A DNA stretch of 64,000 nucleotides from a virus. The stretch covers positions 1 through 64,000 of the IMG/VR virus record IMGVR_UViG_3300024312_000003; one strand, 5' to 3'. Both the position numbers and the translations under genes were made by a program. This document shows positions 1 to 64,000 of this stretch, piece by piece. The notes beneath the pieces are model-generated. The model was not told where the DNA came from. It saw nothing but the letters and a program-made list of their open reading frames with translations, and searched no databases. Every line of letters begins with the position of its first letter. Positions within the stretch are counted from its first letter, which is position 1.

Positions 1-303
1 ATCATTCCAAACGGCATAAGACTGAGCGTTGATTATTTCGACGTACAGTTTCTTAAGGTCCCCTAAGGCTCTGTAGATAATCGGATGGATAACTTCTATC
101 TTGATATCGATGTATGAGAATCGATAGTTTCTTTTCTCATCACCCATTCTACCGAAAATTTCAGTAGAAAACAATCCCTCTGGATGAAAGTCAGAAGTAC
201 TACCATCAAAGAAGTCTAATACTTTAACAGGCTTTAGTCCTGTTAATAATTGGTCATTCAGACGCAATAGTGTTACGTTGAAGGGTACTGATGTTTTATT
301 CAT
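1..303 (-). CDS. RNA polymerase beta-prime subunit, N-terminal part (partial)
   Basis: The first 101 residues of a minus-strand gene are visible; it starts at the ATG at 303-301 and runs off the left edge. Residues 42-51 (EGLFSTEIFG) match the conserved beta-prime block DGLFxxRIFG of cellular RNA polymerase, and residues 61-77 (RFSYIDIKIEVIHPIIY) align with the following RMGHIELAxPxxHIW block. The zinc-binding cysteines that lie between these blocks in bacteria are absent, as expected for a minimal phage enzyme. This is therefore a phage-encoded multisubunit polymerase subunit, probably split as in phiKZ. It is head-to-head with the 2119-aa tail protein; phiKZ has virion polymerase gene 180 next to gp181, which suggests the injected virion polymerase. 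Assignment to virion rather than non-virion polymerase is inference. Confidence 0.8.
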   Translation of the reverse strand, partial: MNKTSVPFNVTLLRLNDQLLTGLKPVKVLDFFDGSTSDFHPEGLFSTEIFGRMGDEKRNYRFSYIDIKIEVIHPIIYRALGDLKKLYVEIINAQSYAVWND

Positions 304-382
304 TTTTCATTAACCTTCCATTAGGTACTACACTGAATTTGTTTCAGATATAAAAATACCTTATGAAAAATAGAGGTTTAAC
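304..382. promoter_or_regulatory. divergent promoter region, RNAP beta-prime / tape-measure gene
   Basis: These 79 AT-rich bases separate two divergent start codons, so promoters for both genes are expected here or just inside the genes. A weak ribosome-binding site (TAGAGG) precedes the ATG at 383. I could not identify a conserved phage promoter motif. Confidence 0.3.
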
Positions 383-3300
383 ATGGCAAGTAAAATCAAT
401 TATCAGAGCAAGGGTGATTTCAACCCAAGCACTGATCTAGATTTACCAGATTTTGAATTTGATGTTGAGAAACCTAAGAGCAACGGTGAAGTAGTCACTG
501 GTTTAGGTAAAACTGTAGCTAGAAGTGCGGGTAATGCTATATTTAGCACCAACACTCTAGAACAAATAATCAGACGAGCATTGCCGAAGTCGTATGGCGA
601 AACTTTAGACTATATGTCTGAAGCTTCAAGCAATATCAAGTCGCTATACAATACCGCAGTCAAAGAACTGCGTCCGGCAAACTCACAATTAAAGCAATCG
701 ATCAGAACAATACTCCCCAATTTAAAGGATAAGGTTCCAGGATCAATTGCAGATAGACTTAAAGAGTATTCAAAAGTCGATTCAACTTATTCTTCGGAAC
801 TATCTCCAGAGCAACAGCGCGAGCAAGCACTGATGATAGAGCTTGGCAACATGTTTCAAAGCCAAGCAGAACAAAATCACGAAGGACAAGTTAGAGAAGA
901 TCAAAGAGAACAACTCAGACAAGCTCTCGACCAAGTTAGACATAAGGATAATCTTGGTCAATTAAATGCAATCAGAGTTGGTATTGGTAGATTAACAAGT
1001 TATCAAGACAATGTTCTTGCTAATTACCAAAAGAAGTCTCTGGAACTTCAATACAGACAATACTACGCAACAGCTGAAATACTAAAGACTCTAAAACAGA
1101 CTCAAGTAGAAAACAAAGCTGCTTACGAAGGTATCATTACAAATACTTCTTTACCTGAATTCGTAAAGTTAAGCGCCAGTAAGCGATTCAAAGAAATGGC
1201 CAGAAACCGTTTCATGGAAGCTGGTCAAGATGCCTTATTTGGAAGAACGGATTATATTCGTAAATACATGACGAATATAACAAATTCTCTAAAAGAAAAA
1301 ATAAAACAATATGCCGAAGCCGGCAACGACATGACAGACATGCTTTCCATGGGGACCGACATGGCATCCATGGGTTCTGACATGGGTATGGATTTTAAAG
1401 ACATACTGGCAGAACAAGTCGGCGGATTCATGGGTAATGAATATGTTAATTCAAAAATCCCAGGTATAAGAAAATTAGCAAATAAAAATAAGAGAATAGT
1501 TAGGTTTGGCAACAAGCTGGCTTACGGTATAAATAATGCTCCTCACTTAATTAAAAATAGTCTAAACGACTATGATAAGTTTAAGTGGATGTCTGATGAT
1601 CTTAGAAACTTCCTATTGGAGACAATGCCTAATATTGAAGGCGGTGTCAACATGGATGTGGATAAGGCAACGTCAATGATGGATGTTGGATACACCAGCA
1701 AGGGCGTCAATAAGTCATTAACAGAAGTAATTCCTGGTCTGCTTTCCAGAATACATAGAGAGATGTATATTCTCAGAACTGGCAATGAGAATGTCGGTCT
1801 CTTAGCTTATGATTTTGAGAAAAATAAATTTGCTGATTCTAAACAATTAGCAAAAGACATTCGCAGATCAATGGTTTCTTCAGATGAGCGCAAAACAATA
1901 TCTGATAAAACAAATAAATTAGTTAGATTCTTAGGAAAAGCCGGTGGTGGTAATTTATCTGATAGTCAAAAGAAATTATTGTCGGATAAATTAATAGAAA
2001 TGAGCTTCCGCAGAAGAGATACTGACTTCAGTGCACTAGGAATGAAGTCAAGTACTTGGGGCGGCGGAGAGGATGCTAAACAACTTAACAATTTGTTTAG
2101 GAATCTGTTTGGATACGACGGTGTTGATGAGATGAATAATCCCATCTTCAAGAATAAAGATATTCAAGCAAAAGCTCAAAACATGATCACTCAGTCAATC
2201 CAAGACTTGACTGGACACCTTAGAGATCCTAGAGCTAGAATTCAGAACATGGTTAATCTAGGCCAGTACGATGTTCTGAGAGAAGCTGGTTTGTTAAATG
2301 ACGCTAATGAACTTGATAGAAATGCTCTTTATCAAGAAATGCTTGGAGAATACGAAACCGTTCAAACTCCAACTGGTGAACGTCGTCGTAGAAGAAGACT
2401 GAATATCAAAAATGATAACAGACAGTTCACAACCTACAACCAATCAATTGGTTCTCAAGCTAACTCAACAGAGTCTGAAAGTGTAAGTGTCAATAGAGGA
2501 ATGGAAGAGTTGACCGAATCCATAAAGTCAACAAGCATTGTTCCTCAAGCCAATCAAATGGCTGCCTCTTTATTGAGAATAGAGCAAGCTATCAATGAGA
2601 GCATATTGATTCAAGCTAGTAAATTAAGCGATAAAGAATTAGACGGGCTGTCTGCTGAGAGTCGTAAACGAAAAGGCTGGTGGAATAAGACTTTAGGGGA
2701 AGCTACTAAAGATACATTTTCTGGAGTCTTTAATTTTGGTGGTAGTTTATTTAAACACGCTAAAACAGTTAGTAAGCGGTTAGAAACCATTTTAGGTAGA
2801 TCCGCTTCTGCCGGATTCAATGTCGGTAAGAAGACATTCCAAATGGGTGCAGGTATACTCGATAAGTTCTTAGGTGATGTTTATGTTGGTGATGAGAAAT
2901 CTCCAAGACTCACTAAAGCAGCTTTAAAAGCAGGCGAGTACATTGATCAAAAGACAGGTAAAATCATAAAGTCCTTTAAAGACATTACTGGTACTGTTAT
3001 TGATAAGACTGGTTCTGTTTTGCTTGATGCATCTGAAATTGAGAACTCATTTGTAAAAGGCAATAAATTAAGAGCCTTAGGAAGTTTAGTTGGTAATGTC
3101 GGTAAGTTTGCTTTTGGTGAACTTGGATCAAGTTTAGGAAGAGCCGCCAAGATTGGATCAATTGCATTTTCTAAATTTAAATCAGGTTCGGCATCAATTG
3201 CTAAGATGATCATTCCTGTTAAGGATATTTATCTTAAAGGTGAAATCGATAAGGACCCGATACTGTTTAGATGGAAGATGATAAAAGGTTATTACTTTTC

Positions 3301-6300
3301 CAAAAAGACAGGTAAAGTAATACGACATCAAAATGACATAGATGGCCCAGTCATCGAAATGAAGGATGGAGTAGAAACAGTCGTTCTCACTGAAGAGATG
3401 ATCAATCAAGGACTTGTTGACTCCATGGGTAAAGAGATTAGATCTCTTTACATGAATGCCGTTGGTAGACTTGCTAAAATGGGTTTTGCGGCTGGTAAAA
3501 CAATCTTGAGTAAAGCTGTTAAACTCGCAAAGGGAATTGGTGAAAACCTGACAGCTGGAGCTAGTTCTTTATTAAAAGGACTTGGTAGTATATTTGGCGG
3601 ATTTACTTTCATGGGAAAGAAAAACTATGAAGTAAATAAATCAGCTCTTGATGTCCAAAAAGCAATACTCAAACTCTTGCAAGAAAGATTACCAGGTAGA
3701 AAGAAAGTATTTGGAGATCTTGACGGAGATGGTATCCGTGAAGGAAGTTACGAAGATCTTCAAAGAAAGAAATCCAAAGCACAGCAAGCCAAAGAATCCC
3801 TTTCTTCAAAAATGGGATCCGCATCAGGTCTTAACATAGCCGGTATGTTTGGTGGATTAACTGGAGCATTTAGCGGCATAAAGAACATGTTCTCAAAATC
3901 ACCAAAAGAAAAAGAATCAGACGATTCATTAGGCGTTGGTGATATTGCTGCTGGAGTTGCTGGTGGTTCAGTAGGCGGTGGTATTCTTGGTAAGTTTCGA
4001 GGGAAACTGGCTTCTGGAGCTAAGTTACTTGGTAAGGGTGCTTTAGGAATTGGCAGGCTAGGACTATCAGCATTGGGTATGACTGGAGGTGCTGGACTTA
4101 GTGCTGTTACTGCTGGTGCTGGTTTACTAGCGCGTGGTGGGGCTGCTGCACTGGGTTTGATTAGCTGGCCAGTTGCGCTGACTGCTCTTGGTCTTACTGC
4201 AGCCTACTATGGCTATAAGCAGTATAAGAAAAAGAGAATAGACACACTGTCTGCTGTTAGATTTGCACAATACGGTTTTGATGCTTCTGAAGAAGAAGCT
4301 TTGCAGGCTGTCTTTGGTTTAGAAGATGGATTGCAAAAGCATGTAGAGATTAATGCTGGTAAAGGAAAAATCAACGAAGATAAAGTTGATTTTGAAGAAT
4401 TGATTTCTGCCTTTGGTGTTAGTCTGGATGATAAGAAAGCATACTCTAAGTGGAAGGCTTGGTACGAAGCAAGATTCAAACCGGTTTTCTTAGGCCACAT
4501 GGCTGTTTTAAGAACTAGTTATCCTGGAGTCGATATTGATTCTGTGGATTCAAAATTAGATTCGCAGAGTAAGCTTAAATATCTAGACGCAACACAACTT
4601 CTTGGTGTGGATTATGGATTTGTCGTGTCTCCATTTGCTGGAGCCAGGGTCCTCAAGATATCTGTTCAAGGAGTAAAGGGTGCGATAGAAATAGCCAGGG
4701 CAAAACTGCAAAAAGAAATAAAAGACAAAGCGGACTATAAGCCTGGTTTATTAGAAACGAAAGCTAGAGAACTCACAGCAGGTGCCCTTAGTGCAGTTGG
4801 CATGAAGAGTGCAGCCGATAAAATAATGGAGCCTTTATTAAAGAAAGATAAAGATGATTCTGTTGTTAAGGCCGTTAAGCAAAGTATCGAAGCTTCGTCC
4901 AGTGTTAGTGCCAACTATATACAAATAACCAAAGATAGACTAAGTGCCTTACAAGCTATCAGGTTTAAGCTCTACGGTTTGACCGAGATGAAGAGAGAGC
5001 AAGTTAAAGCACTCATGGATCTGGAAGTATCCGTATTTCCTCTGATTAGTTTTAACGATAAGAGTGCCGAGTTTACCGGAAACGGAGTTCAAGTACTTGA
5101 TGCTGTTAAATCCAACTTCGGTATATCTGGATATTCTAGCCCTAGAGGCTACAAGTGGATGAGTTGGTTCCGAAAGAGATTCCTGCCTGTCTACTTGAAT
5201 TATCTGCAAGCCATGAAGCTGGCTACTGGTAAGACCACTCAAGGTGACGGTGAAGCGATAATTAAACCGGACCAACAAATAAGCGTGGCTAACGCCATGA
5301 AGTCCAGCGTCAGTCCAGACGGTGTAAGTGTTTGGGAAGTGCTGGATTCTCCGTGGGAAGATTTGATTGTAAATACCAGTCCGGAGAGCGTTGATCTTAA
5401 CATGAAAGCCTTGGTGGAAGTAAGCAAGGCCCAGGTGTTAGGTCAAGTTTCCAAAACAGCAAACGAGCAAGAAAAGAAGATAGCTGCTTATAAAGCAGCC
5501 AATCCTCCAAAACCAACAGGTAACATTGTTAAAGACACTTACAACAGTGCAGTTAACAGATTTACAAATAACACCCCATATAAGTCAATTGATTCAAGTG
5601 GTAGAGGTGTTAATGCTGTTGGAGATTTTGGCTCAGGAGTTACTATTCAGCATCCCGGAAAGGGAACCGGTGGTGATATAAATAAGATATCAATGCCTGC
5701 TGGTAGCGGTTACGATAACCTGAAGAATACAATTGCTGAAGTGGCTAAGATGGTTGGTGTGGACAATAATCTATTGACCGCGATGACTGCAATTGAGTCC
5801 GGTTTTAAGATAGACGCTAGACCGATTGATAAATCTGGCAGGTTGCTATCAAGCGCCGTTGGTTTACTTCAGATCATCGATGGTACTTGGAATAAGTTGA
5901 TCGAAAAGTATGGTGCTAAGTACGGTATTGCTCCAGGTACTCCAAAAACAGATCCTAGAGCAAACTTACTACTTGGGGCCGAGTACATTCGTGAAAATGT
6001 TGAGTTCCTAAAAGGCAAAGTAGGAAGAGCTTTAACCAATACTGATGTTTATCTTGCTCACTTCTTGGGCCCGGGTGGTGCTGCTAAATTTCTTAAAGCA
6101 GATCCGTCAGCAGTGGCTTCTCAGATACTTCCAGATGCCGCTAAATCAAATCCTTCAGTTTTCTTTGATAAAGAAACCGGAAGACCATTTACGGTAAGTG
6201 AGATATATTCCACATTCACCAATAAACTCAGCAATAGACTCTCTAAGCTGGGAATAAGTGTTCAAACTCAGACTGCTTCTTTGAAAGCGCCTAATTCAGG

Positions 6301-6742
6301 ATTGTCTGAAGTTAAACAAACTGTTGTTGGTGAAATAGCTATTCCGACTCCAAAGGTCGCTGCAGTAGCGGCCGTTAATCCGGTTGTTAGTGGATATGGT
6401 TCTAACGTAGCTTCGGTTCAAAATCAAACCAAACCTACAGTGCCTTCTGTCAATCAGTCTTTCGCTGGTTTTGACAGATCACCATCGCCTTCTTCACGAG
6501 AGATAGAGCAGCAAGTCATTGCAAATAAATCTATCATGAATGACAGAATGGATAGAGTCAGTAAGACTCTTGAATCGTCTCTTGCTGTACAAACAGAAAT
6601 AAGAGATGCCGTGCTTAAGATTCTTCCACAAATCCTTATGAGAGATAAGAGCACATCTCAATCAGTTTCAAATAATGCTTCTCCAACAACTACTACAAAA
6701 GAAGCAACGAAACCTATTGTTAGCATGAGAAGATCAAACTAA
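383..6742 (+). CDS. giant tail tape-measure-like protein with lytic transglycosylase domain
   Basis: A 2119-aa protein. Residues about 1775-1900 form an SLT-type lytic transglycosylase domain: the catalytic glutamate is E1805 in the segment AMTAIESGFK, followed by SAVGLLQIIDGTW and a late AHFLGPGGA motif. The N-terminal 800 residues are mostly helical and charged. Residues about 1180-1290 are Gly/Ala-rich and hydrophobic, ending in a membrane-like segment, as in tape-measure proteins that enter the cell envelope. The likely role is to set tail length and open the peptidoglycan during DNA injection. phiKZ gp181 is a comparable giant tail protein beside virion polymerase genes. The start has a TAGAGG ribosome-binding site. 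Tape-measure function is inferred from size and composition; the transglycosylase domain is seen directly. Confidence 0.8.
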   Translation: MASKINYQSKGDFNPSTDLDLPDFEFDVEKPKSNGEVVTGLGKTVARSAGNAIFSTNTLEQIIRRALPKSYGETLDYMSEASSNIKSLYNTAVKELRPANSQLKQSIRTILPNLKDKVPGSIADRLKEYSKVDSTYSSELSPEQQREQALMIELGNMFQSQAEQNHEGQVREDQREQLRQALDQVRHKDNLGQLNAIRVGIGRLTSYQDNVLANYQKKSLELQYRQYYATAEILKTLKQTQVENKAAYEGIITNTSLPEFVKLSASKRFKEMARNRFMEAGQDALFGRTDYIRKYMTNITNSLKEKIKQYAEAGNDMTDMLSMGTDMASMGSDMGMDFKDILAEQVGGFMGNEYVNSKIPGIRKLANKNKRIVRFGNKLAYGINNAPHLIKNSLNDYDKFKWMSDDLRNFLLETMPNIEGGVNMDVDKATSMMDVGYTSKGVNKSLTEVIPGLLSRIHREMYILRTGNENVGLLAYDFEKNKFADSKQLAKDIRRSMVSSDERKTISDKTNKLVRFLGKAGGGNLSDSQKKLLSDKLIEMSFRRRDTDFSALGMKSSTWGGGEDAKQLNNLFRNLFGYDGVDEMNNPIFKNKDIQAKAQNMITQSIQDLTGHLRDPRARIQNMVNLGQYDVLREAGLLNDANELDRNALYQEMLGEYETVQTPTGERRRRRRLNIKNDNRQFTTYNQSIGSQANSTESESVSVNRGMEELTESIKSTSIVPQANQMAASLLRIEQAINESILIQASKLSDKELDGLSAESRKRKGWWNKTLGEATKDTFSGVFNFGGSLFKHAKTVSKRLETILGRSASAGFNVGKKTFQMGAGILDKFLGDVYVGDEKSPRLTKAALKAGEYIDQKTGKIIKSFKDITGTVIDKTGSVLLDASEIENSFVKGNKLRALGSLVGNVGKFAFGELGSSLGRAAKIGSIAFSKFKSGSASIAKMIIPVKDIYLKGEIDKDPILFRWKMIKGYYFSKKTGKVIRHQNDIDGPVIEMKDGVETVVLTEEMINQGLVDSMGKEIRSLYMNAVGRLAKMGFAAGKTILSKAVKLAKGIGENLTAGASSLLKGLGSIFGGFTFMGKKNYEVNKSALDVQKAILKLLQERLPGRKKVFGDLDGDGIREGSYEDLQRKKSKAQQAKESLSSKMGSASGLNIAGMFGGLTGAFSGIKNMFSKSPKEKESDDSLGVGDIAAGVAGGSVGGGILGKFRGKLASGAKLLGKGALGIGRLGLSALGMTGGAGLSAVTAGAGLLARGGAAALGLISWPVALTALGLTAAYYGYKQYKKKRIDTLSAVRFAQYGFDASEEEALQAVFGLEDGLQKHVEINAGKGKINEDKVDFEELISAFGVSLDDKKAYSKWKAWYEARFKPVFLGHMAVLRTSYPGVDIDSVDSKLDSQSKLKYLDATQLLGVDYGFVVSPFAGARVLKISVQGVKGAIEIARAKLQKEIKDKADYKPGLLETKARELTAGALSAVGMKSAADKIMEPLLKKDKDDSVVKAVKQSIEASSSVSANYIQITKDRLSALQAIRFKLYGLTEMKREQVKALMDLEVSVFPLISFNDKSAEFTGNGVQVLDAVKSNFGISGYSSPRGYKWMSWFRKRFLPVYLNYLQAMKLATGKTTQGDGEAIIKPDQQISVANAMKSSVSPDGVSVWEVLDSPWEDLIVNTSPESVDLNMKALVEVSKAQVLGQVSKTANEQEKKIAAYKAANPPKPTGNIVKDTYNSAVNRFTNNTPYKSIDSSGRGVNAVGDFGSGVTIQHPGKGTGGDINKISMPAGSGYDNLKNTIAEVAKMVGVDNNLLTAMTAIESGFKIDARPIDKSGRLLSSAVGLLQIIDGTWNKLIEKYGAKYGIAPGTPKTDPRANLLLGAEYIRENVEFLKGKVGRALTNTDVYLAHFLGPGGAAKFLKADPSAVASQILPDAAKSNPSVFFDKETGRPFTVSEIYSTFTNKLSNRLSKLGISVQTQTASLKAPNSGLSEVKQTVVGEIAIPTPKVAAVAAVNPVVSGYGSNVASVQNQTKPTVPSVNQSFAGFDRSPSPSSREIEQQVIANKSIMNDRMDRVSKTLESSLAVQTEIRDAVLKILPQILMRDKSTSQSVSNNASPTTTTKEATKPIVSMRRSN

Positions 6743-6743
6743 A

Positions 6744-6776
6744 AAATGCGGGGAGGTTATCCTCCCTGCATTTATC
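6744..6776 (+). terminator. hairpin terminator after tape-measure gene
   Basis: Stem of 13 pairs (AAATGCGGGGAGG pairing with CCTCCCTGCATTT, one G-U pair) with loop TTAT, directly after the stop codon. The next gene's ribosome-binding site follows within a few bases, so termination may be partial, or the hairpin may mark an mRNA end. Confidence 0.7.
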
Positions 6777-6791
6777 TTGCAAGGAAATAAA

Positions 6792-8732
6792 ATGGCTATC
6801 GATACTCAACTTCAGAGTAGAAAAATAAGAGACAGAGATTGGGTAAGACAATCTTTTTTAGTAGGTAGCGTAAACAATGACGGAGTCGCCACCTCTAATT
6901 TACAAGACATAGATAAGAAGAATAGATTTTTCAGCACTGCTTCTTTTAAATTTGTAGACACAACGCCTGGCGGTAATTTAGCAATAAATCCACCACCACA
7001 ATACTGTCGCAATGCCGACATAAAAAAGAAATCCATACTTGTTACCGCAAAGCCTCTAGGAAGGTACTATAGCGAGGCTATAGACGACAATAGTCGATTG
7101 ATAAGTATGCGTATGGGAGTGGCTGATTTTAATTCACTGACGACGTTTTGGACAGGTTTCTATAATTCAGAAATGGGAACCTTAGCAAGAACGGGGCGTC
7201 CTCGCGGTTTTGCTTTTACTGTTGGTCAAGCAATTGGTTTTATTGTACCGATGTTAAGTCTTCCATTATTAGCTTTGAATTTAGCTGGTAATATTTATCG
7301 TTTCTTAACTAGTTCGCCTTCTTCAAGATTTTATTATCACAGACCAACCATGCATTTGTATTGGACTGCTGTTAATACAATCTTAAATAACATTGCTGTT
7401 AATAAGGGTGTTATACCTCGAGTATTTGATGACGAGGCTAAAAAGAAGCTGGATAACACGTATTTGTTTAGTAAAGCAGATTATGAAAGATTTGCAAAAC
7501 AAATGCCTGATTTGTTTCTAGATTCAGGCGGTATCTCAGCGTACGCAATAGCTACAAAAGCAATGCGCAATTCTCTTAGAGTCCAGCAAAAGTTCAAAAG
7601 AATGATTGAGGATCAAGGAGAGTCGGTTAACATGGTGGAGCTGCTTGATAAAATAGAGAAAGAAGGTATTCAGCTCGACAATACAAAGTACATGGGTAAC
7701 TATAAAGATTTCATTGATCGATGGATGAAGAGTGAATCAAGAGTAAGTAGTGATCCCAAAATTGATGATAAAAGACAAGGTCAGCCAATAACTGAAGAAG
7801 AAGCACCGTCTTGGAAAGATTATCTAGACGCTGCCTTGAGTGACGGTGCTGAATTTGCAACTTTCCGAGTCGACGCTGATGGATCTATAAGCGAGTCTTT
7901 TAGTAATCAAACTGGACAGCCTGAGATTGCTGGTAAATTCAACAGCACGTCATCTAGCAGTAGAATGACTACTTTTTCTTTGTCGGGTGGTAATTTAGGA
8001 GATGGTCCTATAGCTAGTATAGCTGAAACCGTGATGGGTGCCACTAAAGACTTCATTGCTGGTCTAGCTGATGGGGTTTCAGCATCAGGTCTTGCAAGCT
8101 TAGCGGGTGGGGCTTTTGTAGACATCCCCAATGTTTGGACTGGGTCAACAGCTCAATTACCTAGAATGAATTACACGATGTCGCTGACATCGCCTTACGG
8201 TAATAAGTTGTCTCAATTATTTAACATATACTTACCACTATCAATGATATTGGCTGCAGCACTACCATTATCAACTGGTAGATCTTCATATACCAGTCCT
8301 TTCTTAATTGAGCTTTATGACAGAGGTAGAGCACAAACAAGACTAGGTATAGTCGACTCTCTATCCATAACGAGAGGTACCGCTAACCTCCCATTTGATA
8401 ACAGCGGTAATGCCATGGCAATCGATGTATCGTTTTCAGTGATCGATTTATCGACAGTTGTACACATGCCAATTACAAGAGGATTTACTTTAACAAGTCC
8501 TATTGAGAGCATTTTTGCTGACGATACTTCATTTACTGATTACATGGCTATTTTAGGTGGATTAAGTATTCAGGAACAAATATACGCCACTGATAGATTT
8601 AAGATAGCGTTGACAAAGCAACTGGCTTCTATGAGAACATGGACTTCTGTTGCCAATGCAACCATCTGGCTTAATACCACAGTACCTGGTAAATTACTAA
8701 GCACCTTTTACGCAGGTCTTAATAATAGATGA
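6792..8732 (+). CDS. virion structural protein, 646 aa
   Basis: Start chosen at ATG 6792 (MAIDTQLQSR), which has an AAGGA ribosome-binding site; an in-frame TTG 15 bases upstream is less likely. Residues about 145-180 hold hydrophobic segments (GFIVPMLSLPLLALNLAG). A Ser/Gly-rich middle is followed by a beta-rich C-terminal part. It follows the tape-measure gene on the same strand, and phiKZ has structural genes beside gp181, so a tail or baseplate role is inferred. No family was recognised from motifs. Confidence 0.65.
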   Translation: MAIDTQLQSRKIRDRDWVRQSFLVGSVNNDGVATSNLQDIDKKNRFFSTASFKFVDTTPGGNLAINPPPQYCRNADIKKKSILVTAKPLGRYYSEAIDDNSRLISMRMGVADFNSLTTFWTGFYNSEMGTLARTGRPRGFAFTVGQAIGFIVPMLSLPLLALNLAGNIYRFLTSSPSSRFYYHRPTMHLYWTAVNTILNNIAVNKGVIPRVFDDEAKKKLDNTYLFSKADYERFAKQMPDLFLDSGGISAYAIATKAMRNSLRVQQKFKRMIEDQGESVNMVELLDKIEKEGIQLDNTKYMGNYKDFIDRWMKSESRVSSDPKIDDKRQGQPITEEEAPSWKDYLDAALSDGAEFATFRVDADGSISESFSNQTGQPEIAGKFNSTSSSSRMTTFSLSGGNLGDGPIASIAETVMGATKDFIAGLADGVSASGLASLAGGAFVDIPNVWTGSTAQLPRMNYTMSLTSPYGNKLSQLFNIYLPLSMILAAALPLSTGRSSYTSPFLIELYDRGRAQTRLGIVDSLSITRGTANLPFDNSGNAMAIDVSFSVIDLSTVVHMPITRGFTLTSPIESIFADDTSFTDYMAILGGLSIQEQIYATDRFKIALTKQLASMRTWTSVANATIWLNTTVPGKLLSTFYAGLNNR

Positions 8733-8733
8733 C

Positions 8734-8765
8734 GGCATAAAGAGGGGAATTCCCCTCTTTATGCC
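8734..8765. terminator. bidirectional terminator palindrome, copy 1
   Basis: A perfect 32-bp palindrome with half-site GGCATAAAGAGGGGAA and an EcoRI sequence at its centre, filling the space between the convergent stop codons at 8732 and 8766. As RNA it gives a GC-rich stem with an outer A/U section, so it can act on both strands. It is identical to copies at 23524 and 27118. Confidence 0.85.
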
Positions 8766-9893
8766 TTAAAGATTGTTTGCGAGATTGACAAGAAGTTTCT
8801 CACCTATTTTTGCAAGCAATCTCGGATCTGCTGTTTTCTTCTTAACTGGAGGATTATAGGCATTAGCCATTCTGGCTCTTATCCCTACAGCTGGGAAAAA
8901 CCTAGCGATTTCAGCTTCTACAGTCGTTTGATTTCCGTAATGTAGAATGAGTGCGTAGTTTTTTCTTCTATCAAAATCAGATTCGGACTTTATACCGCGA
9001 AGAATAATGTCTTTAAAAGCCTGACTGCTTTTCTGCAATTTTACAATCGACATTCCTGTTATTTCATTACCTGGAACGTATCCGTTTTTATGCACATGCA
9101 CGTCCCAGTTTGAATTTGCAGCAGACAATATTCCTAAGACTGCATGATAGTCTACATTCTGATCAAAAATATCAGTTAACTTCTTATAACCAAACGCACC
9201 TGCTAAATCTTGAGCAAAGTTAGGATATATGAAATCTAGTGATTTACCTAATTGCCCGTTAGCAAATGTAGATAATGAAGTTAGATCACTATTTTTGATC
9301 ATGTCTGGGAATGAATTTTTGAGAACTCTATTTAGAATTCTGCCAGACATTCCGTTTGTCAATTGTGGTAGTAAACCATTGAGTCCTAGAGAATATGCTT
9401 CTCTAGCTATACCGCTTACAAGACCAGCAACGGCGTCCTCATCGACAATTTCGTAAAGAGGAGATTTAACGTAATCGTTAACGAATTTACCAACTGCATT
9501 TAATCCAGGTATATCAGCGTCTTTAACATACTGGACAATGCCGTTTATCTTAACTCCAACTTCACCAAAATCCTCAAAGCTAGATATTACCTTTTCTTTT
9601 GCATCTTTGCTAAGATCTCTGAAAGAACTGGTAATGCTTTTAGAAGAAGTGACAAGTCTTAAAGCAAGAGCGTCTTTATCGACAGTAACTCCAGTCTTTG
9701 TTACAGACAAGAGCTTTCCAACTTCAGCATTTTGAATACCAGACAATAACGTTTTAACGTCAAGTCCTGCTTTACTACTGATTTCTTGAATACTGGTTAT
9801 TACTTTTTTACTGTCGACTTTATAGATGTCAGCCGCAGCTAACTGATCTCTTGGACCAGTGCTAAATATTGGTTGTACTAAAGGTTGTGACAT
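8766..9893 (-). CDS. putative virion structural protein, 375 aa
   Basis: Starts at ATG 9893 (MSQPLVQPIF). The N-terminal two thirds look helical and amphipathic; the C-terminal part (about 250-350) has mixed alpha/beta character, including VHVHKNGYVPGNEITG and a positively charged tail (PPVKKKTADPR). No membrane segment or catalytic motif is evident. It converges on the tape-measure and structural pair, which suggests but does not prove a tail or baseplate role. Function unknown. Confidence 0.6.
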   Translation of the reverse strand: MSQPLVQPIFSTGPRDQLAAADIYKVDSKKVITSIQEISSKAGLDVKTLLSGIQNAEVGKLLSVTKTGVTVDKDALALRLVTSSKSITSSFRDLSKDAKEKVISSFEDFGEVGVKINGIVQYVKDADIPGLNAVGKFVNDYVKSPLYEIVDEDAVAGLVSGIAREAYSLGLNGLLPQLTNGMSGRILNRVLKNSFPDMIKNSDLTSLSTFANGQLGKSLDFIYPNFAQDLAGAFGYKKLTDIFDQNVDYHAVLGILSAANSNWDVHVHKNGYVPGNEITGMSIVKLQKSSQAFKDIILRGIKSESDFDRRKNYALILHYGNQTTVEAEIARFFPAVGIRARMANAYNPPVKKKTADPRLLAKIGEKLLVNLANNL

Positions 9894-9914
9894 TTTTAGT
9901 CCCGATTAACTTTA

Positions 9915-10088
9915 CTACATCATATCGTTCGAATCCGGATTAAGAACTTTATGCAGTATAATCAGAAACATTAAACAAACATCAGCAATTATTTTAACCA
10001 AGAACAAACTACCAATAATAGTAATAATCGAAATCCCAATTGCTAAATTGATACATGCTCTCAGAATATCAGTTATCAGATTAAACAA
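9915..10088 (-). CDS. small two-helix membrane protein, 57 aa, TTG start
   Basis: A short open frame in a gap that otherwise looks empty. It starts at TTG 10088, overlaps the last codons of the upstream gene, and has AGGG eight bases upstream of the start. The protein has two long hydrophobic stretches, residues 13-33 and about 36-48, and the polar tail HKVLNPDSNDMM. The size and topology fit a small phage inner-membrane protein, possibly holin-like. There is no in-frame ATG near the beginning, so the start is uncertain; the translational overlap is the main support. Confidence 0.5.
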   Translation of the reverse strand: MFNLITDILRACINLAIGISIITIIGSLFLVKIIADVCLMFLIILHKVLNPDSNDMM

Positions 10089-10491
10089 TCTTTATCCCTA
10101 CCTTATTTAGAAAATCAGCAACAACAACAGATATCCTTAAGGAAATACTTTTGGAAGTATTGATTGGTTTTAATTCCTCTTCCACCTTGCTTAACAAGAG
10201 TGAGACATCTGTATTTGTGTAGTTTATCTTTCTTCTGTACTTCTTACGAAACTCATCGTCGCTACCGTAGGATAGGTTATCACCATTAATAACCAACCAC
10301 ATACCTGGTTCTATCGTTATTTTCTCTTTATTGAAAAAGAATTTAATTAGATTCTGCTCAACCCCATAGAAGATATAAGGTCTTTCAACGTTTGTGTTGT
10401 TTTTTAGAAAATCTAATACTTGTTCAGGATTTGATCCCGTCGAATCAAATTTAACTGCCAAGACTTGTACTGGTATTGTTTCGAATTGCAT
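10081..10491 (-). CDS. hypothetical protein, 136 aa
   Basis: Start chosen at ATG 10491 (MQFETIPVQV); an in-frame TTG 18 bases upstream lacks a better ribosome-binding site. The protein begins with a beta-rich section (VQVLAVKFD), contains YIFYGVEQNLIKFFFNKEKI and GMWLVINGD, and ends in a helical, weakly hydrophobic C-terminus. The pattern of a short beta domain with 'GMWLVINGD' is often seen in small phage proteins of unknown function. The stop overlaps the small membrane-protein frame downstream, so the two are probably translationally linked. Confidence 0.6.
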   Translation of the reverse strand: MQFETIPVQVLAVKFDSTGSNPEQVLDFLKNNTNVERPYIFYGVEQNLIKFFFNKEKITIEPGMWLVINGDNLSYGSDDEFRKKYRRKINYTNTDVSLLLSKVEEELKPINTSKSISLRISVVVADFLNKVGIKIV

Positions 10492-10532
10492 TTTAGTATT
10501 TATAATCAAAAAAAAAAAATAATAAAGAAAAA

Positions 10533-10562
10533 TATAGGACTGTGAGAAATCACAGTCCTATA
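10533..10562 (-). terminator. intrinsic terminator of NADAR-like gene
   Basis: Stem of 13 perfect pairs (TATAGGACTGTGA with its complement) and a 4-base loop, overlapping the last codons of the gene ending at 10550. On the minus strand it is followed by a long T-rich tract (10508-10532), the classical rho-independent form. Confidence 0.85.
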
Positions 10563-11101
10563 TATCTCATTTTGCATTCATTCCAATAAGACGGAGTCGT
10601 CTTTGTTTTTAAACATTTTCTTATATCTTCCAGTCCTTCTACTAACCAGTCACAATCCTTAACAGGAATGATGTGGTTTTTAGACTCACCAGTTTTCTTA
10701 TCTTGGTATTCGATAACGTAATGATGAGTAAAAGGTAAATCTGATAGACATAGCAATTCTCTCAGCTTTTTATTCTGTAGAATTTTTTGACAATTCGCAT
10801 AAAGGATATCTTCCTTAAAGAAAGGTATCTCGTGCTTTTGAAATGTCTTTCCAAGCTGCTTGGCTTTATAACCGTGCAGCTGTCTAAGATGTTCTATTCC
10901 GTCTTGGATGTGTCCGTACGGGGCTCCGGATTTTAAATAATACCAGAACCCCTCCATAGATTGAAATGGTCCGAAGTAGGGATGCGTGAATGGTGATTTG
11001 TCAAAGTGCGACAACATTCGACCCAACTCAGTCTTTCCCTTACTGTAAACATTAATATGGTTTATACCATCCCTGTCTACAGTTATTTCGGAATCAACCA
11101 T
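10550..11101 (-). CDS. NADAR-like (YbiA/DUF1768-type) putative ADP-ribose hydrolase
   Basis: Start chosen at ATG 11101 because it overlaps the upstream stop (ATGGTTGA), giving a 183-aa protein; longer frames upstream are shadow. The order of motifs fits the NADAR superfamily: LSHFDKSPF (about 30-38, family pattern LSNFxxxPF), FQSMEGFWYYLK (46-57, family pattern SVEHYFQAxK, with E50 as the expected catalytic acid), GYKAKQLGK (78-85), and IXXANCQKILQNKKLRELLCLSD (99-121, family pattern ALxxKFxQNPxLRxxLLxTGD). NADAR enzymes remove ADP-ribose from N-glycosidic adducts, including guanine ADP-ribosylated by DarT2-type toxins, so a counter-defence or NAD-salvage role is plausible. The family call is from motif order only; the role is inference. 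Confidence 0.65.
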   Translation of the reverse strand: MVDSEITVDRDGINHINVYSKGKTELGRMLSHFDKSPFTHPYFGPFQSMEGFWYYLKSGAPYGHIQDGIEHLRQLHGYKAKQLGKTFQKHEIPFFKEDILYANCQKILQNKKLRELLCLSDLPFTHHYVIEYQDKKTGESKNHIIPVKDCDWLVEGLEDIRKCLKTKTTPSYWNECKMRYIGL

Positions 11102-11741
11102 AGTGGACACCAACAGTTGTGCTGGTTGATTCATTAGCCGCCGGGCTGTCGCTGAACGTCTCGACTGGACTAGTCGTTTTATCAATATCAACTTGTTCCA
11201 AGATGATTTGATTAATCTTAGGTTGTTCAACCTCAGGTTTCTGTTCGTTGTTTTCTTTAGTAGAGTAATCCGTGGTAATTGGATTGAGATATTTCTTCTC
11301 AGCCTTTTCAATCTCATCAATGATCGGGAAGGCTTTTGGTTCTTGATATGCTGTATTGACGTCTACCAAGTGAGATACTTCTACAATTTTGTTATTCTCG
11401 AACTGAGCAACGATGATGATGCGGAAGCGTTTTACTTTCAAAAACATCATTGCTTTAACAAAGACTTTCCAAGTCATTGTTTTTCTTAGGAATTCTTTAT
11501 TTAGATTACCGCGTATGCTGGCAATGTCTCTTGGATTGTTTCGATGAATTGCTTCACGTAGAGCATAATCTTTGATATAAGTATACCAAAGCTCATGTCC
11601 CATACCCATTGACAATACTAGCTCTTTGAATAAAGTAGTCAGAACTGTCGGAATGGAGCTAGACTTACCAACACCGCGATCTGGATTATGCAGTAGATCA
11701 CGAAGGGTTTGTTGTTGGAATTTCTTCTTTGCTCGAAACAT
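11094..11741 (-). CDS. hypothetical protein, 215 aa
   Basis: Starts at ATG 11741 with an AGGAAG ribosome-binding site. The N-terminal 120 residues are basic and helical (MFRAKKKFQQQTLRDLL; HNPDRGVGKSSSIPTVLTTL), then a short beta section (FRIIIVAQFENNKIVEVSHL). The last 70 residues are acidic, low-complexity and probably disordered (KENNEQKPEVEQPK). No known family recognised; the GVGKSS stretch is not in a P-loop setting. Its stop overlaps the start of the NADAR-like gene by 8 bases, so the two are translationally coupled. Confidence 0.65.
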   Translation of the reverse strand: MFRAKKKFQQQTLRDLLHNPDRGVGKSSSIPTVLTTLFKELVLSMGMGHELWYTYIKDYALREAIHRNNPRDIASIRGNLNKEFLRKTMTWKVFVKAMMFLKVKRFRIIIVAQFENNKIVEVSHLVDVNTAYQEPKAFPIIDEIEKAEKKYLNPITTDYSTKENNEQKPEVEQPKINQIILEQVDIDKTTSPVETFSDSPAANESTSTTVGVHYG

Positions 11742-11775
11742 TTTAGCTTCCTTAATAAGACGACTAAAGAGTTTA

Positions 11776-12354
11776 TTACTGATTTGTCGAACAATAAACT
11801 ATTCCTCTAACTATGCTTGTTAGAGAAATAATCACTGGAGATAGCGTTCGTAGATTGTGTTCTTCAACTCCATATTCTACATCGTTATAGTTAGCTATAC
11901 ACTCTGTGAAATTTTCAATCGATTTTACAAGTTCCGGTAGTTTACTACTTGGAATATATCTGCCAGAACCATCGATAAATAGTAAATCGAGATATTGATT
12001 TTCTATTTTAACATTATACCTTATTGCATCGTAGGTGGTATATTCAATAATCGAACTTGTTATTGCGTTTAGTTTGCTAATTAGCTCTGTAAAGTTATTT
12101 GAAAAAGTTAGAACCATCAAGATGGATCCTTTCTTAGGATCGTAGTTTTTCAGATCTACACTTGATAGCGATTCTACAGCTTTTACCAAATCTTCTTTCT
12201 TTTGATAATTAGTATATTCGATTGGTGAGCTTTGCGATTCTACATATACACCACTTTCTCTGTAAGGAGTTGGAAGTATAAGATTCGTCACAAAATTGAA
12301 AAATGATTGTTTAAAAATTGCGATCATTTTTGCTAAATTAAAGGTTGTACTCAT
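11776..12354 (-). CDS. hypothetical protein, 192 aa
   Basis: Starts at ATG 12354, first gene of a minus-strand run that begins at the divergent region 12355-12450. The N-terminus has a hydrophobic/aromatic stretch (MIAIFKQSFFNFVTNLILPT) and the rest is alpha/beta with LDLLFIDGSGRYIPSS near the middle. The C-terminus is mildly hydrophobic (LSPVIISLTSIVRGIVY). No catalytic motif recognised; function unknown. Similar small two-domain proteins with no known role are common among phiKZ-like structural genes. Confidence 0.6.
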   Translation of the reverse strand: MSTTFNLAKMIAIFKQSFFNFVTNLILPTPYRESGVYVESQSSPIEYTNYQKKEDLVKAVESLSSVDLKNYDPKKGSILMVLTFSNNFTELISKLNAITSSIIEYTTYDAIRYNVKIENQYLDLLFIDGSGRYIPSSKLPELVKSIENFTECIANYNDVEYGVEEHNLRTLSPVIISLTSIVRGIVYCSTNQ

Positions 12355-12450
12355 GTTTTATACATTTAATGTGAATGTCGATCATGTGCTACATACTACA
12401 TGAGTGATATGTAACTATATACTTTTGTATTATAAGAATTGGAAAAAATC
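12355..12450. promoter_or_regulatory. divergent promoter region
   Basis: A 96-base AT-rich spacer between divergent starts at 12354 and 12451. It contains TATG-type sequences (ATATGTAAC) and a TATATAC/TATTATAA stretch near the plus-strand gene. TATG-like cores are reported for phiKZ late promoters, but such a short motif is frequent by chance here, so this is only an expected promoter location. Confidence 0.3.
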
Positions 12451-12927
12451 ATGTCTGTTAATAACGAAATCGCCAATATGGAAGTATTAGACGATGATCA
12501 AGCGCTAGCTTTTACACAGAAAGCTAGAAGAAAGATTGTTAGTAAAATATTGGAAAAGGGAGAAATCCCTGAAGATAAAGGAGAACAAATAATGTTACTT
12601 CAAGCTCTAGACGGAATGGATAGAGCTGCTCTAGGTAATAAGAGAATTAAAGCGGATGAGAAGGCCAGCGATGCTCTTGGTGATTCGTCTGCTCTCATAG
12701 CGCAAATGCTCACTCAAATGGCAGGTAATGTTAAACTTGCTAAGTCTGAAGATATAGTTGATGTGGAAGCAAAAGACATAACTGCTCCTGCTTTACCAGA
12801 TACAATACCTGATCCGATACTGGTGCCTGGAGAAACAACCATAGGCGCTCCACAATTAGATTATGATTCATTCATGAACAGCATGAACGGTAGAGAAATT
12901 CCACAACTCACCGATGACGATCAATAA
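12451..12927 (+). CDS. hypothetical acidic protein, 158 aa
   Basis: Start chosen at ATG 12451 (MSVNNEIANM), preceded by GGAAAAA; an in-frame TTG at 12439 is less likely. Residues 20-60 contain a basic helical block (QKARRKIVSKILEKGEIPED) followed by LLQALDGMDRAALGNKRIK. The C-terminal half is acidic, proline-rich and probably disordered. The block 'LQALDGMDxxALGxKRI' recalls small proteins in other jumbo phages that I cannot assign. A small-terminase or assembly role is possible but unsupported. A single-gene plus-strand unit. Confidence 0.6.
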   Translation: MSVNNEIANMEVLDDDQALAFTQKARRKIVSKILEKGEIPEDKGEQIMLLQALDGMDRAALGNKRIKADEKASDALGDSSALIAQMLTQMAGNVKLAKSEDIVDVEAKDITAPALPDTIPDPILVPGETTIGAPQLDYDSFMNSMNGREIPQLTDDDQ

Positions 12928-12928
12928 G

Positions 12929-12958
12929 GCATAAAGAGGGGAATTCCCCTCTTTATGC
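12929..12958. terminator. bidirectional terminator palindrome, copy 2
   Basis: A perfect 30-bp palindrome with half-site GCATAAAGAGGGGAA between the convergent stops at 12927 and 12953. The minus-strand TAA lies inside its right arm. Confidence 0.85.
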
Positions 12959-13684
12959 TGTTGCTTTTTTAAAAGCATTCAACATCTTTTTACTTATGCT
13001 GAATACGGAGGTGTCTATTATTTTTAGACCAATTAATGGAGCGATGCTAAGCTCCATTGTTTTAAATGGATTCAGGTTATCCCTTTTGAATTCAGCTATT
13101 TTTTCTTCGCTTGGCTCGCAATCATAATAGAGAGATGGAGCTATAAAAATGACCGCAGGGATCGGCTTTGATACAAGATTATTTTGTTGAATATGCAGCC
13201 AGTCTGCAAAGTCATACTTAATGATCATGCAATAATTTTTCTTTATGAATTCTGGAGTTAAATCATCATTACTCATGCTGATTAATTCAACATCAGAACA
13301 ACCGTGATTTAATTGAAATATGACATCTCGCATTTCTTCAATTTCGTCAGGTTCTAATTCATAAGGAAATATATTCACAGTCAATGGATGACCTAGATTC
13401 TGACCACCTTTCATGTTTTCAATCACAGCTTCTTTTACAGTGGTGTGAATGATTTCAAATGTTTCAGTTATTAAACTAAAGGGAAGAATGTCTGCTGTTC
13501 TCTTTGAATAAAGTTCTTTAAATTCAGAAGCACTTATTCCTGGGAATTTATCGATGAATCTTTTATGATAATCAGAGTTAAGAACATCGACCGCTTTATC
13601 AGCGTCTAAACTTGCGAGCAAACCCATTCTTGTATCTAAAAGACTATCTAGGTCTATGTAGATTTTTGTGTTTTGCTCACTCAT
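12953..13684 (-). CDS. hypothetical protein, 243 aa
   Basis: Starts at ATG 13684 (MSEQNTKIYI). An alpha/beta protein with an early IYIDLDSLLDTRMG segment that looks superficially like a HAD or nuclease acidic strand, then KGGQNLGHPLTVNIFPYEL and a hydrophobic strand PAVIFIAPSL. The C-terminus is amphipathic and basic (FSISKKMLNAFKKATA). It heads a tight run with the next two genes (spacings of 1 and 10 bases). The DLDSLLDTR motif alone is too weak to name an enzyme. Function unknown. Confidence 0.6.
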   Translation of the reverse strand: MSEQNTKIYIDLDSLLDTRMGLLASLDADKAVDVLNSDYHKRFIDKFPGISASEFKELYSKRTADILPFSLITETFEIIHTTVKEAVIENMKGGQNLGHPLTVNIFPYELEPDEIEEMRDVIFQLNHGCSDVELISMSNDDLTPEFIKKNYCMIIKYDFADWLHIQQNNLVSKPIPAVIFIAPSLYYDCEPSEEKIAEFKRDNLNPFKTMELSIAPLIGLKIIDTSVFSISKKMLNAFKKATA

Positions 13685-13685
13685 G

Positions 13686-14150
13686 TTATTTCTTTTCCAT
13701 GCTTTCCAATATATCTTTGTAAAAGATAATCAGGAGAACAAAAGTAACCAGCCATTTATTTCTTTTAAGAGCATCTTCAACTTCTCTCTGGCTTGGTAGT
13801 CTGTCGTTTATTTCTTTAGGAATGAGAGACTGCGTTTGCTCTTCCTCAGAAACAGTCATTGAATGACAGAGAATATCAATCATTGCATCTTGATCAAAAT
13901 TACCACTGTTGAACAATGTCTGAAATCTAATGGTGGTGTTAAGAATGTAATCTCTATTAACCGCAGCGCTGAACACAGAATCAACAGTTGTACGAAGACC
14001 GATTGCGCTTGGGATCAGATAAAGATTTAAACCACAAGCACTGTTTAAAAGAAAGGCTTGTACTTTATTTCTCACATCACCAATGTAAGTTTCAATGGTT
14101 GATTTGTGTGCTGAAACAATGCAGTCTCTTAGAAAATCATTAAGTTCCAT
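13686..14150 (-). CDS. hypothetical protein with C-terminal membrane segment, 154 aa
   Basis: Starts at ATG 14150. Mostly helical. Residues about 129-145 are hydrophobic (WLVTFVLLIIFYKDIL) and end in a charged tail (ESMEKK), which suggests tail-anchoring in the inner membrane. The stop lies one base upstream of the next gene's ATG, so they are co-transcribed and probably translationally coupled. No family recognised; a structural or lysis-associated role cannot be distinguished. Confidence 0.6.
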   Translation of the reverse strand: MELNDFLRDCIVSAHKSTIETYIGDVRNKVQAFLLNSACGLNLYLIPSAIGLRTTVDSVFSAAVNRDYILNTTIRFQTLFNSGNFDQDAMIDILCHSMTVSEEEQTQSLIPKEINDRLPSQREVEDALKRNKWLVTFVLLIIFYKDILESMEKK

Positions 14151-14160
14151 TATTGTTTCC

Positions 14161-14847
14161 TTAATTATTAAGTAGTGTGTTTCTTAAATGCATTGCTGTA
14201 AGATACGAACTAAGTGTAGTGGTAGCTTTGACTTTGGTGCCCAGTTTATCCAAATAACTCAAACTAACACCGCCGGTTTTATTGATAGAGTCATTCATCG
14301 CATTAAAACCATTCAAATCACCACCGCGATACTTTATCAATTCAGTGATTGTGTCGTCTAGTTGCAATGCTGCTAGAATCTGAAGTTCTGGATAGGATAT
14401 CTTACTTCCTTTAGACGAACCTGTGGGTTGACCAGTCATGTGATCAATTGAACGATTATCTTCTGGAATACTGATCTTTTTAATCAGGAGCTGTGCTTGT
14501 CTACGAAGCGGTAGATCTACTACTAAATATTTTTTAGTAGTTAGGAATCTACCATTGCCTTTAGGATCTTCCATCCATATCTTCTCAAAGAACTCATGGC
14601 CTAGTTCCTCAGCAATTTTCAAATTGTTATCTATTGAGATTTTTTTATCTGATAGATTAGGAACAATTATGGCTAATCTACTTTTGCCAGTAGCAATATC
14701 TTGCATCAATTGATCGAAGGCAATATCGTCAAGAGACTCAAATAGATTTTTATAAATCTTTGTATTTTCACTACCTGGTAGTAATTTTTCAATATGGTCG
14801 ATTATGAACTTTTCGACTATTTTTCTATTGGACATATTCATCACCAT
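14161..14847 (-). CDS. hypothetical protein, 228 aa
   Basis: ATG codons at 14847, 14841 and 14835 are all in frame near the start; GGTGATG lies between them, so the true start may be 14835 (MSNRKIVEKF). The protein is mostly helical with a short beta section (SRLAIIVPNL), a basic stretch (LPLRRQAQLLIKKI), a Gly/Ser-rich linker (MTGQPTGSSKGSKI) and a C-terminal helical domain. The pattern of a 'KSRLAIIVPNLSDKKI' strand and later helices is not one I can assign. It belongs to the 12.9-15 kb minus-strand run. Confidence 0.6.
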   Translation of the reverse strand: MVMNMSNRKIVEKFIIDHIEKLLPGSENTKIYKNLFESLDDIAFDQLMQDIATGKSRLAIIVPNLSDKKISIDNNLKIAEELGHEFFEKIWMEDPKGNGRFLTTKKYLVVDLPLRRQAQLLIKKISIPEDNRSIDHMTGQPTGSSKGSKISYPELQILAALQLDDTITELIKYRGGDLNGFNAMNDSINKTGGVSLSYLDKLGTKVKATTTLSSYLTAMHLRNTLLNN

Positions 14848-14872
14848 TGATTTTAAGACATAACATTAACAT

Positions 14873-15304
14873 TCATGTCTTTGGAATGAATAGATAGTTT
14901 TTAACGTTTCTTTTCTTTAGCTCACTTAACATGTGTTGTGTACCTGGACTTACACCATCCCAAATAAGAAATGCTAAATTGACAACTTTAGACATCTCTG
15001 TATTTCTTATACTTCCGGCTGATTTACCATAGTAATCCCAAAAAGCCCGATAGTAGAAACAAGGTAAATTGTGTTTCTTACAAAACTCAATTATTAAAGT
15101 ATCTACTCCCGGTGCTTTTCCAGACACAAAACAAAAATCTCGACCTTTTAGATATCTCAAAACACCCAACATCTTCTTCTCGAAGTAATCCCAATCATTA
15201 TAGGATCTACTACCAGCAACAAGAACTCGATATTGAAAACTATCTATTAATCGGTCTTCTATGTTAACGCCTTCTCGTTTTCTTTCTGGCGGCGGCCCTT
15301 GCAT
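14873..15304 (-). CDS. SLOG-fold protein, YspA/DUF2493-like, about 144 aa
   Basis: The domain runs from RVLVAGSRSYNDW through FVSGKAPGVDTLIIEFCKKH to FLIWDGVSPGTQHMLSELKK. The GSR, SGxAxGVD and G(T/S)xxM motifs are those of SLOG-superfamily nucleotide- or ligand-binding proteins such as YspA and DprA. The in-frame ATG at 15304 is taken as start; it overlaps the upstream gene by about 40 bases, and an ATG at 15337 is an alternative. The longer reading to 15421 has no ribosome-binding site and adds unrelated sequence. SLOG proteins are proposed to bind nucleotide-derived signals, sometimes in conflict systems. Here it sits among unknown small genes; function is not established. Confidence 0.75.
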   Translation of the reverse strand: MQGPPPERKREGVNIEDRLIDSFQYRVLVAGSRSYNDWDYFEKKMLGVLRYLKGRDFCFVSGKAPGVDTLIIEFCKKHNLPCFYYRAFWDYYGKSAGSIRNTEMSKVVNLAFLIWDGVSPGTQHMLSELKKRNVKNYLFIPKT

Positions 15305-15503
15305 TCTGTTTGTGTGATGATTTTGCTTTGCGTGCATACTTACTAGGCTTATCTTCAAAGTCACCAGACTGACAAGGAGATTCAGGATCCGGCAAATCTT
15401 CAATTTCCAAGTCGGATTCATCCTGTTTAATGTGTGATTGTGCTTGTCCTGTATTCATAGCTACCGCAGCCATTGTTGCTAGTCTTAGAAGTTCAGATCG
15501 CAT
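15264..15503 (-). CDS. small basic/acidic protein, 79 aa
   Basis: Starts at ATG 15503 with AAGTAAA upstream. The middle is acidic (QDESDLEIEDLPDPESP) and the C-terminal 25 residues are very basic (KYARKAKSSHKQNARAAARKKTRRR). A strong nucleic-acid-binding tail in a disordered small protein suggests DNA or RNA contact. It overlaps the SLOG gene, so the two are probably co-expressed. No family recognised. Confidence 0.55.
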   Translation of the reverse strand: MRSELLRLATMAAVAMNTGQAQSHIKQDESDLEIEDLPDPESPCQSGDFEDKPSKYARKAKSSHKQNARAAARKKTRRR

Positions 15504-15532
15504 TTTACTTGTGATCGGTTAAAAGTATGTAA

Positions 15533-15563
15533 AATAAAAGAGGGGAATTCCCCCTCTTTTATT
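15533..15563 (-). terminator. terminator palindrome, variant copy
   Basis: Stem of 13 perfect pairs (AATAAAAGAGGGG with its complement) and loop AATTC, between two minus-strand genes. It keeps the GAGGGGAATTCCCC core of the family but has AATAAAA instead of GCATAAA at its outer edge. It terminates the gene ending at 15562, whose stop codon lies in the hairpin. Confidence 0.8.
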
Positions 15564-15879
15564 ACGTCTTGAATTTAGGCAAATCAAATTCAACAATACT
15601 AGGAATGACGCTTTCTTTCAAAAGCTTCTCCCATGTACGGTTATCGCCACCATCCACAATACAAAACCTCTCAAAGGGAGCGGCTTTTGGAGCATCCGCT
15701 AGTGTCAGTCTGAGCGCTCTATTTACAAGAAAACGCTTATGACCACTCTCGACATTATGGACATTTGGATCTAGAAGCTTTTGCCATCTTTTTGGTTCAG
15801 AGTGACCAGCTTCAGCCATTAGCTTGTCAACGACGGCTATTGGATCTATTGATTCTTCTACGTTTGATAATTCATTCAT
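15562..15879 (-). CDS. hypothetical protein, 105 aa
   Basis: Starts at ATG 15879, directly after the stop of the RecA-like gene (TAAaATG), so the two are translationally coupled. It has an acidic helical N-terminus and a C-terminal segment with ERFCIVDGGDNRTWEKLL. It could be an accessory protein to the ATPase by position alone. No domain recognised. Confidence 0.6.
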   Translation of the reverse strand: MNELSNVEESIDPIAVVDKLMAEAGHSEPKRWQKLLDPNVHNVESGHKRFLVNRALRLTLADAPKAAPFERFCIVDGGDNRTWEKLLKESVIPSIVEFDLPKFKT

Positions 15880-15880
15880 T

Positions 15881-17359
15881 TTATTCGACGATTACTACGC
15901 CAGTTGTTTCTGTTGAAATTTGTCCTACAGTCAATGGTTTGATTGTAGGTGATTTAATTTTTGATCTTTGTTCTTCGGTGAACCAATATGGAATATATTG
16001 ACCAACACGCATTTTAAGAAGATCCATGGTACTCAAAAACGGAGTGTTGTTAGTACCTTCAAGAGCCCACCAACCTCTAGTGTTGAGAAGAATCTTCCAA
16101 TCATAACCTAGAGCTATCAGATCATCGTAGAGTTGCTTAGGTGTGCACATCAGTTCTTCAGGAATATGGTGCCATAGATCATTAATCTGACACATTTCTG
16201 AAGTGATGTTCAGAGCCCTTCGCAATTCTGGGTGAGCATCAATTTTTCGACGAACAGTTGTTCTAGACAGCTTGATATCTGGCAAAAGAGATAGGTAATA
16301 GTTTTGAAGAGTACCTTCAATGCCGTACCTGTCTGTTGACTTGATATAGTGAAACTCAGTCAAGCTTGGAAGTACCCCGTCTTGCTGTGAAACAATTAGT
16401 TTCATAGCCATGCCCGAAGGACCAGACTTACTTCTGAGTTGACGAATTGTCACTTCGTTTAGATCTGTGTCACCTTTGAGATCGTCGTCAGAATCTCGAG
16501 GATATTCTGGCGCTTTGGTGGTATCGTTACGAAGAGGAGCAGCGTTATAGCAAAGCCAACAATTGTTCATCACAAAAGTGAACTTTTCCGGAACACCTTT
16601 GAGCTTAACACCTTGAGGAATGTGTTGTAGTTTCTTAGGAGCAGGTGCTCTAGGATCCATATTGAACTCAGACCCGATGTGTGCAGTCATCAGTGTGTAT
16701 GAGTATGTACCGCCAGATAGCGCAGGGATCTCCATCAAGAATCGATTCTTTTGAAGACCTTGACGCATTGATACTGTGTTAGCACCAGATTCACCAAGAC
16801 TGTTTTCGTCCTGCATCTTAATGACGTCTTGAGTGACGAATTCACTAAGTGAATCGATCTCAGAGAAAGACGGCATTGTAATTTCTAGATTACCGGTCTT
16901 TTCACGATTCCAAAAAGGAGTCTTAACGGTGTACTTAACCGCGTTCTTCTTTTTGTCATTCATGAATTCTTTTAGAATATCAAAGTATTGATCACCTTGA
17001 TAAACTGTCTTATCAGTAATGGTCCACCGACCTGATTCCAGAATATCTTCACCACCGAATTCTTCAATATTGGCAATCATCCTCTTGAGATGCCATTCAT
17101 GGATGTTAATCTCGGTGTCGTAGGTATTACCCATTGATCCAACGATTCTCGACATGGCGGTAAACGACATGTAGTGCATTACGGTGGATTTAAAGTTATT
17201 ACCAATACCAACCACACCAGTTAGAAAACCAAGACCACCATTGAGAATACTCTCCCCGTGTCGTCCAGTCACATATGTACCTGTCGGAATATCGAGACAG
17301 GCGCCTACGTTAATCATCACCTTTATTGGTGGGGCTGCTTTAAAAGGATTAATTAGCAT
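15881..17359 (-). CDS. RecA/UvsX-like ATPase, 492 aa
   Basis: Start ATG 17359 has a strong AAGAGGAAAG ribosome-binding site. A Walker A-type loop GVVGIGNNFKST lies at residues 48-59 (K57, S58), followed by a helix (VMHYMSFTAMSRI) and YDTEINIHEWHLKRM at about 79-93, where RecA/UvsX proteins carry a strand and a conserved acidic residue (YDSEFG in T4 UvsX). A later section QLRSKSGPSGMAMKLIVSQQ may be a DNA-facing loop. T4 UvsX has 391 residues, so this protein is longer. It is first in a minus-strand unit with a 105-aa coupled gene. A DnaB-type helicase role is an alternative, because the window also carries a separate DnaB-like gene with the same NFK(S/T) loop; recombinase is preferred but not certain. 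Confidence 0.6.
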   Translation of the reverse strand: MLINPFKAAPPIKVMINVGACLDIPTGTYVTGRHGESILNGGLGFLTGVVGIGNNFKSTVMHYMSFTAMSRIVGSMGNTYDTEINIHEWHLKRMIANIEEFGGEDILESGRWTITDKTVYQGDQYFDILKEFMNDKKKNAVKYTVKTPFWNREKTGNLEITMPSFSEIDSLSEFVTQDVIKMQDENSLGESGANTVSMRQGLQKNRFLMEIPALSGGTYSYTLMTAHIGSEFNMDPRAPAPKKLQHIPQGVKLKGVPEKFTFVMNNCWLCYNAAPLRNDTTKAPEYPRDSDDDLKGDTDLNEVTIRQLRSKSGPSGMAMKLIVSQQDGVLPSLTEFHYIKSTDRYGIEGTLQNYYLSLLPDIKLSRTTVRRKIDAHPELRRALNITSEMCQINDLWHHIPEELMCTPKQLYDDLIALGYDWKILLNTRGWWALEGTNNTPFLSTMDLLKMRVGQYIPYWFTEEQRSKIKSPTIKPLTVGQISTETTGVVIVE

Positions 17360-17466
17360 TCTTTCCTCTTTATGAGTAAAGTGAGTGTTCGTATCAATAT
17401 ATAGAAATATCTAGTAATTTTGTGACATATCTACTCTACACCTATCGCTTAGAATAGGAACATCAC
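17360..17466. promoter_or_regulatory. divergent promoter region
   Basis: A 107-base spacer between divergent starts at 17359 and 17467. It holds ribosome-binding sites for both genes (AAGAGGAAAG on the minus strand, ATAGGAA on the plus strand) and a central AT-rich stretch (AATATATAGAAATATCTAG) where promoters would be expected. No conserved motif confirmed. Confidence 0.3.
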
Positions 17467-18315
17467 ATGAAACACATATCCGTTAATATTCAAAAGACTG
17501 CTCAAGAAGAGCTTTTTACTGCTTGCAATAAGATTGCTTTAGAGTCCTATACCGAAGGTATAGGTATGGAATTTTTTACTGAGAACTTTCAGATAGTAGC
17601 GACAAACATTGAAAAGGTGTTTGACAACAGCTTCGATTTGATAAAAAACTTGTCAGTAACTAAGTTTCTTAAAAACTATACATTTGAATCACAAGTAAGT
17701 AAGATAAATTACGCAGCTATTGATCAGATAAAAATCACAATACCTGAAGGATTTACTGGCAATGCTAAAGAGTATTGTCAAGAATTAATAAAACAAGTAA
17801 GTCACGTATCCACTATCACAACCCAGGTAATACTGCCTTTTAATCAATACATCAGCTCTCTTATATCTGATAAGGATTTTGCAAAGGCATATAAGTCTAA
17901 ACCAGTGTACCTGCATGACAGAGATGCCAAAAGAGAAGAGATGAATAAAACCATTTCTAAGTATTTTGGACACGGTACTCTGTCTTCTGGTAAATTGTCA
18001 CAGCACTATCATTCAGGTGTCGAAGTTGCTGAAACAGACATACTGGTTGGTGAACTCAGCGATTCATTAGGCACTACCGACGTTGTTTCTATTCGTAAGA
18101 TGGTTACTGATTCTGTGGATCTAATTAACGCACTTCAAGATCTTGTATCTAAGAATCAAATAACAAATCTATCTGATTCACAGAAGAGACTTCTTGCTGA
18201 AATGTGCACAACGATTGCTAGGGAAATTGAATTCTATGCAATAACTAGATATCGTGCTGATTCCTTCATCAATACTTTTGCAAAAACAAAAGAAGCTGTA
18301 AAGAAGATTCTTTAA
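17467..18315 (+). CDS. hypothetical protein, 282 aa
   Basis: Starts at ATG 17467 with ribosome-binding site ATAGGAA. Almost entirely helical (EELFTACNKIALESY; DSVDLINALQDLVSKN; AEMCTTIAREIEFYAITRY), without membrane segments or catalytic motifs. The composition resembles internal head or scaffold-like phage proteins, but nothing specific shows this. A single-gene transcription unit ended by the hairpin at 18322. Confidence 0.6.
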   Translation: MKHISVNIQKTAQEELFTACNKIALESYTEGIGMEFFTENFQIVATNIEKVFDNSFDLIKNLSVTKFLKNYTFESQVSKINYAAIDQIKITIPEGFTGNAKEYCQELIKQVSHVSTITTQVILPFNQYISSLISDKDFAKAYKSKPVYLHDRDAKREEMNKTISKYFGHGTLSSGKLSQHYHSGVEVAETDILVGELSDSLGTTDVVSIRKMVTDSVDLINALQDLVSKNQITNLSDSQKRLLAEMCTTIAREIEFYAITRYRADSFINTFAKTKEAVKKIL

Positions 18316-18321
18316 GGACAT

Positions 18322-18356
18322 AAATCCCATTTCGCCTTTTGAGCGAAATGGGATTT
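18322..18356. terminator. bidirectional terminator hairpin, distinct stem
   Basis: Stem of 14 perfect pairs (AAATCCCATTTCGC) with a 7-base loop, between convergent genes ending at 18315 and 18365. The stem is unlike the repeated family but it is still followed by TTATGC. Confidence 0.8.
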
Positions 18357-18364
18357 TATGCAGT

Positions 18365-18757
18365 TCATGCAAAAATTGTTTTATTTGACAGCAACTTCTG
18401 AATGTCTTCAAGCATTTGCTCGTAAGTAGAATACTTGAGACAATTCGGAACAATATCAACAAGACTTTTGGCCAGCGTTTGTTCACAACCTTTCCCATCA
18501 ATACCGCAGATGATGTTTTCAGCGCCTTTGTTTCGCCAAATCACCTTACTAATGTGCACTGGGAACATGATGGCATTATCATCACTGCTCAATTCCATCA
18601 GTTCATTTAATTTCTTTATGGATTCCCTACGGAGTACTTCGTGGTTGACCACCATTCCGTATATTGAAGCCAAAAGAATAAGTCTTTTAGTACGATCGGG
18701 TAAATATGTTTTTAATTTTTCCGATGCCGCATTTTTAAATCTTTCGGTTAGATTCAT
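18365..18757 (-). CDS. hypothetical protein, 130 aa
   Basis: Start chosen at ATG 18757 (MNLTERFKNA), which has a GGAAAG ribosome-binding site; an ATG at 18805 is in the same frame but less well placed. Helical and basic N-terminus (ASEKLKTYLPDRTKRLILL), a central segment with HISKVIWRNKGAENIICGIDGKGCEQ, and a helical C-terminus. It follows the RNase H fusion gene by 56 bases. No known domain recognised. Confidence 0.55.
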   Translation of the reverse strand: MNLTERFKNAASEKLKTYLPDRTKRLILLASIYGMVVNHEVLRRESIKKLNELMELSSDDNAIMFPVHISKVIWRNKGAENIICGIDGKGCEQTLAKSLVDIVPNCLKYSTYEQMLEDIQKLLSNKTIFA

Positions 18758-18813
18758 TTTTCTTTCCGGGATCCTGATTTTTGGCGGAAACAAGATCCCG
18801 CCCAAAAAGATTG

Positions 18814-20346
18814 TTACTTGAAAAAGATGACTCTGGTATTAGAGTCAATCCCAGACCATATCCCAACATCATCACCAGCTTTGATGATTGTTGCGTATCT
18901 AAAGAGATTTTCACCAGCAGACCATGAAACAAAGTAAACCTTTGGATTCTTTGATTCGATTTTCTTAAGAGAATTTCTCTCTAGTGTATCGATGCCGATA
19001 GATAGAGTTATCTCTACATCAGCAGTTCCTCGTTCATTTTTGAACTTACCTTTGACCTTGATTGAAGAACAACCAACTCCAATGCTGGATAGTAATTTTG
19101 TTTCCACTAAAGGTTGAGCTTCTGTGGAATTTTTCTTACCTTGTTTGGTTTGTTGTTCGTATAGCGAATCGGTTATATCGGTCAAAACTATATCGTTTCG
19201 CTCGGTTATAAACGAATCCAATATTTGTCCAAGATCTTCTAAGGACTGATAAGTTCTCTCAGAGAGACGAGGAGGATTTTGTTCCTCAGTTATTGTTGAA
19301 TCGCCTAATGTTTTCAAATCTTTTTTGAAACCAACAGGTGGTTCTATCAGAAGCTCTCCATAGATATTTAGCTTATCATAGATGTTTGCTGAAAAAACCT
19401 TATCTAGGTTAATCACATACATCATGTCCAAGCCATAAATGATTCGACTTTGGAAGTTTCTAATCATTTCAATAACTGGGTCTGGATGAGCTATTTTAAT
19501 AACAGAACCAGTTCTATCACTCATCCGGTTTCCATTCAGATGATTATCCTTACCGTGGTTACCCGTGTAGTAAACACCCGGAGTAATTGTTTCTTGTCGC
19601 GTATTGAAGTAACAATACTTGTTTAAGAAGAAAGGATGTTTTTCATTCACAGACTTCCAGTAACCGTCCGGATCTTTTAGGTCACAAGAGTGATAATCTA
19701 GACTTCTAAGAGCTGTGAATCTACCTATTGTGGCGAGACTATCTGCTCTCTCATTTCCCGTATCACCGTCGTGTCCTTTAACCCATACCATTTTAACAGG
19801 TATGTCCATTGAATCTAATATCTTCTTAGATTCAAGGATTTCTTTCCAGACATCAGTGCTTGCGACTGGATTACCGTCTTTTTTAATCCAGTTTTGACTT
19901 GACCAGATCCTCATCCATTCATTAAATCCTCTGACAGTTAATTCACTATCACTGTTAATGATTGCAAAATCTGGCTTATGTTCTTGAATTATTTTTAGAG
20001 AACGATTCAGAGCCTCGGCTTCCGCTTTATTATTACTGACGTCGTTGATGATTTTAACACCATCTATGACTGTCCCGACTGTTCCGAAAGCATCGATATA
20101 TTTGGTAATCGTTACTGGAAACTTTTGTGTTTCCAAAACAATGGTGTTTTTATCTTGAAAATCAGAAGATTTTACATCAATCAAATCTTCTTTATTAACA
20201 TATCCAACAGAACTAGCAGAAATAGAGCCAAGTCCAATTCCTTTAGTCGGTTCTTTGCATTCAAAGAAATATCCATGAATACCATATCCGGCCTTACCTG
20301 GGTTAGGTTTGACACCACCATCTGCGTAAAGAACTATTCCGTTCAT
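18814..20346 (-). CDS. RNase HI domain fused to unknown C-terminal domain, 510 aa
   Basis: Start ATG 20346. Residues 1-205 form an RNase HI fold with an insertion: D9 in YADGG, E109 in NNKAEAEAL, D133 in NSDSELTV, and H192/D202 in VKGHDGDTGNERAD, the complete D-E-D-D set with the auxiliary histidine. RNase HI cleaves RNA in RNA-DNA hybrids, fitting primer removal. A typical RNase HI is about 155 residues, so a long strand-loop insertion (about 30-95) and about 300 extra C-terminal residues are present. The C-terminal part has a segment near 225-260 (YWKSVNEKHPFFLNKYCYF) and a beta-rich end (VYFVSWSAGENLFRYATIIK); I do not recognise it. It may be a substrate- or partner-binding module. Confidence 0.85.
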   Translation of the reverse strand: MNGIVLYADGGVKPNPGKAGYGIHGYFFECKEPTKGIGLGSISASSVGYVNKEDLIDVKSSDFQDKNTIVLETQKFPVTITKYIDAFGTVGTVIDGVKIINDVSNNKAEAEALNRSLKIIQEHKPDFAIINSDSELTVRGFNEWMRIWSSQNWIKKDGNPVASTDVWKEILESKKILDSMDIPVKMVWVKGHDGDTGNERADSLATIGRFTALRSLDYHSCDLKDPDGYWKSVNEKHPFFLNKYCYFNTRQETITPGVYYTGNHGKDNHLNGNRMSDRTGSVIKIAHPDPVIEMIRNFQSRIIYGLDMMYVINLDKVFSANIYDKLNIYGELLIEPPVGFKKDLKTLGDSTITEEQNPPRLSERTYQSLEDLGQILDSFITERNDIVLTDITDSLYEQQTKQGKKNSTEAQPLVETKLLSSIGVGCSSIKVKGKFKNERGTADVEITLSIGIDTLERNSLKKIESKNPKVYFVSWSAGENLFRYATIIKAGDDVGIWSGIDSNTRVIFFK

Positions 20347-20393
20347 GCAAATCTCTTAATAAGTTTAATCACAATAATTACAGAGTTAGTAAA

Positions 20394-20849
20394 TTAGTTC
20401 TTACAGCTCTTAAGATGGTCGACCATTGATTGGTTATACTTCTTCAGAACAAGAAGATACTGCTGTCTTGTTTTCTTAATGTGATCTAGTAGTTTTTTAA
20501 TTATTTCTTGATCATTAAGATTCATTATTTCTGAAGAATCAATGATGATTTCTGGCGGAATTTCCGGTTTCTGGAACTTACGACAACCAACAAATATCTT
20601 AGCTATCTTATCTTCAGTTTTTGTTTTGTTCTCATTTTTATTTTCTATCGGTTTTTCTTCAGAATGTTTTATTACAGGTGGTGTTTTTACAACACTCTCA
20701 TCTTTAACATCTGTTTTAAGAACTATTATTTCCTTCAATGGTTGCGTCTGGCCATTGAAGGAAATGGTGCTATTTATAGCACATCCTGGCAATGTTAAAA
20801 AAGTCAAGAAAGATATGACGTACTTTAACAAACCGTATTTATTGATCAT
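20394..20849 (-). CDS. lipoprotein, possible outer-membrane spanin-like, 151 aa
   Basis: The N-terminus has a basic start, hydrophobic helix and lipobox (TLPGC, C23), a type II signal peptide, so it is expected to be lipidated and exported. The rest is periplasmic: a charged, Pro/Lys/Glu-rich linker (residues 50-85) and a helical C-terminus (IIKKLLDHIKKTRQQYLLVL). It overlaps the upstream membrane-protein gene by 11 bases. This arrangement (inner-membrane protein followed by a lipoprotein) resembles spanin pairs, but it is larger than classical Rz1. Another o-spanin-like gene lies at 34449, so the assignment is open. Confidence 0.6.
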   Translation of the reverse strand: MINKYGLLKYVISFLTFLTLPGCAINSTISFNGQTQPLKEIIVLKTDVKDESVVKTPPVIKHSEEKPIENKNENKTKTEDKIAKIFVGCRKFQKPEIPPEIIIDSSEIMNLNDQEIIKKLLDHIKKTRQQYLLVLKKYNQSMVDHLKSCKN

Positions 20850-21123
20850 TATAGATATCCTCTAATTCTTTACCAACCCAATGGTCCTTTTTGTCTTGTT
20901 TTTGTTCTATAACTGGTGTGTTCTTTTTACTGACTTCCTCAGAAATTCTAAATAGCTTAGATAGAACTAAATAATTCAATATCAAAGAGAACAGAAGAAC
21001 AACGATTACGGAGGTGGTAAATTTATTATCCTTTACAATTGTCTTGAAAGGCTTACCACCAAAAAACATTTCACTTATAAAAGGCCATAACCAGAATAAA
21101 CCTTTTATTAAATCCACTAACAT
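20839..21123 (-). CDS. inner-membrane protein, 94 aa
   Basis: Start chosen at ATG 21123 (MLVDLIKGLF), with an AAGGA ribosome-binding site; a longer in-frame reading to 21186 has no ribosome-binding site. It has a hydrophobic N-terminal stretch (LIKGLFWLWPFISEMFFGG) and a clear membrane helix (TTSVIVVLLFSLILNYLVL), then a charged C-terminus (EEVSKKNTPVIEQKQDKKD). The 'WPFISEMFFGGKPFKTIVKDNK' pattern followed by a membrane helix occurs in small phage membrane proteins often placed near lysis genes. It is overlapped by the lipoprotein gene, suggesting they act together. Confidence 0.65.
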   Translation of the reverse strand: MLVDLIKGLFWLWPFISEMFFGGKPFKTIVKDNKFTTSVIVVLLFSLILNYLVLSKLFRISEEVSKKNTPVIEQKQDKKDHWVGKELEDIYNDQ

Positions 21124-21225
21124 TTTGCTATCCTTAATTTTGTGTACATATCCCGCGATTATATCTTTTATAATTAGAATTGTCAACTATTAATTTAACG
21201 TCAATGCGACGGTAGAGAGATTACC

Positions 21226-22545
21226 ATGCATTCATCTAAAAGCTTCTGCAATATTTCTGCTTTTTTATCAAACACCCCTGGAGTTGTATCCGGTTTTGGT
21301 GAATTGAGTCAAAACAGCTATACCTTTAGTCGCGAAATTGGAATTCATCAAAAGAATTCTGTTCCAGGCTTTACCATTCTCAATCTAAAGACTGTAAATG
21401 ATGCAGGAACTAGAATTGAAATGGATCAAATTCTGATTGATCAAGCAATATTTTTATCTAAAGCCATATACGATTATATCGGAGGGCTGGTAGGTGAAGT
21501 ATTTGCTGATCAGGTTTTGCAAAACCTGCAACCTCTTTTGACTGCTCAAGGTATTGATTCAGTCATAGTTGGTCCTGTTTCTGAAAGAAACGGCAGATGG
21601 TTTCCAGACTGGATAAAATGGGTAAGTGATACTTATCCCCATACAAACGATAACACCATTTGGTTTAGTGATTCGTCTTTAACATCACAGTATTCGGAAT
21701 ACGATATAGTCGTTGTTCCATCTATAACGCCAATTGATAGTTTCTTTTTGGCCTACAGCACTGTAAACACCAACATTGCTAATCTGGATTTTTCAGACAT
21801 TCAGACAGCTATTCAAGTTGCTAGAGGCATATATCCATTTACCTACCAAGACACAACGTACTATGATTACGTTAATCCTCTTAATGTAAATCAAAAGATA
21901 CCATGCCCTTGGAGTGTCATTATCTATGGCCCGGCTGGTAATAACATCGATGCAAAGAAAGAAGCTATTGCTTCATACATCCTAGCTAACTCGACAAGAG
22001 ATAGAACTGATTGGGTTAAAATCTTCCCCGATATATTCAGACGAACCGAGTTCATCCTTGCTCCACACTGGCATAAGTACGCCATTCCAAACAGAGCAAT
22101 AGATGAAGGTGTGTATTCCCCTATAGCTCAAGTTAACCAGATTGGTTCCTTCTTAAAACTGGTGGTGCCGAGTTATACTCAAACTCATATCGATGATAAC
22201 AGCTGTGTGTTTGGCCATAGTTTTAACTCGCTGGCAATAAGTTCAATCGGTAGCATTGAAAATAGAGATTCTAAATTCAAACTAACTGATTTTTATCCAG
22301 ACTACATAGACGTACCATCCACCAGTGTTGATTTTAGCAGAATGGATCCTGCTACTCAACAATTTAGCACGCATCTTAACACCATGCTTTCAATTGCTGA
22401 AGACATGACGCAGTTTAGCGATGTTCCTGCTGGATACACAAAACTCATTAGAGATAATGTCTTGTTCGTTGTTCGCAATATGAATAACGTACAGTTCTTG
22501 GTTGCCTCTAAAGCATCTGTTAATTCTCTGATGGGAATTGTTTAA
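21226..22545 (+). CDS. putative virion structural (sheath- or baseplate-like) protein, 439 aa
   Basis: Start ATG 21226, ribosome-binding site GAGAGA. An alpha/beta protein without membrane segments. Residues about 225-260 (PCPWSVIIYGPAGNNIDAKKEAI) resemble an NTPase loop only superficially. It begins a plus-strand unit with two further genes ended by the repeated terminator, and lies close to a spike gene. I infer a tail or baseplate role from position and composition; no family is recognised. Confidence 0.6.
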   Translation: MHSSKSFCNISAFLSNTPGVVSGFGELSQNSYTFSREIGIHQKNSVPGFTILNLKTVNDAGTRIEMDQILIDQAIFLSKAIYDYIGGLVGEVFADQVLQNLQPLLTAQGIDSVIVGPVSERNGRWFPDWIKWVSDTYPHTNDNTIWFSDSSLTSQYSEYDIVVVPSITPIDSFFLAYSTVNTNIANLDFSDIQTAIQVARGIYPFTYQDTTYYDYVNPLNVNQKIPCPWSVIIYGPAGNNIDAKKEAIASYILANSTRDRTDWVKIFPDIFRRTEFILAPHWHKYAIPNRAIDEGVYSPIAQVNQIGSFLKLVVPSYTQTHIDDNSCVFGHSFNSLAISSIGSIENRDSKFKLTDFYPDYIDVPSTSVDFSRMDPATQQFSTHLNTMLSIAEDMTQFSDVPAGYTKLIRDNVLFVVRNMNNVQFLVASKASVNSLMGIV

Positions 22546-22559
22546 TTTAGGAGCAATTA

Positions 22560-23180
22560 ATGAATTTGATTCCACCAATCGGTGCCACTGGTGTTTATCA
22601 GCTATTGGCTCCTTTTAGTTCACAACTTGTAAGTGGTGCAATTTATGAATGCATGGCTGTTAGAACTCTAACAGACATCATCACTCTTGGATTAGACCCA
22701 TTTACTGAGTATTACGAACCTAATGGAATATCTGAGACGATTTATAAAAATCATCTGGCAGCAAAGGGATGCATCGTCTCACTGAGATCTTCTTCTGGCA
22801 AGTGGGTTTACGTTCCTTCGCACTATATACAAAGCTATCCTAATATAGGTGGCATTAGATATACCGGATTGATATTGTCCGCAAACATAGGTCCTGTACC
22901 GGATAGTCTTGCACTGGGTCCTGTTCGTCAGAAAATAACAGACGTTATCAGTGAATATTTGGGAGTATCCACTTCTGTTAATGTGGTAGCAATAACAGAT
23001 ACAAAACTCATAGCTCAAGACATAGCTACTTCAATAGAAGCAAATAGACAAGCCAACATTGCAAATGTCAGAACAGACTACTCCAGATACTTAGAAGAGA
23101 AAAATAAAGCAGACGCATTACAAGTAAAGTTAACTCAACTTGAAAACTATATAGCCGCTAACATCCCACCTACACCTTGA
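22560..23180 (+). CDS. putative virion protein, 206 aa
   Basis: Start ATG 22560 with a clear ribosome-binding site (TAGGAG). The first 100 residues are beta-rich (MNLIPPIGATGVYQLLAPF; CIVSLRSSSGKWVYVPSHYI); the C-terminus is a predicted coiled coil (SRYLEEKNKADALQVKLTQLENY). A compact beta domain plus coiled coil fits a phage structural connector. It is probably co-transcribed with its upstream neighbour (15 bases apart). Confidence 0.6.
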   Translation: MNLIPPIGATGVYQLLAPFSSQLVSGAIYECMAVRTLTDIITLGLDPFTEYYEPNGISETIYKNHLAAKGCIVSLRSSSGKWVYVPSHYIQSYPNIGGIRYTGLILSANIGPVPDSLALGPVRQKITDVISEYLGVSTSVNVVAITDTKLIAQDIATSIEANRQANIANVRTDYSRYLEEKNKADALQVKLTQLENYIAANIPPTP

Positions 23181-23193
23181 ATATACGATAATC

Positions 23194-23523
23194 ATGAGTA
23201 GTACTAATAAAGATAAATGGAAACATTTGATTTTCGTATCGGATGAAAAGGCAAGTGTTAGATATGTGGCGGATATAGTTAAGAATATCAACTCACAGTT
23301 AACTCGTGGAATGTTTAAAGAGTTATCGGATGAAATGATTGAAGTCTCTAAACTTAATCTTCGTGAAGTCTCGGTACCATGTATTGTTGCAGTTCTAAGA
23401 TCGACATATGCTTTTAGATCAAAGATACCTGGTTGGTTTGATTTAATATTGAGTGTTGAAGATAGTTTCTTAGAATCAAATAAGAATCCGGACAAATTGT
23501 TGCGAGGATTACTTAACCCATAA
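23194..23523 (+). CDS. hypothetical protein, 109 aa
   Basis: Start ATG 23194, 13 bases after the previous stop. A small alpha/beta protein, KHLIFVSDEKASVRYVADIVKN at the start, then a helical section and LRSTYAFRSKIPGW. A regulatory or virion role cannot be decided. Last gene of the plus-strand unit before the repeated terminator. Confidence 0.55.
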   Translation: MSSTNKDKWKHLIFVSDEKASVRYVADIVKNINSQLTRGMFKELSDEMIEVSKLNLREVSVPCIVAVLRSTYAFRSKIPGWFDLILSVEDSFLESNKNPDKLLRGLLNP

Positions 23524-23555
23524 GGCATAAAGAGGGGAATTCCCCTCTTTATGCC
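23524..23555. terminator. bidirectional terminator palindrome, copy 3
   Basis: Perfect 32-bp palindrome, half-site GGCATAAAGAGGGGAA, filling the space between the stops at 23523 and 23557. Confidence 0.85.
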
Positions 23556-23556
23556 G

Positions 23557-24555
23557 TTACACATTAGGTGCCTCAATATTCGAGCTAGATATCAATTTAC
23601 CAACAGTGGCAGTACCTGCCACTTGAAGAGTCCCATCAATATCAATCTCATCCGCATCGATTTGACTACCACTAATCGGACCTCTTCCAGATCCACCTGA
23701 AGATATAGACCTGAGTCCAGAAGTAGTTGTAAGTAAATCCACTTTTAGATTTTGATTAATTGTGCAATTACCAGTAGTTGTTGTTTCCGGTACAGTATTC
23801 AAGGTTGTATCTGCCTTTGTGGTTATGTCGGTGGTTATGACATTAACACTATTGCCGGCTATGATGTCTATTTTATTTCCAGCCTTTATTTCGATGTTAT
23901 TGGGAGCGTAAACTCTTATATCTTTACGATCTATATCGACATGCGATTCGTCCGCATTCTTAAGTTCAATTCTAACGTTGGTAGAATCCAAGCTGATAAA
24001 ATTACCTATGTCATCTTGGAATATGAAATTACCATCTTTGGTATTTATCTGAAACGTATATGCGAATGGTTCACCGTCAGATTTCGAGGTATAAAGAGTT
24101 ATAAGTTTTTTGTGCGTAGATATTTCAAAGAAGTAAGTATTACTTGCTGTACCTGTTTCAGATTCTTTTTGAGTATTGCTGAAAGCAAATATAACGGTCT
24201 CTAATTTACGAAGTTTCATGTCGTATTCTAGAGTGGTCCAATAATACCTATCTGTTTCACCATAGCGATAGATTACAACCTTTTCACCACGTCTTACATC
24301 CGGCGGGGTAACTCTATTGCTAATTCCAACAGGCAACCACGTCGCTCTAATTGAGGCAGTCACATCTATGCTGGTGGCGTATGTTGAACCATCTTTAGAT
24401 TTACCACCCGTCTCCAATATGGAAACATTATCAGATATCTCACCATCTAAGAATGGAAGGTCTTCAATCGGTGTTACTTCTATGTCTTTACTGGTAAGTG
24501 GTTTATTAGCGGCAACTATGCCTAAACCGTATATGTGTAATTTGGTTATTTCCAT
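23557..24555 (-). CDS. baseplate central spike-like protein, 332 aa
   Basis: Start ATG 24555. The N-terminal 90 residues look like a beta-barrel (OB-fold) hub domain with RGEKVVIYRYGETDRYYW. From about 150 the chain becomes short beta strands with a repeated pattern (DGNFIFQDDIGNFISLDS; NNIEIKAGNKIDIIAGNSVNVIT; ADEIDIDGTLQVAGTATVGK), the hallmark of a triangular beta-helix membrane-piercing spike, similar in organisation to phage P2 gpV and phiKZ spike proteins. The role is to cap the tail tube and pierce the outer membrane. No metal-binding HxH apex motif is seen at the C-terminus. A single-gene minus-strand unit, with its promoter in the divergent region. Confidence 0.8.
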   Translation of the reverse strand: MEITKLHIYGLGIVAANKPLTSKDIEVTPIEDLPFLDGEISDNVSILETGGKSKDGSTYATSIDVTASIRATWLPVGISNRVTPPDVRRGEKVVIYRYGETDRYYWTTLEYDMKLRKLETVIFAFSNTQKESETGTASNTYFFEISTHKKLITLYTSKSDGEPFAYTFQINTKDGNFIFQDDIGNFISLDSTNVRIELKNADESHVDIDRKDIRVYAPNNIEIKAGNKIDIIAGNSVNVITTDITTKADTTLNTVPETTTTGNCTINQNLKVDLLTTTSGLRSISSGGSGRGPISGSQIDADEIDIDGTLQVAGTATVGKLISSSNIEAPNV

Positions 24556-24624
24556 TTTAAACCTTGTATTTTTTCATAGGGAAAACTTATCATCTGATAA
24601 GGTTAGTTTGGAAGAAATATACTC
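24556..24624. promoter_or_regulatory. divergent region with 16-bp palindrome
   Basis: A 69-base spacer between the spike and SbcC-like genes. It contains the near-perfect palindrome CTTATCATCTGATAAG at 24586-24601 (7-base arms, 2-base centre), which could be an operator for a dimeric regulator or a weak hairpin in the leader of the SbcC-like gene. Confidence 0.35.
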
Positions 24625-27114
24625 ATGAAACTAAACTACATAGAGCTATTCAAATACAAAAGAATGGCTTTGAATAACATTACGTTGATTCGCATAACTC
24701 CAGAAACAAAGGTACAAACAATTCTGGGAACAAACGGAAGCGGTAAATCTTCTCTGCTATCAGAGATGACTCCTCTTCCTTCTAGTAAAGATAATTTTCA
24801 TAAAGACGGATACAAGAAAATTAGCTATACCCATAACGGTAAAGAATATTTTCTATCCAGCGTATTTCATCCGGCTCAAAGACATTCTTTTAAAATCGGA
24901 CAAGACGGTGAAGAACTTAATCCAGGTGGAACCGTTACTGTTCAGAAAGAATTGGTATTTCAACACTTCGGTATCAAGCAGCATCATCACGACTTGATAA
25001 CGGGTGTTGAAAAATTCACAACCATGTCTCCAATCCGAAGAAGAGAATGGTTGACTGAGCTTTGTGATGAAAATTACGATTATGCTCTAGTCGTCTATTC
25101 GAGAGCAAGAGAAAAGCAAAGAGATATATCTGGAGCTTTAAAGCTTGCTAAGAAAAGACTCGTGTCTGAGCAAACTAAACTAATCCACGAAGAAGACATC
25201 AAACGTCTTAAAGATCAGATATCTGCTCTTGCACTGGACATTGATAAAATTTATCAAATAAGGAACGATAATCCTAAAACAGTACAGGATGTTCTTGATG
25301 ATAAACAATCTATCGAAAATCTTATACAATCGTATTCAAAAGAAGCTTTTAAGATTCTCGCCGTTATCGGTAAGAAAGCAAACTTCATATCTTCCGAATA
25401 CGATGAGTGTATAACGATTAAGAGAGAAGAAATTGCTCAGATTCAAACTAAGATCACTATAAGTAATCAAGAGTATCAAGATCTTAGCGAATACATGGCG
25501 CAGTTCAAGACGGAGGGTGGTTCTGATGGATCTGATCTAGATGAAAATATGAGAAGGCATCTAGAACGCCGTAAAACACTCTCTAGCGCGATTAAAACAC
25601 AAGTTCCAATACTCGATGCCAATACTGCAATTTTTGCTTTAGAGAGCATTTATGAAGATTTGATGAGTATCTTAGTTAATCTTCCGATAAACGAAGAGGA
25701 TTACTATACTCAATCAAAAATAGATTCTTATAAACAATCTATAAATTCTGACAAAGAAAAACTATTCGACTATGAGAATAGAATCAATCGCCTTGCTCAT
25801 GAAAAAGAACACTATGACGCTTTAGAAAATAGCGATAGTGTTGATTGTCCTAAATGCAGTCATAAATGGGTAGTCGGATACAGTAAGAAGAAACATGATG
25901 AATTAAAAAACATCATAATTAAAGGAACTGAAGCAATCCAGGCTCTTAAGAAAAGAATCGAAGAGAATAATCAAAAATTACAAGAGCAAGAAGATTACTT
26001 CGATAATTTCTCCAAGGTTTTTAATTCTTTCAGGTCTGCTCCTGTTTTGAAACCACTATGGGAAGAGCTAATAAATTCAGACATCTTAAAGAAATCACCG
26101 TTCAACGCTATTCGAATGATTGAGCTTTATAAATCAGACGTTAGTAGAACTGTAGAGATTGAAACAATCAATAAGGATGTTGAGCGATTAGGTCATCTTA
26201 TTGAAATTAGGAATAAGGCCAATTCAGAAGACTCCATTAAGGCTAAGACTAGAATTGATCATGTTGAGAAATATCTGGGTGAATTAAACAGACAGCTTCA
26301 TAAGGCAAAGAATGAACTGAGTGAATTGATTGATTACCGAAACGGCATTGTCGAATTAGAAAAAATTCAAGATCAATTATTGAAACTCTCTAAAGAACAT
26401 TCGAATAGCTCGCTCGAAGCTCTGGAAGTTTTGAGAAACGAAATAGCTACAGAGTGCCTTAAGAAATTACAAATTGAACTAGCTCAGAAGAATGCGATCT
26501 TGACTGACGCAATGATGCAAAATAACATCATTGCTGACATAGAACGAAACATCAAGTTTTATGAAGAGCAACTAAGTATCGCGGATGCTGTCGTTGAGGC
26601 ACTGTCTCCAACCGAAGGATTGATAGCGGAAGGATTATTGGGGTTTATAAAGTCTTATGTTTCTAAAATGAACATTTTGATATCCAGAATATGGACTTAC
26701 AGAATGGAAGTTCAAGATTGTAAAGACGCTGATTCTGAATCTGCCGAACTAGACTACAAATTTCCAGTAATCATTCAATCGGATGATAATAGGATTCCGG
26801 ATGTATCTAAATGCAGTACCGGTCAAAGAGAAATCATCGATCTTTCATTTAAGATTGTTGCGATGAATTATCTTGGTATGTCTAATTTTCCTTTGGTTTT
26901 AGATGAGTTGGGTTCAGCAATGGATCCAGAACATCGCTTCCAAGTCGTGCATCTTATAAACTTCCTGATTGAGCAGTGTTCTTTTAGCCAGTTGTTTATT
27001 GTAAGTCACGATTATGCTCAGTATGGATCTTTGGGCAATATGCAAACTTGTGTTATCTGTCCAAACAACATCGTTGTGCCTGATAAATATAACGAACACG
27101 TTGTTATTAGCTGA
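24625..27114 (+). CDS. SbcC/Rad50/T4 gp46-like recombination ATPase, 829 aa
   Basis: Start ATG 24625. Walker A ILGTNGSGKSS at residues 33-43 (K41), long coiled-coil arms (about 170-400 and 440-680), a zinc hook CPKC at residues 408-411, ABC signature CSTGQREIID at about 729-738, and Walker B VLDELGSAMDP near 758-768. This is the full architecture of the SMC-like subunit of the Mre11-Rad50/SbcCD/gp46-gp47 nuclease, which processes DNA ends during recombination-dependent replication. The partner nuclease (SbcD/gp47) is not adjacent and not seen in this window. A single-gene plus-strand unit between a divergent promoter and the repeated terminator. Confidence 0.9.
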   Translation: MKLNYIELFKYKRMALNNITLIRITPETKVQTILGTNGSGKSSLLSEMTPLPSSKDNFHKDGYKKISYTHNGKEYFLSSVFHPAQRHSFKIGQDGEELNPGGTVTVQKELVFQHFGIKQHHHDLITGVEKFTTMSPIRRREWLTELCDENYDYALVVYSRAREKQRDISGALKLAKKRLVSEQTKLIHEEDIKRLKDQISALALDIDKIYQIRNDNPKTVQDVLDDKQSIENLIQSYSKEAFKILAVIGKKANFISSEYDECITIKREEIAQIQTKITISNQEYQDLSEYMAQFKTEGGSDGSDLDENMRRHLERRKTLSSAIKTQVPILDANTAIFALESIYEDLMSILVNLPINEEDYYTQSKIDSYKQSINSDKEKLFDYENRINRLAHEKEHYDALENSDSVDCPKCSHKWVVGYSKKKHDELKNIIIKGTEAIQALKKRIEENNQKLQEQEDYFDNFSKVFNSFRSAPVLKPLWEELINSDILKKSPFNAIRMIELYKSDVSRTVEIETINKDVERLGHLIEIRNKANSEDSIKAKTRIDHVEKYLGELNRQLHKAKNELSELIDYRNGIVELEKIQDQLLKLSKEHSNSSLEALEVLRNEIATECLKKLQIELAQKNAILTDAMMQNNIIADIERNIKFYEEQLSIADAVVEALSPTEGLIAEGLLGFIKSYVSKMNILISRIWTYRMEVQDCKDADSESAELDYKFPVIIQSDDNRIPDVSKCSTGQREIIDLSFKIVAMNYLGMSNFPLVLDELGSAMDPEHRFQVVHLINFLIEQCSFSQLFIVSHDYAQYGSLGNMQTCVICPNNIVVPDKYNEHVVIS

Positions 27115-27117
27115 TAC

Positions 27118-27149
27118 GGCATAAAGAGGGGAATTCCCCTCTTTATGCC
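27118..27149. terminator. bidirectional terminator palindrome, copy 4
   Basis: Perfect 32-bp palindrome (half-site GGCATAAAGAGGGGAA) between convergent stops at 27114 and 27151. Confidence 0.85.
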
Positions 27150-27150
27150 G

Positions 27151-27699
27151 TTATATGACTTGATTAAATCCGTCTAACTGAGTGTTAGTTAAAAGATTCA
27201 ATCTGTTTGCATAAGTTATGGTAACAGGAACAGCTACAGAGTCTATCCAGATTAAAGATTCTGGATCGGCTTCTAAGAGTAGTGATGTGGTCGTCAGAGA
27301 ATTCAGTGCGGTGTTCTTAATGTCTTCTGCTGCCAGAGGATAACTTAAACTCAAATTAATCTGATTAAGTATTTCATGAATTGTGAAATCACCATCATTA
27401 TCGACGTATATGGTCAAAGGAGTAGTTACTCCTTGAAAATGAGTCTTTAACTCTCTGCGACGATACATCAGTGCGTTACTTAGTTTTTGATAGTAACGAT
27501 CATCGTAGTCTGTATCTGTGTCGAATTTAATCAGCGTATTTGGGTCATCCAGTATTTCTGGACGAGTGTCTAGTCGCTGAGGGCTACTGTATCTTACTTT
27601 AGATAAAGGTATTCTTATTCCTTCTGATTCGAATATCAAATCAGTTAGAAGTTCTAATCTACTTTTACCAAGGTCTTCATTGTCAATAACGACTGTCAT
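27151..27699 (-). CDS. putative virion protein, 182 aa
   Basis: Start ATG 27699, one base after the stop of the upstream gene (TAAtATG), so translation is coupled. Contains RYSSPQRLDTRPEILDDPNT, then a region with TPLTIYVDNDGDFTIHEIL and a beta-rich C-terminus (DPESLIWIDSVAVPVTITY). The coupling with a larger protein and position opposite the fibre genes suggest a tail or baseplate role; no family recognised. Confidence 0.6.
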   Translation of the reverse strand: MTVVIDNEDLGKSRLELLTDLIFESEGIRIPLSKVRYSSPQRLDTRPEILDDPNTLIKFDTDTDYDDRYYQKLSNALMYRRRELKTHFQGVTTPLTIYVDNDGDFTIHEILNQINLSLSYPLAAEDIKNTALNSLTTTSLLLEADPESLIWIDSVAVPVTITYANRLNLLTNTQLDGFNQVI

Positions 27700-27700
27700 A

Positions 27701-28957
27701 TTAGTTTCCAGTTAAGGTTCTTAAAGACAAACCAATTTTCAAATAATGTCCTCGTCCGTACTCATATGGATCTTTCGGATCTTTTACATTATTGATATTA
27801 TTTAAATTGGATGTATCAAATGTTTGGAACATGTAATTATCCATTTGATCGTTGACAACATTCAATGACCAAAATGGTTTTTCTTCAGTTACCCAATATT
27901 CACTAACTCTACCATAGCCAGTAAACAATGGATAAACCGGTTTGTTGTAAGATATAAATGTTCCAGGAATTTTACTAGTGGGTAATTCTTCTCTTTCGAC
28001 AAATATATCTAAAGAATTTATAGCCACTAAAAATGATTGAGATAAAGTGGCGTATTTTCTCAACACAACGTCACTGGTCAACTGAGGGTAATTAACAAGA
28101 TCTGGATTATTTTCATCAAGATCGAGTCCTAGTGACGATAAGTCTATATATTTCTTAGATTCAAAATATCTTTCAAGAATCGGATAATTCTGGAATTCAA
28201 TAGCCACTATTGAATCTGATATTCTGTAGAATGTTTTTCTATCTAGAATATGCAAATAACCACCCAACACTATTCCCAGCGTCTTACCGTTTAGATTTAA
28301 ACCTGTGTCAATATACATCACTTTACTTAAAGGGACGTCGGGATATCTTCTATGAATCATTGAGTCCGTTATAGGAATCAAATCTAATTCAGCAACATTG
28401 TTAAAACTATGTATGCCGACATTTGTTTGACCGCACAATCTTCTACTCTTTGCGCCATCTACAACTAATAACTTACTGCCGTCGGTATCTGTCAAATGAA
28501 ACATTCCATTAACGGATACCAAGCAACGTGACTGCATCCTATGGTAGTCTGTATCTTGTTTAGTTAGCGCTAACCAATCTCTATCAGGATAAGGGGTTGG
28601 TGAATTAAGTATACCGTTTTGGTCAACTGGTGTTATTTTGTAACCAGATCTAACAGCATCTCTATATTTAACATATTTGTTTTCTATGGTGTACTTGCCT
28701 TGAACAGTGGGTAATGTTGTGTTTCCATTACTAACTAAAAACTGACTCAAAGTGTCATTCAGCACACTGGCTCTTGCTTTTATTTTTTCAAGATCAAGAG
28801 TTAAAAAAACATTTTGATTGAAAGTAGATTTTAGAGTCAAGTATACCGACTCGTAAGTCGAATATATTGAAACCATAGGAACATTAGAGATTTGTATTTC
28901 CTGCCATCTCTTAACGCCAACTTTCGGTAAACCTATGGCAGATATTAATTCGTACAT
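27701..28957 (-). CDS. putative virion structural protein, 418 aa
   Basis: Start ATG 28957, ribosome-binding site AAGGT. A soluble, mixed alpha/beta protein rich in Tyr, Asp and Asn, with beta segments such as GMFHLTDTDGSKLLVVDG, then MYIDTGLNLNGKTLGIVLGGYLHILD. It is first in a two-gene minus unit, back-to-back with the fibre locus. I infer a baseplate or neck role; no motif identifies it. Confidence 0.6.
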   Translation of the reverse strand: MYELISAIGLPKVGVKRWQEIQISNVPMVSIYSTYESVYLTLKSTFNQNVFLTLDLEKIKARASVLNDTLSQFLVSNGNTTLPTVQGKYTIENKYVKYRDAVRSGYKITPVDQNGILNSPTPYPDRDWLALTKQDTDYHRMQSRCLVSVNGMFHLTDTDGSKLLVVDGAKSRRLCGQTNVGIHSFNNVAELDLIPITDSMIHRRYPDVPLSKVMYIDTGLNLNGKTLGIVLGGYLHILDRKTFYRISDSIVAIEFQNYPILERYFESKKYIDLSSLGLDLDENNPDLVNYPQLTSDVVLRKYATLSQSFLVAINSLDIFVEREELPTSKIPGTFISYNKPVYPLFTGYGRVSEYWVTEEKPFWSLNVVNDQMDNYMFQTFDTSNLNNINNVKDPKDPYEYGRGHYLKIGLSLRTLTGN

Positions 28958-29055
28958 GTTTTACCTTTTTAATAAAATTGCGGGCTTAACGCTTCAAATA
29001 ATGTGATCTATCAACAAGCAATTTCATCGATTGCTAACTATAACGGCATTCAAAA

Positions 29056-30708
29056 ATGAGCACTACATACGATTTTGATCCGACAGGAACTAACCTGGCA
29101 AACAGAGTGGTCGGTGAACAACACGTCGTCAACTCTTTAGACTTCAGAGAATACAATTTTGTAATACCTAAACTGGCTCCCTTCTTTGGAGAAAACGCAG
29201 TCATCAGCTTTACTGATGTCAATGGCGTTACCAGAGTATTGAATGAAGGTGTCGATTTTGTATTCTCGCATCAATTTATTCAAGCTTCTAAAGCTACTGC
29301 TAAGCCAGTCTTTGGATCGATAACTTTTTTAAATAACGCAACCACTGGTGTTGTTAATATTACCTACAATACAATTGGTGGTATTTGGACAATCAGTGAA
29401 ACCGAAATAGCCACAATCATTGCTGAGGCTCTTTATAATCCGAGAGTGACCAGTTGGGAACAAGTTGTTGAATTACCAATCATGTTCCCAGTGATTGATC
29501 ATGAATGGAATACAACCGATCTAATTGGTGCTTCGGATGTGGTCGCTTCTATAGAGGCCGTCAGAGATGCAGTTCTCGCATCTTCAGGCTCTCCTAACAG
29601 CGGGCACTTTACCGACACCAATAACCCACACCAGACAACCAAGGCTCAAGTCGGTTTAGGTAATGTTCAAAACTATCCAATAGCAACCAGCACTGAAGCT
29701 CTGGCTGGTTCATCAAATGCAACATACATGACTCCAGCTCTTGTTAAGCTGGCGATCGACTCTGCATCAAACATACCTCTGCAACAACACATTCAGAACA
29801 CCAACAATCCTCACGCCACCACTAAGGCGCAGGTTGGTCTAGGTAATGTTGATAATTATGCTACCGCAACTGTAGCTCAGGCTCAAGCAGGTACTGCTAC
29901 GAATTTATTTGTTACTCCAGCCGGTGTTAAAGCTGTTTCGGATATAGTTCAGCAACTATTACAACAGCACGTAGATGATCAAAATAATCCGCACGCCACT
30001 ACGAAAGATCAAATAGGTTTCGTAAATCTCAGAGACTATCCGATTGCGACTCAAGCGGAAGCTGAGGCAGGATTATCTTCTGAAAGATATATGTCTCCTT
30101 TGAGAACACGACAAGCAATAGATGCATTGGCCGTTACTCCTCTGAGTAGTCACGTTAATAACATTGCTAACCCACACCAAACTAATAAAGCTCAAGTGGG
30201 ATTAGGTAATGTTCCGAATTATGGCGCAGCAAGTGATACCGAAGCTATTGCTTTGGCCGCTACAGATAAATTAATCACTCCAATTACTCTTGGAGCTGCT
30301 TTATCTAAGTATAATTTTGGCTTTCCAGGTTTGACCGCCACAACCATAGCGCCGGTACTTCCAGCAGCATATAGCGGGCTCAGACTTGCCAGAATAGACA
30401 ACACCACAATCGATTTACAGACCACCCACGCGTCGCTGGCATACATGGCTTGCCCAAGTAACATAAACGATGACGCTGCTCAATCTGATTTCTTATATCG
30501 ATATACCGATCCCTTGAATCCAAATGGATCCCGCGCTCAAAATGGTCGCTATCTGAAAATGCCCCCTGCCGGGTACTTCCAAAGACCATACGATGCCGCT
30601 ATCTCCGGGGCTAATCCTTATAAACTTCAAGAAAACCAATACGCATATGCGACAGGTTCTGAAAATGGACCTAAGTCATATCCAGTTTATGTTTGGATAT
30701 GGTACTAA
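29056..30708 (+). CDS. tail fibre with four NPHxTT/GLGNV repeats, 550 aa
   Basis: Start ATG 29056 (no strong ribosome-binding site). After an N-terminal attachment domain of about 180 residues the protein has four tandem modules with the fibre repeat signature N(N)PHxTxKAQVGLGNVxNYxxAxxxEAxAG (about 190-225, 250-285, 310-345 and 370-405), typical of phage tail-fibre shafts. The C-terminal 120 residues form a compact tip (RYTDPLNPNGSRAQNGRYLKMPPAGYFQRP). Its N-terminus is paralogous to the next gene (YDFDPTGTNLANRVVGEQH versus YELDITGVNPNNKVTAEPH). The role is host recognition at the tail tip. Confidence 0.85.
   Translation: MSTTYDFDPTGTNLANRVVGEQHVVNSLDFREYNFVIPKLAPFFGENAVISFTDVNGVTRVLNEGVDFVFSHQFIQASKATAKPVFGSITFLNNATTGVVNITYNTIGGIWTISETEIATIIAEALYNPRVTSWEQVVELPIMFPVIDHEWNTTDLIGASDVVASIEAVRDAVLASSGSPNSGHFTDTNNPHQTTKAQVGLGNVQNYPIATSTEALAGSSNATYMTPALVKLAIDSASNIPLQQHIQNTNNPHATTKAQVGLGNVDNYATATVAQAQAGTATNLFVTPAGVKAVSDIVQQLLQQHVDDQNNPHATTKDQIGFVNLRDYPIATQAEAEAGLSSERYMSPLRTRQAIDALAVTPLSSHVNNIANPHQTNKAQVGLGNVPNYGAASDTEAIALAATDKLITPITLGAALSKYNFGFPGLTATTIAPVLPAAYSGLRLARIDNTTIDLQTTHASLAYMACPSNINDDAAQSDFLYRYTDPLNPNGSRAQNGRYLKMPPAGYFQRPYDAAISGANPYKLQENQYAYATGSENGPKSYPVYVWIWY
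29833..29864 (+). repeat. 32-bp direct repeat shared by the two fibre genes, copy A
   Basis: These 32 bases encode QVGLGNVDNYAT and are identical to 31399-31430 in the downstream fibre gene. The first part reads GTTGGTCTAGGTAATG. Identity at the DNA level, beyond protein similarity, suggests recent duplication or gene conversion. Confidence 0.85.
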
Positions 30709-30741
30709 AAACAAAACAGACCTGCTGCATAGGAGAATTAA

Positions 30742-32163
30742 ATGCCTTTAACACCAGTAAGATACGAATTAGATATAACCGGAGTTAATCCGAATAATAA
30801 AGTAACAGCAGAACCACATACTCTTAGCAATAGAAATGTGCGAGCCATCGCTTTAGAGTTCGGTTTATTCTTTGCTGACTCAGTTCAGATTAAAGATGTC
30901 GCAACTGATACTTATTTAAATAACACTCAATTTCAATCAGTTGAATTTCAAGTATTTCCATCAGCAAGATATGGTAAGAACATTTGTGGTGTAATCATCA
31001 TAACTGATCCTGCTGTTTCTCAGAATGTGGAAGTCACCTATCAAGTTCTAGGTGGTGAGTATACTTCTAATTCTAGCACCATAGTTAACATGCTTCAGAA
31101 TCTAGATTTAGATTCGAGACCTGTTAATTGGCCCTTGATCCTACACAAACCTTCCGGATTTAATCCGGCTCCACACTACCACGACATTGGTGATGTTTAT
31201 GGTTTTGAGTACATAACTCACGCTCTCGAAAGATTGAGAACGGCAATTCTGATAGGCGACGAAGCAGCCCATGACGAGTTGAGAAGATACATAGACCAAT
31301 GGGGTCAGACTCTAAACGGAATGATAAATTCCAGCGGTCAAAACATATCTGGACACACTACGGATACAAACAATCCTCATAACACAACTAAAGGACAAGT
31401 TGGTCTAGGTAATGTTGATAATTATGCTACAGCTAGCACAACAGAAGCACAAGCAGGTACGGCGAACAATAAGTTCATGACTCCTTCATTGGTTAAGCAG
31501 GCAATCGATCAATTTGCTGCTCCTCTTAACCACACTCATACTTTTGCTTCCTTGACTTCGAAACCAACAACACTTGCTGGTTATGGAGTTAATTTTGTTG
31601 ATGTTACTGGAGCCATAACGACTGGAACAAATGTTAAGGTCAATGCCGCTGGAGGTAATTATTCTCAACTCAATTCTACGGAAGTTAGCTTCGTAGGAGC
31701 GAACACTTATAAGCAAGGTGGAATAAGCTGCACTACGAATATTGGCTTGAACAATGGTGGTACAATTGAGTATCAGGCAGCCAATCACTCCTTCTTAGGT
31801 AATGTGGGTTCTACTGGAGATATAACCTATTACGCCTCTGACGAGCGTTTAAAGCAGAACATAACTCCAATAACTGATGGTTTGAGTAAGCTTATTAAAA
31901 TAGGAGCTTATCGATACAATTGGGATGTTGAGAAGTGCTCCGAACTAGGCTTTACTCCCGAGAGATATCAAGAACACGGATTGATTGCTCAAAAAGTAAA
32001 TGAGGTGTACCCAGAAGCAGTGGGTCCTACTTCTTTCAGTCCTGAATATTTAACTGTTAAACATCACCGCATGGTTCCTCTGTTAATATCTAGCGTTATA
32101 GAACTTAACGATAGACTTAAGAAAGCAGAAGAACAAATAAAGATTCTTTTGGAGAATAAGTAA
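30742..32163 (+). CDS. tail fibre with peptidase S74 chaperone domain, 473 aa
   Basis: Start ATG 30742, strong ribosome-binding site AGGAG. N-terminal domain related to the upstream fibre, one GLGNV repeat module (about 205-250), a beta-rich knob, and a C-terminal S74 intramolecular chaperone (about 360-473) beginning with the motif SDERLKQNI, where S366 is the expected self-cleavage nucleophile. Downstream GAYRYNWD, EHGLIAQKVNEVYPEAV and a terminal coiled coil are typical. The domain helps trimerise the fibre and is then released. The stop overlaps the next start (TAATG), so the adhesin downstream is translated with it. Confidence 0.9.
   Translation: MPLTPVRYELDITGVNPNNKVTAEPHTLSNRNVRAIALEFGLFFADSVQIKDVATDTYLNNTQFQSVEFQVFPSARYGKNICGVIIITDPAVSQNVEVTYQVLGGEYTSNSSTIVNMLQNLDLDSRPVNWPLILHKPSGFNPAPHYHDIGDVYGFEYITHALERLRTAILIGDEAAHDELRRYIDQWGQTLNGMINSSGQNISGHTTDTNNPHNTTKGQVGLGNVDNYATASTTEAQAGTANNKFMTPSLVKQAIDQFAAPLNHTHTFASLTSKPTTLAGYGVNFVDVTGAITTGTNVKVNAAGGNYSQLNSTEVSFVGANTYKQGGISCTTNIGLNNGGTIEYQAANHSFLGNVGSTGDITYYASDERLKQNITPITDGLSKLIKIGAYRYNWDVEKCSELGFTPERYQEHGLIAQKVNEVYPEAVGPTSFSPEYLTVKHHRMVPLLISSVIELNDRLKKAEEQIKILLENK
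31399..31430 (+). repeat. 32-bp direct repeat shared by the two fibre genes, copy B
   Basis: Identical to 29833-29864; see that copy. Confidence 0.85.
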
Positions 32164-33188
32164 TGGCTACTGCAACTGCAACTATTTCAGTGGCGGTTAT
32201 AAAGCAGCCGCAATACTTAGGCTCCGGTACGGTTGCTGCTAATAGAGTAAGCATGGGTGATTTAAAGAATGTTTACGGCGGCAATACAAATCCAAAGATT
32301 TCAGAATACTACTCTGGAGGTAATTTTGTCTCTAAACCACCTCCAGTTAGTGCTTCTCAAAATGGAGTGATTCCAGAAAATGGTGATATAAGTTTGGGTA
32401 AGTTTCTGGGAACAACAAACGAATATCTTAATACCATTGAATATCCAATCATCAGTAGAGCCGGTAATTGGAGATTGTATTTACCTAAACTACCATCTGG
32501 TTGGCCTTCTGCCAAACTAGCAGGAAGATTGATAGGTGGCGGAGGTGGCGGAGGTGGCGGTTGGGGTAACGGAGCACCAAATCACGTAACTCCAGCCGCT
32601 GCCGGTGGTGGTGGTGGCAGTGGTATTGATATAGACTTAACTACTTTAAACACTAATTTTAATACCAACCAAATGACTAAGGTTGATCAAATAGCTGCTT
32701 CTGAAGCTAGTTATTTTGACTTAGTTATAGGTGGTGGTGGCGGTAGAAGCTGGAGTACTGGAGACTGGAATAACGGAGGAGATACTTCGCAACATCCGGG
32801 CGGTGCTGGCGGATATAGTTATTTAAACCTATACAACAGAAGTACTGGACAATCCTCTAATATTGCGACTTCTCCCGGCGGTAACGGTGGTGAAGGAGGT
32901 ACTTATGGATGGTCTAATGCCGGATATACTGAAGGTGGATGGCCTAATGGTGGGCGAGGTGGTGCCGGTAGAGGCGCTTGGTTCACTGGTGGTAATGGCG
33001 GCGGTAACAGTTTAGGCGCTGGTGGTAATGGCGGTTACGCTGATGGATGGGGCTCAGACGCTGTCAATCCGGGAACTGGAGGCGGTGGCGGTGGAGCCAG
33101 AGCTGTCAGTTCGGATTATGGCGATGGCGCGCCAGGAGGCAATGGTGCTGCTGGTTATGGAAGAATAATACTACAGAAGGGTACATAA
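32163..33188 (+). CDS. polyglycine-rich tip adhesin (gp38-like organisation), 341 aa
   Basis: The start ATG overlaps the stop of the S74 fibre (TAATG). After an N-terminal 120-residue domain come many glycine runs (GGGGGGGGGWGNG, AAAGGGGGSG, VIGGGGGRSW, GAGGNGGYADGWG, PGTGGGGGGARAV) separated by variable polar segments. This matches the polyglycine-sandwich design of T-even gp38 adhesins, which sit at fibre tips and determine receptor specificity. Sequence identity to gp38 is not claimed; glycine-run architecture and the position after a long fibre are the basis. High repeat content makes it prone to recombination-driven host-range change. Confidence 0.75.
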   Translation: MATATATISVAVIKQPQYLGSGTVAANRVSMGDLKNVYGGNTNPKISEYYSGGNFVSKPPPVSASQNGVIPENGDISLGKFLGTTNEYLNTIEYPIISRAGNWRLYLPKLPSGWPSAKLAGRLIGGGGGGGGGWGNGAPNHVTPAAAGGGGGSGIDIDLTTLNTNFNTNQMTKVDQIAASEASYFDLVIGGGGGRSWSTGDWNNGGDTSQHPGGAGGYSYLNLYNRSTGQSSNIATSPGGNGGEGGTYGWSNAGYTEGGWPNGGRGGAGRGAWFTGGNGGGNSLGAGGNGGYADGWGSDAVNPGTGGGGGGARAVSSDYGDGAPGGNGAAGYGRIILQKGT

Positions 33189-33424
33189 TGGCACTATCCA
33201 TAGCTCAAGACTATCTTGGTGTGATATTCGTTAAAGACGTGCAAGTCGATTTCACAGCTGTGCGAATAACATCCAGCATAGGACTAGTAACCGCATCCAT
33301 ATCTCCAGCATTACCAAATGGACTATCTTTAAGTGTTGTCTCTGGTAATGTAAAAATAACAGGTAAGCCAACTGTTGATGTTAACATGGCGGATTATGTT
33401 ATTACAGTTAATGACCAGTCATAA
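33188..33424 (+). CDS. small Ig-like (He_PIG-type) protein, 78 aa
   Basis: Start ATG 33188 overlaps the preceding stop (TAATG). The single domain has the pattern ALPNGLSLSVVSGNVKITGKPT followed by DYVITVND, which is the classic putative-Ig (He_PIG) fold consensus (LPxGLxLxxxxGxIxGxPT...YxVxVxD). Such domains decorate virions and bind carbohydrate surfaces weakly. It is the third gene of a translationally coupled receptor-binding cassette. Confidence 0.75.
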   Translation: MALSIAQDYLGVIFVKDVQVDFTAVRITSSIGLVTASISPALPNGLSLSVVSGNVKITGKPTVDVNMADYVITVNDQS

Positions 33425-33426
33425 CA

Positions 33427-33456
33427 GCATAAAGAGGGGAATTCCCCTCTTTATGC
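33427..33456. terminator. bidirectional terminator palindrome, copy 5
   Basis: Perfect 30-bp palindrome, half-site GCATAAAGAGGGGAA, between convergent stops at 33424 and 33463. Confidence 0.85.
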
Positions 33457-33462
33457 CTTGTG

Positions 33463-34059
33463 TTATTTTAGGGATTGATTATAAACCCTAAATACTTCTT
33501 TGTATATGTTTCCAATTTTCTGTCTCTCATCTTCTAATTGAGTACTTCCCTCAATTAGTTCAATGTATTTAAATGGAATTTTTGGAATGTCTTGATTTAG
33601 ATTATCTTGTATTTCTAAATCTATTTTTATCCATGTTTCTCCATTAAGTTTATTAGTGCTCGTATCTATTTCAAATTTAAACTTAACGCCTTGTTCATTT
33701 TCAACAGGTATGAAGTATCTTCTCTTTAACAGACCATCAGGACAAATGGTCTTGAACATCTGAAATATATCGTTCGTAACAGGTAGTGAAGCTTCATTAC
33801 GTCCAGTTTGTTCTTTTGTTTTAATTGTTTGGACGTAAGTTACAACTCCATCTTTATTGATGGTTTTTCTGCAACGAACAGATCCAAGCATTACATCTTT
33901 ATTCTTAGAAGGAATACCCCATTGTTCTTGATCTTCCCAACCTTGTGACAAATTAATTATCTCGTCTAGATTTTCCACACGAGCGTAGTATTCTAATTCT
34001 ATTTCTTTTCTGGAATTTCCATCGGAAATATCTTCCATCGATATTTTTAAATGTTTCAT
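33463..34059 (-). CDS. CYTH-like protein, 198 aa
   Basis: Start chosen at ATG 34059 (MKHLKISMED); a longer in-frame reading to 34104 begins inside a terminator hairpin. It has the alternating charged-strand pattern of CYTH/triphosphate-tunnel enzymes: EIELEYYARV (about 17-26), VRCRKTI, then TIKTKEQTGRNEASLPV, LLKRRYFIPV, FKFEIDTS and WIKIDLEI. CYTH enzymes bind triphosphorylated substrates with metals in a beta-tunnel (adenylate cyclase, thiamine triphosphatase, RNA triphosphatase). A strict EXEXK motif is not visible (EIELEYY instead), so activity is uncertain. Confidence 0.5.
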   Translation of the reverse strand: MKHLKISMEDISDGNSRKEIELEYYARVENLDEIINLSQGWEDQEQWGIPSKNKDVMLGSVRCRKTINKDGVVTYVQTIKTKEQTGRNEASLPVTNDIFQMFKTICPDGLLKRRYFIPVENEQGVKFKFEIDTSTNKLNGETWIKIDLEIQDNLNQDIPKIPFKYIELIEGSTQLEDERQKIGNIYKEVFRVYNQSLK

Positions 34060-34107
34060 TATTTCTAAAGAAAATGATTGATCTATACAATAATGAAACG
34101 GCATAAA

Positions 34108-34133
34108 AAAGAGATGGAGTTACCCATCTCTTT
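34108..34133 (-). terminator. hairpin terminator after lysis genes
   Basis: Stem of 10 pairs (AAAGAGATGG with its complement), 6-base loop, with GGCATAAA at its edge. It lies between the membrane-protein gene ending at 34140 and the CYTH-like gene, so it would end the lysis transcript. Confidence 0.7.
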
Positions 34134-34139
34134 CAAGAT

Positions 34140-34433
34140 TCAGCTGAGTATGAATTTAGTCAAATCAACGAATGAGCTTAGAAAAGAACCCAGTAGACTT
34201 TCATTGAAAGGTTTACCTTGAACAACAACAGTGTAGCTCATTGATAAAACAATAACAGTAAAAGAAAATACCAGAGAACCAACTAGAGATTTAATAACCC
34301 AATGCTTTAGCTCTCGATTATCTCTATTTTGTTCGTACTCTTCTCTATGTTTAAAAATATTCCACGGATAGGGTTGTCCGTGTGTTTTGGGCACTTCTTG
34401 CCCTTGATTATCTTTATTTAGTTCTTGAGTCAT
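34140..34433 (-). CDS. small membrane protein, holin candidate, 97 aa
   Basis: Start ATG 34433 with ribosome-binding site AGGGGT. A polar N-terminus of about 45 residues is followed by a membrane helix (WVIKSLVGSLVFSFTVIVLSM) and a second hydrophobic C-terminal segment (SLLGSFLSSFVDLTKFIL). Size, topology and position after two spanin-like genes suggest a holin, but no family signature is evident. No endolysin gene is adjacent. Confidence 0.5.
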   Translation of the reverse strand: MTQELNKDNQGQEVPKTHGQPYPWNIFKHREEYEQNRDNRELKHWVIKSLVGSLVFSFTVIVLSMSYTVVVQGKPFNESLLGSFLSSFVDLTKFILS

Positions 34434-34448
34434 ACTGCACCCCTATCG

Positions 34449-34781
34449 TTACTTAGGTAATGCCTTATCTGATTCTTCTGCAGCTTTTTCTTGGTTAAGC
34501 TTCCACTGTCGAATATTAGAAAAACGGACATTACATAAGATTATTGATTTCTGATGTTCTGTCAATGATGCAAACAGTATTCTTTCTTTTTCAGAAGGAA
34601 GAGAATCTAGATACGTGTCTATATCTGGAGGAGTTGGTAACTCACAGCCTTTGAGCATTTCTTCAGGAGGAGCAATAACTGTTGTCTTATGTTGAACAAC
34701 GGTTATTACTTTATCCTCTCCTCTATTGATGATGCCGGTGAGGATACCTAAAGCAGCAATTACAGCTAAGAGGATTTCCAT
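34449..34781 (-). CDS. outer-membrane-spanin-like (Rz1/LysC type) protein, 110 aa
   Basis: Start ATG 34781. A hydrophobic N-terminus (MEILLAVIAALGILTGII) is followed by VVQHKTTVIAPPEEMLKGCELPTPP and ILCNVRFSNIRQW. The pattern APPxxLxxCxxPxPP...CNxxxxxxRxW is the usual end of o-spanin subunits in phages with P2 LysC-like genes. A strict lipobox cysteine near the N-terminus is missing, so membrane attachment may be by the helix. It follows the i-spanin-like gene by 9 bases. Together they are expected to fuse inner and outer membrane at lysis. Confidence 0.65.
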   Translation of the reverse strand: MEILLAVIAALGILTGIINRGEDKVITVVQHKTTVIAPPEEMLKGCELPTPPDIDTYLDSLPSEKERILFASLTEHQKSIILCNVRFSNIRQWKLNQEKAAEESDKALPK

Positions 34782-34790
34782 GATTTTAAC

Positions 34791-35243
34791 TCACTTACAT
34801 CTTTCGTGTTGTGGATTTTGCTTGCAATAGAAAAGCCAAGCTCCCTTTATGCGTTCCGAACTTATTTCACGTTCCATTGCAATTTTATTCGCATCGGTCT
34901 TTGGAAGAGCATCGTACTTCTTAATGATTGCTGTAATCTTTCTGTCAATGTCTCTCTCAATACCGCTCAGAATCTCATTTTTTTCCTGTAGATCTCGAGA
35001 CAATTGTTTAATTGTCTCTTCACTTACTTTTTGAATGCGATTCTTAGATTCAATATCTTTTTCAAGATTAGCTTTAGCAATCAACAAAGAATTATTTTCA
35101 ATGCTTAGATTGGTTAGAGCGGATTGTTGTTGCTTATACAGAAAAGCGAAAGTTACACCAACTATCAAAGCTATCAAAGTTATGATAAGCATCAATCTGT
35201 TAAGAACATTACTCATAAATGAATCACTGTTGGGTTTTTCCAT
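34791..35243 (-). CDS. inner-membrane spanin-like (Rz type) protein, 150 aa
   Basis: Start ATG 35243 with ribosome-binding site AAGGAAA, overlapping the RuvC-like stop. One N-terminal membrane helix (LMLIITLIALIVGVTFAFLY, about 17-36) is followed by a long periplasmic coiled coil (about 45-115) and a C-terminal segment with two cysteines (FYCKQNPQHERCK). This is the standard topology of i-spanins. Placement before an Rz1-like gene and a holin candidate supports a lysis cassette. Confidence 0.7.
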   Translation of the reverse strand: MEKPNSDSFMSNVLNRLMLIITLIALIVGVTFAFLYKQQQSALTNLSIENNSLLIAKANLEKDIESKNRIQKVSEETIKQLSRDLQEKNEILSGIERDIDRKITAIIKKYDALPKTDANKIAMEREISSERIKGAWLFYCKQNPQHERCK

Positions 35244-35833
35244 TTTAACATTTCCTTATCAAAGTTCTCTTTGAGTTTACGATATTTCCAATAAGCTATA
35301 GCTATAGCGTCTATTGAATGTTCGTCCAATTTATCTAAACTTACTTCTCCAACGTAGTTGAGATTATTAAGTTTTAAGATGGCTTCTTGAACTTGCTCTT
35401 TTTTGGCATTACCTTTTGCACCAGTTGCAATTTTAGCAGTAGGTGGATCGACCAATTCAAGAGACAATAATCTAGAATATTCAAAACAAGCATATCTGAT
35501 TGCACAAACCACCTCAGTTAATGCAGCGAAAGCGCTTGGTCTTCTTGAATTATAAAAAGGAGACTCACAAACAATTGATATTGGATTTACATCACAGAGT
35601 ATCGAAATGATGTTTTGTTTATGAGCTTCTATTCTTGCAAATTTATCGCCAAATATTGAGGCGATTTCTTTAGACATTCCTAGTTTAGAACCTATATATG
35701 TCTTCGATGTTGTTTCTATTATTTCGAATGTGGTGACGTCTATATGCATGACACATAGACCCAGGGTTTCGGACCCTGGGTCTATGCCTATGATGCTACC
35801 AACATTACCAGCTTGAGCTGGTAACAAATTCAT
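35213..35833 (-). CDS. RuvC-like Holliday-junction resolvase, 206 aa
   Basis: Start chosen at ATG 35833, two bases after the upstream stop (TAAgtATG); a longer reading to a TTG at 35854 is unlikely. The RuvC fold begins with SIIGIDPGSETLGL (catalytic aspartate in IDPG), then ISIVCESPF with the second acidic residue (E in CESP), and TAKIATGAKGNAKKEQVQEA followed by DEHSIDAIAIAYW near the C-terminus, the usual KxxV...DExD(A) A-like motif. The set matches RuvC-type resolvases that cut branched DNA before packaging. Two inverted repeats lie in its first 80 bases; see findings. Confidence 0.85.
   Translation of the reverse strand: MNLLPAQAGNVGSIIGIDPGSETLGLCVMHIDVTTFEIIETTSKTYIGSKLGMSKEIASIFGDKFARIEAHKQNIISILCDVNPISIVCESPFYNSRRPSAFAALTEVVCAIRYACFEYSRLLSLELVDPPTAKIATGAKGNAKKEQVQEAILKLNNLNYVGEVSLDKLDEHSIDAIAIAYWKYRKLKENFDKEMLKWKNPTVIHL
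35757..35783 (-). promoter_or_regulatory. hairpin inside the RuvC-like coding region
   Basis: Perfect 11-bp arms (AGACCCAGGGT) with a 5-base loop, coding for the catalytic IDPGSETLGL motif. A second inverted repeat with 9-bp arms (TTACCAGCT) lies at 35805-35824, just after the start codon. Either can form in the mRNA and could limit initiation or read-through. Confidence 0.5.
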
Positions 35834-35835
35834 AC

Positions 35836-36681
35836 TTAACCAACAAACGACCAAAGTGGCTCTGTTGCACCAACATCCAAAGCAACAGAAGTACCATTGT
35901 TCGCAGCCGAAGCAGGAATAAGGGTTGAAACAAAAGATGCAATTTGAGTTGCTATTGTTTCGTTAAAGTTAAACGTACCACCGTTAGAAGCATTGACCGT
36001 TATAACACGATCAATACTATAGCATAGTCCGATCTCAGAGATGATCGCATACCCTTCATCATTATAGATGATTTGTGCAACATTCTTAAATTCAGCAATA
36101 TCGTCAGCTGTCAAGCTTAGATTAAGTCTTGCAGCAACAGTGGTGTAATCACCATCGACAGTATTGGTGCCGTTGTTATTAATTGCTGGAGGAGTGGGAT
36201 TTAGATTCGATGCAGTGGGAACAAACGAGCTGGATGTTTCTTGTCCGTTTTGAATGTTCTTCTCTTCCATGGTTACGGTTAGATTGGTTTTATCTATCCG
36301 ACGACCATAATACGCAATATAGGAAGTACCGTTATGCGTTTCTGTTCTTCTGAGACAATACTTAGCTCTTTGAACTGGAGACAAGTCGTTGTTGGTTTCT
36401 CTTAGAACAAAGGGAAGTTGATTATACAGGCTTGCATCAGTACCCCGATGCACTACTGGTTCAGGTTTAGCAATACCATTAGCCCCAACCGAGAATGAGT
36501 GACCGCCATTACCAATCACATAACATGCAATCGAAGGGAATTCACCGGCTGAAGGTAACGTGCTCGCTAAGATGCTGAGTTTTTCATTTACTCGTGTAAA
36601 TTCCTTGTATTCCGGATCTACTTTGAGAGAGAGGCAAGTTTGAATATAACTGCCGTATATCGATCTTGTGTTATTGTCCAC
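35836..36681 (-). CDS. putative virion structural protein, 281 aa, GTG start
   Basis: Starts at GTG 36681 with ribosome-binding site AAGGAAA; no better ATG exists. The N-terminal 160 residues are alpha/beta (FPSIACYVIGNGGHSFSVG; YCLRRTETHNGTSYIAYYGR), linked by a proline/asparagine-rich stretch to a C-terminal domain (AARLNLSLTADDIAEFKNVAQII). It lies downstream of a 730-aa structural gene on the same strand. Type inferred from context; no family recognised. Confidence 0.6.
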   Translation of the reverse strand: MDNNTRSIYGSYIQTCLSLKVDPEYKEFTRVNEKLSILASTLPSAGEFPSIACYVIGNGGHSFSVGANGIAKPEPVVHRGTDASLYNQLPFVLRETNNDLSPVQRAKYCLRRTETHNGTSYIAYYGRRIDKTNLTVTMEEKNIQNGQETSSSFVPTASNLNPTPPAINNNGTNTVDGDYTTVAARLNLSLTADDIAEFKNVAQIIYNDEGYAIISEIGLCYSIDRVITVNASNGGTFNFNETIATQIASFVSTLIPASAANNGTSVALDVGATEPLWSFVG

Positions 36682-36730
36682 GTTTTTTCCTTACAAAGAT
36701 AATCAAAATATTTAAAATCAAAGTAAAAAA

Positions 36731-38923
36731 TCAATAATTCCATATATCTTTTAACATAGACTTATTCTGATCAGTCATGCTTAGATAAAGGTCAACTCCT
36801 GGCACAGGTTCTATTTGAACATCGCCAGTATTTATGACAGGATTTACAGATCTTACATCGAGGGATAGTGCTTGTCGATAAATGTATGCGGTTATAGAAT
36901 CAGAAACCAAAGGCTCTGATGTTAACTCATAGTTTATCGTCTTATTAACGCGTATACCAACATTCATGTCAAATTCTTTCGAACCAAGCTCGAAAGATTG
37001 TTTATCGTTGATTGTGGTTTTAGTATTTTCCACATCTAAGACATTGACAATTTTATTTTGCTGATCCATTGTTTGTTCAAAGTTATCTAACCTGAGAACA
37101 TTACAAGGAGCATCCATTATTGGTGTTGCATTGACAATAACAGAATACTGAGTTGAATAACTGCCTAACTGTTCCATGAGTTTTATCATGGCTGCTTGAA
37201 TCTGTCTTAATCCAATCTCATCTTCTAAAGAACCACCTATTGCTTTCTTTAGTATTTCTTTATACAGATTCTCTAAGTCGCCATTGCTGTAGCTAGAAAT
37301 ATCTATATTCTGCTGAGAGAACCATTGCGCGTATGTTTGCCCAGCTGTGCCTAATTGGATAACTGAGTTACTCCAGCACCTAGACATCATTGCTATTTTT
37401 TGTCCTCTGGCTTCTGACTTCTGCTCAGCAACTACCATGTAGTATTGTTTAAGAGCTGCTTTGTGTAACTTCACACACCATCTTCTAAAAGCAAGTGTCG
37501 TGACGTATTGTTCGTTAGGCGGTAATTCCGATAATAGAGATTGTGCAAAATCAGAACTAACTCTTTTACTATCCACAACAGACATTAAATCAGAGACTCC
37601 GGGTCTTGGTAGTCTGAGTACTCTTTTTGCAATGATTTTCGGCAGATGTGTTAGTTCTATACCTATTGTTTTGTAATAGGCATATATGAATAATTCTAAC
37701 GCTCTATTTGCTCTGATGGTTAGTACTTCAGCAGTGGATGGCATTTCAATAGGTAAAAAAGTCCTATACAAACCAGTACCGCTTAAATGGAACCATTGAT
37801 TCAACAATGTGTCTGCAAGAGTATAGTGTTCACTTCCAGCATAATCAATCATTGTAGATTCTACTAACTTAGTCCTAAGACTGTTAGATAGTGAATTCTG
37901 CATTGTCTTAATTATCTTTGGCTCATACTCTTCTCTGTACTTAATGTTATCTCTTGCCAAGCTGTCTTCTTTATTAAGTACTTCTTCAAGAGTAAACAAA
38001 TTCTTAGAATCAAAATTGTTTCTTGTATTCAGAGGATTCTTTCTGAACTTAACAATTGGTCTAAGTTGAGTAGGTTGATCTGTTAAATCGTGCTTCATCT
38101 TGTATTCTGCCAGAGGAATGCCTCTTACAGTTAACAAGTTATCCATCAACCAATGAAACACAGCGTTCTTACCATTATTTCTAGCAATGTAAGCTATATT
38201 TCTATAAAGAAACAACTGCTGTTTTCTACTCATATACGGAATATACCCATCAAGCATTCCGTGACTGGCTAAATATTGTTTGAGGTGGTAAGAGTGTACT
38301 TCGTTCGTTTTACAAGCTTTTAAACGAAAATTAATGATTGCTGGTACTAAATTCAAAAACAAATTACCCAGCATTGTAGCTGTGTATAAATTGTCTGACA
38401 GCTTGAATTGTATGTTATCCCATCTACCAAGATAATCATATATCCAATTTTGAATCTTACCAATTAGAGAATATTCGTGTTCTTCAATTAGATTTGGTGG
38501 ATACGAAAGTATTGTTCCAGGCCGAGATTCTATGGCGTATCCTATGTCGCAAGGATAAAGAATGCCTAAAATCAATCTTTCCTGGTCAGGATATCGACTT
38601 ATGAGTTCTTTATAGTTTCTAGTTCCATATTGATAAGCAGAGGCCGTACCAGTATGGATCTGTAAATTAGCTTTAGAGAAAGTAATTGTCTCTAAGGTGT
38701 CCAAAGAAACAACAGTCATCGGAGTGTCTTCAGAATGATATTCCCCTGAAACATTTAGGTAATACCTCCATGTGGTGGGACTATATTCATCAACAACTTG
38801 ATCACCGTATTTCTCTATCAGTTGTTTATTTAAAGCTATAGCAGTATCGTGGCTCTTTATAACTATCGAAGAAGCCAGCTGTATTATGCTATCAGTGTAA
38901 ATTTGATAATAGTTGTTTTTCAT
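36731..38923 (-). CDS. large putative virion structural protein, 730 aa
   Basis: Start chosen at ATG 38923 (MKNNYYQIYT), 10 bases from a GGAG that is shared with the divergent portal gene; an in-frame reading to 38953 is less likely. The sequence is Tyr/Leu-rich alpha/beta throughout (IQNWIYDYLGRWDNIQFKL; KQQLFLYRNIAYIARNNGKN; RANRALELFIYAYYKTIGI), with no membrane helix or catalytic motif. Large proteins like this adjoin portal genes in phiKZ-type phages and are virion components. A head or baseplate role is inferred. Confidence 0.65.
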   Translation of the reverse strand: MKNNYYQIYTDSIIQLASSIVIKSHDTAIALNKQLIEKYGDQVVDEYSPTTWRYYLNVSGEYHSEDTPMTVVSLDTLETITFSKANLQIHTGTASAYQYGTRNYKELISRYPDQERLILGILYPCDIGYAIESRPGTILSYPPNLIEEHEYSLIGKIQNWIYDYLGRWDNIQFKLSDNLYTATMLGNLFLNLVPAIINFRLKACKTNEVHSYHLKQYLASHGMLDGYIPYMSRKQQLFLYRNIAYIARNNGKNAVFHWLMDNLLTVRGIPLAEYKMKHDLTDQPTQLRPIVKFRKNPLNTRNNFDSKNLFTLEEVLNKEDSLARDNIKYREEYEPKIIKTMQNSLSNSLRTKLVESTMIDYAGSEHYTLADTLLNQWFHLSGTGLYRTFLPIEMPSTAEVLTIRANRALELFIYAYYKTIGIELTHLPKIIAKRVLRLPRPGVSDLMSVVDSKRVSSDFAQSLLSELPPNEQYVTTLAFRRWCVKLHKAALKQYYMVVAEQKSEARGQKIAMMSRCWSNSVIQLGTAGQTYAQWFSQQNIDISSYSNGDLENLYKEILKKAIGGSLEDEIGLRQIQAAMIKLMEQLGSYSTQYSVIVNATPIMDAPCNVLRLDNFEQTMDQQNKIVNVLDVENTKTTINDKQSFELGSKEFDMNVGIRVNKTINYELTSEPLVSDSITAYIYRQALSLDVRSVNPVINTGDVQIEPVPGVDLYLSMTDQNKSMLKDIWNY

Positions 38924-38955
38924 CTCGATTATACTCCAAAGGAGTTTTTTCAATC
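38924..38955. promoter_or_regulatory. palindromic two-way Shine-Dalgarno between divergent genes
   Basis: Only 32 bases separate the two start codons. The palindrome ACTCCAAAGGAGT (38933-38945) carries a GGAG on each strand, 10-11 bases from both ATGs. There is no room for conventional promoters, so transcripts must start inside the opposite genes and overlap in antisense. Confidence 0.7.
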
Positions 38956-41793
38956 ATGAGTAAAGATAAAGTAATCAGTCTTTCTTCTTCAGCTGGTGCT
39001 AATTCGTACCCGGCTTTGAATGTATTGACAAACAATCATGAACTTGCTGCTTTGGTTAGTAAATTGGTGGAACCAGTTAGAAAACCAACAAGAGACAGAC
39101 AAGGTAATGTCATTGGTAACGGTACCAGTGGTGCTGAGTTGCAAAAGATATCTTTGGATAAAGCCAGAGATATAACTGATGCACAATCGATCATTCAACT
39201 CCTACCAGATATGGAGTTGTCGATTCAGATCTTAATCAGCTCAATCATGTCACCAAAAGACATGATGACTGGTGAGCTAACTTTCTCTGGTCCTGAATCC
39301 ATATTGACAACTAAGTCATCATCAGCCATAACAAATTTGATCAGACAACATTTTGATCAGTCCTATAAAATAAAGCAACAGCTACCTAACATACTAAAGA
39401 ACGTCTTGTTTGAAAGAGGTTCGCACGTATTGACCGTTATTCCTGAAAACAGTGTGGATGAATTGATTAATAGAAATCAAACCATCACCATGGAAGACTT
39501 GAATCAAACTAGAATTTATGATTCAAATGGAATTGTCAATAATTTAGGAATCTTAGGTAAAAGAGAAGTAGATTCTAGTTCTCAAAAATTTATCGGGATT
39601 GCTAATGAAAATTTTAGCGATATAAATCCATCTTCCGGTTCCGGCGAATTTTTAGTAATGGAAGACAGTAGTGAAAAGATAGAAATCAGATCTTGCCTAA
39701 TTACTGATAACATCAATATTCTTCGTTTACCATTTATTGCTGACAAACTAAGAAGTCAGAAGATAAATAGATACGCAAAGAATGCCGGTTTGGAAAATAT
39801 CAGCACCAGTACATTAGAAGTTGGTAGGTTGGTAAAAAGTAAAGATAACAAAGATAATCCTTTTAAGGATTTGACCGCAGGCAAGATTCAATCTATTCTC
39901 TATAAACAAAGTCCAAATAGATTTACCCCGATCATTCGATTAAAGGGAGATTCTGAACTTAAGAGAAGATCGATTGGTGCTCCATTGGTGATGGAGCTTC
40001 CTTCTGAATCTGTTATTCCTGTTTTTACTCCAGGTAATAAAAACAGACACGTTGGTTATTTTGTTCTTATTGATAACAACGGAAATCCCGTTTGTAAAGA
40101 TAACACAATCGATTATTACAAACAACTTGAAGACCGTTTTAGTGGCAGTACAACTACGTCAGGTAATAATCAAGCCAGTAAAATAATTGAAATGGTCAAG
40201 AGAGGAATGGGGGCTACAACAGGAACCCACATGAATCGAGACCACGTTGATGCCATGGCTAAAGTCTTTGAAGACATGATCGAAAAAGATCTTATAGCAA
40301 GACTTAAGAACGGTATATATACCAACGGTGTAGAAATAGGTAGTAATGCTGAAGTTGCACGCATTATGATGTCTAGAGTTCTGGCAGGTCAAAATACTCA
40401 ATTATTGTTCATTCCATCAGAGATGATGACGTACTTTGCTTTGAAGTATGATGAGAACGGTATGGGTAAGAGCATGCTCGACGACATGAAGATTTTAAAT
40501 AGTCTTCGAGTTGTTCTGATGTTCTCGAATATCATGGCCAGTATTAGAAACTCTATCGGCAAGACCAACGTTAACATCAAATTAGACGAAGACGATCCTG
40601 ATCCGCAAAAAACCGTAGACATGATGATGGATGCGGTAATGAAATCTAGATCTAATTCGTTCCCAGTTGGTAGTAGTAATCCGGCAGACATAGTCAATTA
40701 TCTGCAAAGAGCAGGTATAAGTTTTACATATGAAGGTCATCCAGGTTGGCCAGATGTCAAGGCAGACATAACTGAGGCTGGTTTGTCATCAATTAAACCC
40801 GATAATGAACTTGATGAGATGCTTAGAAATAGAAGCATCCAGGCAACGGGTGTTACTCCGGAAATGGTTGATGCTGGCAGCGGTGCTGAATTTGCAACGA
40901 GCGTTGCAAATAATCATATTCTTCTGTCTAGACGAGTTCTTCAGATTCAGGAAATGATTGAGCCTGAGTTAAGTTCTCATGCTAGGAAGATATTCTACGC
41001 CACTCCTTCGCTTGTTGAGGAAGCTAAAAATATCATCAAAGAAGATTTTGCTAACAACGTTTCAAAACTTTCTGAAGACGAGAAGAAAATTTTCGAAGGA
41101 CCCGAAGCTAAAGATCAATTAATTGATTTGATGTTAGATCAATTCATCAATGGAATTGAGCTGAAGTTCCCAAGACCGAACTCTGTAACGATGGAGAATC
41201 AAAAAGATTCTTTAGAGCAATACGTTGATTTGCTTGATAAGGCTTTGGAGTTTGTTATTTCTCCAGAATTTATGAATCAAGATATGATTGGAGATACATC
41301 CACATCAATTGATTCGATTAAGAATTCTGTAAAAGCCTATATGGTTAGAAAGTACATGATTGAAAATGGCATTCTTCCAGAACTAGGTGAACTAACAGCA
41401 CTGGACGAATTCGGTAAACCAAAATCAGACATCTGGCAAGAACAAGAGGATCACTATAGAACTCTTGTTAATAATTTGCAAGATTTCTTAAAGAAAAGAG
41501 TCCCAGATAAAACGACCTCTGATTCTGAACTAGAAGCTAATGGCATACAGTTATCTGGATCTTCTGGAGGTGGTTCGGATTGGAATTCTTCATCATCTAA
41601 TGACAATTCTGATAATGGATCGTCAGGCGGGAATGATTTTGGAATTGACAGTGGTATGGATGAATTAACTTCAGACCAACCTGTAAGTGATGATTCCACA
41701 GTCACTCCTGAAGCTGATTCCGATAGTGAAGCTAAGTCTTCGGCTGATGGTGATCAATCTAATAATCCCAGTCAGGACGAAACTGCATCTTAA
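38956..41793 (+). CDS. portal protein (large jumbo-phage type), 945 aa
   Basis: Start ATG 38956 with ribosome-binding site AAAGGAG. Portal-like sections: IIQLLPDMELSIQILISSIMSPKDMM (about 78-103), a wing region with repeated charged strands, FIPSEMMTYFALKYDENGMGKSMLDDMKILNSLRVVLMF (about 480-518), IRNSIGKTNVNIKLDED, and TGVTPEMVDAGSGAEFATSVANNHILLSRRVLQIQE (about 633-668), which is characteristic of T4-gp20-like and jumbo-phage portals. The last about 110 residues are Ser/Asp/Gly-rich and probably disordered. It forms the dodecameric ring through which DNA is packaged and ejected. No terminase large subunit is visible in this window. Confidence 0.75.
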   Translation: MSKDKVISLSSSAGANSYPALNVLTNNHELAALVSKLVEPVRKPTRDRQGNVIGNGTSGAELQKISLDKARDITDAQSIIQLLPDMELSIQILISSIMSPKDMMTGELTFSGPESILTTKSSSAITNLIRQHFDQSYKIKQQLPNILKNVLFERGSHVLTVIPENSVDELINRNQTITMEDLNQTRIYDSNGIVNNLGILGKREVDSSSQKFIGIANENFSDINPSSGSGEFLVMEDSSEKIEIRSCLITDNINILRLPFIADKLRSQKINRYAKNAGLENISTSTLEVGRLVKSKDNKDNPFKDLTAGKIQSILYKQSPNRFTPIIRLKGDSELKRRSIGAPLVMELPSESVIPVFTPGNKNRHVGYFVLIDNNGNPVCKDNTIDYYKQLEDRFSGSTTTSGNNQASKIIEMVKRGMGATTGTHMNRDHVDAMAKVFEDMIEKDLIARLKNGIYTNGVEIGSNAEVARIMMSRVLAGQNTQLLFIPSEMMTYFALKYDENGMGKSMLDDMKILNSLRVVLMFSNIMASIRNSIGKTNVNIKLDEDDPDPQKTVDMMMDAVMKSRSNSFPVGSSNPADIVNYLQRAGISFTYEGHPGWPDVKADITEAGLSSIKPDNELDEMLRNRSIQATGVTPEMVDAGSGAEFATSVANNHILLSRRVLQIQEMIEPELSSHARKIFYATPSLVEEAKNIIKEDFANNVSKLSEDEKKIFEGPEAKDQLIDLMLDQFINGIELKFPRPNSVTMENQKDSLEQYVDLLDKALEFVISPEFMNQDMIGDTSTSIDSIKNSVKAYMVRKYMIENGILPELGELTALDEFGKPKSDIWQEQEDHYRTLVNNLQDFLKKRVPDKTTSDSELEANGIQLSGSSGGGSDWNSSSSNDNSDNGSSGGNDFGIDSGMDELTSDQPVSDDSTVTPEADSDSEAKSSADGDQSNNPSQDETAS

Positions 41794-41818
41794 ACAAAAA
41801 AAAATAAGTAAGACATAT

Positions 41819-41847
41819 ACAGGATAGACCTTAGTGGTCTATCCTGT
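41819..41847. terminator. bidirectional terminator hairpin after portal gene
   Basis: Stem of 12 pairs (ACAGGATAGACC) with loop TTAGT, between convergent genes ending at 41793 and 41864. A run of nine As lies just left of it, giving a U tract for minus-strand transcripts; ATGCC follows it at 41851. Confidence 0.8.
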
Positions 41848-41863
41848 AATATGCCGTTGTTGA

Positions 41864-43957
41864 TTAAGATTCCAGTCGAGCAATGATCAGGTCTTTATTC
41901 AAAGCCCCAACCACAATTTCGATCTTAACCTTATCGCGAGTCACAATGTAATTTGCTTTATTCAGCTCCACATGCTGGGCGTTATTCTTAAGAATATCAC
42001 TAGCAATAGAATACAGTGCAGGAGTCAACTCAGGAGTCAACATCGAGACTTTGTTCGGGAAAGAAATGTTCAAATCACAAGCATTCAGATTGATGTGCGT
42101 CAGAGATACAGAGTGAGTCAAGCTCACAATGCAATCTGCTTTCAGCAAATCCAAATCTTCTTTACCAGTGATGTTCGCGATGATTTGATAAAGTTCAGCC
42201 CGATCAGAAAGACTAATGGTCTTAGTGATGATGTCGTCTTCAGAGAACTTCAGAGTTTCAGCAATTCGATGACCGTGTCGTTTACGCAATTCGGCATCAA
42301 GCACCATGGCGTCATCAACAAAGTCATCAATCTTAAGAGTCAGCATCATTTCTGTACTAAGGAAATGATTGACTGCTTCCGTCAACTTAGTGTTAACGAT
42401 GTTGTAGATTTGACTGAAATCCTTACTATCATGCATCTTAAGAACGTCCACCGCTTTCTCAAACGTTGTGGCGTTTGCAATAGCGTTGACGAACTCACCA
42501 TACTTCTTCGCAAGTTCAATTGAACCTTCAGTATCGCAAGCGCCGTTCTCATCAAAGTATTGTGCTGCGATTGGTGTGTGAATTTGGAAAGTAGTCATTG
42601 CTGCAGAGTCAATATCGTCGAGCTTGCCAGCAAAAATACTTTCGATTCGAGATTCATAAATAGAACTATCTTCACTCACCGTAACCGGAATGCTATCTGA
42701 GAATGACAGTTTAAACTTAGTCAGTTCTGGCTCCGGCATGTTCACGATCTTCTCCTTTTCAACTTCACTCTTATTACTTGGAATGAAACGACTGGTATTT
42801 CGATGTGTTCGACCAATCGCGTGCTTGTCTGGGTCCACAGTATCTCCTTCTCTGATCTTCTTTAGAACAACAATCACGTTATTCTCATCATCAACTTTCA
42901 TGTATGGACGATGAGTTTTAGGGTTGTATGCTGGAATATATGGTTGCTTATCGGTGGGTTTCCATTTAAGCTCGCCAAATTCATACAGCTTATTTTTATC
43001 GATCACACTTGTCTTGGTAATCTCACTGGCAACAGGTTGTTGGACCTGTTGATTTTGAGAAGACATTGGTTGCTGATTAAAGTTATGATCGGGTAGATCA
43101 ACAGCACTTACCGAGGAACTGGCAACTCCAACGATCGCATCCGAATTAAACGACTTATTCGATTGCCTCCAACCACCAGATTGCGCCGGTTGCTGAACTT
43201 GATCATTGGTAGGCAGACTCCAACGAGACGGTTTATCGGTGGTTGCGTTATTGCTAAACCGATTAGGGATCGTCTGTTGCTGCGATTGAGTCTGACGAGG
43301 AGGATGGTCCCAGCGAGTGTTAACAGGCGAATCCATGGTCTTTTGAGGCTGCGAGAAAGGGCTATTCTGCTGCATCGCATTCCATCGTGCCGGTTGGGTT
43401 TGTTGCATACCCATGCCTTGCATTCCACCCATCATCATGCCGCCACCCATTGACATAGTGCCTCTGGATTGGTTCTGGGCATTCTGAATCTGTTGTTGCA
43501 GATACGACATTGATCCAGCTGCTTTATTCGCTTCCTGAATCTGTTGTGGATTCAAGTATTGACCAAGAGCCTGATAGTTAAAAAGAGCAGCCGAAGCAAA
43601 CCCTTGACAACATGTCGCTACTGCTTGACCAATCGCACTATTAACAGCAGTACCACCCTGCATTACTAGCAAAGTAGCTACATCACCAATCATCTGTACC
43701 AATTCGGCAAATTGTTGATTGTTGAAATGATTCTGCCCAAACATGTTGTACATGAACATTCTCAGAGGATTCTTACCGGCGTTAGCCTGAATCTCCGAGA
43801 TGGCACAAGTTGTAATGTACGGAAGGTATTCAGCCATACCAGGATGAAGACCAACTTGCGGGAGAAAGTGTGGATTACCCGATACAACTTGAATTGGTTG
43901 CATCATCATCCGAGTTGGATCTACGGGTAGTTGCATTTGGTTTGTCTGAAAATTCAT
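41864..43957 (-). CDS. unknown Gln/Met-rich protein, 697 aa
   Basis: Start chosen at ATG 43957 (MNFQTNQMQL), ribosome-binding site AAAGGA; a TTG upstream is unlikely. Residues 1-330 are low complexity: Met/Gly stretches (GTMSMGGGMMMGGMQGMGMQ) and Gln/Asn/Pro-rich linkers with RW motifs (PARWNAM, PVNTRWDHPP, KPSRWSLP). Residues 330-697 look globular: PDKHAIGRTHRNTSRFIPSN, FQIHTPIAAQYFDENGA, and a beta-rich end. It lies 3 bases downstream of the RNAP beta N-half gene, so the two are co-translated; a role as a polymerase-associated or condensate-forming factor is possible but unproven. The composition resembles phase-separating proteins. Confidence 0.7.
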   Translation of the reverse strand: MNFQTNQMQLPVDPTRMMMQPIQVVSGNPHFLPQVGLHPGMAEYLPYITTCAISEIQANAGKNPLRMFMYNMFGQNHFNNQQFAELVQMIGDVATLLVMQGGTAVNSAIGQAVATCCQGFASAALFNYQALGQYLNPQQIQEANKAAGSMSYLQQQIQNAQNQSRGTMSMGGGMMMGGMQGMGMQQTQPARWNAMQQNSPFSQPQKTMDSPVNTRWDHPPRQTQSQQQTIPNRFSNNATTDKPSRWSLPTNDQVQQPAQSGGWRQSNKSFNSDAIVGVASSSVSAVDLPDHNFNQQPMSSQNQQVQQPVASEITKTSVIDKNKLYEFGELKWKPTDKQPYIPAYNPKTHRPYMKVDDENNVIVVLKKIREGDTVDPDKHAIGRTHRNTSRFIPSNKSEVEKEKIVNMPEPELTKFKLSFSDSIPVTVSEDSSIYESRIESIFAGKLDDIDSAAMTTFQIHTPIAAQYFDENGACDTEGSIELAKKYGEFVNAIANATTFEKAVDVLKMHDSKDFSQIYNIVNTKLTEAVNHFLSTEMMLTLKIDDFVDDAMVLDAELRKRHGHRIAETLKFSEDDIITKTISLSDRAELYQIIANITGKEDLDLLKADCIVSLTHSVSLTHINLNACDLNISFPNKVSMLTPELTPALYSIASDILKNNAQHVELNKANYIVTRDKVKIEIVVGALNKDLIIARLES

Positions 43958-43981
43958 TGTGTTTCCTTTAATAGCCAAATC

Positions 43982-45619
43982 TTAAGAATCTAGATTCTTT
44001 TGAATGGCGTCCAGCATATCTTTAGTCTTAGGATTGCGAACAATAACACCCTTCTCATCTGTCATGCAGTGGAAGTTAATGCGTTCTCGTCCAGTCGGGC
44101 CACTCTTAGGCATACCGCTATATGCTGCTACTTCAGCAATAGAAACATGCAGTGCTTTACTTGGGTCTTGGATGGCTGCTCGATCATTATTCTTGCCTCG
44201 TCCTCTTCCAGAAGAATTAGACTGGGGAACAAGTGTAGAAGTTATCTTAAAGGTTTTGTTATCACCAGAATAACTGCTACTTGATACGACGCCTGAATCT
44301 TTAATCAGACTGTAAATCAAACCAGTTTTCAAATACTTACCGATGATGTTATCACATTCCTTATCAGTCAATCCCTTCTTCGCTGCAGACTTAAGTTTGT
44401 AGTGAATAAGGAAGAACGATTTAATGATGGAATAAGTGACGTGATACAGAACGTTTAGCTCTTTATCATACATCGTGTTGATCTTCGTTCGATAGTTCAA
44501 CAACCAATCGTTAAAATTATTGATGATGAATGCCAGGAACTCATAGAAGTCGTTTACAACGATTCCGATCTCACGCATTCTCTCAATCATGATTGGATCA
44601 ATGTATTCATCGAGAGATTCGATGTGATTCTTCATGTCGTCATAGATTCTACCATGATTGGTATCTCCAGAGAACAACATCAGACCCATCATCAACATCC
44701 AGTGCCTTGGATCATCTATGTAGCGAGCACTAATTTGCTGCGGGAAATGATCCGCGACATAATAGAACCCAGCAATAAGAGATCTTACGGTATCTGTGTA
44801 TTTGGTACGAGGAATGACAATGGCAAGATTAGTCGGGGTGTAGAGTGATCTATTGAAATTCTTAGTCGGCTTAATACCGCTACTATTACAGACAACCCAA
44901 TCTTCTTCCGGCCATTCGTTGTAATTGATGTTTTCAACTACAATCGGTTCACAATCAGCGAACTTTTTAAATGTTTCTTTCAGCCCGTATTTACAAAAGA
45001 GGTAATGAACCGCTGTCGTACATGCCGGAACCGCTGGTCGATTTTTTCTGTTGTTAGAATGGTAAATCTGACCATGCACAACAGGCACAATTTCACGCCT
45101 CTCTGGCGTCATATACTCGTAAGTCAATCTCTCGAATGTGAGCTTATCGCGCAACAACCGTGCAAAGATATTTGTTTCTCCAATCGAAATGACTCGATCA
45201 GAGATGACTGGAGATATGTTGAATCGACTGCCGCTGATAACAATGCTACCAGCGTCTGAAACAAATGGCAAATAAACGTATCTTGTTTGAAGTGGTTTTC
45301 CCTGAAATTCAAAGAAAAACTTCATCAAATACAAATCTGACCTGGCTGTCTCGAACGTGCTTCGAGTTTGTTTTTTAAGACCTCTTCGGGTGTTTCTTTT
45401 TCTAACTGCTTCAGCGTACTCTTCTCTAGGCGTACATCGTTCGCAACGAACATAACGCACTCCTTCAGGAAAGTCCTTAGAAGCAATTCTGAAGACATCA
45501 TCAATGTATTTTTCAACATGCTTTAGATGCTTCGTTGCTAATCCATTTGCCAAATCTGGATTAAGCTTAGGAGTATCTTGATCAATTAGGCGAGCCAGTT
45601 CTGGATCGAAGGAAGCCAA
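43982..45619 (-). CDS. RNA polymerase beta subunit, N-terminal half, 545 aa
   Basis: Start ATG 45619. Residues 117-141 (LPFVSDAGSIVISGSRFNISPVISD) match the beta block xPxxxxxGxFIINGxERVxVSQ, followed by ARLLRDKLTFERLTYEYM. The extreme C-terminus, SGMPKSGPTGRERINFH (501-517), matches the rpoB block SALGPGGLTRERAGFEV, after which the protein ends. In a bacterial beta subunit (about 1340 aa) this corresponds to the N-terminal half, with the C-half in a separate gene. phiKZ splits its polymerase the same way, and its gp123 lies near capsid gp120; here the capsid gene is two genes upstream. This predicts a non-virion RNA polymerase that transcribes middle or late genes independently of the host enzyme. 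Confidence 0.75.
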   Translation of the reverse strand: MASFDPELARLIDQDTPKLNPDLANGLATKHLKHVEKYIDDVFRIASKDFPEGVRYVRCERCTPREEYAEAVRKRNTRRGLKKQTRSTFETARSDLYLMKFFFEFQGKPLQTRYVYLPFVSDAGSIVISGSRFNISPVISDRVISIGETNIFARLLRDKLTFERLTYEYMTPERREIVPVVHGQIYHSNNRKNRPAVPACTTAVHYLFCKYGLKETFKKFADCEPIVVENINYNEWPEEDWVVCNSSGIKPTKNFNRSLYTPTNLAIVIPRTKYTDTVRSLIAGFYYVADHFPQQISARYIDDPRHWMLMMGLMLFSGDTNHGRIYDDMKNHIESLDEYIDPIMIERMREIGIVVNDFYEFLAFIINNFNDWLLNYRTKINTMYDKELNVLYHVTYSIIKSFFLIHYKLKSAAKKGLTDKECDNIIGKYLKTGLIYSLIKDSGVVSSSSYSGDNKTFKITSTLVPQSNSSGRGRGKNNDRAAIQDPSKALHVSIAEVAAYSGMPKSGPTGRERINFHCMTDEKGVIVRNPKTKDMLDAIQKNLDS

Positions 45620-45646
45620 CTTGATCTCCTTTGTTAGTGGCTTTAT

Positions 45647-46777
45647 TTATTTTGTTTCCTTACTAAACAAGGAAACAATACCGATGATTCCCAAGATAAT
45701 TGCTGGTACTGACTTAATGAGTTCTGCTGCATTCTTGCGCTCCTGAGACGCGGCTTCATACCGATCTTTTACTCTCATTGTCTCTCGTTCCTGTGCTTCT
45801 CTTTCAAGCTGCATTTTCATTTGATGCATCTTGTTTGCGAAGTCATTAGCCTGTATCTCCATTTGTCTTTCTAAGTTATCTCTTTCCATTGTTGCTTTTT
45901 CCAATGAATTTTCAGATAACTTAAGATCCGCTTCAATCTTAGTGATCTTAGCTTGAAATTCGTTACACTTTAGCTGATCTTCATCTTGCCTGGTGTATCT
46001 AGCTTCATGATAGGCTTTATGGAGCTTAAAATACGGAGGTTCCTGGTCTAGTTCATAACGTTCCGCAAAACGACCAGATTCATCGAGTCTGCCGTTTTGT
46101 GGTTTGTTAGTCCATACATAGATTCCGTCGGTTCGAGTGCTGTCAATTACTGGATCTATCTTTACCACATCGTCACCGATGCGGAGCCATCTAGTTCCAA
46201 TTTTTCCAAAATTATCTACAATATTGATGGAGTAGATAAAATTTCCACCAGTATTGTCAATCACCTCTGATTTTTGTCGATCTAGAAACTTATGTAACTC
46301 TGCTTCTCGACTATATGGGTGAAAGGGTATCGATCTGTGTCCTTTAGTGGATAGCACAAGATCTAAATCAGTTATATAAACCAGTCCTCCAGACTCTACT
46401 AAGTCATTCTCAAATATAACATATTCAAACTGATACTTACCTCTATTTAAATAGCCGGGTTTCTCATGAATGTTATATTCTTTAATTAGATTTAATTCTG
46501 GAGAATTATCGCAAATATGCGAATTTACAAACTCGATTAAGTTTTCTCGAGTCGGATGTGTGAACACATATTCAATTTGAACAACGAATGCATTGTTTGG
46601 CTCCGGTTTAGGAAGGATGTCAAATTTAATTCCATCTCTAGATGCTACTCCGATTGTTTTACATGTACCGTTTCGATATTTAACATGTCGAGATACGGGT
46701 GGTTCAATACGGCTAGAATGGAAATCAACTCCTCCGTTGGTCCATCGCTGAATGCTATTTGCCTGCTTATGTAGCAT
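45647..46777 (-). CDS. coiled-coil protein with C-terminal membrane segment, 376 aa
   Basis: Start ATG 46777 with ribosome-binding site GGAAGG. Residues 1-265 are an alpha/beta domain with short strand motifs (YQFEYVIFENDLVESGGLVY; IYVWTNKPQNGRLDESGRF). Residues about 272-345 are a strong coiled coil (KITKIEADLKLSENSLEKAT; MERDNLERQMEIQ), and residues 356-372 form a hydrophobic segment (SVPAIILGIIGIVSLF). This suggests a membrane-bound or capsid-associated tether. It lies between the capsid and RNAP beta genes. No family is recognised. Confidence 0.65.
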   Translation of the reverse strand: MLHKQANSIQRWTNGGVDFHSSRIEPPVSRHVKYRNGTCKTIGVASRDGIKFDILPKPEPNNAFVVQIEYVFTHPTRENLIEFVNSHICDNSPELNLIKEYNIHEKPGYLNRGKYQFEYVIFENDLVESGGLVYITDLDLVLSTKGHRSIPFHPYSREAELHKFLDRQKSEVIDNTGGNFIYSINIVDNFGKIGTRWLRIGDDVVKIDPVIDSTRTDGIYVWTNKPQNGRLDESGRFAERYELDQEPPYFKLHKAYHEARYTRQDEDQLKCNEFQAKITKIEADLKLSENSLEKATMERDNLERQMEIQANDFANKMHQMKMQLEREAQERETMRVKDRYEAASQERKNAAELIKSVPAIILGIIGIVSLFSKETK

Positions 46778-46868
46778 AACGACCTTCCAAGGATGATTCT
46801 AGTTCTGCTGGATATATTTCCAGCTCACGATAGTAATATGTGTCTGTTTATCTTTTCATTTTTAGGGC

Positions 46869-46899
46869 ATAAACAGGGAGGCTTAGCCTCCCTGTTTAT
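46869..46899 (-). terminator. terminator after major capsid gene
   Basis: Stem of 14 perfect pairs (ATAAACAGGGAGGC with its complement) and loop TTA, preceded by GGGC, so the GGGCATAAA edge of the family is kept with a different inner stem. It lies about 40 bases after the capsid stop, fitting a strong late transcript end. Confidence 0.85.
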
Positions 46900-46938
46900 T
46901 ATCTCAATAATGGACAGTTACCCATCCATTACTTTTGA

Positions 46939-49119
46939 TTACTTCTCGTCAGTCCAGACAGCGATCTTGTTAGCGACCACTTCGCTCAGGTTGCTGACTT
47001 CCACAACACCCAGAACCGGCAGGTTCGTGACGTGCAGGAACGAAGCTTGAGCAGTCAGTTCCTTAGAAGTCTGACCGTTACGGCTGATCGGCAGCACGAT
47101 GGTCATTTCAGGCTTGAAGGCCATGTTGCCGAAGTGCAGCGGGTTAGGCGTACCGCTGGTAGCGGTGCCGAAATCACCGAAGGTCACGAAGATCTTACCC
47201 TTGACGCGTTCGTCCAGAGTGGTGACGATCTTGCAGTTGAAGCCTTCACCCAGAGTGCGGATGTCGCCAACAACTTGCAGGTAACCAGCGGTCACCGGAT
47301 CGGTAGCCAGGATGACGGTAGGCTTGGCAGCTTCACCACCATTGATGGCATCGGCAGCAGCCTTGTAACCCGAGTCACGATACAGGTTGTAAGCGATGTC
47401 ACGAGCAGCGTTCACCAGAACAGCTTGAATGTCAGCAGCACGTTCATGCGACTTCGTCGAGTCGATGATTGCGCCAACGCCATTCACACCGAAGTCCAGA
47501 GGCTTCTTGATGAAAGCAGGCGTAACCAGATAACGACCAACACCCAGAACTTCCACGCGATCGAACGCATTGCTCTTTTCCAGAACGGTCTTTTCCAGAA
47601 CGTCAGCAGCGCGCAGCAGCTCGGTCACGGCAGCGTTGCTGGTTTGCACGCGAGTAGCGGTAACCAGAGCGCGCAGATCTGAAGGATCCGTGCTATCACC
47701 ATTGCCCAGAGGACGAGGGATAGAGATAGGAGCCAGCAGAGGAACGAAGTAGCTTTGCTGATAAGTGATGGTGTCCAGCAGCTTACCGCGTTGACGACGG
47801 TTCAGGTTCGAACGACGACCCTTCAGCTCGTAACCAATCAGAGTAGCGCCTGCGAAGGCAGCGACCACAGCAGCCACAGCGCCGTCAGTAGGGGCGTACT
47901 TGGTACCGTTAGCGTCGGTAACCGACACGACTTCCACAGCGCCAGCGTTCAGAGAAGTGGTCGAGTCTTGCAGGTTAACACTACCAGTCACGCTCACCGA
48001 CAGAGCAACGTTCCAGTTACCAGAAGCCACAACTGCCAGAGCTTGCAGAGCGGTGCCGTCGTAACGCTTGGTGTCAGGCTTAATCAGCAGTGAGCTGTTT
48101 TCGAAGAACAGCTGCATCGTGCGAACAGCACCTTGTTGCGAAGGATTGAACACCGAGGTGAACAGTCCAGAGGTCGACAGACGAATCACGTCGTCGTCGG
48201 TAGTGCCTGCACCACCAGGAGCGCGCAGGATCAGGGCTTCAAGCGACAGAGCCGGATCGACTGAGTCGGTTTGATCCATCAGACCAGCAGCAACGAGAGT
48301 GTCGGTTTGCGAAATACCCAGCAGGCTGAACTTCTTACCGAAAGCCAGAGCCGAAGTAGTAACGTTTTCACCACCAACGCTAACAGTACGGGTAGCCAGA
48401 ACGCTGGTGTCAACGAAGTTGGCGGCCGATGCAGCGCGGTAGACGGGCACGATGTCGGTGCTATCGTTACGCAGGATCGAAGAGTCACGCACAGCGTGAA
48501 TGATGTTGCGACGGTTGAAGCTATCAACGGCACCCGATACTTGACGACGGAAATCATCAACCACGGTAACCAGCTCAACAGCGACACGATAGCCGAAGTT
48601 GTCAGGAGTAACCACCACGGTCGGGAACAGAGTTTCGCCGAATTCGTCTTGCTTAGCAGCCATCATGTTGTAAGCAACAGAGTAGATGGCGGCGTTGCGG
48701 TTGTCACGCTCGTCGTAAGCTTCAGTAGCAACCGACAGACGATCGACGCTTTCCATAGCAGGAACAACACGGTGATCTTCAGTCGAAGCAGGAGTTTGAT
48801 GCTTTTGCGAGAAGTAAGCCAGGGGGTCAGCAGACACCACAGCAGCAACGCGCATTGCTTCGATCTGAGCCACAGTCAGGCTTTCCAGACCAATTTCCAT
48901 GGCCGATTGCTTAACAGCACGTTCCAGAGTTTCAATGCTGGATTCAACGTTCTGAGTCGAAACAGAGTCAATCGACTCCATCGAAATAAACGACTTAGCG
49001 GTGTTCTTGCTAACGAAAGTGCTACCACCTTGTGCCAGGGCGACTTCCTGCAGTTTGGCAACCAGATGACCGATGGTCGAATTCTGAGTAGCCTTGGTCT
49101 TGTAAATAGATTTGCTCAT
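46939..49119 (-). CDS. major capsid protein, 726 aa, with N-terminal propeptide
   Basis: Start ATG 49119. Residues 1-133 form a helical delta-like propeptide (TLERAVKQSAMEIGLESL); likely prohead-protease sites of the (S/A)xE type are E114 (ASTE) and E133 (SVATE). The mature start AYDERDNRNAAIYSVAYNMM is followed by KQDEFGETLFPTVVVTPDNFG, the HK97-fold E-loop/N-arm region as in large phiKZ-type capsid proteins (700-750 aa). Insertions near 310-420 may form capsid surface domains. Codon use is visibly GC-richer and more optimised than in all neighbours, as expected for the most abundant virion protein. It is the promoter-proximal or second gene of a large minus-strand block that also includes RNAP beta. 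Confidence 0.9.
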   Translation of the reverse strand: MSKSIYKTKATQNSTIGHLVAKLQEVALAQGGSTFVSKNTAKSFISMESIDSVSTQNVESSIETLERAVKQSAMEIGLESLTVAQIEAMRVAAVVSADPLAYFSQKHQTPASTEDHRVVPAMESVDRLSVATEAYDERDNRNAAIYSVAYNMMAAKQDEFGETLFPTVVVTPDNFGYRVAVELVTVVDDFRRQVSGAVDSFNRRNIIHAVRDSSILRNDSTDIVPVYRAASAANFVDTSVLATRTVSVGGENVTTSALAFGKKFSLLGISQTDTLVAAGLMDQTDSVDPALSLEALILRAPGGAGTTDDDVIRLSTSGLFTSVFNPSQQGAVRTMQLFFENSSLLIKPDTKRYDGTALQALAVVASGNWNVALSVSVTGSVNLQDSTTSLNAGAVEVVSVTDANGTKYAPTDGAVAAVVAAFAGATLIGYELKGRRSNLNRRQRGKLLDTITYQQSYFVPLLAPISIPRPLGNGDSTDPSDLRALVTATRVQTSNAAVTELLRAADVLEKTVLEKSNAFDRVEVLGVGRYLVTPAFIKKPLDFGVNGVGAIIDSTKSHERAADIQAVLVNAARDIAYNLYRDSGYKAAADAINGGEAAKPTVILATDPVTAGYLQVVGDIRTLGEGFNCKIVTTLDERVKGKIFVTFGDFGTATSGTPNPLHFGNMAFKPEMTIVLPISRNGQTSKELTAQASFLHVTNLPVLGVVEVSNLSEVVANKIAVWTDEK

Positions 49120-49171
49120 TTTTATATCCTATTCATGCATGAATATTGAGAAAGGGTACGTCTTTTGAATT

Positions 49172-49759
49172 TTAATCAACAGACATCAACGACTCCAAAT
49201 ACAGAGTCATAGCTGGATGACTAGCAACACTCGTTGATGATTCGTACACATACAATTGCTTGATAATGTCACGAATCAACTCAGAACGTAAACTATGCAT
49301 TTTCTCGGGAGAGAAACCTTGGTCATTTATCACAATACCGATTGCTCGATCTTGCAAGTCAATTAACTCATAACTCTTTTCAGAATCAGAGCTTATACCA
49401 AGTTTAGCAACAACACTGCCTTGAGCGTTGGTCTTGCTGAATAGTCTGTCTCTAATCAAATCTAATACGCCTTCAGTGTGACTGATGGCAGTAATTTGAT
49501 TCAATAGATAAGACTGATCTTCTGGTGTAGCGCGCACACTCCACTCATAAAAGATATTGGAAAAAATCTTACTATTTTTATTTTTGAAGATTTTTAATTC
49601 GAATTCATCAGAGGCAAGAGCTGATATTCCTGCCAAATCAGACGCAGAAAGCGTTGATTTTATTTTAGAAAATTGGAGTAAGTCTGATGCATTCAGACCG
49701 TTTAAGCGCAATGCACTTATAACCCAATGCGGTATTAGATATATCTTGGTGCTGAACAT
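49172..49759 (-). CDS. hypothetical protein, 195 aa
   Basis: Start ATG 49759. Mostly helical (LNASDLLQFSKIKSTLSASD; EGVLDLIRDRLFSK), with a short beta segment around DLQDRAIGIVINDQ and a helical end (SLRSELIRDIIKQLYVYESS). It lies immediately before the major capsid gene, where scaffold or protease-substrate proteins may occur, but no such motif is seen. Function unknown. Confidence 0.6.
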   Translation of the reverse strand: MFSTKIYLIPHWVISALRLNGLNASDLLQFSKIKSTLSASDLAGISALASDEFELKIFKNKNSKIFSNIFYEWSVRATPEDQSYLLNQITAISHTEGVLDLIRDRLFSKTNAQGSVVAKLGISSDSEKSYELIDLQDRAIGIVINDQGFSPEKMHSLRSELIRDIIKQLYVYESSTSVASHPAMTLYLESLMSVD

Positions 49760-49880
49760 ATTCTTTATCTGTTTAGATGGAAACTTGAGATCATCATCTA
49801 CACAATTGGTTATTTTTTCCTATATTTCTCTTTTCTATGTCGAGTTAAATCTCAGAAAAATTTAAAATAGAAGAAAGAAA
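49760..49880. promoter_or_regulatory. divergent promoter region, capsid block / helicase
   Basis: A 121-base AT-rich spacer between divergent starts. T-rich segments (GGTTATTTTTTCC; TTTCTCTTTTCTATG) occupy the centre. A strong late promoter for the capsid block and an earlier promoter for the helicase gene would be expected here; no consensus was confirmed. Confidence 0.3.
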
Positions 49881-51431
49881 ATGGATAATAAACTGATCTT
49901 GATCCAGGCTATTACTCTTCTAGCTAGAGAAAGTCAATTGGAAGATGGTGGTGTAGATTCGTCCGCTATCATTCGACCTATTGCTGAAAGTGTTCAATTA
50001 CCAGACATCAGCATTGGTCTTGTGGATTCCGAAAGAGAAATACTCATCGGACTAAAAAAGATTTGCATTGACATGTGTGATGCACCTGTCAAGAAATTTG
50101 AAGTACTAGATATTCTTCAAAAAGTACAATACATTTGTAGAAATGAAGAATCACTATATAAGACTCTACATAGTGGTATTTCTACAGAATTAGAACAAAA
50201 TAAACTTAAGAAGGTCTGCGCTTCAATTCGTCGTTCAATTAAGAAACACGAAGATGAGAAGAAGATTTCTGAAATTCTTCAAAAGGCAGCAACTGACGTT
50301 AAATTCAACAGAGACAAAATCACAGACATTCACGCATTTGTTGCAGAAATGTATACAAAGCTAGATCCTTTTAGGACTGGTAAAGATGATGTTGATCCAG
50401 CGATTGTTGGTTGTGTTGATTTCAGTGATAAAGAATCTCTTGAAAAAGAATTTGAACTTGGTAAAGAGCTAAACGATGATCGAGGTATCCTTAAGACCGG
50501 ATGGCAGGGTATTAATCGTCTTACTCAAGGTGGATTGAGAAGAGGTGAGTCGATTGTTGCGCTTGGTTTACAACATAATTTTAAAACAGGCTTTACTCTA
50601 TCTTTATTTAAACACATCGCTCTTTATAACAAACCATTTATGCTTGATGAGAAGAAGAAGCCCATGCTTCTACATATCTCATTTGAAAACTCTTTGAGTC
50701 TTAACATGCCGTTCTTGTATAAGAACATCTATGAAAATAAGACTCTGCAACAAGCGGATATAGCTAGTAAAACTTCCGAAGAAATGGCAGCTTATGTCAT
50801 TGAGGAATTGAAGGTTAACGGATATGAAATCAGATTCATTCACGTTAATCCTTCCTTGTGGACATATCTGGATATTCAAAACTACGTGACGTCTCTTGAA
50901 GCTGAAGGTTATGAAATTCATCTGTTGATGACTGACTACCTGAATATGATTCCAAAAACTGGTTGCGATAACACTGGTCCTCAAGGAAGTAACATTCGGG
51001 ATTTGTTTAGAAGAATGCGTAACTTTTGTGCTGCAAGAAAGACAACCTTTGTTACCCCTCACCAGCTTTCCACTGAAGCAAAGATGCTTATCAGAAATGG
51101 ACTAGAGGATACCTTTGTTAAAGAAGTTGCTAATAAAGGTTACTATGATAGTTGTAGAACGATTGACCAGGAAGTAGATCTGGAAATCTATTTCCACATT
51201 GTTAAGGTCGATGGTAAGTCATATTTGACAGTGCAGCGCGGTAAACATCGTTTGATCCATCAGACGAAGCCAGAATATCTTTATTGTGTTCTTCCATTTG
51301 AAGACATTGGCGATATTCGAGATGACGTTAATGGACCGGATACAACCCGTAAAAAGCCAGGTCATGGTCCTATGGGATCTACAACCTCTGTTCCTTTTTG
51401 GGATTTTAGTGGTGAAAACTCACCTACTTAA
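49881..51431 (+). CDS. DnaB/gp41-like replicative helicase, 516 aa
   Basis: Start ATG 49881. Residues about 205-415 form a RecA-type helicase core: TGWQGINRLTQGGLRRGESI (the usual DnaB entry GxxxLDxxxGGLxxGxLxI), Walker A ALGLQHNFKTGF with K235 and T236, Walker B LLMTDYLNMI, and FVTPHQLSTEAK (DnaB/RecA motif with a sensor glutamine). The N-terminal 190 residues are helical and may load primase or clamp partners. It shares the unusual NFK(S/T) P-loop with the RecA-like gene at 15881. It should unwind the phage replication fork. The C-terminal 40 residues are charged and low-complexity. Confidence 0.8.
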   Translation: MDNKLILIQAITLLARESQLEDGGVDSSAIIRPIAESVQLPDISIGLVDSEREILIGLKKICIDMCDAPVKKFEVLDILQKVQYICRNEESLYKTLHSGISTELEQNKLKKVCASIRRSIKKHEDEKKISEILQKAATDVKFNRDKITDIHAFVAEMYTKLDPFRTGKDDVDPAIVGCVDFSDKESLEKEFELGKELNDDRGILKTGWQGINRLTQGGLRRGESIVALGLQHNFKTGFTLSLFKHIALYNKPFMLDEKKKPMLLHISFENSLSLNMPFLYKNIYENKTLQQADIASKTSEEMAAYVIEELKVNGYEIRFIHVNPSLWTYLDIQNYVTSLEAEGYEIHLLMTDYLNMIPKTGCDNTGPQGSNIRDLFRRMRNFCAARKTTFVTPHQLSTEAKMLIRNGLEDTFVKEVANKGYYDSCRTIDQEVDLEIYFHIVKVDGKSYLTVQRGKHRLIHQTKPEYLYCVLPFEDIGDIRDDVNGPDTTRKKPGHGPMGSTTSVPFWDFSGENSPT

Positions 51432-51432
51432 A

Positions 51433-51909
51433 ATGAAAAAACTACTTAATAAACTAGTCACTAAGTTTTTTAAATGGATCGAATATGAAGGCATCATCGG
51501 TCCCCCTGGACCTCCCGGACCACAAGGATTGCGTGGTTTAGATGCCAAAGTACCAGATATCAACAAACATCCCGGATATACAACCATGTGTCCTTTTAAC
51601 ACTAAGGGGGATGGTTTGGGAATTGAAACAATTAACATAGATTGTAACTTCACTTCCTATTGCTTCAATCTGGAGAAGAATAAGGAATATATTCTTTCCT
51701 TTATTAATTACCCGCAAGAGCAATTTGCAGTAACTAAAATAAAATTACTGTTCATCAAATGTAAAGGCGGGTATATCAAGTTTGGTGACAATATTGTTTT
51801 TAATTCACCTTCTGAAATGCCGATATTTAAAGAAGGTTCAACTGTTGTTTTGGAAGTTATGACAATGGACGGTGTTACGTGGTATGCTAAAACAATTCAT
51901 GGATATTGA
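51433..51909 (+). CDS. small collagen-like protein, 158 aa
   Basis: Start ATG 51433 (MKKLLNKLVT), one base after the helicase stop, so the two are co-translated. Residues 19-36 are six collagen-type triplets (IIGPPGPPGPQGLRGLDA), followed by a 120-residue beta-rich domain (FTSYCFNLEKNKEYILSFIN). Collagen-like stretches trimerise structural proteins, so this is probably a small trimeric virion decoration or receptor protein. Placement behind a helicase gene is unusual. Other parts are not recognised. Confidence 0.65.
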   Translation: MKKLLNKLVTKFFKWIEYEGIIGPPGPPGPQGLRGLDAKVPDINKHPGYTTMCPFNTKGDGLGIETINIDCNFTSYCFNLEKNKEYILSFINYPQEQFAVTKIKLLFIKCKGGYIKFGDNIVFNSPSEMPIFKEGSTVVLEVMTMDGVTWYAKTIHGY

Positions 51910-51943
51910 TGTTGATCCTATGAAATAAATAGGAGAATCTTCC

Positions 51944-52684
51944 ATGTCTAAGAAACAATTAGAAGACCACATATTGACTTACCCAGATTCAAAGTCAAAA
52001 GAACTCACGGTATTTACAAGAGATGAAATCGGTGAACTCTACCACATCTCTAAAGATACTACTATCAGAGAATTTACACCAAGATTCTCTAAAAGACAAA
52101 TGAGTACTGAAGACATAACCATATCTAGAGTTGTTAGTTGCCCAACAATTTATGGTTGTATACTTGCATATTCATCTATGCATGCCGATTATACGAATCT
52201 AATCACTAAAATAAATGACAAAGATTCAACGTGGAAAGGTGGGTATGTCATTTATAGATTGGATTACGAGTTTGGATTGAGTCCGAGTTCTAAATTGGTT
52301 CCTGATGTAAATTATACCGATGAAAAATGGTTAGTTGCTTACAATGAATTAACCAAAGGATACAGACCGACTAAGGTAGGTAAGATCTTTGCACAACAAA
52401 TTACATATAAGCCAACTGATGACAAATTACCAACCATAGAAAGCATTTTGTTTATTGAGGTCAATGATTCTAAAGGTATTCAGTTAAGTAAGAATATAAA
52501 ACTGGATAAAGGCTACTGGATTATTGAATTGCCAATATGGGATCATCAATCGTGGAAAAATCTATCTTTTAAGAACGATAATAACATTGTTGTTAAGCAG
52601 ATAAACAGAGATGAATGGTTGTCTAATAAAGATGTCGTAGCAAGCATGCTTTCCGCAGAAGCTCCATCTTATTTTAATTGGTAG
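51944..52684 (+). CDS. hypothetical protein, possibly ART-fold, 246 aa
   Basis: Start ATG 51944, strong ribosome-binding site AGGAGA. The N-terminal half contains LYHISKDTTIREFTPRFSKR and RVVSCPTIYGCILAYSS, an LYHxS...PR...SxxIxxCL pattern that I have seen in unassigned phage proteins; LYHIS resembles the first motif of ADP-ribosyltransferases, but the later motifs are not convincing. The C-terminal half is beta-rich (KTYKPTDDKL type segments and ILFIEVNDSKGIQLSKNI). Function unknown; the ART idea is weak. Confidence 0.5.
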   Translation: MSKKQLEDHILTYPDSKSKELTVFTRDEIGELYHISKDTTIREFTPRFSKRQMSTEDITISRVVSCPTIYGCILAYSSMHADYTNLITKINDKDSTWKGGYVIYRLDYEFGLSPSSKLVPDVNYTDEKWLVAYNELTKGYRPTKVGKIFAQQITYKPTDDKLPTIESILFIEVNDSKGIQLSKNIKLDKGYWIIELPIWDHQSWKNLSFKNDNNIVVKQINRDEWLSNKDVVASMLSAEAPSYFNW

Positions 52685-52717
52685 GGCATAAAGAGGGGAT
52701 TTCCCCTCTTTATGCCC
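52684..52717. terminator. bidirectional terminator palindrome, copy 6
   Basis: 16-bp arms (GGGCATAAAGAGGGGA) with a TT centre, so one base differs from the other copies, between convergent stops at 52684 and 52718. The stop codon TAG of the plus-strand gene runs into its left arm. Confidence 0.85.
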
Positions 52718-55294
52718 TTATGCTAAACTTCTATAGGTCAAAGCATTTCCTTGTTGAATCCAATATGTTCCATCAAATTTAAATTTGATGGAACCAACCC
52801 CTGAATTTAAACCAGCAGGATCATCATCTTTCTTAAAGATACTATTCCAAATTATTGTTCTTGCGGTGGCTGATTGCCTTATTGTGAATGTTAACTCATC
52901 ACCAGTTTTAGCATATAACGGTGCATTTATTGTAACATCGGCATCCGGGACAAGAACTGTCACATTATCACCAACTAGAACATTATGCGTTACAGAGGTA
53001 GCTCTGTAGTTTCTGTTTTTATAAGATAATCCTTCGACATTCTTTACTCTAACTATAGGTAAAGATGAAGCGTTTGCTTCTATCGGATTATCTACTTGTG
53101 CAAAATCGCAATCACTTACATTTAAATACGTTGCTCTCGGAGGACTATTACTAGCAGCTCCAATCCCAATCACACCTGTTGCACCTGCTGCTTTTCTAAC
53201 AGTTAAATTTTGTACAAAAAGAGTATTGTTAGCAAGTGATATACTACCAGGTGTGGTGACTGTAGCTCCATTTAAAATGAAGTTATTACCGTCTAGGTCC
53301 TTTAAAGTAATTGTGGTCGAATTTACAATTTGACCGATGCTGTAGAAACCATTAGCAGAACCAACACTGAGCACATTACCAGTTATCGATACAAAATCTC
53401 CCTGCTTCCATCCTAAATAAGCACACTCAATTGCTGCAGCAGAAGCAGAAGCAGAAATATTAGAGATCGTTTTAGTCTGCCAAACATTACCGGAGAATGA
53501 GAACCTAACCGCAAAAGCGTTAGTTGCTAATTCTTCAATTAATCCACTTATTGTTGTGTTTTCAGAATTATGTAACGTAATAGCTGCCGTAGTAGACGGC
53601 ATGTTGGTGCAGACCATGTGACAATTTATTAAATTGTCTTTCGATTTCTGTATTGTTGATTCATTAGTAACCCAAACACCACCATTCGCAGGTACATTTG
53701 GTAAACTAAAATTGAGTTTATTAGACTGAGTGTCTATTAAGTAAGCGCCTTCAAATCTCTGAGCTGTTCCTGTGGTGTCGTTTATATCTATTCTACCGTT
53801 GACAGTTATATCACTGGTTCCAATAGAATGTAAGCCGTGTGAATTGATACCGCTGTGAGATAGTTCTAGATGAAGAATACACCCTGTTCCAGAGCCACCA
53901 GTCGGTGAGTTAGGAGTGCTAGGTAAGACACTATATTTACCTCTTGATATCGGCCTTACAGCTTGCACAGCTCCATTGCCGTCAACTTGAGTTACTCTAT
54001 ATACAGCAGGTTCATCAAAAGTACCACCAGCTATAGTTAAATCTTCTCCAACTTTATAACCTGTACCAGCGGAACATCTTATAAGTTTACCAGACGTCCA
54101 AGCAGTAAAAGTAGATCCGTCTAAACCTACATTGCTTCTGAAAGCATTGTCAGATAATTGTAACGTATCTGTTGCCGGGCTTCTAACTTGATAGAAGCCC
54201 ACTAAATTCTGCATACCGTCAGAGGGAATATCAATAAATGACACAACCTCACCGGTTACTAATCCATGTCCCGCAAGACTTACTTGAACTGGATTGGCTG
54301 CAGTGACTGCAGTTGGAGTTCCGATTATTACTCCAGGAACAGCGGAATAAACGCCCTTACCATCGAAACCAGTTTCAATGTTGACATGGGCAGTTATATC
54401 TCTTAAATCATTTACCACACGGTTGTCCGGGGTGGCGTGATTCATGAACGATATTGCACCATTTCTTAGTATTCCAGCTTTTCCAATGATGTGAACTTTA
54501 CCACCATAAACCTTACCAGTCTTGGTATATCCTAATGCTGAGAATGGTTTTGCGGCTGGAGTGTATGCTTTATATCCATTACCTCTGGTAGATATAACTG
54601 TAACGTTTTCTACACTAAAATTCTTCAGACTCTGGTCATCACAATACACACTGGCAGTAACTTGATCATCTCCAGTTGCAACGCCGTCGTCTCCAGATTC
54701 CACATACCCATTGGTTACACGAATATCTTCTCCGTAAAGTATGTGTAGTCCATCTTGAAATACTCTGGTTGCACCTAGTATTTTAAAGTTATTGATGTTT
54801 ATTCTTTTACCGCTGATTCTAGTTGTCCAGTTGAGTGACCATAATCCAGCAATCATAGTTACGTTGTCGATATCGAGATCTTCTGCATTCATGTAATCCA
54901 TGACTGCTAAATAATTCTTGTTATTTGAATCAAGAATTATATTTCTCAAACCCATCTTCCTGGCAGATCCATACCAGCTACCGTTTTTAAGTATCCATTT
55001 AGCTTTTATACACGCTACCTTGTTACTGGTAAACATGCTTTCAGAATAACTCAGATTTGTTACTTTTTTAAGAGTAGAACCATTACCATCCACTATTACA
55101 AACTCTGGATGATTGATACCATCGACGTTATATTCGTGTTCTTTTCTCAATAATGCTGTTAAAGGTCTTCCTAAAGCCAAGGCGTCGGAACTTGTATCGT
55201 TTAAAAATTCCTCAATCCTAGCCGTGTCATTGTATCCAGTACCGGGAGGTCCGATTCTGATGTCTTTTAGTTGATTTAAACTAATTAATGGCAT
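52718..55294 (-). CDS. right-handed beta-helix tailspike, putative depolymerase, 858 aa
   Basis: Start ATG 55294, ribosome-binding site GGAGAATAAA. Residues about 60-270 are a pectate-lyase-like beta-helix: repeated short strands with DGLHILYGEDIRVTNGYVES (about 178-197) and GDDGVATGDD, the usual DGxHI...SGDD pattern of polysaccharide-degrading or -binding spikes. Middle and C-terminal beta regions follow (about 310-760), ending in a jelly-roll-like section with LTFTIRQSATARTIIWNS. It probably degrades capsule or O-antigen during adsorption. It is far from the fibre locus, which suggests independent acquisition. Confidence 0.75.
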   Translation of the reverse strand: MPLISLNQLKDIRIGPPGTGYNDTARIEEFLNDTSSDALALGRPLTALLRKEHEYNVDGINHPEFVIVDGNGSTLKKVTNLSYSESMFTSNKVACIKAKWILKNGSWYGSARKMGLRNIILDSNNKNYLAVMDYMNAEDLDIDNVTMIAGLWSLNWTTRISGKRININNFKILGATRVFQDGLHILYGEDIRVTNGYVESGDDGVATGDDQVTASVYCDDQSLKNFSVENVTVISTRGNGYKAYTPAAKPFSALGYTKTGKVYGGKVHIIGKAGILRNGAISFMNHATPDNRVVNDLRDITAHVNIETGFDGKGVYSAVPGVIIGTPTAVTAANPVQVSLAGHGLVTGEVVSFIDIPSDGMQNLVGFYQVRSPATDTLQLSDNAFRSNVGLDGSTFTAWTSGKLIRCSAGTGYKVGEDLTIAGGTFDEPAVYRVTQVDGNGAVQAVRPISRGKYSVLPSTPNSPTGGSGTGCILHLELSHSGINSHGLHSIGTSDITVNGRIDINDTTGTAQRFEGAYLIDTQSNKLNFSLPNVPANGGVWVTNESTIQKSKDNLINCHMVCTNMPSTTAAITLHNSENTTISGLIEELATNAFAVRFSFSGNVWQTKTISNISASASAAAIECAYLGWKQGDFVSITGNVLSVGSANGFYSIGQIVNSTTITLKDLDGNNFILNGATVTTPGSISLANNTLFVQNLTVRKAAGATGVIGIGAASNSPPRATYLNVSDCDFAQVDNPIEANASSLPIVRVKNVEGLSYKNRNYRATSVTHNVLVGDNVTVLVPDADVTINAPLYAKTGDELTFTIRQSATARTIIWNSIFKKDDDPAGLNSGVGSIKFKFDGTYWIQQGNALTYRSLA

Positions 55295-55396
55295 TTTATT
55301 CTCCGAGAATTGAGAGCTAGTACGTTTTAGTACTACAATCTTCCCTGGTGTGTATTTAATTACAAACTTATGATATTGCCTAGCTCATACAGTACG

Positions 55397-55433
55397 GCAT
55401 AAAAACGAAAGGATTAACCTTTCGTTTTTATGC
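55397..55433 (-). terminator. hairpin terminator, GCATAAAA-type
   Basis: Stem of 16 perfect pairs (GCATAAAAACGAAAGG with its complement), loop ATTAA. It keeps the GGCATAAA edge but has an AT-richer stem. It ends transcripts from the gene ending at 55456, just upstream of the tailspike unit. Confidence 0.8.
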
Positions 55434-55455
55434 ATTTAACGTGATGTGTTAAATA

Positions 55456-56058
55456 TTAATTCCAAGTTAGAAATTGAATATACTCGCCAACAGCATGATC
55501 TTTTACTTGGTTTAGAAGAATACTTAAATCCATTCCTTGTTTAAGATATTCGCCTTCTTTGGTATACAATTTATAAGCTGTAAAACTTGGATAAATGTAT
55601 ATCTTTAATAAATAAGCTACCTCACCATATATTTCCAAAGTTCTATTAAATATATTGAGCCTGGATATGTCCGGTTGATTGGTGAACTTTACAGATACCG
55701 ATTTATCGTAGAAAATCTTAAATAGGATTTTAAGATAATTATTGATGACTGAATTAGAAATCAATTCATGATAAACTTCAGTTCTACCTGTTACTTCGTT
55801 GGTTCTGTATGGATATGTGTATCTTTGATTTGTAAGTATGATCGCTAGTATTTTTGCAATCGTGCTTGGAACCCTAACACTATTCCAGTAAAAGTTATCA
55901 TAATGTTTTCTATTAATCGGAGTTTCATTAAATAGCATATTGTAATTCTCATGTATGCTAATTATATCAACACTAAACTTTTGTTTAATTTCTTCAGAGT
56001 GTAATAGTAGAAATGTATTTTCTGAAGTTTTTAAAATACTTGACAGTGTACCATCCAT
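55456..56058 (-). CDS. hypothetical protein, 200 aa
   Basis: Start ATG 56058. Tyr/Asn/Ile-rich (SIHENYNMLFNETPINRKHY; IAKILAIILTNQRYTYPY), mostly alpha/beta. No membrane segment or motif recognised. It is isolated by hairpins on both sides (55397 and 56099), so it is a single-gene unit. Confidence 0.55.
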   Translation of the reverse strand: MDGTLSSILKTSENTFLLLHSEEIKQKFSVDIISIHENYNMLFNETPINRKHYDNFYWNSVRVPSTIAKILAIILTNQRYTYPYRTNEVTGRTEVYHELISNSVINNYLKILFKIFYDKSVSVKFTNQPDISRLNIFNRTLEIYGEVAYLLKIYIYPSFTAYKLYTKEGEYLKQGMDLSILLNQVKDHAVGEYIQFLTWN

Positions 56059-56098
56059 GATTTTACCTTTTTAAGCAAAAAAAAAATAACATAGAGCT

Positions 56099-56130
56099 TT
56101 TAGAGAGTAGGCATTAGCCTACTCTCTAAA
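56099..56130 (-). terminator. hairpin terminator
   Basis: Perfect stem with TTTAGAGAGTAGGC-type arms and loop ATTA, just after the stop at 56134 on the minus strand. A run of nine As lies left of it (56073-56086), giving a minus-strand U tract. Confidence 0.8.
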
Positions 56131-56133
56131 GTA

Positions 56134-56736
56134 TCAAGGACGTGAATTTGCTTGGAACTCACGCAACTCAGCTGTACGAACATCTTCCAAATACTGATGA
56201 TACTTGGAGATGAAGCCGCGACTCACCAGTTTGCCGTACAAAACATCGTGCCCGTGATATTCGTGATTTTTGGTGCCGGTACTTTCATTTGGATTGTAAT
56301 CCATGTCATTACCGGCATGCCGCATGATCAGGCTCCAAATTTGCTCACCAGTCAGTTGTTCAGCCAATCGCATGCGTTGCATGGTGAAAGGGTAAACGGG
56401 TGCCATACACAAAACCTCAGTGTCGGTGAGGTAATTGTAGATCACCGGGGTCGGAATTTCAGCTCGTGATACCATTTCGTATCGAACAACAAAACCAACG
56501 ACTGGACTGGAATTGTTATTACCAAAAGCAATAACTGGCCGCCCAATCATCATCTCCATCTCAATGTTTTGATGACGAATTTTATTTTCTTCCGCCGCTT
56601 TCTCAATTTGTAGAGCTTTCCTGGTCATGATTGAATTGCTCAATCGAGCCATCTTCTTCGGGAAGAAAGCATACAGCATTTCAATCAGCAGTCCGTTTTG
56701 ACCACTGGCTTCTTTGATGATTTGTTCATTTGTCAT
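56134..56736 (-). CDS. hypothetical protein, 200 aa
   Basis: Start ATG 56736 with ribosome-binding site AAGGAAA. The N-terminal 60 residues are helical and basic; the middle has RPVIAFGNNNSSPVVGFVVRYEMVSR and PTPVIYNYLTDTEVLCMAPVYPF, and the C-terminus is helical and ends in a basic tail. No family recognised. It is the last gene of the minus-strand early-type block, ended by the hairpin at 56099. Confidence 0.6.
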   Translation of the reverse strand: MTNEQIIKEASGQNGLLIEMLYAFFPKKMARLSNSIMTRKALQIEKAAEENKIRHQNIEMEMMIGRPVIAFGNNNSSPVVGFVVRYEMVSRAEIPTPVIYNYLTDTEVLCMAPVYPFTMQRMRLAEQLTGEQIWSLIMRHAGNDMDYNPNESTGTKNHEYHGHDVLYGKLVSRGFISKYHQYLEDVRTAELREFQANSRP

Positions 56737-56784
56737 GTTGTTTCCTTGTGTATTCTTAAGATTGTGCTTGCTTGTAAAAAACTA

Positions 56785-57066
56785 TCAGTGAAGAATTATT
56801 TTTGGGGGAGCTTTCCGATTGTGGAAAACCTGCATAGAGCCGTCTGAAAATACCAACACTGCAGTCGGACTGGTCATTGTATTCAAGATATTGGTAAATT
56901 GCTCTTTATATTCCCATTTCAAAATCTTGACAAAATCACAATTAATAGCGTTTCCAGAGACCATGTGTTCGACGTATTGTTCCTCAGTCAAATCACACTT
57001 GTAAATCGCGACGTCGTCTGGACGGTTGAACGTTGGTTCTTTATCAACAGTGATGGTAATTGCCAT
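56785..57066 (-). CDS. hypothetical protein, 93 aa
   Basis: Start ATG 57066. Small, mixed alpha/beta (MAITITVDKEPTFNRPDDVA; TNILNTMTSPTAVLVFSDGS), soluble. Two bases separate it from the next gene. No motif recognised. Confidence 0.6.
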   Translation of the reverse strand: MAITITVDKEPTFNRPDDVAIYKCDLTEEQYVEHMVSGNAINCDFVKILKWEYKEQFTNILNTMTSPTAVLVFSDGSMQVFHNRKAPPKIILH

Positions 57067-57068
57067 AC

Positions 57069-57329
57069 TTAACTCACTAAATGCTGAATGTTGATTATTT
57101 CGTAATTATTCTTCTGGCATTGAAAGTTCTTCAATTCAATACCTTTTAGCGACTCAATTGTCTTTTGCGCTATTTCAATTGTGGTGAAGAATACTCCTTC
57201 AATTGTGGAGCCAATATCAGATTTACTCACCTTTCTAAAACAAGCTTCTGTCTTGTTATTAGAATTCATGATTAAACCAGCATAGACGAGGAATTCATCC
57301 TCGTCTTTTATGCCGATAAAATAAATCAT
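57069..57329 (-). CDS. hypothetical protein, 86 aa
   Basis: Start ATG 57329, overlapping the previous stop (57326) by 4 bases. Contains IGSTIEGVFFTTIEIAQKTI, an alpha/beta small protein with one cysteine pair. Co-translated with its neighbours in a run of tiny genes. No family recognised. Confidence 0.6.
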   Translation of the reverse strand: MIYFIGIKDEDEFLVYAGLIMNSNNKTEACFRKVSKSDIGSTIEGVFFTTIEIAQKTIESLKGIELKNFQCQKNNYEIINIQHLVS

Positions 57330-57592
57330 AGATGGTATTTAGGGTGAGCCAGCGCTCGTCCGACCCAAATCTCATCGGCTTCACCAACGCCGACTCCCAG
57401 ACCTTTGGATTCACCAAATACCTGGACACCTTCGGCGGTTTGCGTGAAATAACCAGCCCCAGTAATTGTTCCAGGAATGAAACAGTGTTTGATTGCATCG
57501 TGAGGAACCACTTCTGGAATCAAAATGGCACCATCAACGATGACTGTGCCTGCGATGATTTCGCCAGTCACGTATTTTCCTTTTTCGTACAT
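57326..57592 (-). CDS. hypothetical protein, 88 aa
   Basis: Start chosen at ATG 57592 (MYEKGKYVTG) with the strong ribosome-binding site AAGGAGA; a longer frame to 57724 has none. Gly/Val-rich beta strands (TGEIIAGTVIVDGAILIPEV; AGYFTQTAEGVQVFGESKGL) suggest a compact beta-fold, reminiscent of left-handed beta-helix or small-barrel proteins. Unknown function. Confidence 0.6.
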   Translation of the reverse strand: MYEKGKYVTGEIIAGTVIVDGAILIPEVVPHDAIKHCFIPGTITGAGYFTQTAEGVQVFGESKGLGVGVGEADEIWVGRALAHPKYHL

Positions 57593-57593
57593 T

Positions 57594-58121
57594 TTATTCT
57601 CCTTGATAAACAATGAATGATTGATTTTTTGCTTTGGAGATTTCTTTCCAAAGCATTTCAGGAACAGTGATGTCGTTGAAAGCAGGAATGAATGAAGGCA
57701 TGAAACCGCTTGACTTGTTAACAAGGGTCGACTTCAGAATCCACCTCTTAGAAGAATCAACTCCAGGCATTTGAGAAGGATACCACCAATCCATGATTGA
57801 CGGATTGATATTACTCTCATCAATGAACTTTTGCCGTATGACTCCAAATGAAATCATATCCTGACATGACTTGATCATCATCTCAAACAACATCTCTTGC
57901 ATGCTGTCTTTCTGAATTTTCAACCATCCGTTGAAAACAAAGTAAACGCTTGCTTTGAGGTTATCGAACAAAAGCTCATCCAAAGGCTTGTTGTCAAGTT
58001 CCTTTTGTGCGTTGATTTCAATCTCACATTTCAACAGTGAGACCCCAACTTTATTCATGACTTCGTTACCAAGCATTTTTTCAAATGCATTGTCGAAGTT
58101 CTCGCAAGTGTAAATGCTCAT
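57594..58121 (-). CDS. hypothetical protein, 175 aa
   Basis: Start chosen at ATG 58121 (MSIYTCENFD), which overlaps the stop of the Cys-cluster gene as ATGA, so translation is coupled. Mostly helical, Met-rich (KDSMQEMLFEMMIKSCQDMI), with a conserved-looking end, PAFNDITVPEMLWKEISKAK. A partner role to the upstream Cys-cluster protein is possible. No domain recognised. Confidence 0.6.
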   Translation of the reverse strand: MSIYTCENFDNAFEKMLGNEVMNKVGVSLLKCEIEINAQKELDNKPLDELLFDNLKASVYFVFNGWLKIQKDSMQEMLFEMMIKSCQDMISFGVIRQKFIDESNINPSIMDWWYPSQMPGVDSSKRWILKSTLVNKSSGFMPSFIPAFNDITVPEMLWKEISKAKNQSFIVYQGE

Positions 58122-58636
58122 TTGATTTTCATTGCGTGAATATCCCAACGATGATCGTAGAGGTCGTTGAGAAATTGTTGATGTGGCAACCAAGCTTCGT
58201 ACAACTTCTCATCCAAATTCACATTCGGATCATAATGACACTTACCGCCTTCGACAGGGATGAGTTGTTGACAGACATATGGACGTTCATCGAAACGCAA
58301 TGAACACCCAGTTTCTGTCAAATTGACACATTGACCAAAGTTATCCCCTCTGGATGTTTTGGTGCTCCATTGCTTACTGATTGATGTCGTCGGTTGCAAA
58401 ACCAAAAACGAGTAATCGGGAGCTACGAGAGTATCGCTATCAGGGTAGATATCGATCTGATTGATGACAACCAAACCATCATCCATCATCTTATCGATGA
58501 TTTCAAACTGATTAGTTTGCCCTTTGAGAATTTGGTTTGGCATGAATGAGCCGGGACTGCTCTTGCAGCACTGACCTCCGCAAGGTGTGCAGATGTCTTT
58601 GTTCTCGTTTTGAATTGGAATGACTTTTTGATTCAT
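58118..58636 (-). CDS. YkgJ-like zinc/iron-chelating Cys-cluster protein, 172 aa
   Basis: Start ATG 58636, ribosome-binding site AAGG. An N-terminal CTPCGGQCCKSSPGSFMP cluster (C16, C19, C23, C24) and a second group, CVNLTETGCSLRFDERPYVCQ and GKC, match the YkgJ/CxxCxxxCC family (PF03692), which binds Zn or Fe-S. In bacteria and phages it accompanies modification or redox proteins, but its function is undetermined. It is translationally coupled to the next gene by ATGA, and a longer gene overlaps its first 125 bases. Confidence 0.75.
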   Translation of the reverse strand: MNQKVIPIQNENKDICTPCGGQCCKSSPGSFMPNQILKGQTNQFEIIDKMMDDGLVVINQIDIYPDSDTLVAPDYSFLVLQPTTSISKQWSTKTSRGDNFGQCVNLTETGCSLRFDERPYVCQQLIPVEGGKCHYDPNVNLDEKLYEAWLPHQQFLNDLYDHRWDIHAMKIK

Positions 58637-58895
58637 GACTTGGACCTTTTCGCCTTACACTAGCGTACTTTTTCCATTCTCCAGAATACATCATTTTTTC
58701 ACACAGACCCTTAGCGGCTGAGAGCTTATGCCTCGGCATGTAAGTGGTTTGGTCTGTTATGATTTCTAGTTGGTTGACTAGATAGATGTTGTATCCTTTA
58801 TTTTGTTTGTAGTTTGGATCGATTAGGAACATCCACTCCTTATCCAGGAGCAGATATTCCCAGCCATACTTATCGACTTGCCAATAACCAAACAT
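58512..58895 (-). CDS. hypothetical protein, 127 aa, overlapping start of Cys-cluster gene
   Basis: Start ATG 58895, two bases after the stop of the helix-turn-helix gene. Residues 1-85 look like a normal globular protein (YWQVDKYGWEYLLLDKEWMF; IYLVNQLEIITDQTTYM); residues 86-127 overlap the Cys-cluster gene for 125 bases and are basic, Ser/His-rich low-complexity sequence that may simply be read-through without a function. The overlap is longer than usual for this genome. Confidence 0.55.
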   Translation of the reverse strand: MFGYWQVDKYGWEYLLLDKEWMFLIDPNYKQNKGYNIYLVNQLEIITDQTTYMPRHKLSAAKGLCEKMMYSGEWKKYASVRRKGPSHESKSHSNSKREQRHLHTLRRSVLQEQSRLIHAKPNSQRAN

Positions 58896-58897
58896 TT

Positions 58898-59533
58898 TTA
58901 TTTTGTCTTAACTTTTGCAATAGAAGTATAGACACCTTCTTTAGCCTTTTGCATCTCTGGATTTTCCAGAGATTTCTCATAGTAGTGTTTGTTTACCAAC
59001 CAAATGGACTCACCTGTTGGGAATTTCACTTTTCGCAACATAGTAAGTTTATGACGATATTTACAGTCATATTGGTAATATTGCTCCAACAAGACACTAC
59101 CATCGTCAAATACTTCAGATTCACCATTCAGACGAGTACGCCAATGTCCTGAATTTGTTTTTTGTTCGATATTGAACAAAGCCAATTCTTCAGAAATAGG
59201 AATGAATTGAAGTACAATGGTGAAACCAAATCTGTTGATGTGTTCCAAATCATAATCTGGACGAATTTTCAGAAGTTCCAAATTCAAGGCAATCATTTCT
59301 TGATAGATGTCTCGAACCCTGGACGTTGAAATGCTGTATTGTTCAGCCAAGTCTTTGACTTTTGCATTGTGATTATAGATTTTATCCATGATCACTTTGT
59401 TTCTTGCAGGAATTCGATTGATCTTTTCGAACAATCGGATATAGGCTTCATGTTGCCAAATTTGTCTGTTGTGGTAATCGATTTCCTCAACAGCTGCGGA
59501 ATTAGTGTTAACAAATCGGACAGAGTTAGTCAT
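58898..59533 (-). CDS. putative helix-turn-helix regulator, 211 aa
   Basis: Start ATG 59533. Residues about 46-80 (KVIMDKIYNHNAKVKDLAEQ, then YSISTSRVRDIYQEMIAL) form a sigma-region-4-like helix-turn-helix: a helix, a turn, and a recognition helix with SRVRDIY. The C-terminal part is alpha/beta (FTIVLQFIPISEELALF). It could regulate phage or host transcription. It is placed directly downstream of the DHH gene (2 bases). Confidence 0.6.
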   Translation of the reverse strand: MTNSVRFVNTNSAAVEEIDYHNRQIWQHEAYIRLFEKINRIPARNKVIMDKIYNHNAKVKDLAEQYSISTSRVRDIYQEMIALNLELLKIRPDYDLEHINRFGFTIVLQFIPISEELALFNIEQKTNSGHWRTRLNGESEVFDDGSVLLEQYYQYDCKYRHKLTMLRKVKFPTGESIWLVNKHYYEKSLENPEMQKAKEGVYTSIAKVKTK

Positions 59534-59535
59534 GA

Positions 59536-60393
59536 TTATTTCTTTCTGTACTTTTCAATAGGTTGAGCATTTGCATAAATGTCTTTTAGGATGGCTGCGC
59601 CTTCATCAATTCTAACAGACATTCCGCTGGCAAATTTATGACCACCACCGTTAATAGTTTTATGTTTAACGGCGTGATTAGAAACATCAAAGCTGTTGCT
59701 TCTAAGAGAAAAGACCATATGTCCTTCGCTTGTTACGAAGTACATGGCTGCGAAATCAATCGCGTAATCCGTGTATAGTTTCTCTCCGACTTCAGAGAAA
59801 AGTCCAGTCACGTTAACAACCGCACACAAAGCACCATCCCATTCGCCAACTACTGCTTTTGAAACAAACGAATCGACTACCGCAGATTCGTATTTCATCA
59901 AGTAAGGCGCTTCTGTCAATAGTTCACTGGTATCGTGAAGATGTTTCTCATATTCGCGAAAATCTTTAATTCCTTTTAGAACTGAAGTTACTTTTCTAGT
60001 ATCTTCAATTTTGAATTTCCACAAATCTCGATCCTGAATGATTTTTATCAGCTCAGGCGGTTGTTGGTCTTTGTGAAAATATTCCCAAGCCAACATGGCT
60101 CCAGATTTATCCATGTCGAATTGTGCAAAAGGTAACCCGCTTAGCTGATCCATTGCTGTTTTATGATGATCCAAAACAATCAAAGAATTCGATCGATCAT
60201 TTAGAGAAATCAGAGTTTCTTTTGGATATGAAAAATCCAGAATGAAAATGTTTGACCCAGACTCGATTTCCGGCAATGGTTTGTTGTAATTGACAGGAAT
60301 ATAAATTGCATTTTCCCTGAATTTCAGAAACGCAGCCAAAGCCGCTCCGCTACCATCGGTACAGTTTTCATGGAACAAGACGATATTTTTCAT
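59536..60393 (-). CDS. DHH-family phosphoesterase (NrnA/oligoribonuclease-like), 285 aa
   Basis: Start ATG 60393 with ribosome-binding site AAAGGA. Motifs in order: H8 and D13 in FHENCTDGSG, D53 in ILDFSYP, DHH motif D75-H76-H77 in VLDHHK, D near 122 in QDRDLWKF, and the DHHA1 motif GGGHKFASG near 247-256. This is the complete set for an Mn-dependent DHH phosphoesterase of the NrnA/pAp-phosphatase/GdpP group, which cleaves short RNA, pAp or cyclic dinucleotides. It is adjacent to an ADP-ribosyltransferase-like gene. Its likely role is salvage of short RNAs, or removal of a nucleotide signal; the substrate is unknown. Confidence 0.85.
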   Translation of the reverse strand: MKNIVLFHENCTDGSGAALAAFLKFRENAIYIPVNYNKPLPEIESGSNIFILDFSYPKETLISLNDRSNSLIVLDHHKTAMDQLSGLPFAQFDMDKSGAMLAWEYFHKDQQPPELIKIIQDRDLWKFKIEDTRKVTSVLKGIKDFREYEKHLHDTSELLTEAPYLMKYESAVVDSFVSKAVVGEWDGALCAVVNVTGLFSEVGEKLYTDYAIDFAAMYFVTSEGHMVFSLRSNSFDVSNHAVKHKTINGGGHKFASGMSVRIDEGAAILKDIYANAQPIEKYRKK

Positions 60394-60406
60394 GATTTAG
60401 TTTCCT

Positions 60407-61273
60407 TTACTTATAACGTTTGACTTTGTGATCGTTAACGAAATCTTCATCCCAAACACAGAAAGCGCGATGCCGAATGTTGCTATTGGTAATCATACCG
60501 CCAGGATACTCCAGTCCACGATAACCGTATTCTTCCAACATCACGCGAATGCGTTGATAATTGAGTTTTCGATAAGGGAAGTGATGATGCTTCACCACTC
60601 GAAGGAAATCATCAAATTTCTCAATTTGAATAACTTTACGACGTTCATCGTGTACCCAGCTTCGAACCACAGACCCTGTTACTGGATCGCGTCGAGCCAC
60701 CAGTCTCGAATTTTCACGAATGGTGACTTCAATCTTGTCAGCAACACACCCCCAATCAAAGAACATTTTCAAATATTCTTCAGGAGTGGTACGGTCGAGC
60801 ATCAACATCGAGTCGTTGAACAATCTTTCAGGGAAATTGAATTCGCTGATGTACCCGACTTGTTTGGGTTTCTCTTTGTGATACGTGTAGTTGCAAGAAA
60901 GTGGTTGAGCTTTATCGAACAATGTGGATCGATCGATCTTAACCTCAATGAAACCTTCCTCAATCTTGTCAAGGAATTGATAGTGATCGAAGCTGGTAGC
61001 TTCTTCAATCTTTTTCTTCAAAACTTCAGTCACGTATCGACCGTACGCGATTTCTTGAGCGTGTTGTTTGGTTGCAGCTCTTCCTTGAAACAAGACCACT
61101 TTGGAGTCACGAGAATATCGCTCATAGTGACCTTTGGTACGATAAGTTTCAGCCACATTCTTCTTGGTGGTCAGATAAATACCTTGACCAACCAAACAAC
61201 GTTTGTTTGTTTTGTTGAAGTCGAATTCTTTGATTTTTTCAGCGTCACCGCGATAGAGTGTGATCGTGCTCAT
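60407..61273 (-). CDS. ADP-ribosyltransferase-fold protein (ART-PolyVal-like), 288 aa
   Basis: Start ATG 61273. Residues 6-10 (LYRGD), 29-45 (GQGIYLTTKKNVAETYR) and 248-278 (YGYRGLEYPGG, RHRAFCVWDEDF) follow the ART layout of (R/H)-(Y/S)-E: R8 in the first strand, the GIYLTT turn with Y33 in the second, and the final GYxGxE (E255) followed by the FCVWDxDxV end typical of ART-PolyVal proteins. A long insert (about 60-245) carries the rest. ARTs use NAD to modify proteins, RNA or DNA. The first bases overlap the kinase-like gene by 29 bases, and the DHH gene follows, which suggests a nucleotide-handling cluster. Activity and target are inference. Confidence 0.65.
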   Translation of the reverse strand: MSTITLYRGDAEKIKEFDFNKTNKRCLVGQGIYLTTKKNVAETYRTKGHYERYSRDSKVVLFQGRAATKQHAQEIAYGRYVTEVLKKKIEEATSFDHYQFLDKIEEGFIEVKIDRSTLFDKAQPLSCNYTYHKEKPKQVGYISEFNFPERLFNDSMLMLDRTTPEEYLKMFFDWGCVADKIEVTIRENSRLVARRDPVTGSVVRSWVHDERRKVIQIEKFDDFLRVVKHHHFPYRKLNYQRIRVMLEEYGYRGLEYPGGMITNSNIRHRAFCVWDEDFVNDHKVKRYK

Positions 61274-61661
61274 GATTCAAAATGTTTTCTAAATATTGTT
61301 TCGAATTCAATACAATCGATTCAGTACTTGATTGCTTAAATCCATTTATAAGAATATCCCAATGTTCTTGAAGATGCTCTTCAAGTTCTGTGGATTTATT
61401 CCTTTTATTTATTCTATTTATGTATTCTTCTTTTAAAGATATGTCTGGATAAATTATTTTGTATTTAATTTGTCGTTTATTTAATTCTTGTCTTAGAATA
61501 CCCCACATTGGTAAAAGTGGAATTTTACCACAGTTTTCATTTTCTAGAGCAAGATTTACAATTTCATCGACTCCCAAATACGGAATGTCAAGATCAATAA
61601 ACCTTGAATTCTTCCTACTTAGAGTAGTTTTACCTGTAGCGTGAAAGCAACAATAAATCAT
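61245..61661 (-). CDS. P-loop kinase-like protein, 138 aa
   Basis: Start ATG 61661, ribosome-binding site AGGACCC. A Walker A-like loop at the very N-terminus (CCFHATGKTTLSR, K11-T12) lacks the first glycine of GxxxxGK(S/T). DLDIPYLGVDEIVN and YKIIYPDISLKEEYINRINK with a terminal lid-like helical region resemble small nucleoside or adenylate kinases. At 138 residues it is shorter than typical (about 190-220). The ribosome-binding site lies in a hairpin that could block translation; see findings. It overlaps the ART-like gene by 29 bases. Confidence 0.6.
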   Translation of the reverse strand: MIYCCFHATGKTTLSRKNSRFIDLDIPYLGVDEIVNLALENENCGKIPLLPMWGILRQELNKRQIKYKIIYPDISLKEEYINRINKRNKSTELEEHLQEHWDILINGFKQSSTESIVLNSKQYLENILNHEHDHTLSR

Positions 61662-61665
61662 AAGG

Positions 61666-61736
61666 GTCCTAATTATTAAGAACTCAATTAAAAAATCTTA
61701 ATAATTAGGACAGAGATACAATTGTATCTCTGTCCT
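61666..61736 (-). promoter_or_regulatory. nested hairpins in the leader of the kinase-like gene
   Basis: Two inverted repeats overlap. Hairpin A: 16-bp arms (GTCCTAATTATTAAGA) at 61666-61681 and 61696-61711, whose left arm includes the ribosome-binding site AGGAC. Hairpin B: a 30-bp perfect palindrome at 61707-61736 (half AGGACAGAGATACAA). B uses the last five bases of A's right arm, so they are mutually exclusive. This is a switch-like layout. Confidence 0.6.
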
Positions 61737-61742
61737 GTTTAG

Positions 61743-62057
61743 TTACTTCTTACCGAAATGTCGTTGGACAAAGCCTTCACGATTGATGATCGTGAAACCC
61801 ATCTGCTTGAGTTCAGCAAAGCGTTTGAGAACCATCTGCGGAGACTTGTAAGGCTCTCCCGTCTTCTTGTTCAACAAACCACTCCATTGGACCTTGTAGC
61901 CGTCTTTGAGATGGTTATAATCTGGTCGACGAGAATCGACTTTCTTGAAGGCCGCAGGAAGCTTATCAGGATTCCATTTCTCATTGACTGCCACAATGAA
62001 GCAGTTCGAGCCATGGATCGAGAAAGAGATGTAAATTTTGGTCAGTTTCTTTGTCAT
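61743..62057 (-). CDS. hypothetical protein, 104 aa
   Basis: Start ATG 62057. A basic alpha/beta protein, KIYISFSIHGSNCFIVAVNE, WNPDKLPAAFKKVDSRRPDY, then WSGLLNKKTGEPYKSPQMVL and a basic C-terminus. The aromatic and basic residues suggest nucleic-acid contact. It is downstream of the AAA+ gene by 6 bases and is ended by the hairpin at 61707. No family recognised. Confidence 0.6.
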   Translation of the reverse strand: MTKKLTKIYISFSIHGSNCFIVAVNEKWNPDKLPAAFKKVDSRRPDYNHLKDGYKVQWSGLLNKKTGEPYKSPQMVLKRFAELKQMGFTIINREGFVQRHFGKK

Positions 62058-62063
62058 GTTGTT

Positions 62064-63527
62064 TTATCCGTTACTAGATGCTAGTGGTTCATCGGGAGCT
62101 GGTGGATTAAAGGGAGACGCGTTAATTCTGCTATTTCTTTGAGTTTGAGAAAGATCAAAATCCCAGTTCAAATCTTTATTTGTTTGAAAGGGAATATTTC
62201 GATGTCCTACCTCATTACTGATAGACCCATGAATTCCGTGTTGAAACATCTTTACTGAGTCACGCACAATTTCGGCTGCTGACGGCCATCCGGTTGGATA
62301 ATGAATATCCTCTGCGTGTGGATGTTCAAGACGTACCGGAGCAATATTGCTCCTGTCGTTAGGATTATGATTCTTCAAACTTTCAGAATCTTTGATGATT
62401 GCCTCATCTGATCGATGCTCTGTATCGAAAAGATAATTCTTAGTCTTGAATTTAAGAGTATCAGTCTCAATTTCAAATCCAGAATCACCTAGGGTGATTT
62501 TCAATTCAGAAAAATCACCTCTTGTAATTTGAGTAGTTTCAGAGTAGGCAAATTCAAATTCGTTAATTTTTTTAGTTCTCTTAAAGATAGTGTAATAACT
62601 ATAATCCCCATTAATCCTTAGGAAATAGGTTTCTTCCTTTTCGTCAAAGCAATTAATGCACGAATATTGATCACCAAATGTGCCGTTTGTTTTAAGCTCA
62701 TAAAACACTTCATTGGAAATTGCTTCAATCGAATTCACAATACTTTCGTTATGAATGTTAGATTCAGTAACGTAAGCTTTCAACAAATCGTAAGTGATCT
62801 TAATTTGTTGAGTCATGATGGCGAGTTGAATTATTTCTTTTGTGGTCATTCCTCGTTTGTAATTATCTTTGAAATATTCAATCACTTCAGGGAATTTCAA
62901 AGATTCGAAGAATTTAGAGTATCGAATTCGACCCGGACGACCTTTCAAGTATTCGTTTACCCGACTGTAATCGTTGGCGCAAATGATTGTCAGCTTCTTA
63001 CCACCACCACACGAACCATCAAGAATGCTCAAAATACCATTTTGAGCAGACGTCTCTTCGTTGAGTTCAGGATTGTAATAATGCTTGTCAAATTCATCAA
63101 ACATCACAACGATGTTTTGCTTGATCTTTGCAAAAAGATTTGCAAGCATATTCAGAGGAATTGCGTGATCAACAATCACCACTGGATAATCCATACCGAG
63201 TGCTGTTTTTGCGATCACCTGCAGCGTGGTTGTTTTACCAGTACCTTTGAGACCGTAGAGGCCAATACCCATGCAGGTGTCTTGGGTTTCAAAAGTCTTG
63301 AGGTATCGAGCTGTGTCTTTGTGGACACTTCCGTAAATCTTGGGAGGTGGGTTTGGAAATTCAGAAAGTTCCAGATAGAGATTTTTCTCCTCACCATCAA
63401 ATCGGATTCGATAAATTCCAGTTGGAATTGCATCATGAATGTTTCCAGGAACCATCGTCATGGCGTCGACGCGGCCATCCGGATGAACATTAAAGGCGAA
63501 CTTACGAAGATTTTGAGTAGAAGTCAT
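62064..63527 (-). CDS. AAA+ ATPase, 487 aa
   Basis: Start ATG 63527. Walker A GLYGLKGTGKTTT at residues 89-101 (K98, T99), Walker B IVVMFDEFDK at 139-148 (D144, E145), sensor 1 TIICANDYSR, and an arginine-finger region LKGRPGRIRYSKFF. The fold is close to the bacterial-type clamp-loader, BCS1 or FtsH-type AAA module. The N-terminal 80 residues are a beta domain, and the C-terminal 230 residues include CINCFDEKEETY and a proline-rich end, both unassigned. It begins an operon with several small genes and probably remodels a protein or nucleic-acid target. Confidence 0.8.
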   Translation of the reverse strand: MTSTQNLRKFAFNVHPDGRVDAMTMVPGNIHDAIPTGIYRIRFDGEEKNLYLELSEFPNPPPKIYGSVHKDTARYLKTFETQDTCMGIGLYGLKGTGKTTTLQVIAKTALGMDYPVVIVDHAIPLNMLANLFAKIKQNIVVMFDEFDKHYYNPELNEETSAQNGILSILDGSCGGGKKLTIICANDYSRVNEYLKGRPGRIRYSKFFESLKFPEVIEYFKDNYKRGMTTKEIIQLAIMTQQIKITYDLLKAYVTESNIHNESIVNSIEAISNEVFYELKTNGTFGDQYSCINCFDEKEETYFLRINGDYSYYTIFKRTKKINEFEFAYSETTQITRGDFSELKITLGDSGFEIETDTLKFKTKNYLFDTEHRSDEAIIKDSESLKNHNPNDRSNIAPVRLEHPHAEDIHYPTGWPSAAEIVRDSVKMFQHGIHGSISNEVGHRNIPFQTNKDLNWDFDLSQTQRNSRINASPFNPPAPDEPLASSNG

Positions 63528-63542
63528 TTTTGATCAGTTGAT

Positions 63543-63812
63543 TTATTCAGAAATGTACTTGGTGATGATTTCTTCAAGAGTGTGACTGCGAAGCAAACCT
63601 TCGATTTGACCGACGGCTACGAGCACATCACCCGCGTCCAGATCAGTAGGCGCATCAATTGCCAGACGCTCTTCCCCGTCTTCGTATTTGATTTTTACAA
63701 TTGTGAAAGAGCCGGGATCCCAGTCTAGAAATGTTGAAAACAGTTTATTCAAAAAACTGATGTCAAAAGCAGTGACTGCGCTTGCTTGGATTGGAATGAA
63801 TTTGAGTTCCAT
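63543..63812 (-). CDS. hypothetical protein, 89 aa
   Basis: Start ATG 63812. Small acidic protein, MELKFIPIQASAVTAFDISF, DDGSFTIVKIKYEDGEERLA, and a helical C-terminus (LEEIITKYISE). It lies 15 bases upstream of the AAA+ gene on the same strand and may be its partner. No family recognised. Confidence 0.55.
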   Translation of the reverse strand: MELKFIPIQASAVTAFDISFLNKLFSTFLDWDPGSFTIVKIKYEDGEERLAIDAPTDLDAGDVLVAVGQIEGLLRSHTLEEIITKYISE

Positions 63813-63840
63813 GATTTACCCAAAATAAAAAGAATGTTTT

Positions 63841-63882
63841 ACCTATTACACTTCAGTGATATGTATCTGAAGTGTAATAGGT
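63841..63882 (-). terminator. hairpin terminator near the right edge
   Basis: Stem of 16 perfect pairs (ACCTATTACACTTCAG with its complement) and a 10-base loop, just downstream of the partial gene ending at 63893 on the minus strand. Confidence 0.75.
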
Positions 63883-63892
63883 TTTATGTTGT

Positions 63893-64000
63893 TTAGATCA
63901 CGATGTCTTCAGCAAGAACAGGCGCTGGAAAATACTCCATGTAGTTCTTGCCGAGTTTCTCCCAGACCATGTTGATCTTCATCTCCAACTCTTCGATTGT
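63893..64000 (-). CDS. C-terminal fragment of an unknown gene (partial)
   Basis: The last 35 residues are visible: a helical end (IEELEMKINMVWEKLGKNYM) followed by FPAPVLAEDIVI and a stop at 63893-63895. The beginning lies beyond the right edge. Too short to assign. Confidence 0.6.
   Translation of the reverse strand, partial: TIEELEMKINMVWEKLGKNYMEYFPAPVLAEDIVI

Follow-up and report, generated by a model that had tools for sequence, protein, structure and literature searches.

A gp30.3-type NADAR protein and a divergent ART-like protein encoded 49 kb apart in a probable phiKZ-like jumbo phage

Do a NADAR-like hydrolase gene and an ADP-ribosyltransferase (ART)-like gene act as a pair when one phage carries both? 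The question is raised by a 64,000-base stretch of viral DNA (i.e., the whole stretch analyzed here, called the window below), which is part of a 180,490-base virus record that is itself incomplete. The NADAR gene (positions 10550 to 11101) and the ART-like gene (60407 to 61273) both lie on the minus strand, with 49 kb between them. The original prediction treated their products as opposite arms of ADP-ribose chemistry, attachment and removal, that could together serve the phage against its host. Our analysis favors two separate NAD/ADP-ribose genes, i.e., a gp30.3-type NADAR and an accessory ART-like protein, that do not form a functional couple (estimated probability, about 80%).

Matches to phage protein families were obtained for the major head protein and for virion, polymerase, and helicase proteins of the window. 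The major head protein shares 47% identity with that of Burkholderia phage FLC9, with other phiKZ-like jumbo phages more distant, and from this list of head-protein matches we read the source of the window as a phiKZ-like jumbo phage. The remainder of the record was searched for selected families only. Searches of the record turned up neither an ADP-ribosylglycohydrolase nor a Nudix gene, nor a credible Macro gene. A weak Macro candidate at 64763 to 64888 (E = 0.007) was rejected on the grounds that its frame is unlike macrodomain sequence.

The NADAR gene begins with an ATG at 11101, overlapping the end of the upstream gene (11094 to 11741) by 8 bases, and encodes 183 amino acids. A TTG start at 11320 was rejected since it would run into that upstream gene; it is also disfavored by the relatives, which begin near a DG-x-x-H-I-N block. 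The protein matched phrog_652 (E = 2.9e-39), a family listed without function, and relatives are found in 570 phage records. Searched on its own against Pfam and NCBIfam, it matched no model, including PF08719. From the window and viral contigs we built a NADAR family alignment of 60 sequences, among which the Pfam NADAR model was matched by 11 (E ≤ 1; best E, 9e-4) and Phage_30_3 by 4. The missing PF08719 match is a sensitivity limit of a single profile, not a structural criterion. A search of the PDB with the family profile returned the NADAR 8BAU first (E = 0.0055) and YbiA (2B3W) second (E = 0.2). The AlphaFold2 model was of high confidence (pLDDT, 95.6; pTM, 0.90), and its top three Foldseek matches in the PDB were the solved NADARs 2B3W, 8BAU, and 8BAT (probabilities of 1.00, 1.00, and 0.97), followed by a sharp fall to 0.04 for the fourth match. 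Among viral models (BFVD), the matches were phage proteins and annotated giant-virus NADARs. Together, these results establish the NADAR fold as far as computation allows, and the original assignment of this gene is borne out beyond chance by the phrog_652 match, the three solved NADARs, and a glutamate (E50) kept throughout the family.

Seven positions are invariant in the 60-sequence alignment (N17, G27, G44, F46, E50, A80, and P123). E50 (10952 to 10954, minus strand) is the candidate catalytic glutamate, as originally proposed: it is Glu in 60/60 relatives, and profile comparison aligned it with the catalytic glutamates in the "LEGF" motif of T4 gp30.3 and the "SEHYF" motif of YbiA (control, 0.5%). 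K57 (10931 to 10933, minus strand) follows E50 by seven residues, matching the E+7 position published for the catalytic lysine, as in E88 and K95 of the Escherichia coli C7 NADAR (PMC11543638). The position is K in 24 and R in 9 of the 60 sequences; since lysine is thus kept in only about 40% of relatives, catalysis may differ from that of the characterized NADAR enzymes. In phage NADARs, a histidine replaces the Glu or Asp that others have in the last strand (PMC11543638, PMC11125620). H126 (10724 to 10726, minus strand; H in 52/60), located just before a strand predicted at residues 127 to 133, probably corresponds to the histidine reported in phage NADARs like T4 gp30.3, and we regard it as a candidate.

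Among known proteins, T4 gp30.3 (Pfam Phage_30_3/NADAR superfamily) resembles the window protein in being a stand-alone phage NADAR with an aligned catalytic Glu and a Lys at E+7, and it was matched to the phrog_652 family with an hhalign probability of 90%. However, the two share little direct identity, and the window protein belongs to phrog_652 and carries an extra N-terminal "DG.HIN.YSKGKT.LG" block. Closer are phrog_652 proteins such as FLC9 gp45 and those of Xanthomonas phage XaC1 and Klebsiella phage KpLz-2_45 (about 36 to 50% identity), which have the same invariant residues; fusions to SLOG/DprA-like or DNA polymerase domains occur in some phrog_652 relatives, whereas the window protein is single-domain. 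The DarT1-associated NADAR antitoxin (BC4488 subfamily) and E. coli YbiA share the fold and the catalytic Glu. They differ in the third catalytic position, which is Asp or Glu there and probably His here, and the window gene has no DarT neighbor; nor is an N-terminal DNA-binding extension of the DarT1 type evident in its product.

Published chemistry suggests what such a protein may do. NADARs take ADP-ribose off guanine bases (PMC11543638). In vitro, T4 gp30.3 removes guanine-ADPr but not thymidine-ADPr from DNA (PMC11125620); RNA carrying guanosine-ADPr is a substrate too, although C7 NADAR is the more efficient enzyme on it (PMC11833690). By analogy with this T4 biochemistry, the 183-amino-acid protein, which would be a stand-alone phage NADAR related to gp30.3, most likely hydrolyzes the N-glycosidic bond of ADP-ribose conjugates, using E50 and H126. 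As its natural substrate we infer either a nucleic acid (DNA or RNA) with ADP-ribose on guanine or a soluble ADP-ribose derivative arising from host defense. The originally suggested test for removal of DarT2-type adducts addresses the wrong chemistry: DarT2 adducts are on thymidine, and NADARs, including gp30.3, remove guanine-ADPr and leave thymidine-ADPr in place (PMC11125620).

DarTG is an anti-phage system, and a NADAR that strips DarT1-type guanine ADP-ribose from phage DNA could act as a shield against it. The in vitro activity of gp30.3 on DNA and RNA is consistent with such a role, as is the conservation of E50 and H126 among relatives. We nevertheless consider it unlikely. In cells, gp30.3 did not rescue from DarT1 toxicity, and it is inactive on DarT2 thymidine adducts (PMC11125620). 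The anti-DarT factors AdfA (RB69) and AdfB (ICP1), which are phage genes relevant to DarTG, are not NADARs; AdfB likely binds DarT and has no predicted enzymatic activity, and DarT binding has likewise been hypothesized for AdfA (PMC11481870). Moreover, a nucleus-forming phage may protect its own DNA anyway. Better placed, at somewhat less than an even chance, is the view that the protein degrades soluble ADP-ribose derivatives (e.g., cyclic ADP-ribose variants) produced by host NAD-based defenses. Surveys argue that this is what phage NADARs mainly do (PMC9503650, PMC7824862), and the fusion of two relatives (L049 and L099) to SLOG/DprA-like domains, along with a DprA-like protein in BFVD, points the same way. 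Against it, we found no literature report of a phage NADAR cleaving such molecules, and the phage NADAR activity measured so far is on guanine-ADPr only.

The second gene (60407 to 61273, minus strand) encodes a 288-amino-acid accessory protein of which only the N-terminal part is recognizable. DUF3990 matched residues 4 to 65 (E = 2.7e-4; 21.1 bits versus a curated cut-off of 32.2) and ART-PolyVal matched residues 4 to 58 (E = 5.6e-3; 17.9 bits versus 31.2), along with a match to phrog_31411 (E = 1.5e-4). The closest sequence, a protein of Brevibacillus phage Jenst (42% identity over 49 residues), itself exceeds the ART-PolyVal cut-off. In an hhalign comparison with an alignment of three ART-PolyVal relatives, the probability was 92%, for residues 4 to 49 only (61127 to 61264, minus strand; controls with two neighboring window proteins, 2.0% and 0.2%). 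This region, LYRG ... GQGIYLTTKKNVAETY, contains R8 and Y33. It agrees with ART-PolyVal (PF18760) and DUF3990 (PF13151) proteins such as Jenst gp175 over the N-terminal 46 to 60 residues, sharing Y-[HR]-G ... G-x-G-[IF]-Y-[LF]-T, and differs from them in its sub-cut-off scores, a long insertion, and an R in place of H; its C-terminal part could not be aligned with theirs confidently. For the other ~220 residues we found no similarity, and to judge from the sequences this C-terminal part is not found elsewhere among the collections searched. No full-length homologs were present in viral contigs, GTDB genomes, plasmids, or phages; the only relatives in these collections were those of Brevibacillus phages Jenst and SecTim467, plus weak N-terminal matches. 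A PDB search with the ART-PolyVal alignment gave only weak matches, including PARP4 (E = 0.16). Thus, the predicted likeness to ART-PolyVal holds for the N terminus, at scores below the Pfam cut-offs, and stops there.

Two further candidates were discarded around this gene. An antisense plus-strand open reading frame (ORF; 60428 to 61339) had a codon score of −0.029, versus 0.185 for the ART-like gene. Possible ART paralogs elsewhere in the record were marginal phmmer matches in ORFs without ART motifs.

The residues proposed as catalytic (R8, Y33, and E255) are all present. Two of them fall within ART motifs, i.e., [HR] at beta1 (R8) and G-x-G-x-Y at beta2 (Y33); motif 1 is R in the window protein and H in its relatives, and Y33 is retained. 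E255 (60509 to 60511, minus strand) lies in a strand reading "GYRGLEY", at a position occupied by V, I, or Q in the relatives and outside their catalytic-Glu column, and its proposed role is unsupported. The glutamate invariant in three relatives sits one strand later, at a place with no acidic counterpart in the window protein. The ART-PolyVal protein of phage XaC1 likewise has no Glu just before the last strand; since it deviates at this column too, the column may be misaligned, and inactivity cannot be concluded. The single-sequence AlphaFold2 model was uninformative (pLDDT, 34.9; pTM, 0.25).

R-S-E type ARTs carry R at motif 1. The H-to-R change at motif 1, the acid missing from the Glu column, and the unmatched C-terminal 220 residues would all fit a degenerate, non-catalytic ART relative (e.g., a decoy or binding protein). 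We regard this as possible, though with the odds slightly against it: Y33 and the Y-R-G ... G-x-G-I-Y-L-T frame are retained, the arginine has its counterpart in the R-S-E enzymes, the misfit at the Glu column is shared with XaC1, and the single-sequence model is unreliable. If active, the putative ART would modify a host molecule.

Whether the two genes belong together can be asked of other phages that carry the NADAR gene. Searches of 48 other NADAR-bearing records and of G001, a near-identical fragment of 60.9 kb, turned up no relative of this ART; this absence depends in part on contigs that are incomplete and on how sensitive the searches were. A recognizable ART-PolyVal domain of any kind was found in only 2 of the 35 NADAR-bearing records tested. 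One phage with both is XaC1, whose NADAR (47% identical to that of the window) and ART-PolyVal domain are about 124 kb apart. The genes neighboring the NADAR gene occur in conserved order in a relative (G002), the layout in Burkholderia phage FLC9 matches that around the NADAR gene, and these syntenic relatives, themselves related jumbo phages, do not have this ART. Within the NADAR neighborhood of the window itself (8766 to 12354), there is no ART and no adjacent darT; the sole ART-like gene found is the one 49 kb away. On the other side, the DHH phosphoesterase that adjoins the ART gene is present in several relatives. In the three stretches inspected around it, the other proteins of the ART cluster that we searched for had no match.

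These distributions argue against the functional pairing originally put forward. In one form of such a pair, the phage ART would mark nucleic acid or protein of the host, with the NADAR erasing the same mark or shielding phage DNA from side activity of the ART. We consider such a pair very improbable. Both genes do lie in one genome and on the same strand, XaC1 also combines a NADAR with an ART-PolyVal domain, and in a myxobacterium the ART toxin YarT is countered by a YbiA-type NADAR antitoxin (PMC11125620). However, known ART-NADAR pairs are adjacent, whereas the two genes here belong to unrelated clusters. A variant that accepts the distance, in which the divergent R-Y ART, with its unique C-terminal part, ADP-ribosylates a guanine-containing host nucleic acid and the NADAR cleans phage DNA or RNA, is less probable still, with only the slightest chance of being right; if true, it would amount to marking of self versus non-self during infection. 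The reading that we prefer, two separate genes, agrees with published frequencies: NADARs occur in >48% of phages of medium or jumbo size, and >40% of jumbo phages have ARTs (PMC9503650), so that both would commonly be present in one genome by chance alone. The NADAR and ART-like genes appear to have been inherited separately.

Thus, the NADAR is a member of a family that is widespread in phages, and the ART-like protein is a separate, divergent, and poorly conserved accessory protein. Finding an attachment-type and a removal-type gene together here reflects coincidence, as is to be expected in large phages, and recognizing this spares a misdirected DarT2 experiment. The structural evidence places phrog_652 firmly in the NADAR superfamily, which makes this family testable for ADP-ribosyl hydrolase activity.

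The window NADAR recurs unchanged (100% identical) in G001, a near-identical relative of the window phage (IMGVR_UViG_3300024282_000001; 60,913 bases), a fragment that ends short of the ART region. Xanthomonas phage XaC1 encodes both a NADAR (174031-174525; 47% identical to that of the window) and a clear ART-PolyVal domain (298002-298481), with approximately 124 kb between them.

Relatives of the window NADAR also occur as fusions. Two of them, on the viral-contig stretches L049 (2995-3843) and L099 (2995-3768), carry a C-terminal SLOG/DprA-like domain with an IAGSRT motif; the second BFVD match of the window NADAR is a "DprA-like protein" of Erwinia phage RAY. On the viral contig IMGVR_UViG_3300028840_003061 (stretch L058, 2992-5880), a single ORF of 963 codons joins a NADAR relative to a PolA-type DNA polymerase, the latter part being identified by eye, without a profile.

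In the window, the ART-like gene starts within the 3' end of a gene for a short P-loop kinase-like protein (61245-61661; "HATGKTTLSR"; phrog_4182), the overlap being 29 bases. It also adjoins a DHH/DHHA1 phosphoesterase gene (59536-60393; phrog_4771; E = 1.4e-68), whose product is possibly a nanoRNA or cyclic-nucleotide phosphodiesterase.

Follow-up and report, generated by a model that had tools for sequence, protein, structure and literature searches.

Why should the short gap in front of a small phage gene hold two long hairpins, one of which covers the ribosome-binding site of that gene, and do they govern its translation? The gap lies in the window analysed here, the first 64,000 nucleotides of IMG/VR record IMGVR_UViG_3300024312_000003, which at 180,490 nt is a fragment of a phiKZ-like jumbo phage (its major head protein groups with phiKZ-like phages and shares 47% identity with the one from Burkholderia phage FLC9). 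Nucleus-forming phiKZ-like phages use their own polymerases for transcription, and translation control at the genes of phiKZ-like phages is scantly described in the literature consulted. On the minus strand, an ORF of 104 amino acids (61743..62057), for which Pfam and PHROG searches gave no match, is separated by 81 nt from the ATG of a kinase-like ORF of 138 amino acids (61245..61661), which carries the P-loop HATGKTT at its N-terminus and matches PHROG 4182 (phrog_4182, E 1.3e-21); PDB and Pfam searches gave no identification of its product. The kinase-like ORF overlaps by 29 nt the next ORF (60407..61273, minus strand), termed ART-like here from weak DUF3990 and ART-PolyVal matches, both under the Pfam cut-offs. 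Genes were called with a simple caller, which missed the atypical kinase-like ORF, and this was added by hand; its third-position GC is low (rank 8 of 208), which suggests that it was recently acquired.

The initial annotation placed the AGGAC ribosome-binding site of the kinase-like gene in a hairpin with 16-bp arms, paired with an upstream GTCCT, and its arms, coordinates and sequences were as described. This hairpin, A (61666..61711, minus strand), has a perfect stem (16/16 bp, arms 61666-61681 and 61696-61711) around a U-rich loop of 14 nt, UUUUUUAAUUGAGU, and is predicted to fold with -20.4 kcal/mol alone; CCTTATG follows it in the sense direction. The Shine-Dalgarno (SD) sequence lies inside its 3' arm (AGGAC, 61670-61666, hereafter AGGAC#2), ends 4 nt from the ATG at 61661 and has its partner GTCCT (61711-61707) 41 nt upstream, so that the SD is held in a stable helix whose other arm lies upstream, in the manner of T4 gene e. 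The second hairpin, B (AGGACAGAGAUACAAUUGUAUCUCUGUCCU, 61707..61736, minus strand), lies 6 nt beyond the stop codon that closes the upstream ORF at 61743, and is a perfect palindrome of 30 nt (15-bp arms) that as RNA would form 13 bp with an AAUU loop (-21.1 kcal/mol). As had also been claimed, B takes the same upstream bases as A: GUCCU (61707..61711) is common to both, and the outermost 5 nt of the 5' arm of B are a second AGGAC (AGGAC#1, 61732..61736), the competitor of the SD for GUCCU. The perfect arms go far beyond chance, which favours a regulatory reading: the folded leader has a stability z-score of -4.7, and 0 of 200 shuffles reached its stability. AGGA also proved to be a true SD word of this phage, being found at 67 of 207 called starts compared to 15 in shuffled upstream sequence, and the idea that the phage initiates independently of SD sequences was rejected on this enrichment.

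The further claim that the two hairpins exclude each other went too far, as they have just 5 nt in common and folding placed both stems side by side; they lack the mutual exclusivity of a terminator and antiterminator. Full B with an 11-bp remnant of A came to -29.3 kcal/mol and full A with what is left of B to -28.3 kcal/mol, so the end states are about 1 kcal/mol apart, which does not exceed the uncertainty of the energy model and counts against a switch between them. What survives of the claim is a predicted SD-hiding pairing and a rivalry for GUCCU, the sole contested stretch, which pairs either with AGGAC#1 (in B) or with AGGAC#2 (the SD). Because GUCCU alone is contested, opening the SD is cheap (about 2.5-3 kcal/mol) when AGGAC#1 is free to pair; with AGGAC#1 blocked or absent the cost rises to about 9.7-12.7 kcal/mol, and without GUCCU it falls to 1.1 kcal/mol (all are in vitro model values). 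These costs favour a regulatory competition, as does the pairing probability of 0.7-0.9 for the AGG of the SD in a 130-nt leader. Among 208 genes the full-length leader ranked 51 by the energy needed to open its start region and 11 by SD pairing, suggesting that its default state is not strongly closed, which counts against such regulation.

Transcripts entering the leader likely start at an early-promoter motif on the minus strand, TTCAGATACATATCAC (core 63863), which is the nearest upstream; this motif (TTTCAGATACATATNAC with its flanks) scores highly, at 19-42, at 17 sites, all on the minus strand. Within the leader itself no early-promoter motif was found (best score 2.0), nor, with up to 2 mismatches allowed, any phiKZ middle motif, and so transcripts from the known promoter type would carry both hairpins. 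From the 63863 promoter to a hairpin at 56099-56130, no gap other than that of B/A holds a perfect hairpin of at least 11 bp, which favours a regulatory role for the pair. The core at 63863 is itself in a hairpin loop (63841..63882, 16-bp stem), and RNA begun there would be without the 5' arm of that hairpin.

The hairpins are thus real and plausibly have a regulatory role, of which the function is a prediction. The reading that we favour, tentatively and as possible rather than probable, is that B and A compete for GUCCU and that this sets the accessibility of the kinase SD. The 81-nt gap would then serve as 3' UTR and 5' UTR at once within a block of early-type genes, with B as a hairpin of the upstream gene's 3' end, A as a start-site hairpin able to sequester the kinase SD, and AGGAC#1, GUCCU and AGGAC#2 as the strands of a three-strand toggle. 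With B fully closed, GUCCU would be held and the kinase SD easy to open; were AGGAC#1 unavailable, GUCCU would move onto the SD and A would close it. AGGAC#1 might be lost through a ribosome finishing the upstream gene, through RNA processing or through initiation inside B. The likely outcome would be kinase-like initiation that is lower or dependent on the state of the leader, with the ART-like gene affected likewise through the 29-nt overlap. This reading draws on the sequence with its perfect arms, on the calculated folding energies, on the genome-wide hairpin class to which B belongs and on a leader in which no promoter was recognised; from these we infer that the toggle may operate in the cell, what might trigger it and how it would affect translation. 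A toggle of five bases would be a compact means of setting the ratio of two adjacent cistrons.

A terminating ribosome extends about 9-10 nt beyond the stop codon. In a specific and unlikely form of the toggle, coupling would be negative: a ribosome ending the upstream gene would cover AGGAC#1, free GUCCU and shut the next SD, and if so the kinase-like and ART-like genes would be translated mainly from mRNAs on which the upstream cistron is untranslated. In translational attenuators of the erm type, alternative hairpins form and a ribosome on the upstream sequence decides access to the SD. The leader resembles these in its alternative pairings, between which an upstream ribosome could decide, but differs in that no stalling signal in a leader peptide precedes it, since the ORF upstream is an ordinary gene of 104 amino acids, and in that the upstream ribosome is predicted to close the SD rather than to open it.

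The main rival is nearly as likely as the toggle, and holds that A and B are ordinary hairpins (serving the mRNA 3' end, termination or stability) which touch the SD through the shortness of the gap and do not regulate the kinase-like gene. The genome holds 91 hairpins of at least 11 bp, counting perfect pairing only, most of them in gaps, compared to 0-1 in mononucleotide shuffles, and so the mere presence of such hairpins in the leader is not remarkable. B in particular has a simpler identity, that of a post-stop 3'-end hairpin of the upstream gene, and it is one of 56 cases that begin within 30 nt after a stop codon. Many hairpins of this phage lie near genes with no SD covered, as do other stacked pairs near 34.0, 68.9 and 78.0 kb, and the SD of the full-length leader is, as described above, cheap to open, all of which would be expected if the overlap were incidental. 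Against this, the other hairpins adjoining called starts all stop between -13 and -23, but for one before 76832 that comes to -7, whereas A extends to -5 and over the entire SD, which is unusual among start-adjacent hairpins and supports the toggle; moreover, the repeated AGGAC gives near-balanced rival pairings, which would seldom be expected from random placement (a judgement made without a formal probability). Even if incidental, A and B show how densely this phage family marks gene ends with hairpins.

Conservation also bears on the choice between the toggle and incidental overlap. A leader resembling A/B was absent from all seven distant kinase homologues inspected in annotated phages, where the annotated start overlaps or adjoins the preceding ORF; this counts against the toggle and for incidental overlap, and indicates that the leader is not a conserved part of the kinase gene family. 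In one of the seven, that of AB1I1M-1, the start region is also structured (14.8 kcal/mol to open). Scans of IMG/VR with the kinase-like, upstream ORF, major head and AAA proteins gave no relatives, hairpin A and the early promoter used as search patterns gave no copies, and blastn of 60400-64000 against phages gave no match. The post-stop hairpin pattern found nothing in genome_contigs and matched two IMG/VR records, one being this phage (99.95% identity over the stretch compared) and the other a relative, neither of which has a kinase match.

It is improbable that the leader acts at the level of transcription, with B and/or A halting most polymerases and so setting the ratio of downstream to upstream expression. 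The position of B, 6 nt past a stop codon, is like that of the terminator-like hairpins of this phage, and the CCTTATG after A recalls a hairpin class marked by TATG at the base of the stem here, in phiKZ and in FLC9. However, neither stem has a U-tract directly 3' of it in the sense direction, contrary to a classical form of the attenuator that the initial annotation had offered as one possibility, and a scan of the minus strand at A/B gave no intrinsic terminator. B also has no TATG within 16 nt, unlike the 40 of the 56 post-stop cases in which TATG sits at the foot of the stem on its 3' side; A, downstream of B, carries the TATG but overlaps the start site. B is nevertheless like the post-stop hairpins of phiKZ and FLC9 in starting a few nucleotides after the stop, similar hairpins being found in both phages. 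Under a looser hairpin definition, TATG accompanied 46 of 73 hairpins in this genome (7/73 in control windows), 15 of 21 in a 50-kb stretch of phiKZ (2/21) and 7 of 12 in one stretch of FLC9 (0/12). This link is an association with a putative functional role, and its occurrence in three phages raises either a common 3'-end element or a connection between termination and late initiation. The core of the phiKZ late promoter is TATG, with the G as +1 (PMC4666361). At convergent gene ends the TATG faces both ways, which fits a 3'-end element better than a promoter, and the gap upstream of phiKZ gene 119 has a TATG with no obvious hairpin; the post-stop TATG was accordingly set aside as evidence for a promoter of the kinase-like gene.

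A timing device as in T4 gene e or I-TevI, in which read-through RNA would be locked at the SD by A and RNA begun between the arms would be translated, is quite improbable here. The layout does match, since in the T4 e, soc, 49 and I-TevI leaders the SD is paired in a long helix with an upstream arm (PMC3014915); there as here, a phage SD is paired tens of bases upstream and transcripts bearing the arm would be expected to translate poorly. An early promoter does sit in the loop of another hairpin of this phage (63841-63882), and by folding, RNA begun at 61706 would have an open SD. The T4 leaders, however, are freed by a promoter whose transcripts lack the 5' arm, and none of the recognised types was found between the arms of A, given an early-motif score of 2.0 against 19-42 at the high-scoring sites, the lack of a phiKZ middle motif and no TATG in the sequence between the arms. 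The sole TATG of the leader overlaps the start codon, and if its G were a +1 of the phiKZ type the RNA would lose the AU of that codon. The T4 leaders also differ in that no second hairpin competes for the arm, as B does in the toggle that we favour.

An RNA thermometer or ligand-binding riboswitch, both suggested earlier and both sharing the general layout of an SD-sequestering hairpin, is very improbable, as pairing of the AGG hardly changes with temperature by folding (0.89/0.85/0.76 at 20°C and 0.89/0.77/0.68 at 42°C), the best Rfam match to the leader was far from threshold (rli24, 24.9 bits compared to 100), and there are no close relatives and no conserved sequence; with no promoter motif, U-tract, Rfam match or temperature response, attenuator, riboswitch and thermosensor are alike unsupported.

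Two further features of the hairpin population were seen. Near-identical palindromes, GCATAAAGAGGGGAA and TTCCCCTCTTTATGC, occur at 8734, 12929, 23524, 27116, 33427 and 52683, each between convergent genes, with further copies elsewhere in the genome and in the IMG/VR relative; such copies at convergent gene ends are among the 56 post-stop cases. At 78001-78064, beyond the window, two hairpins are stacked such that the U-rich tail of a terminator-like hairpin forms the 5' arm of the second.
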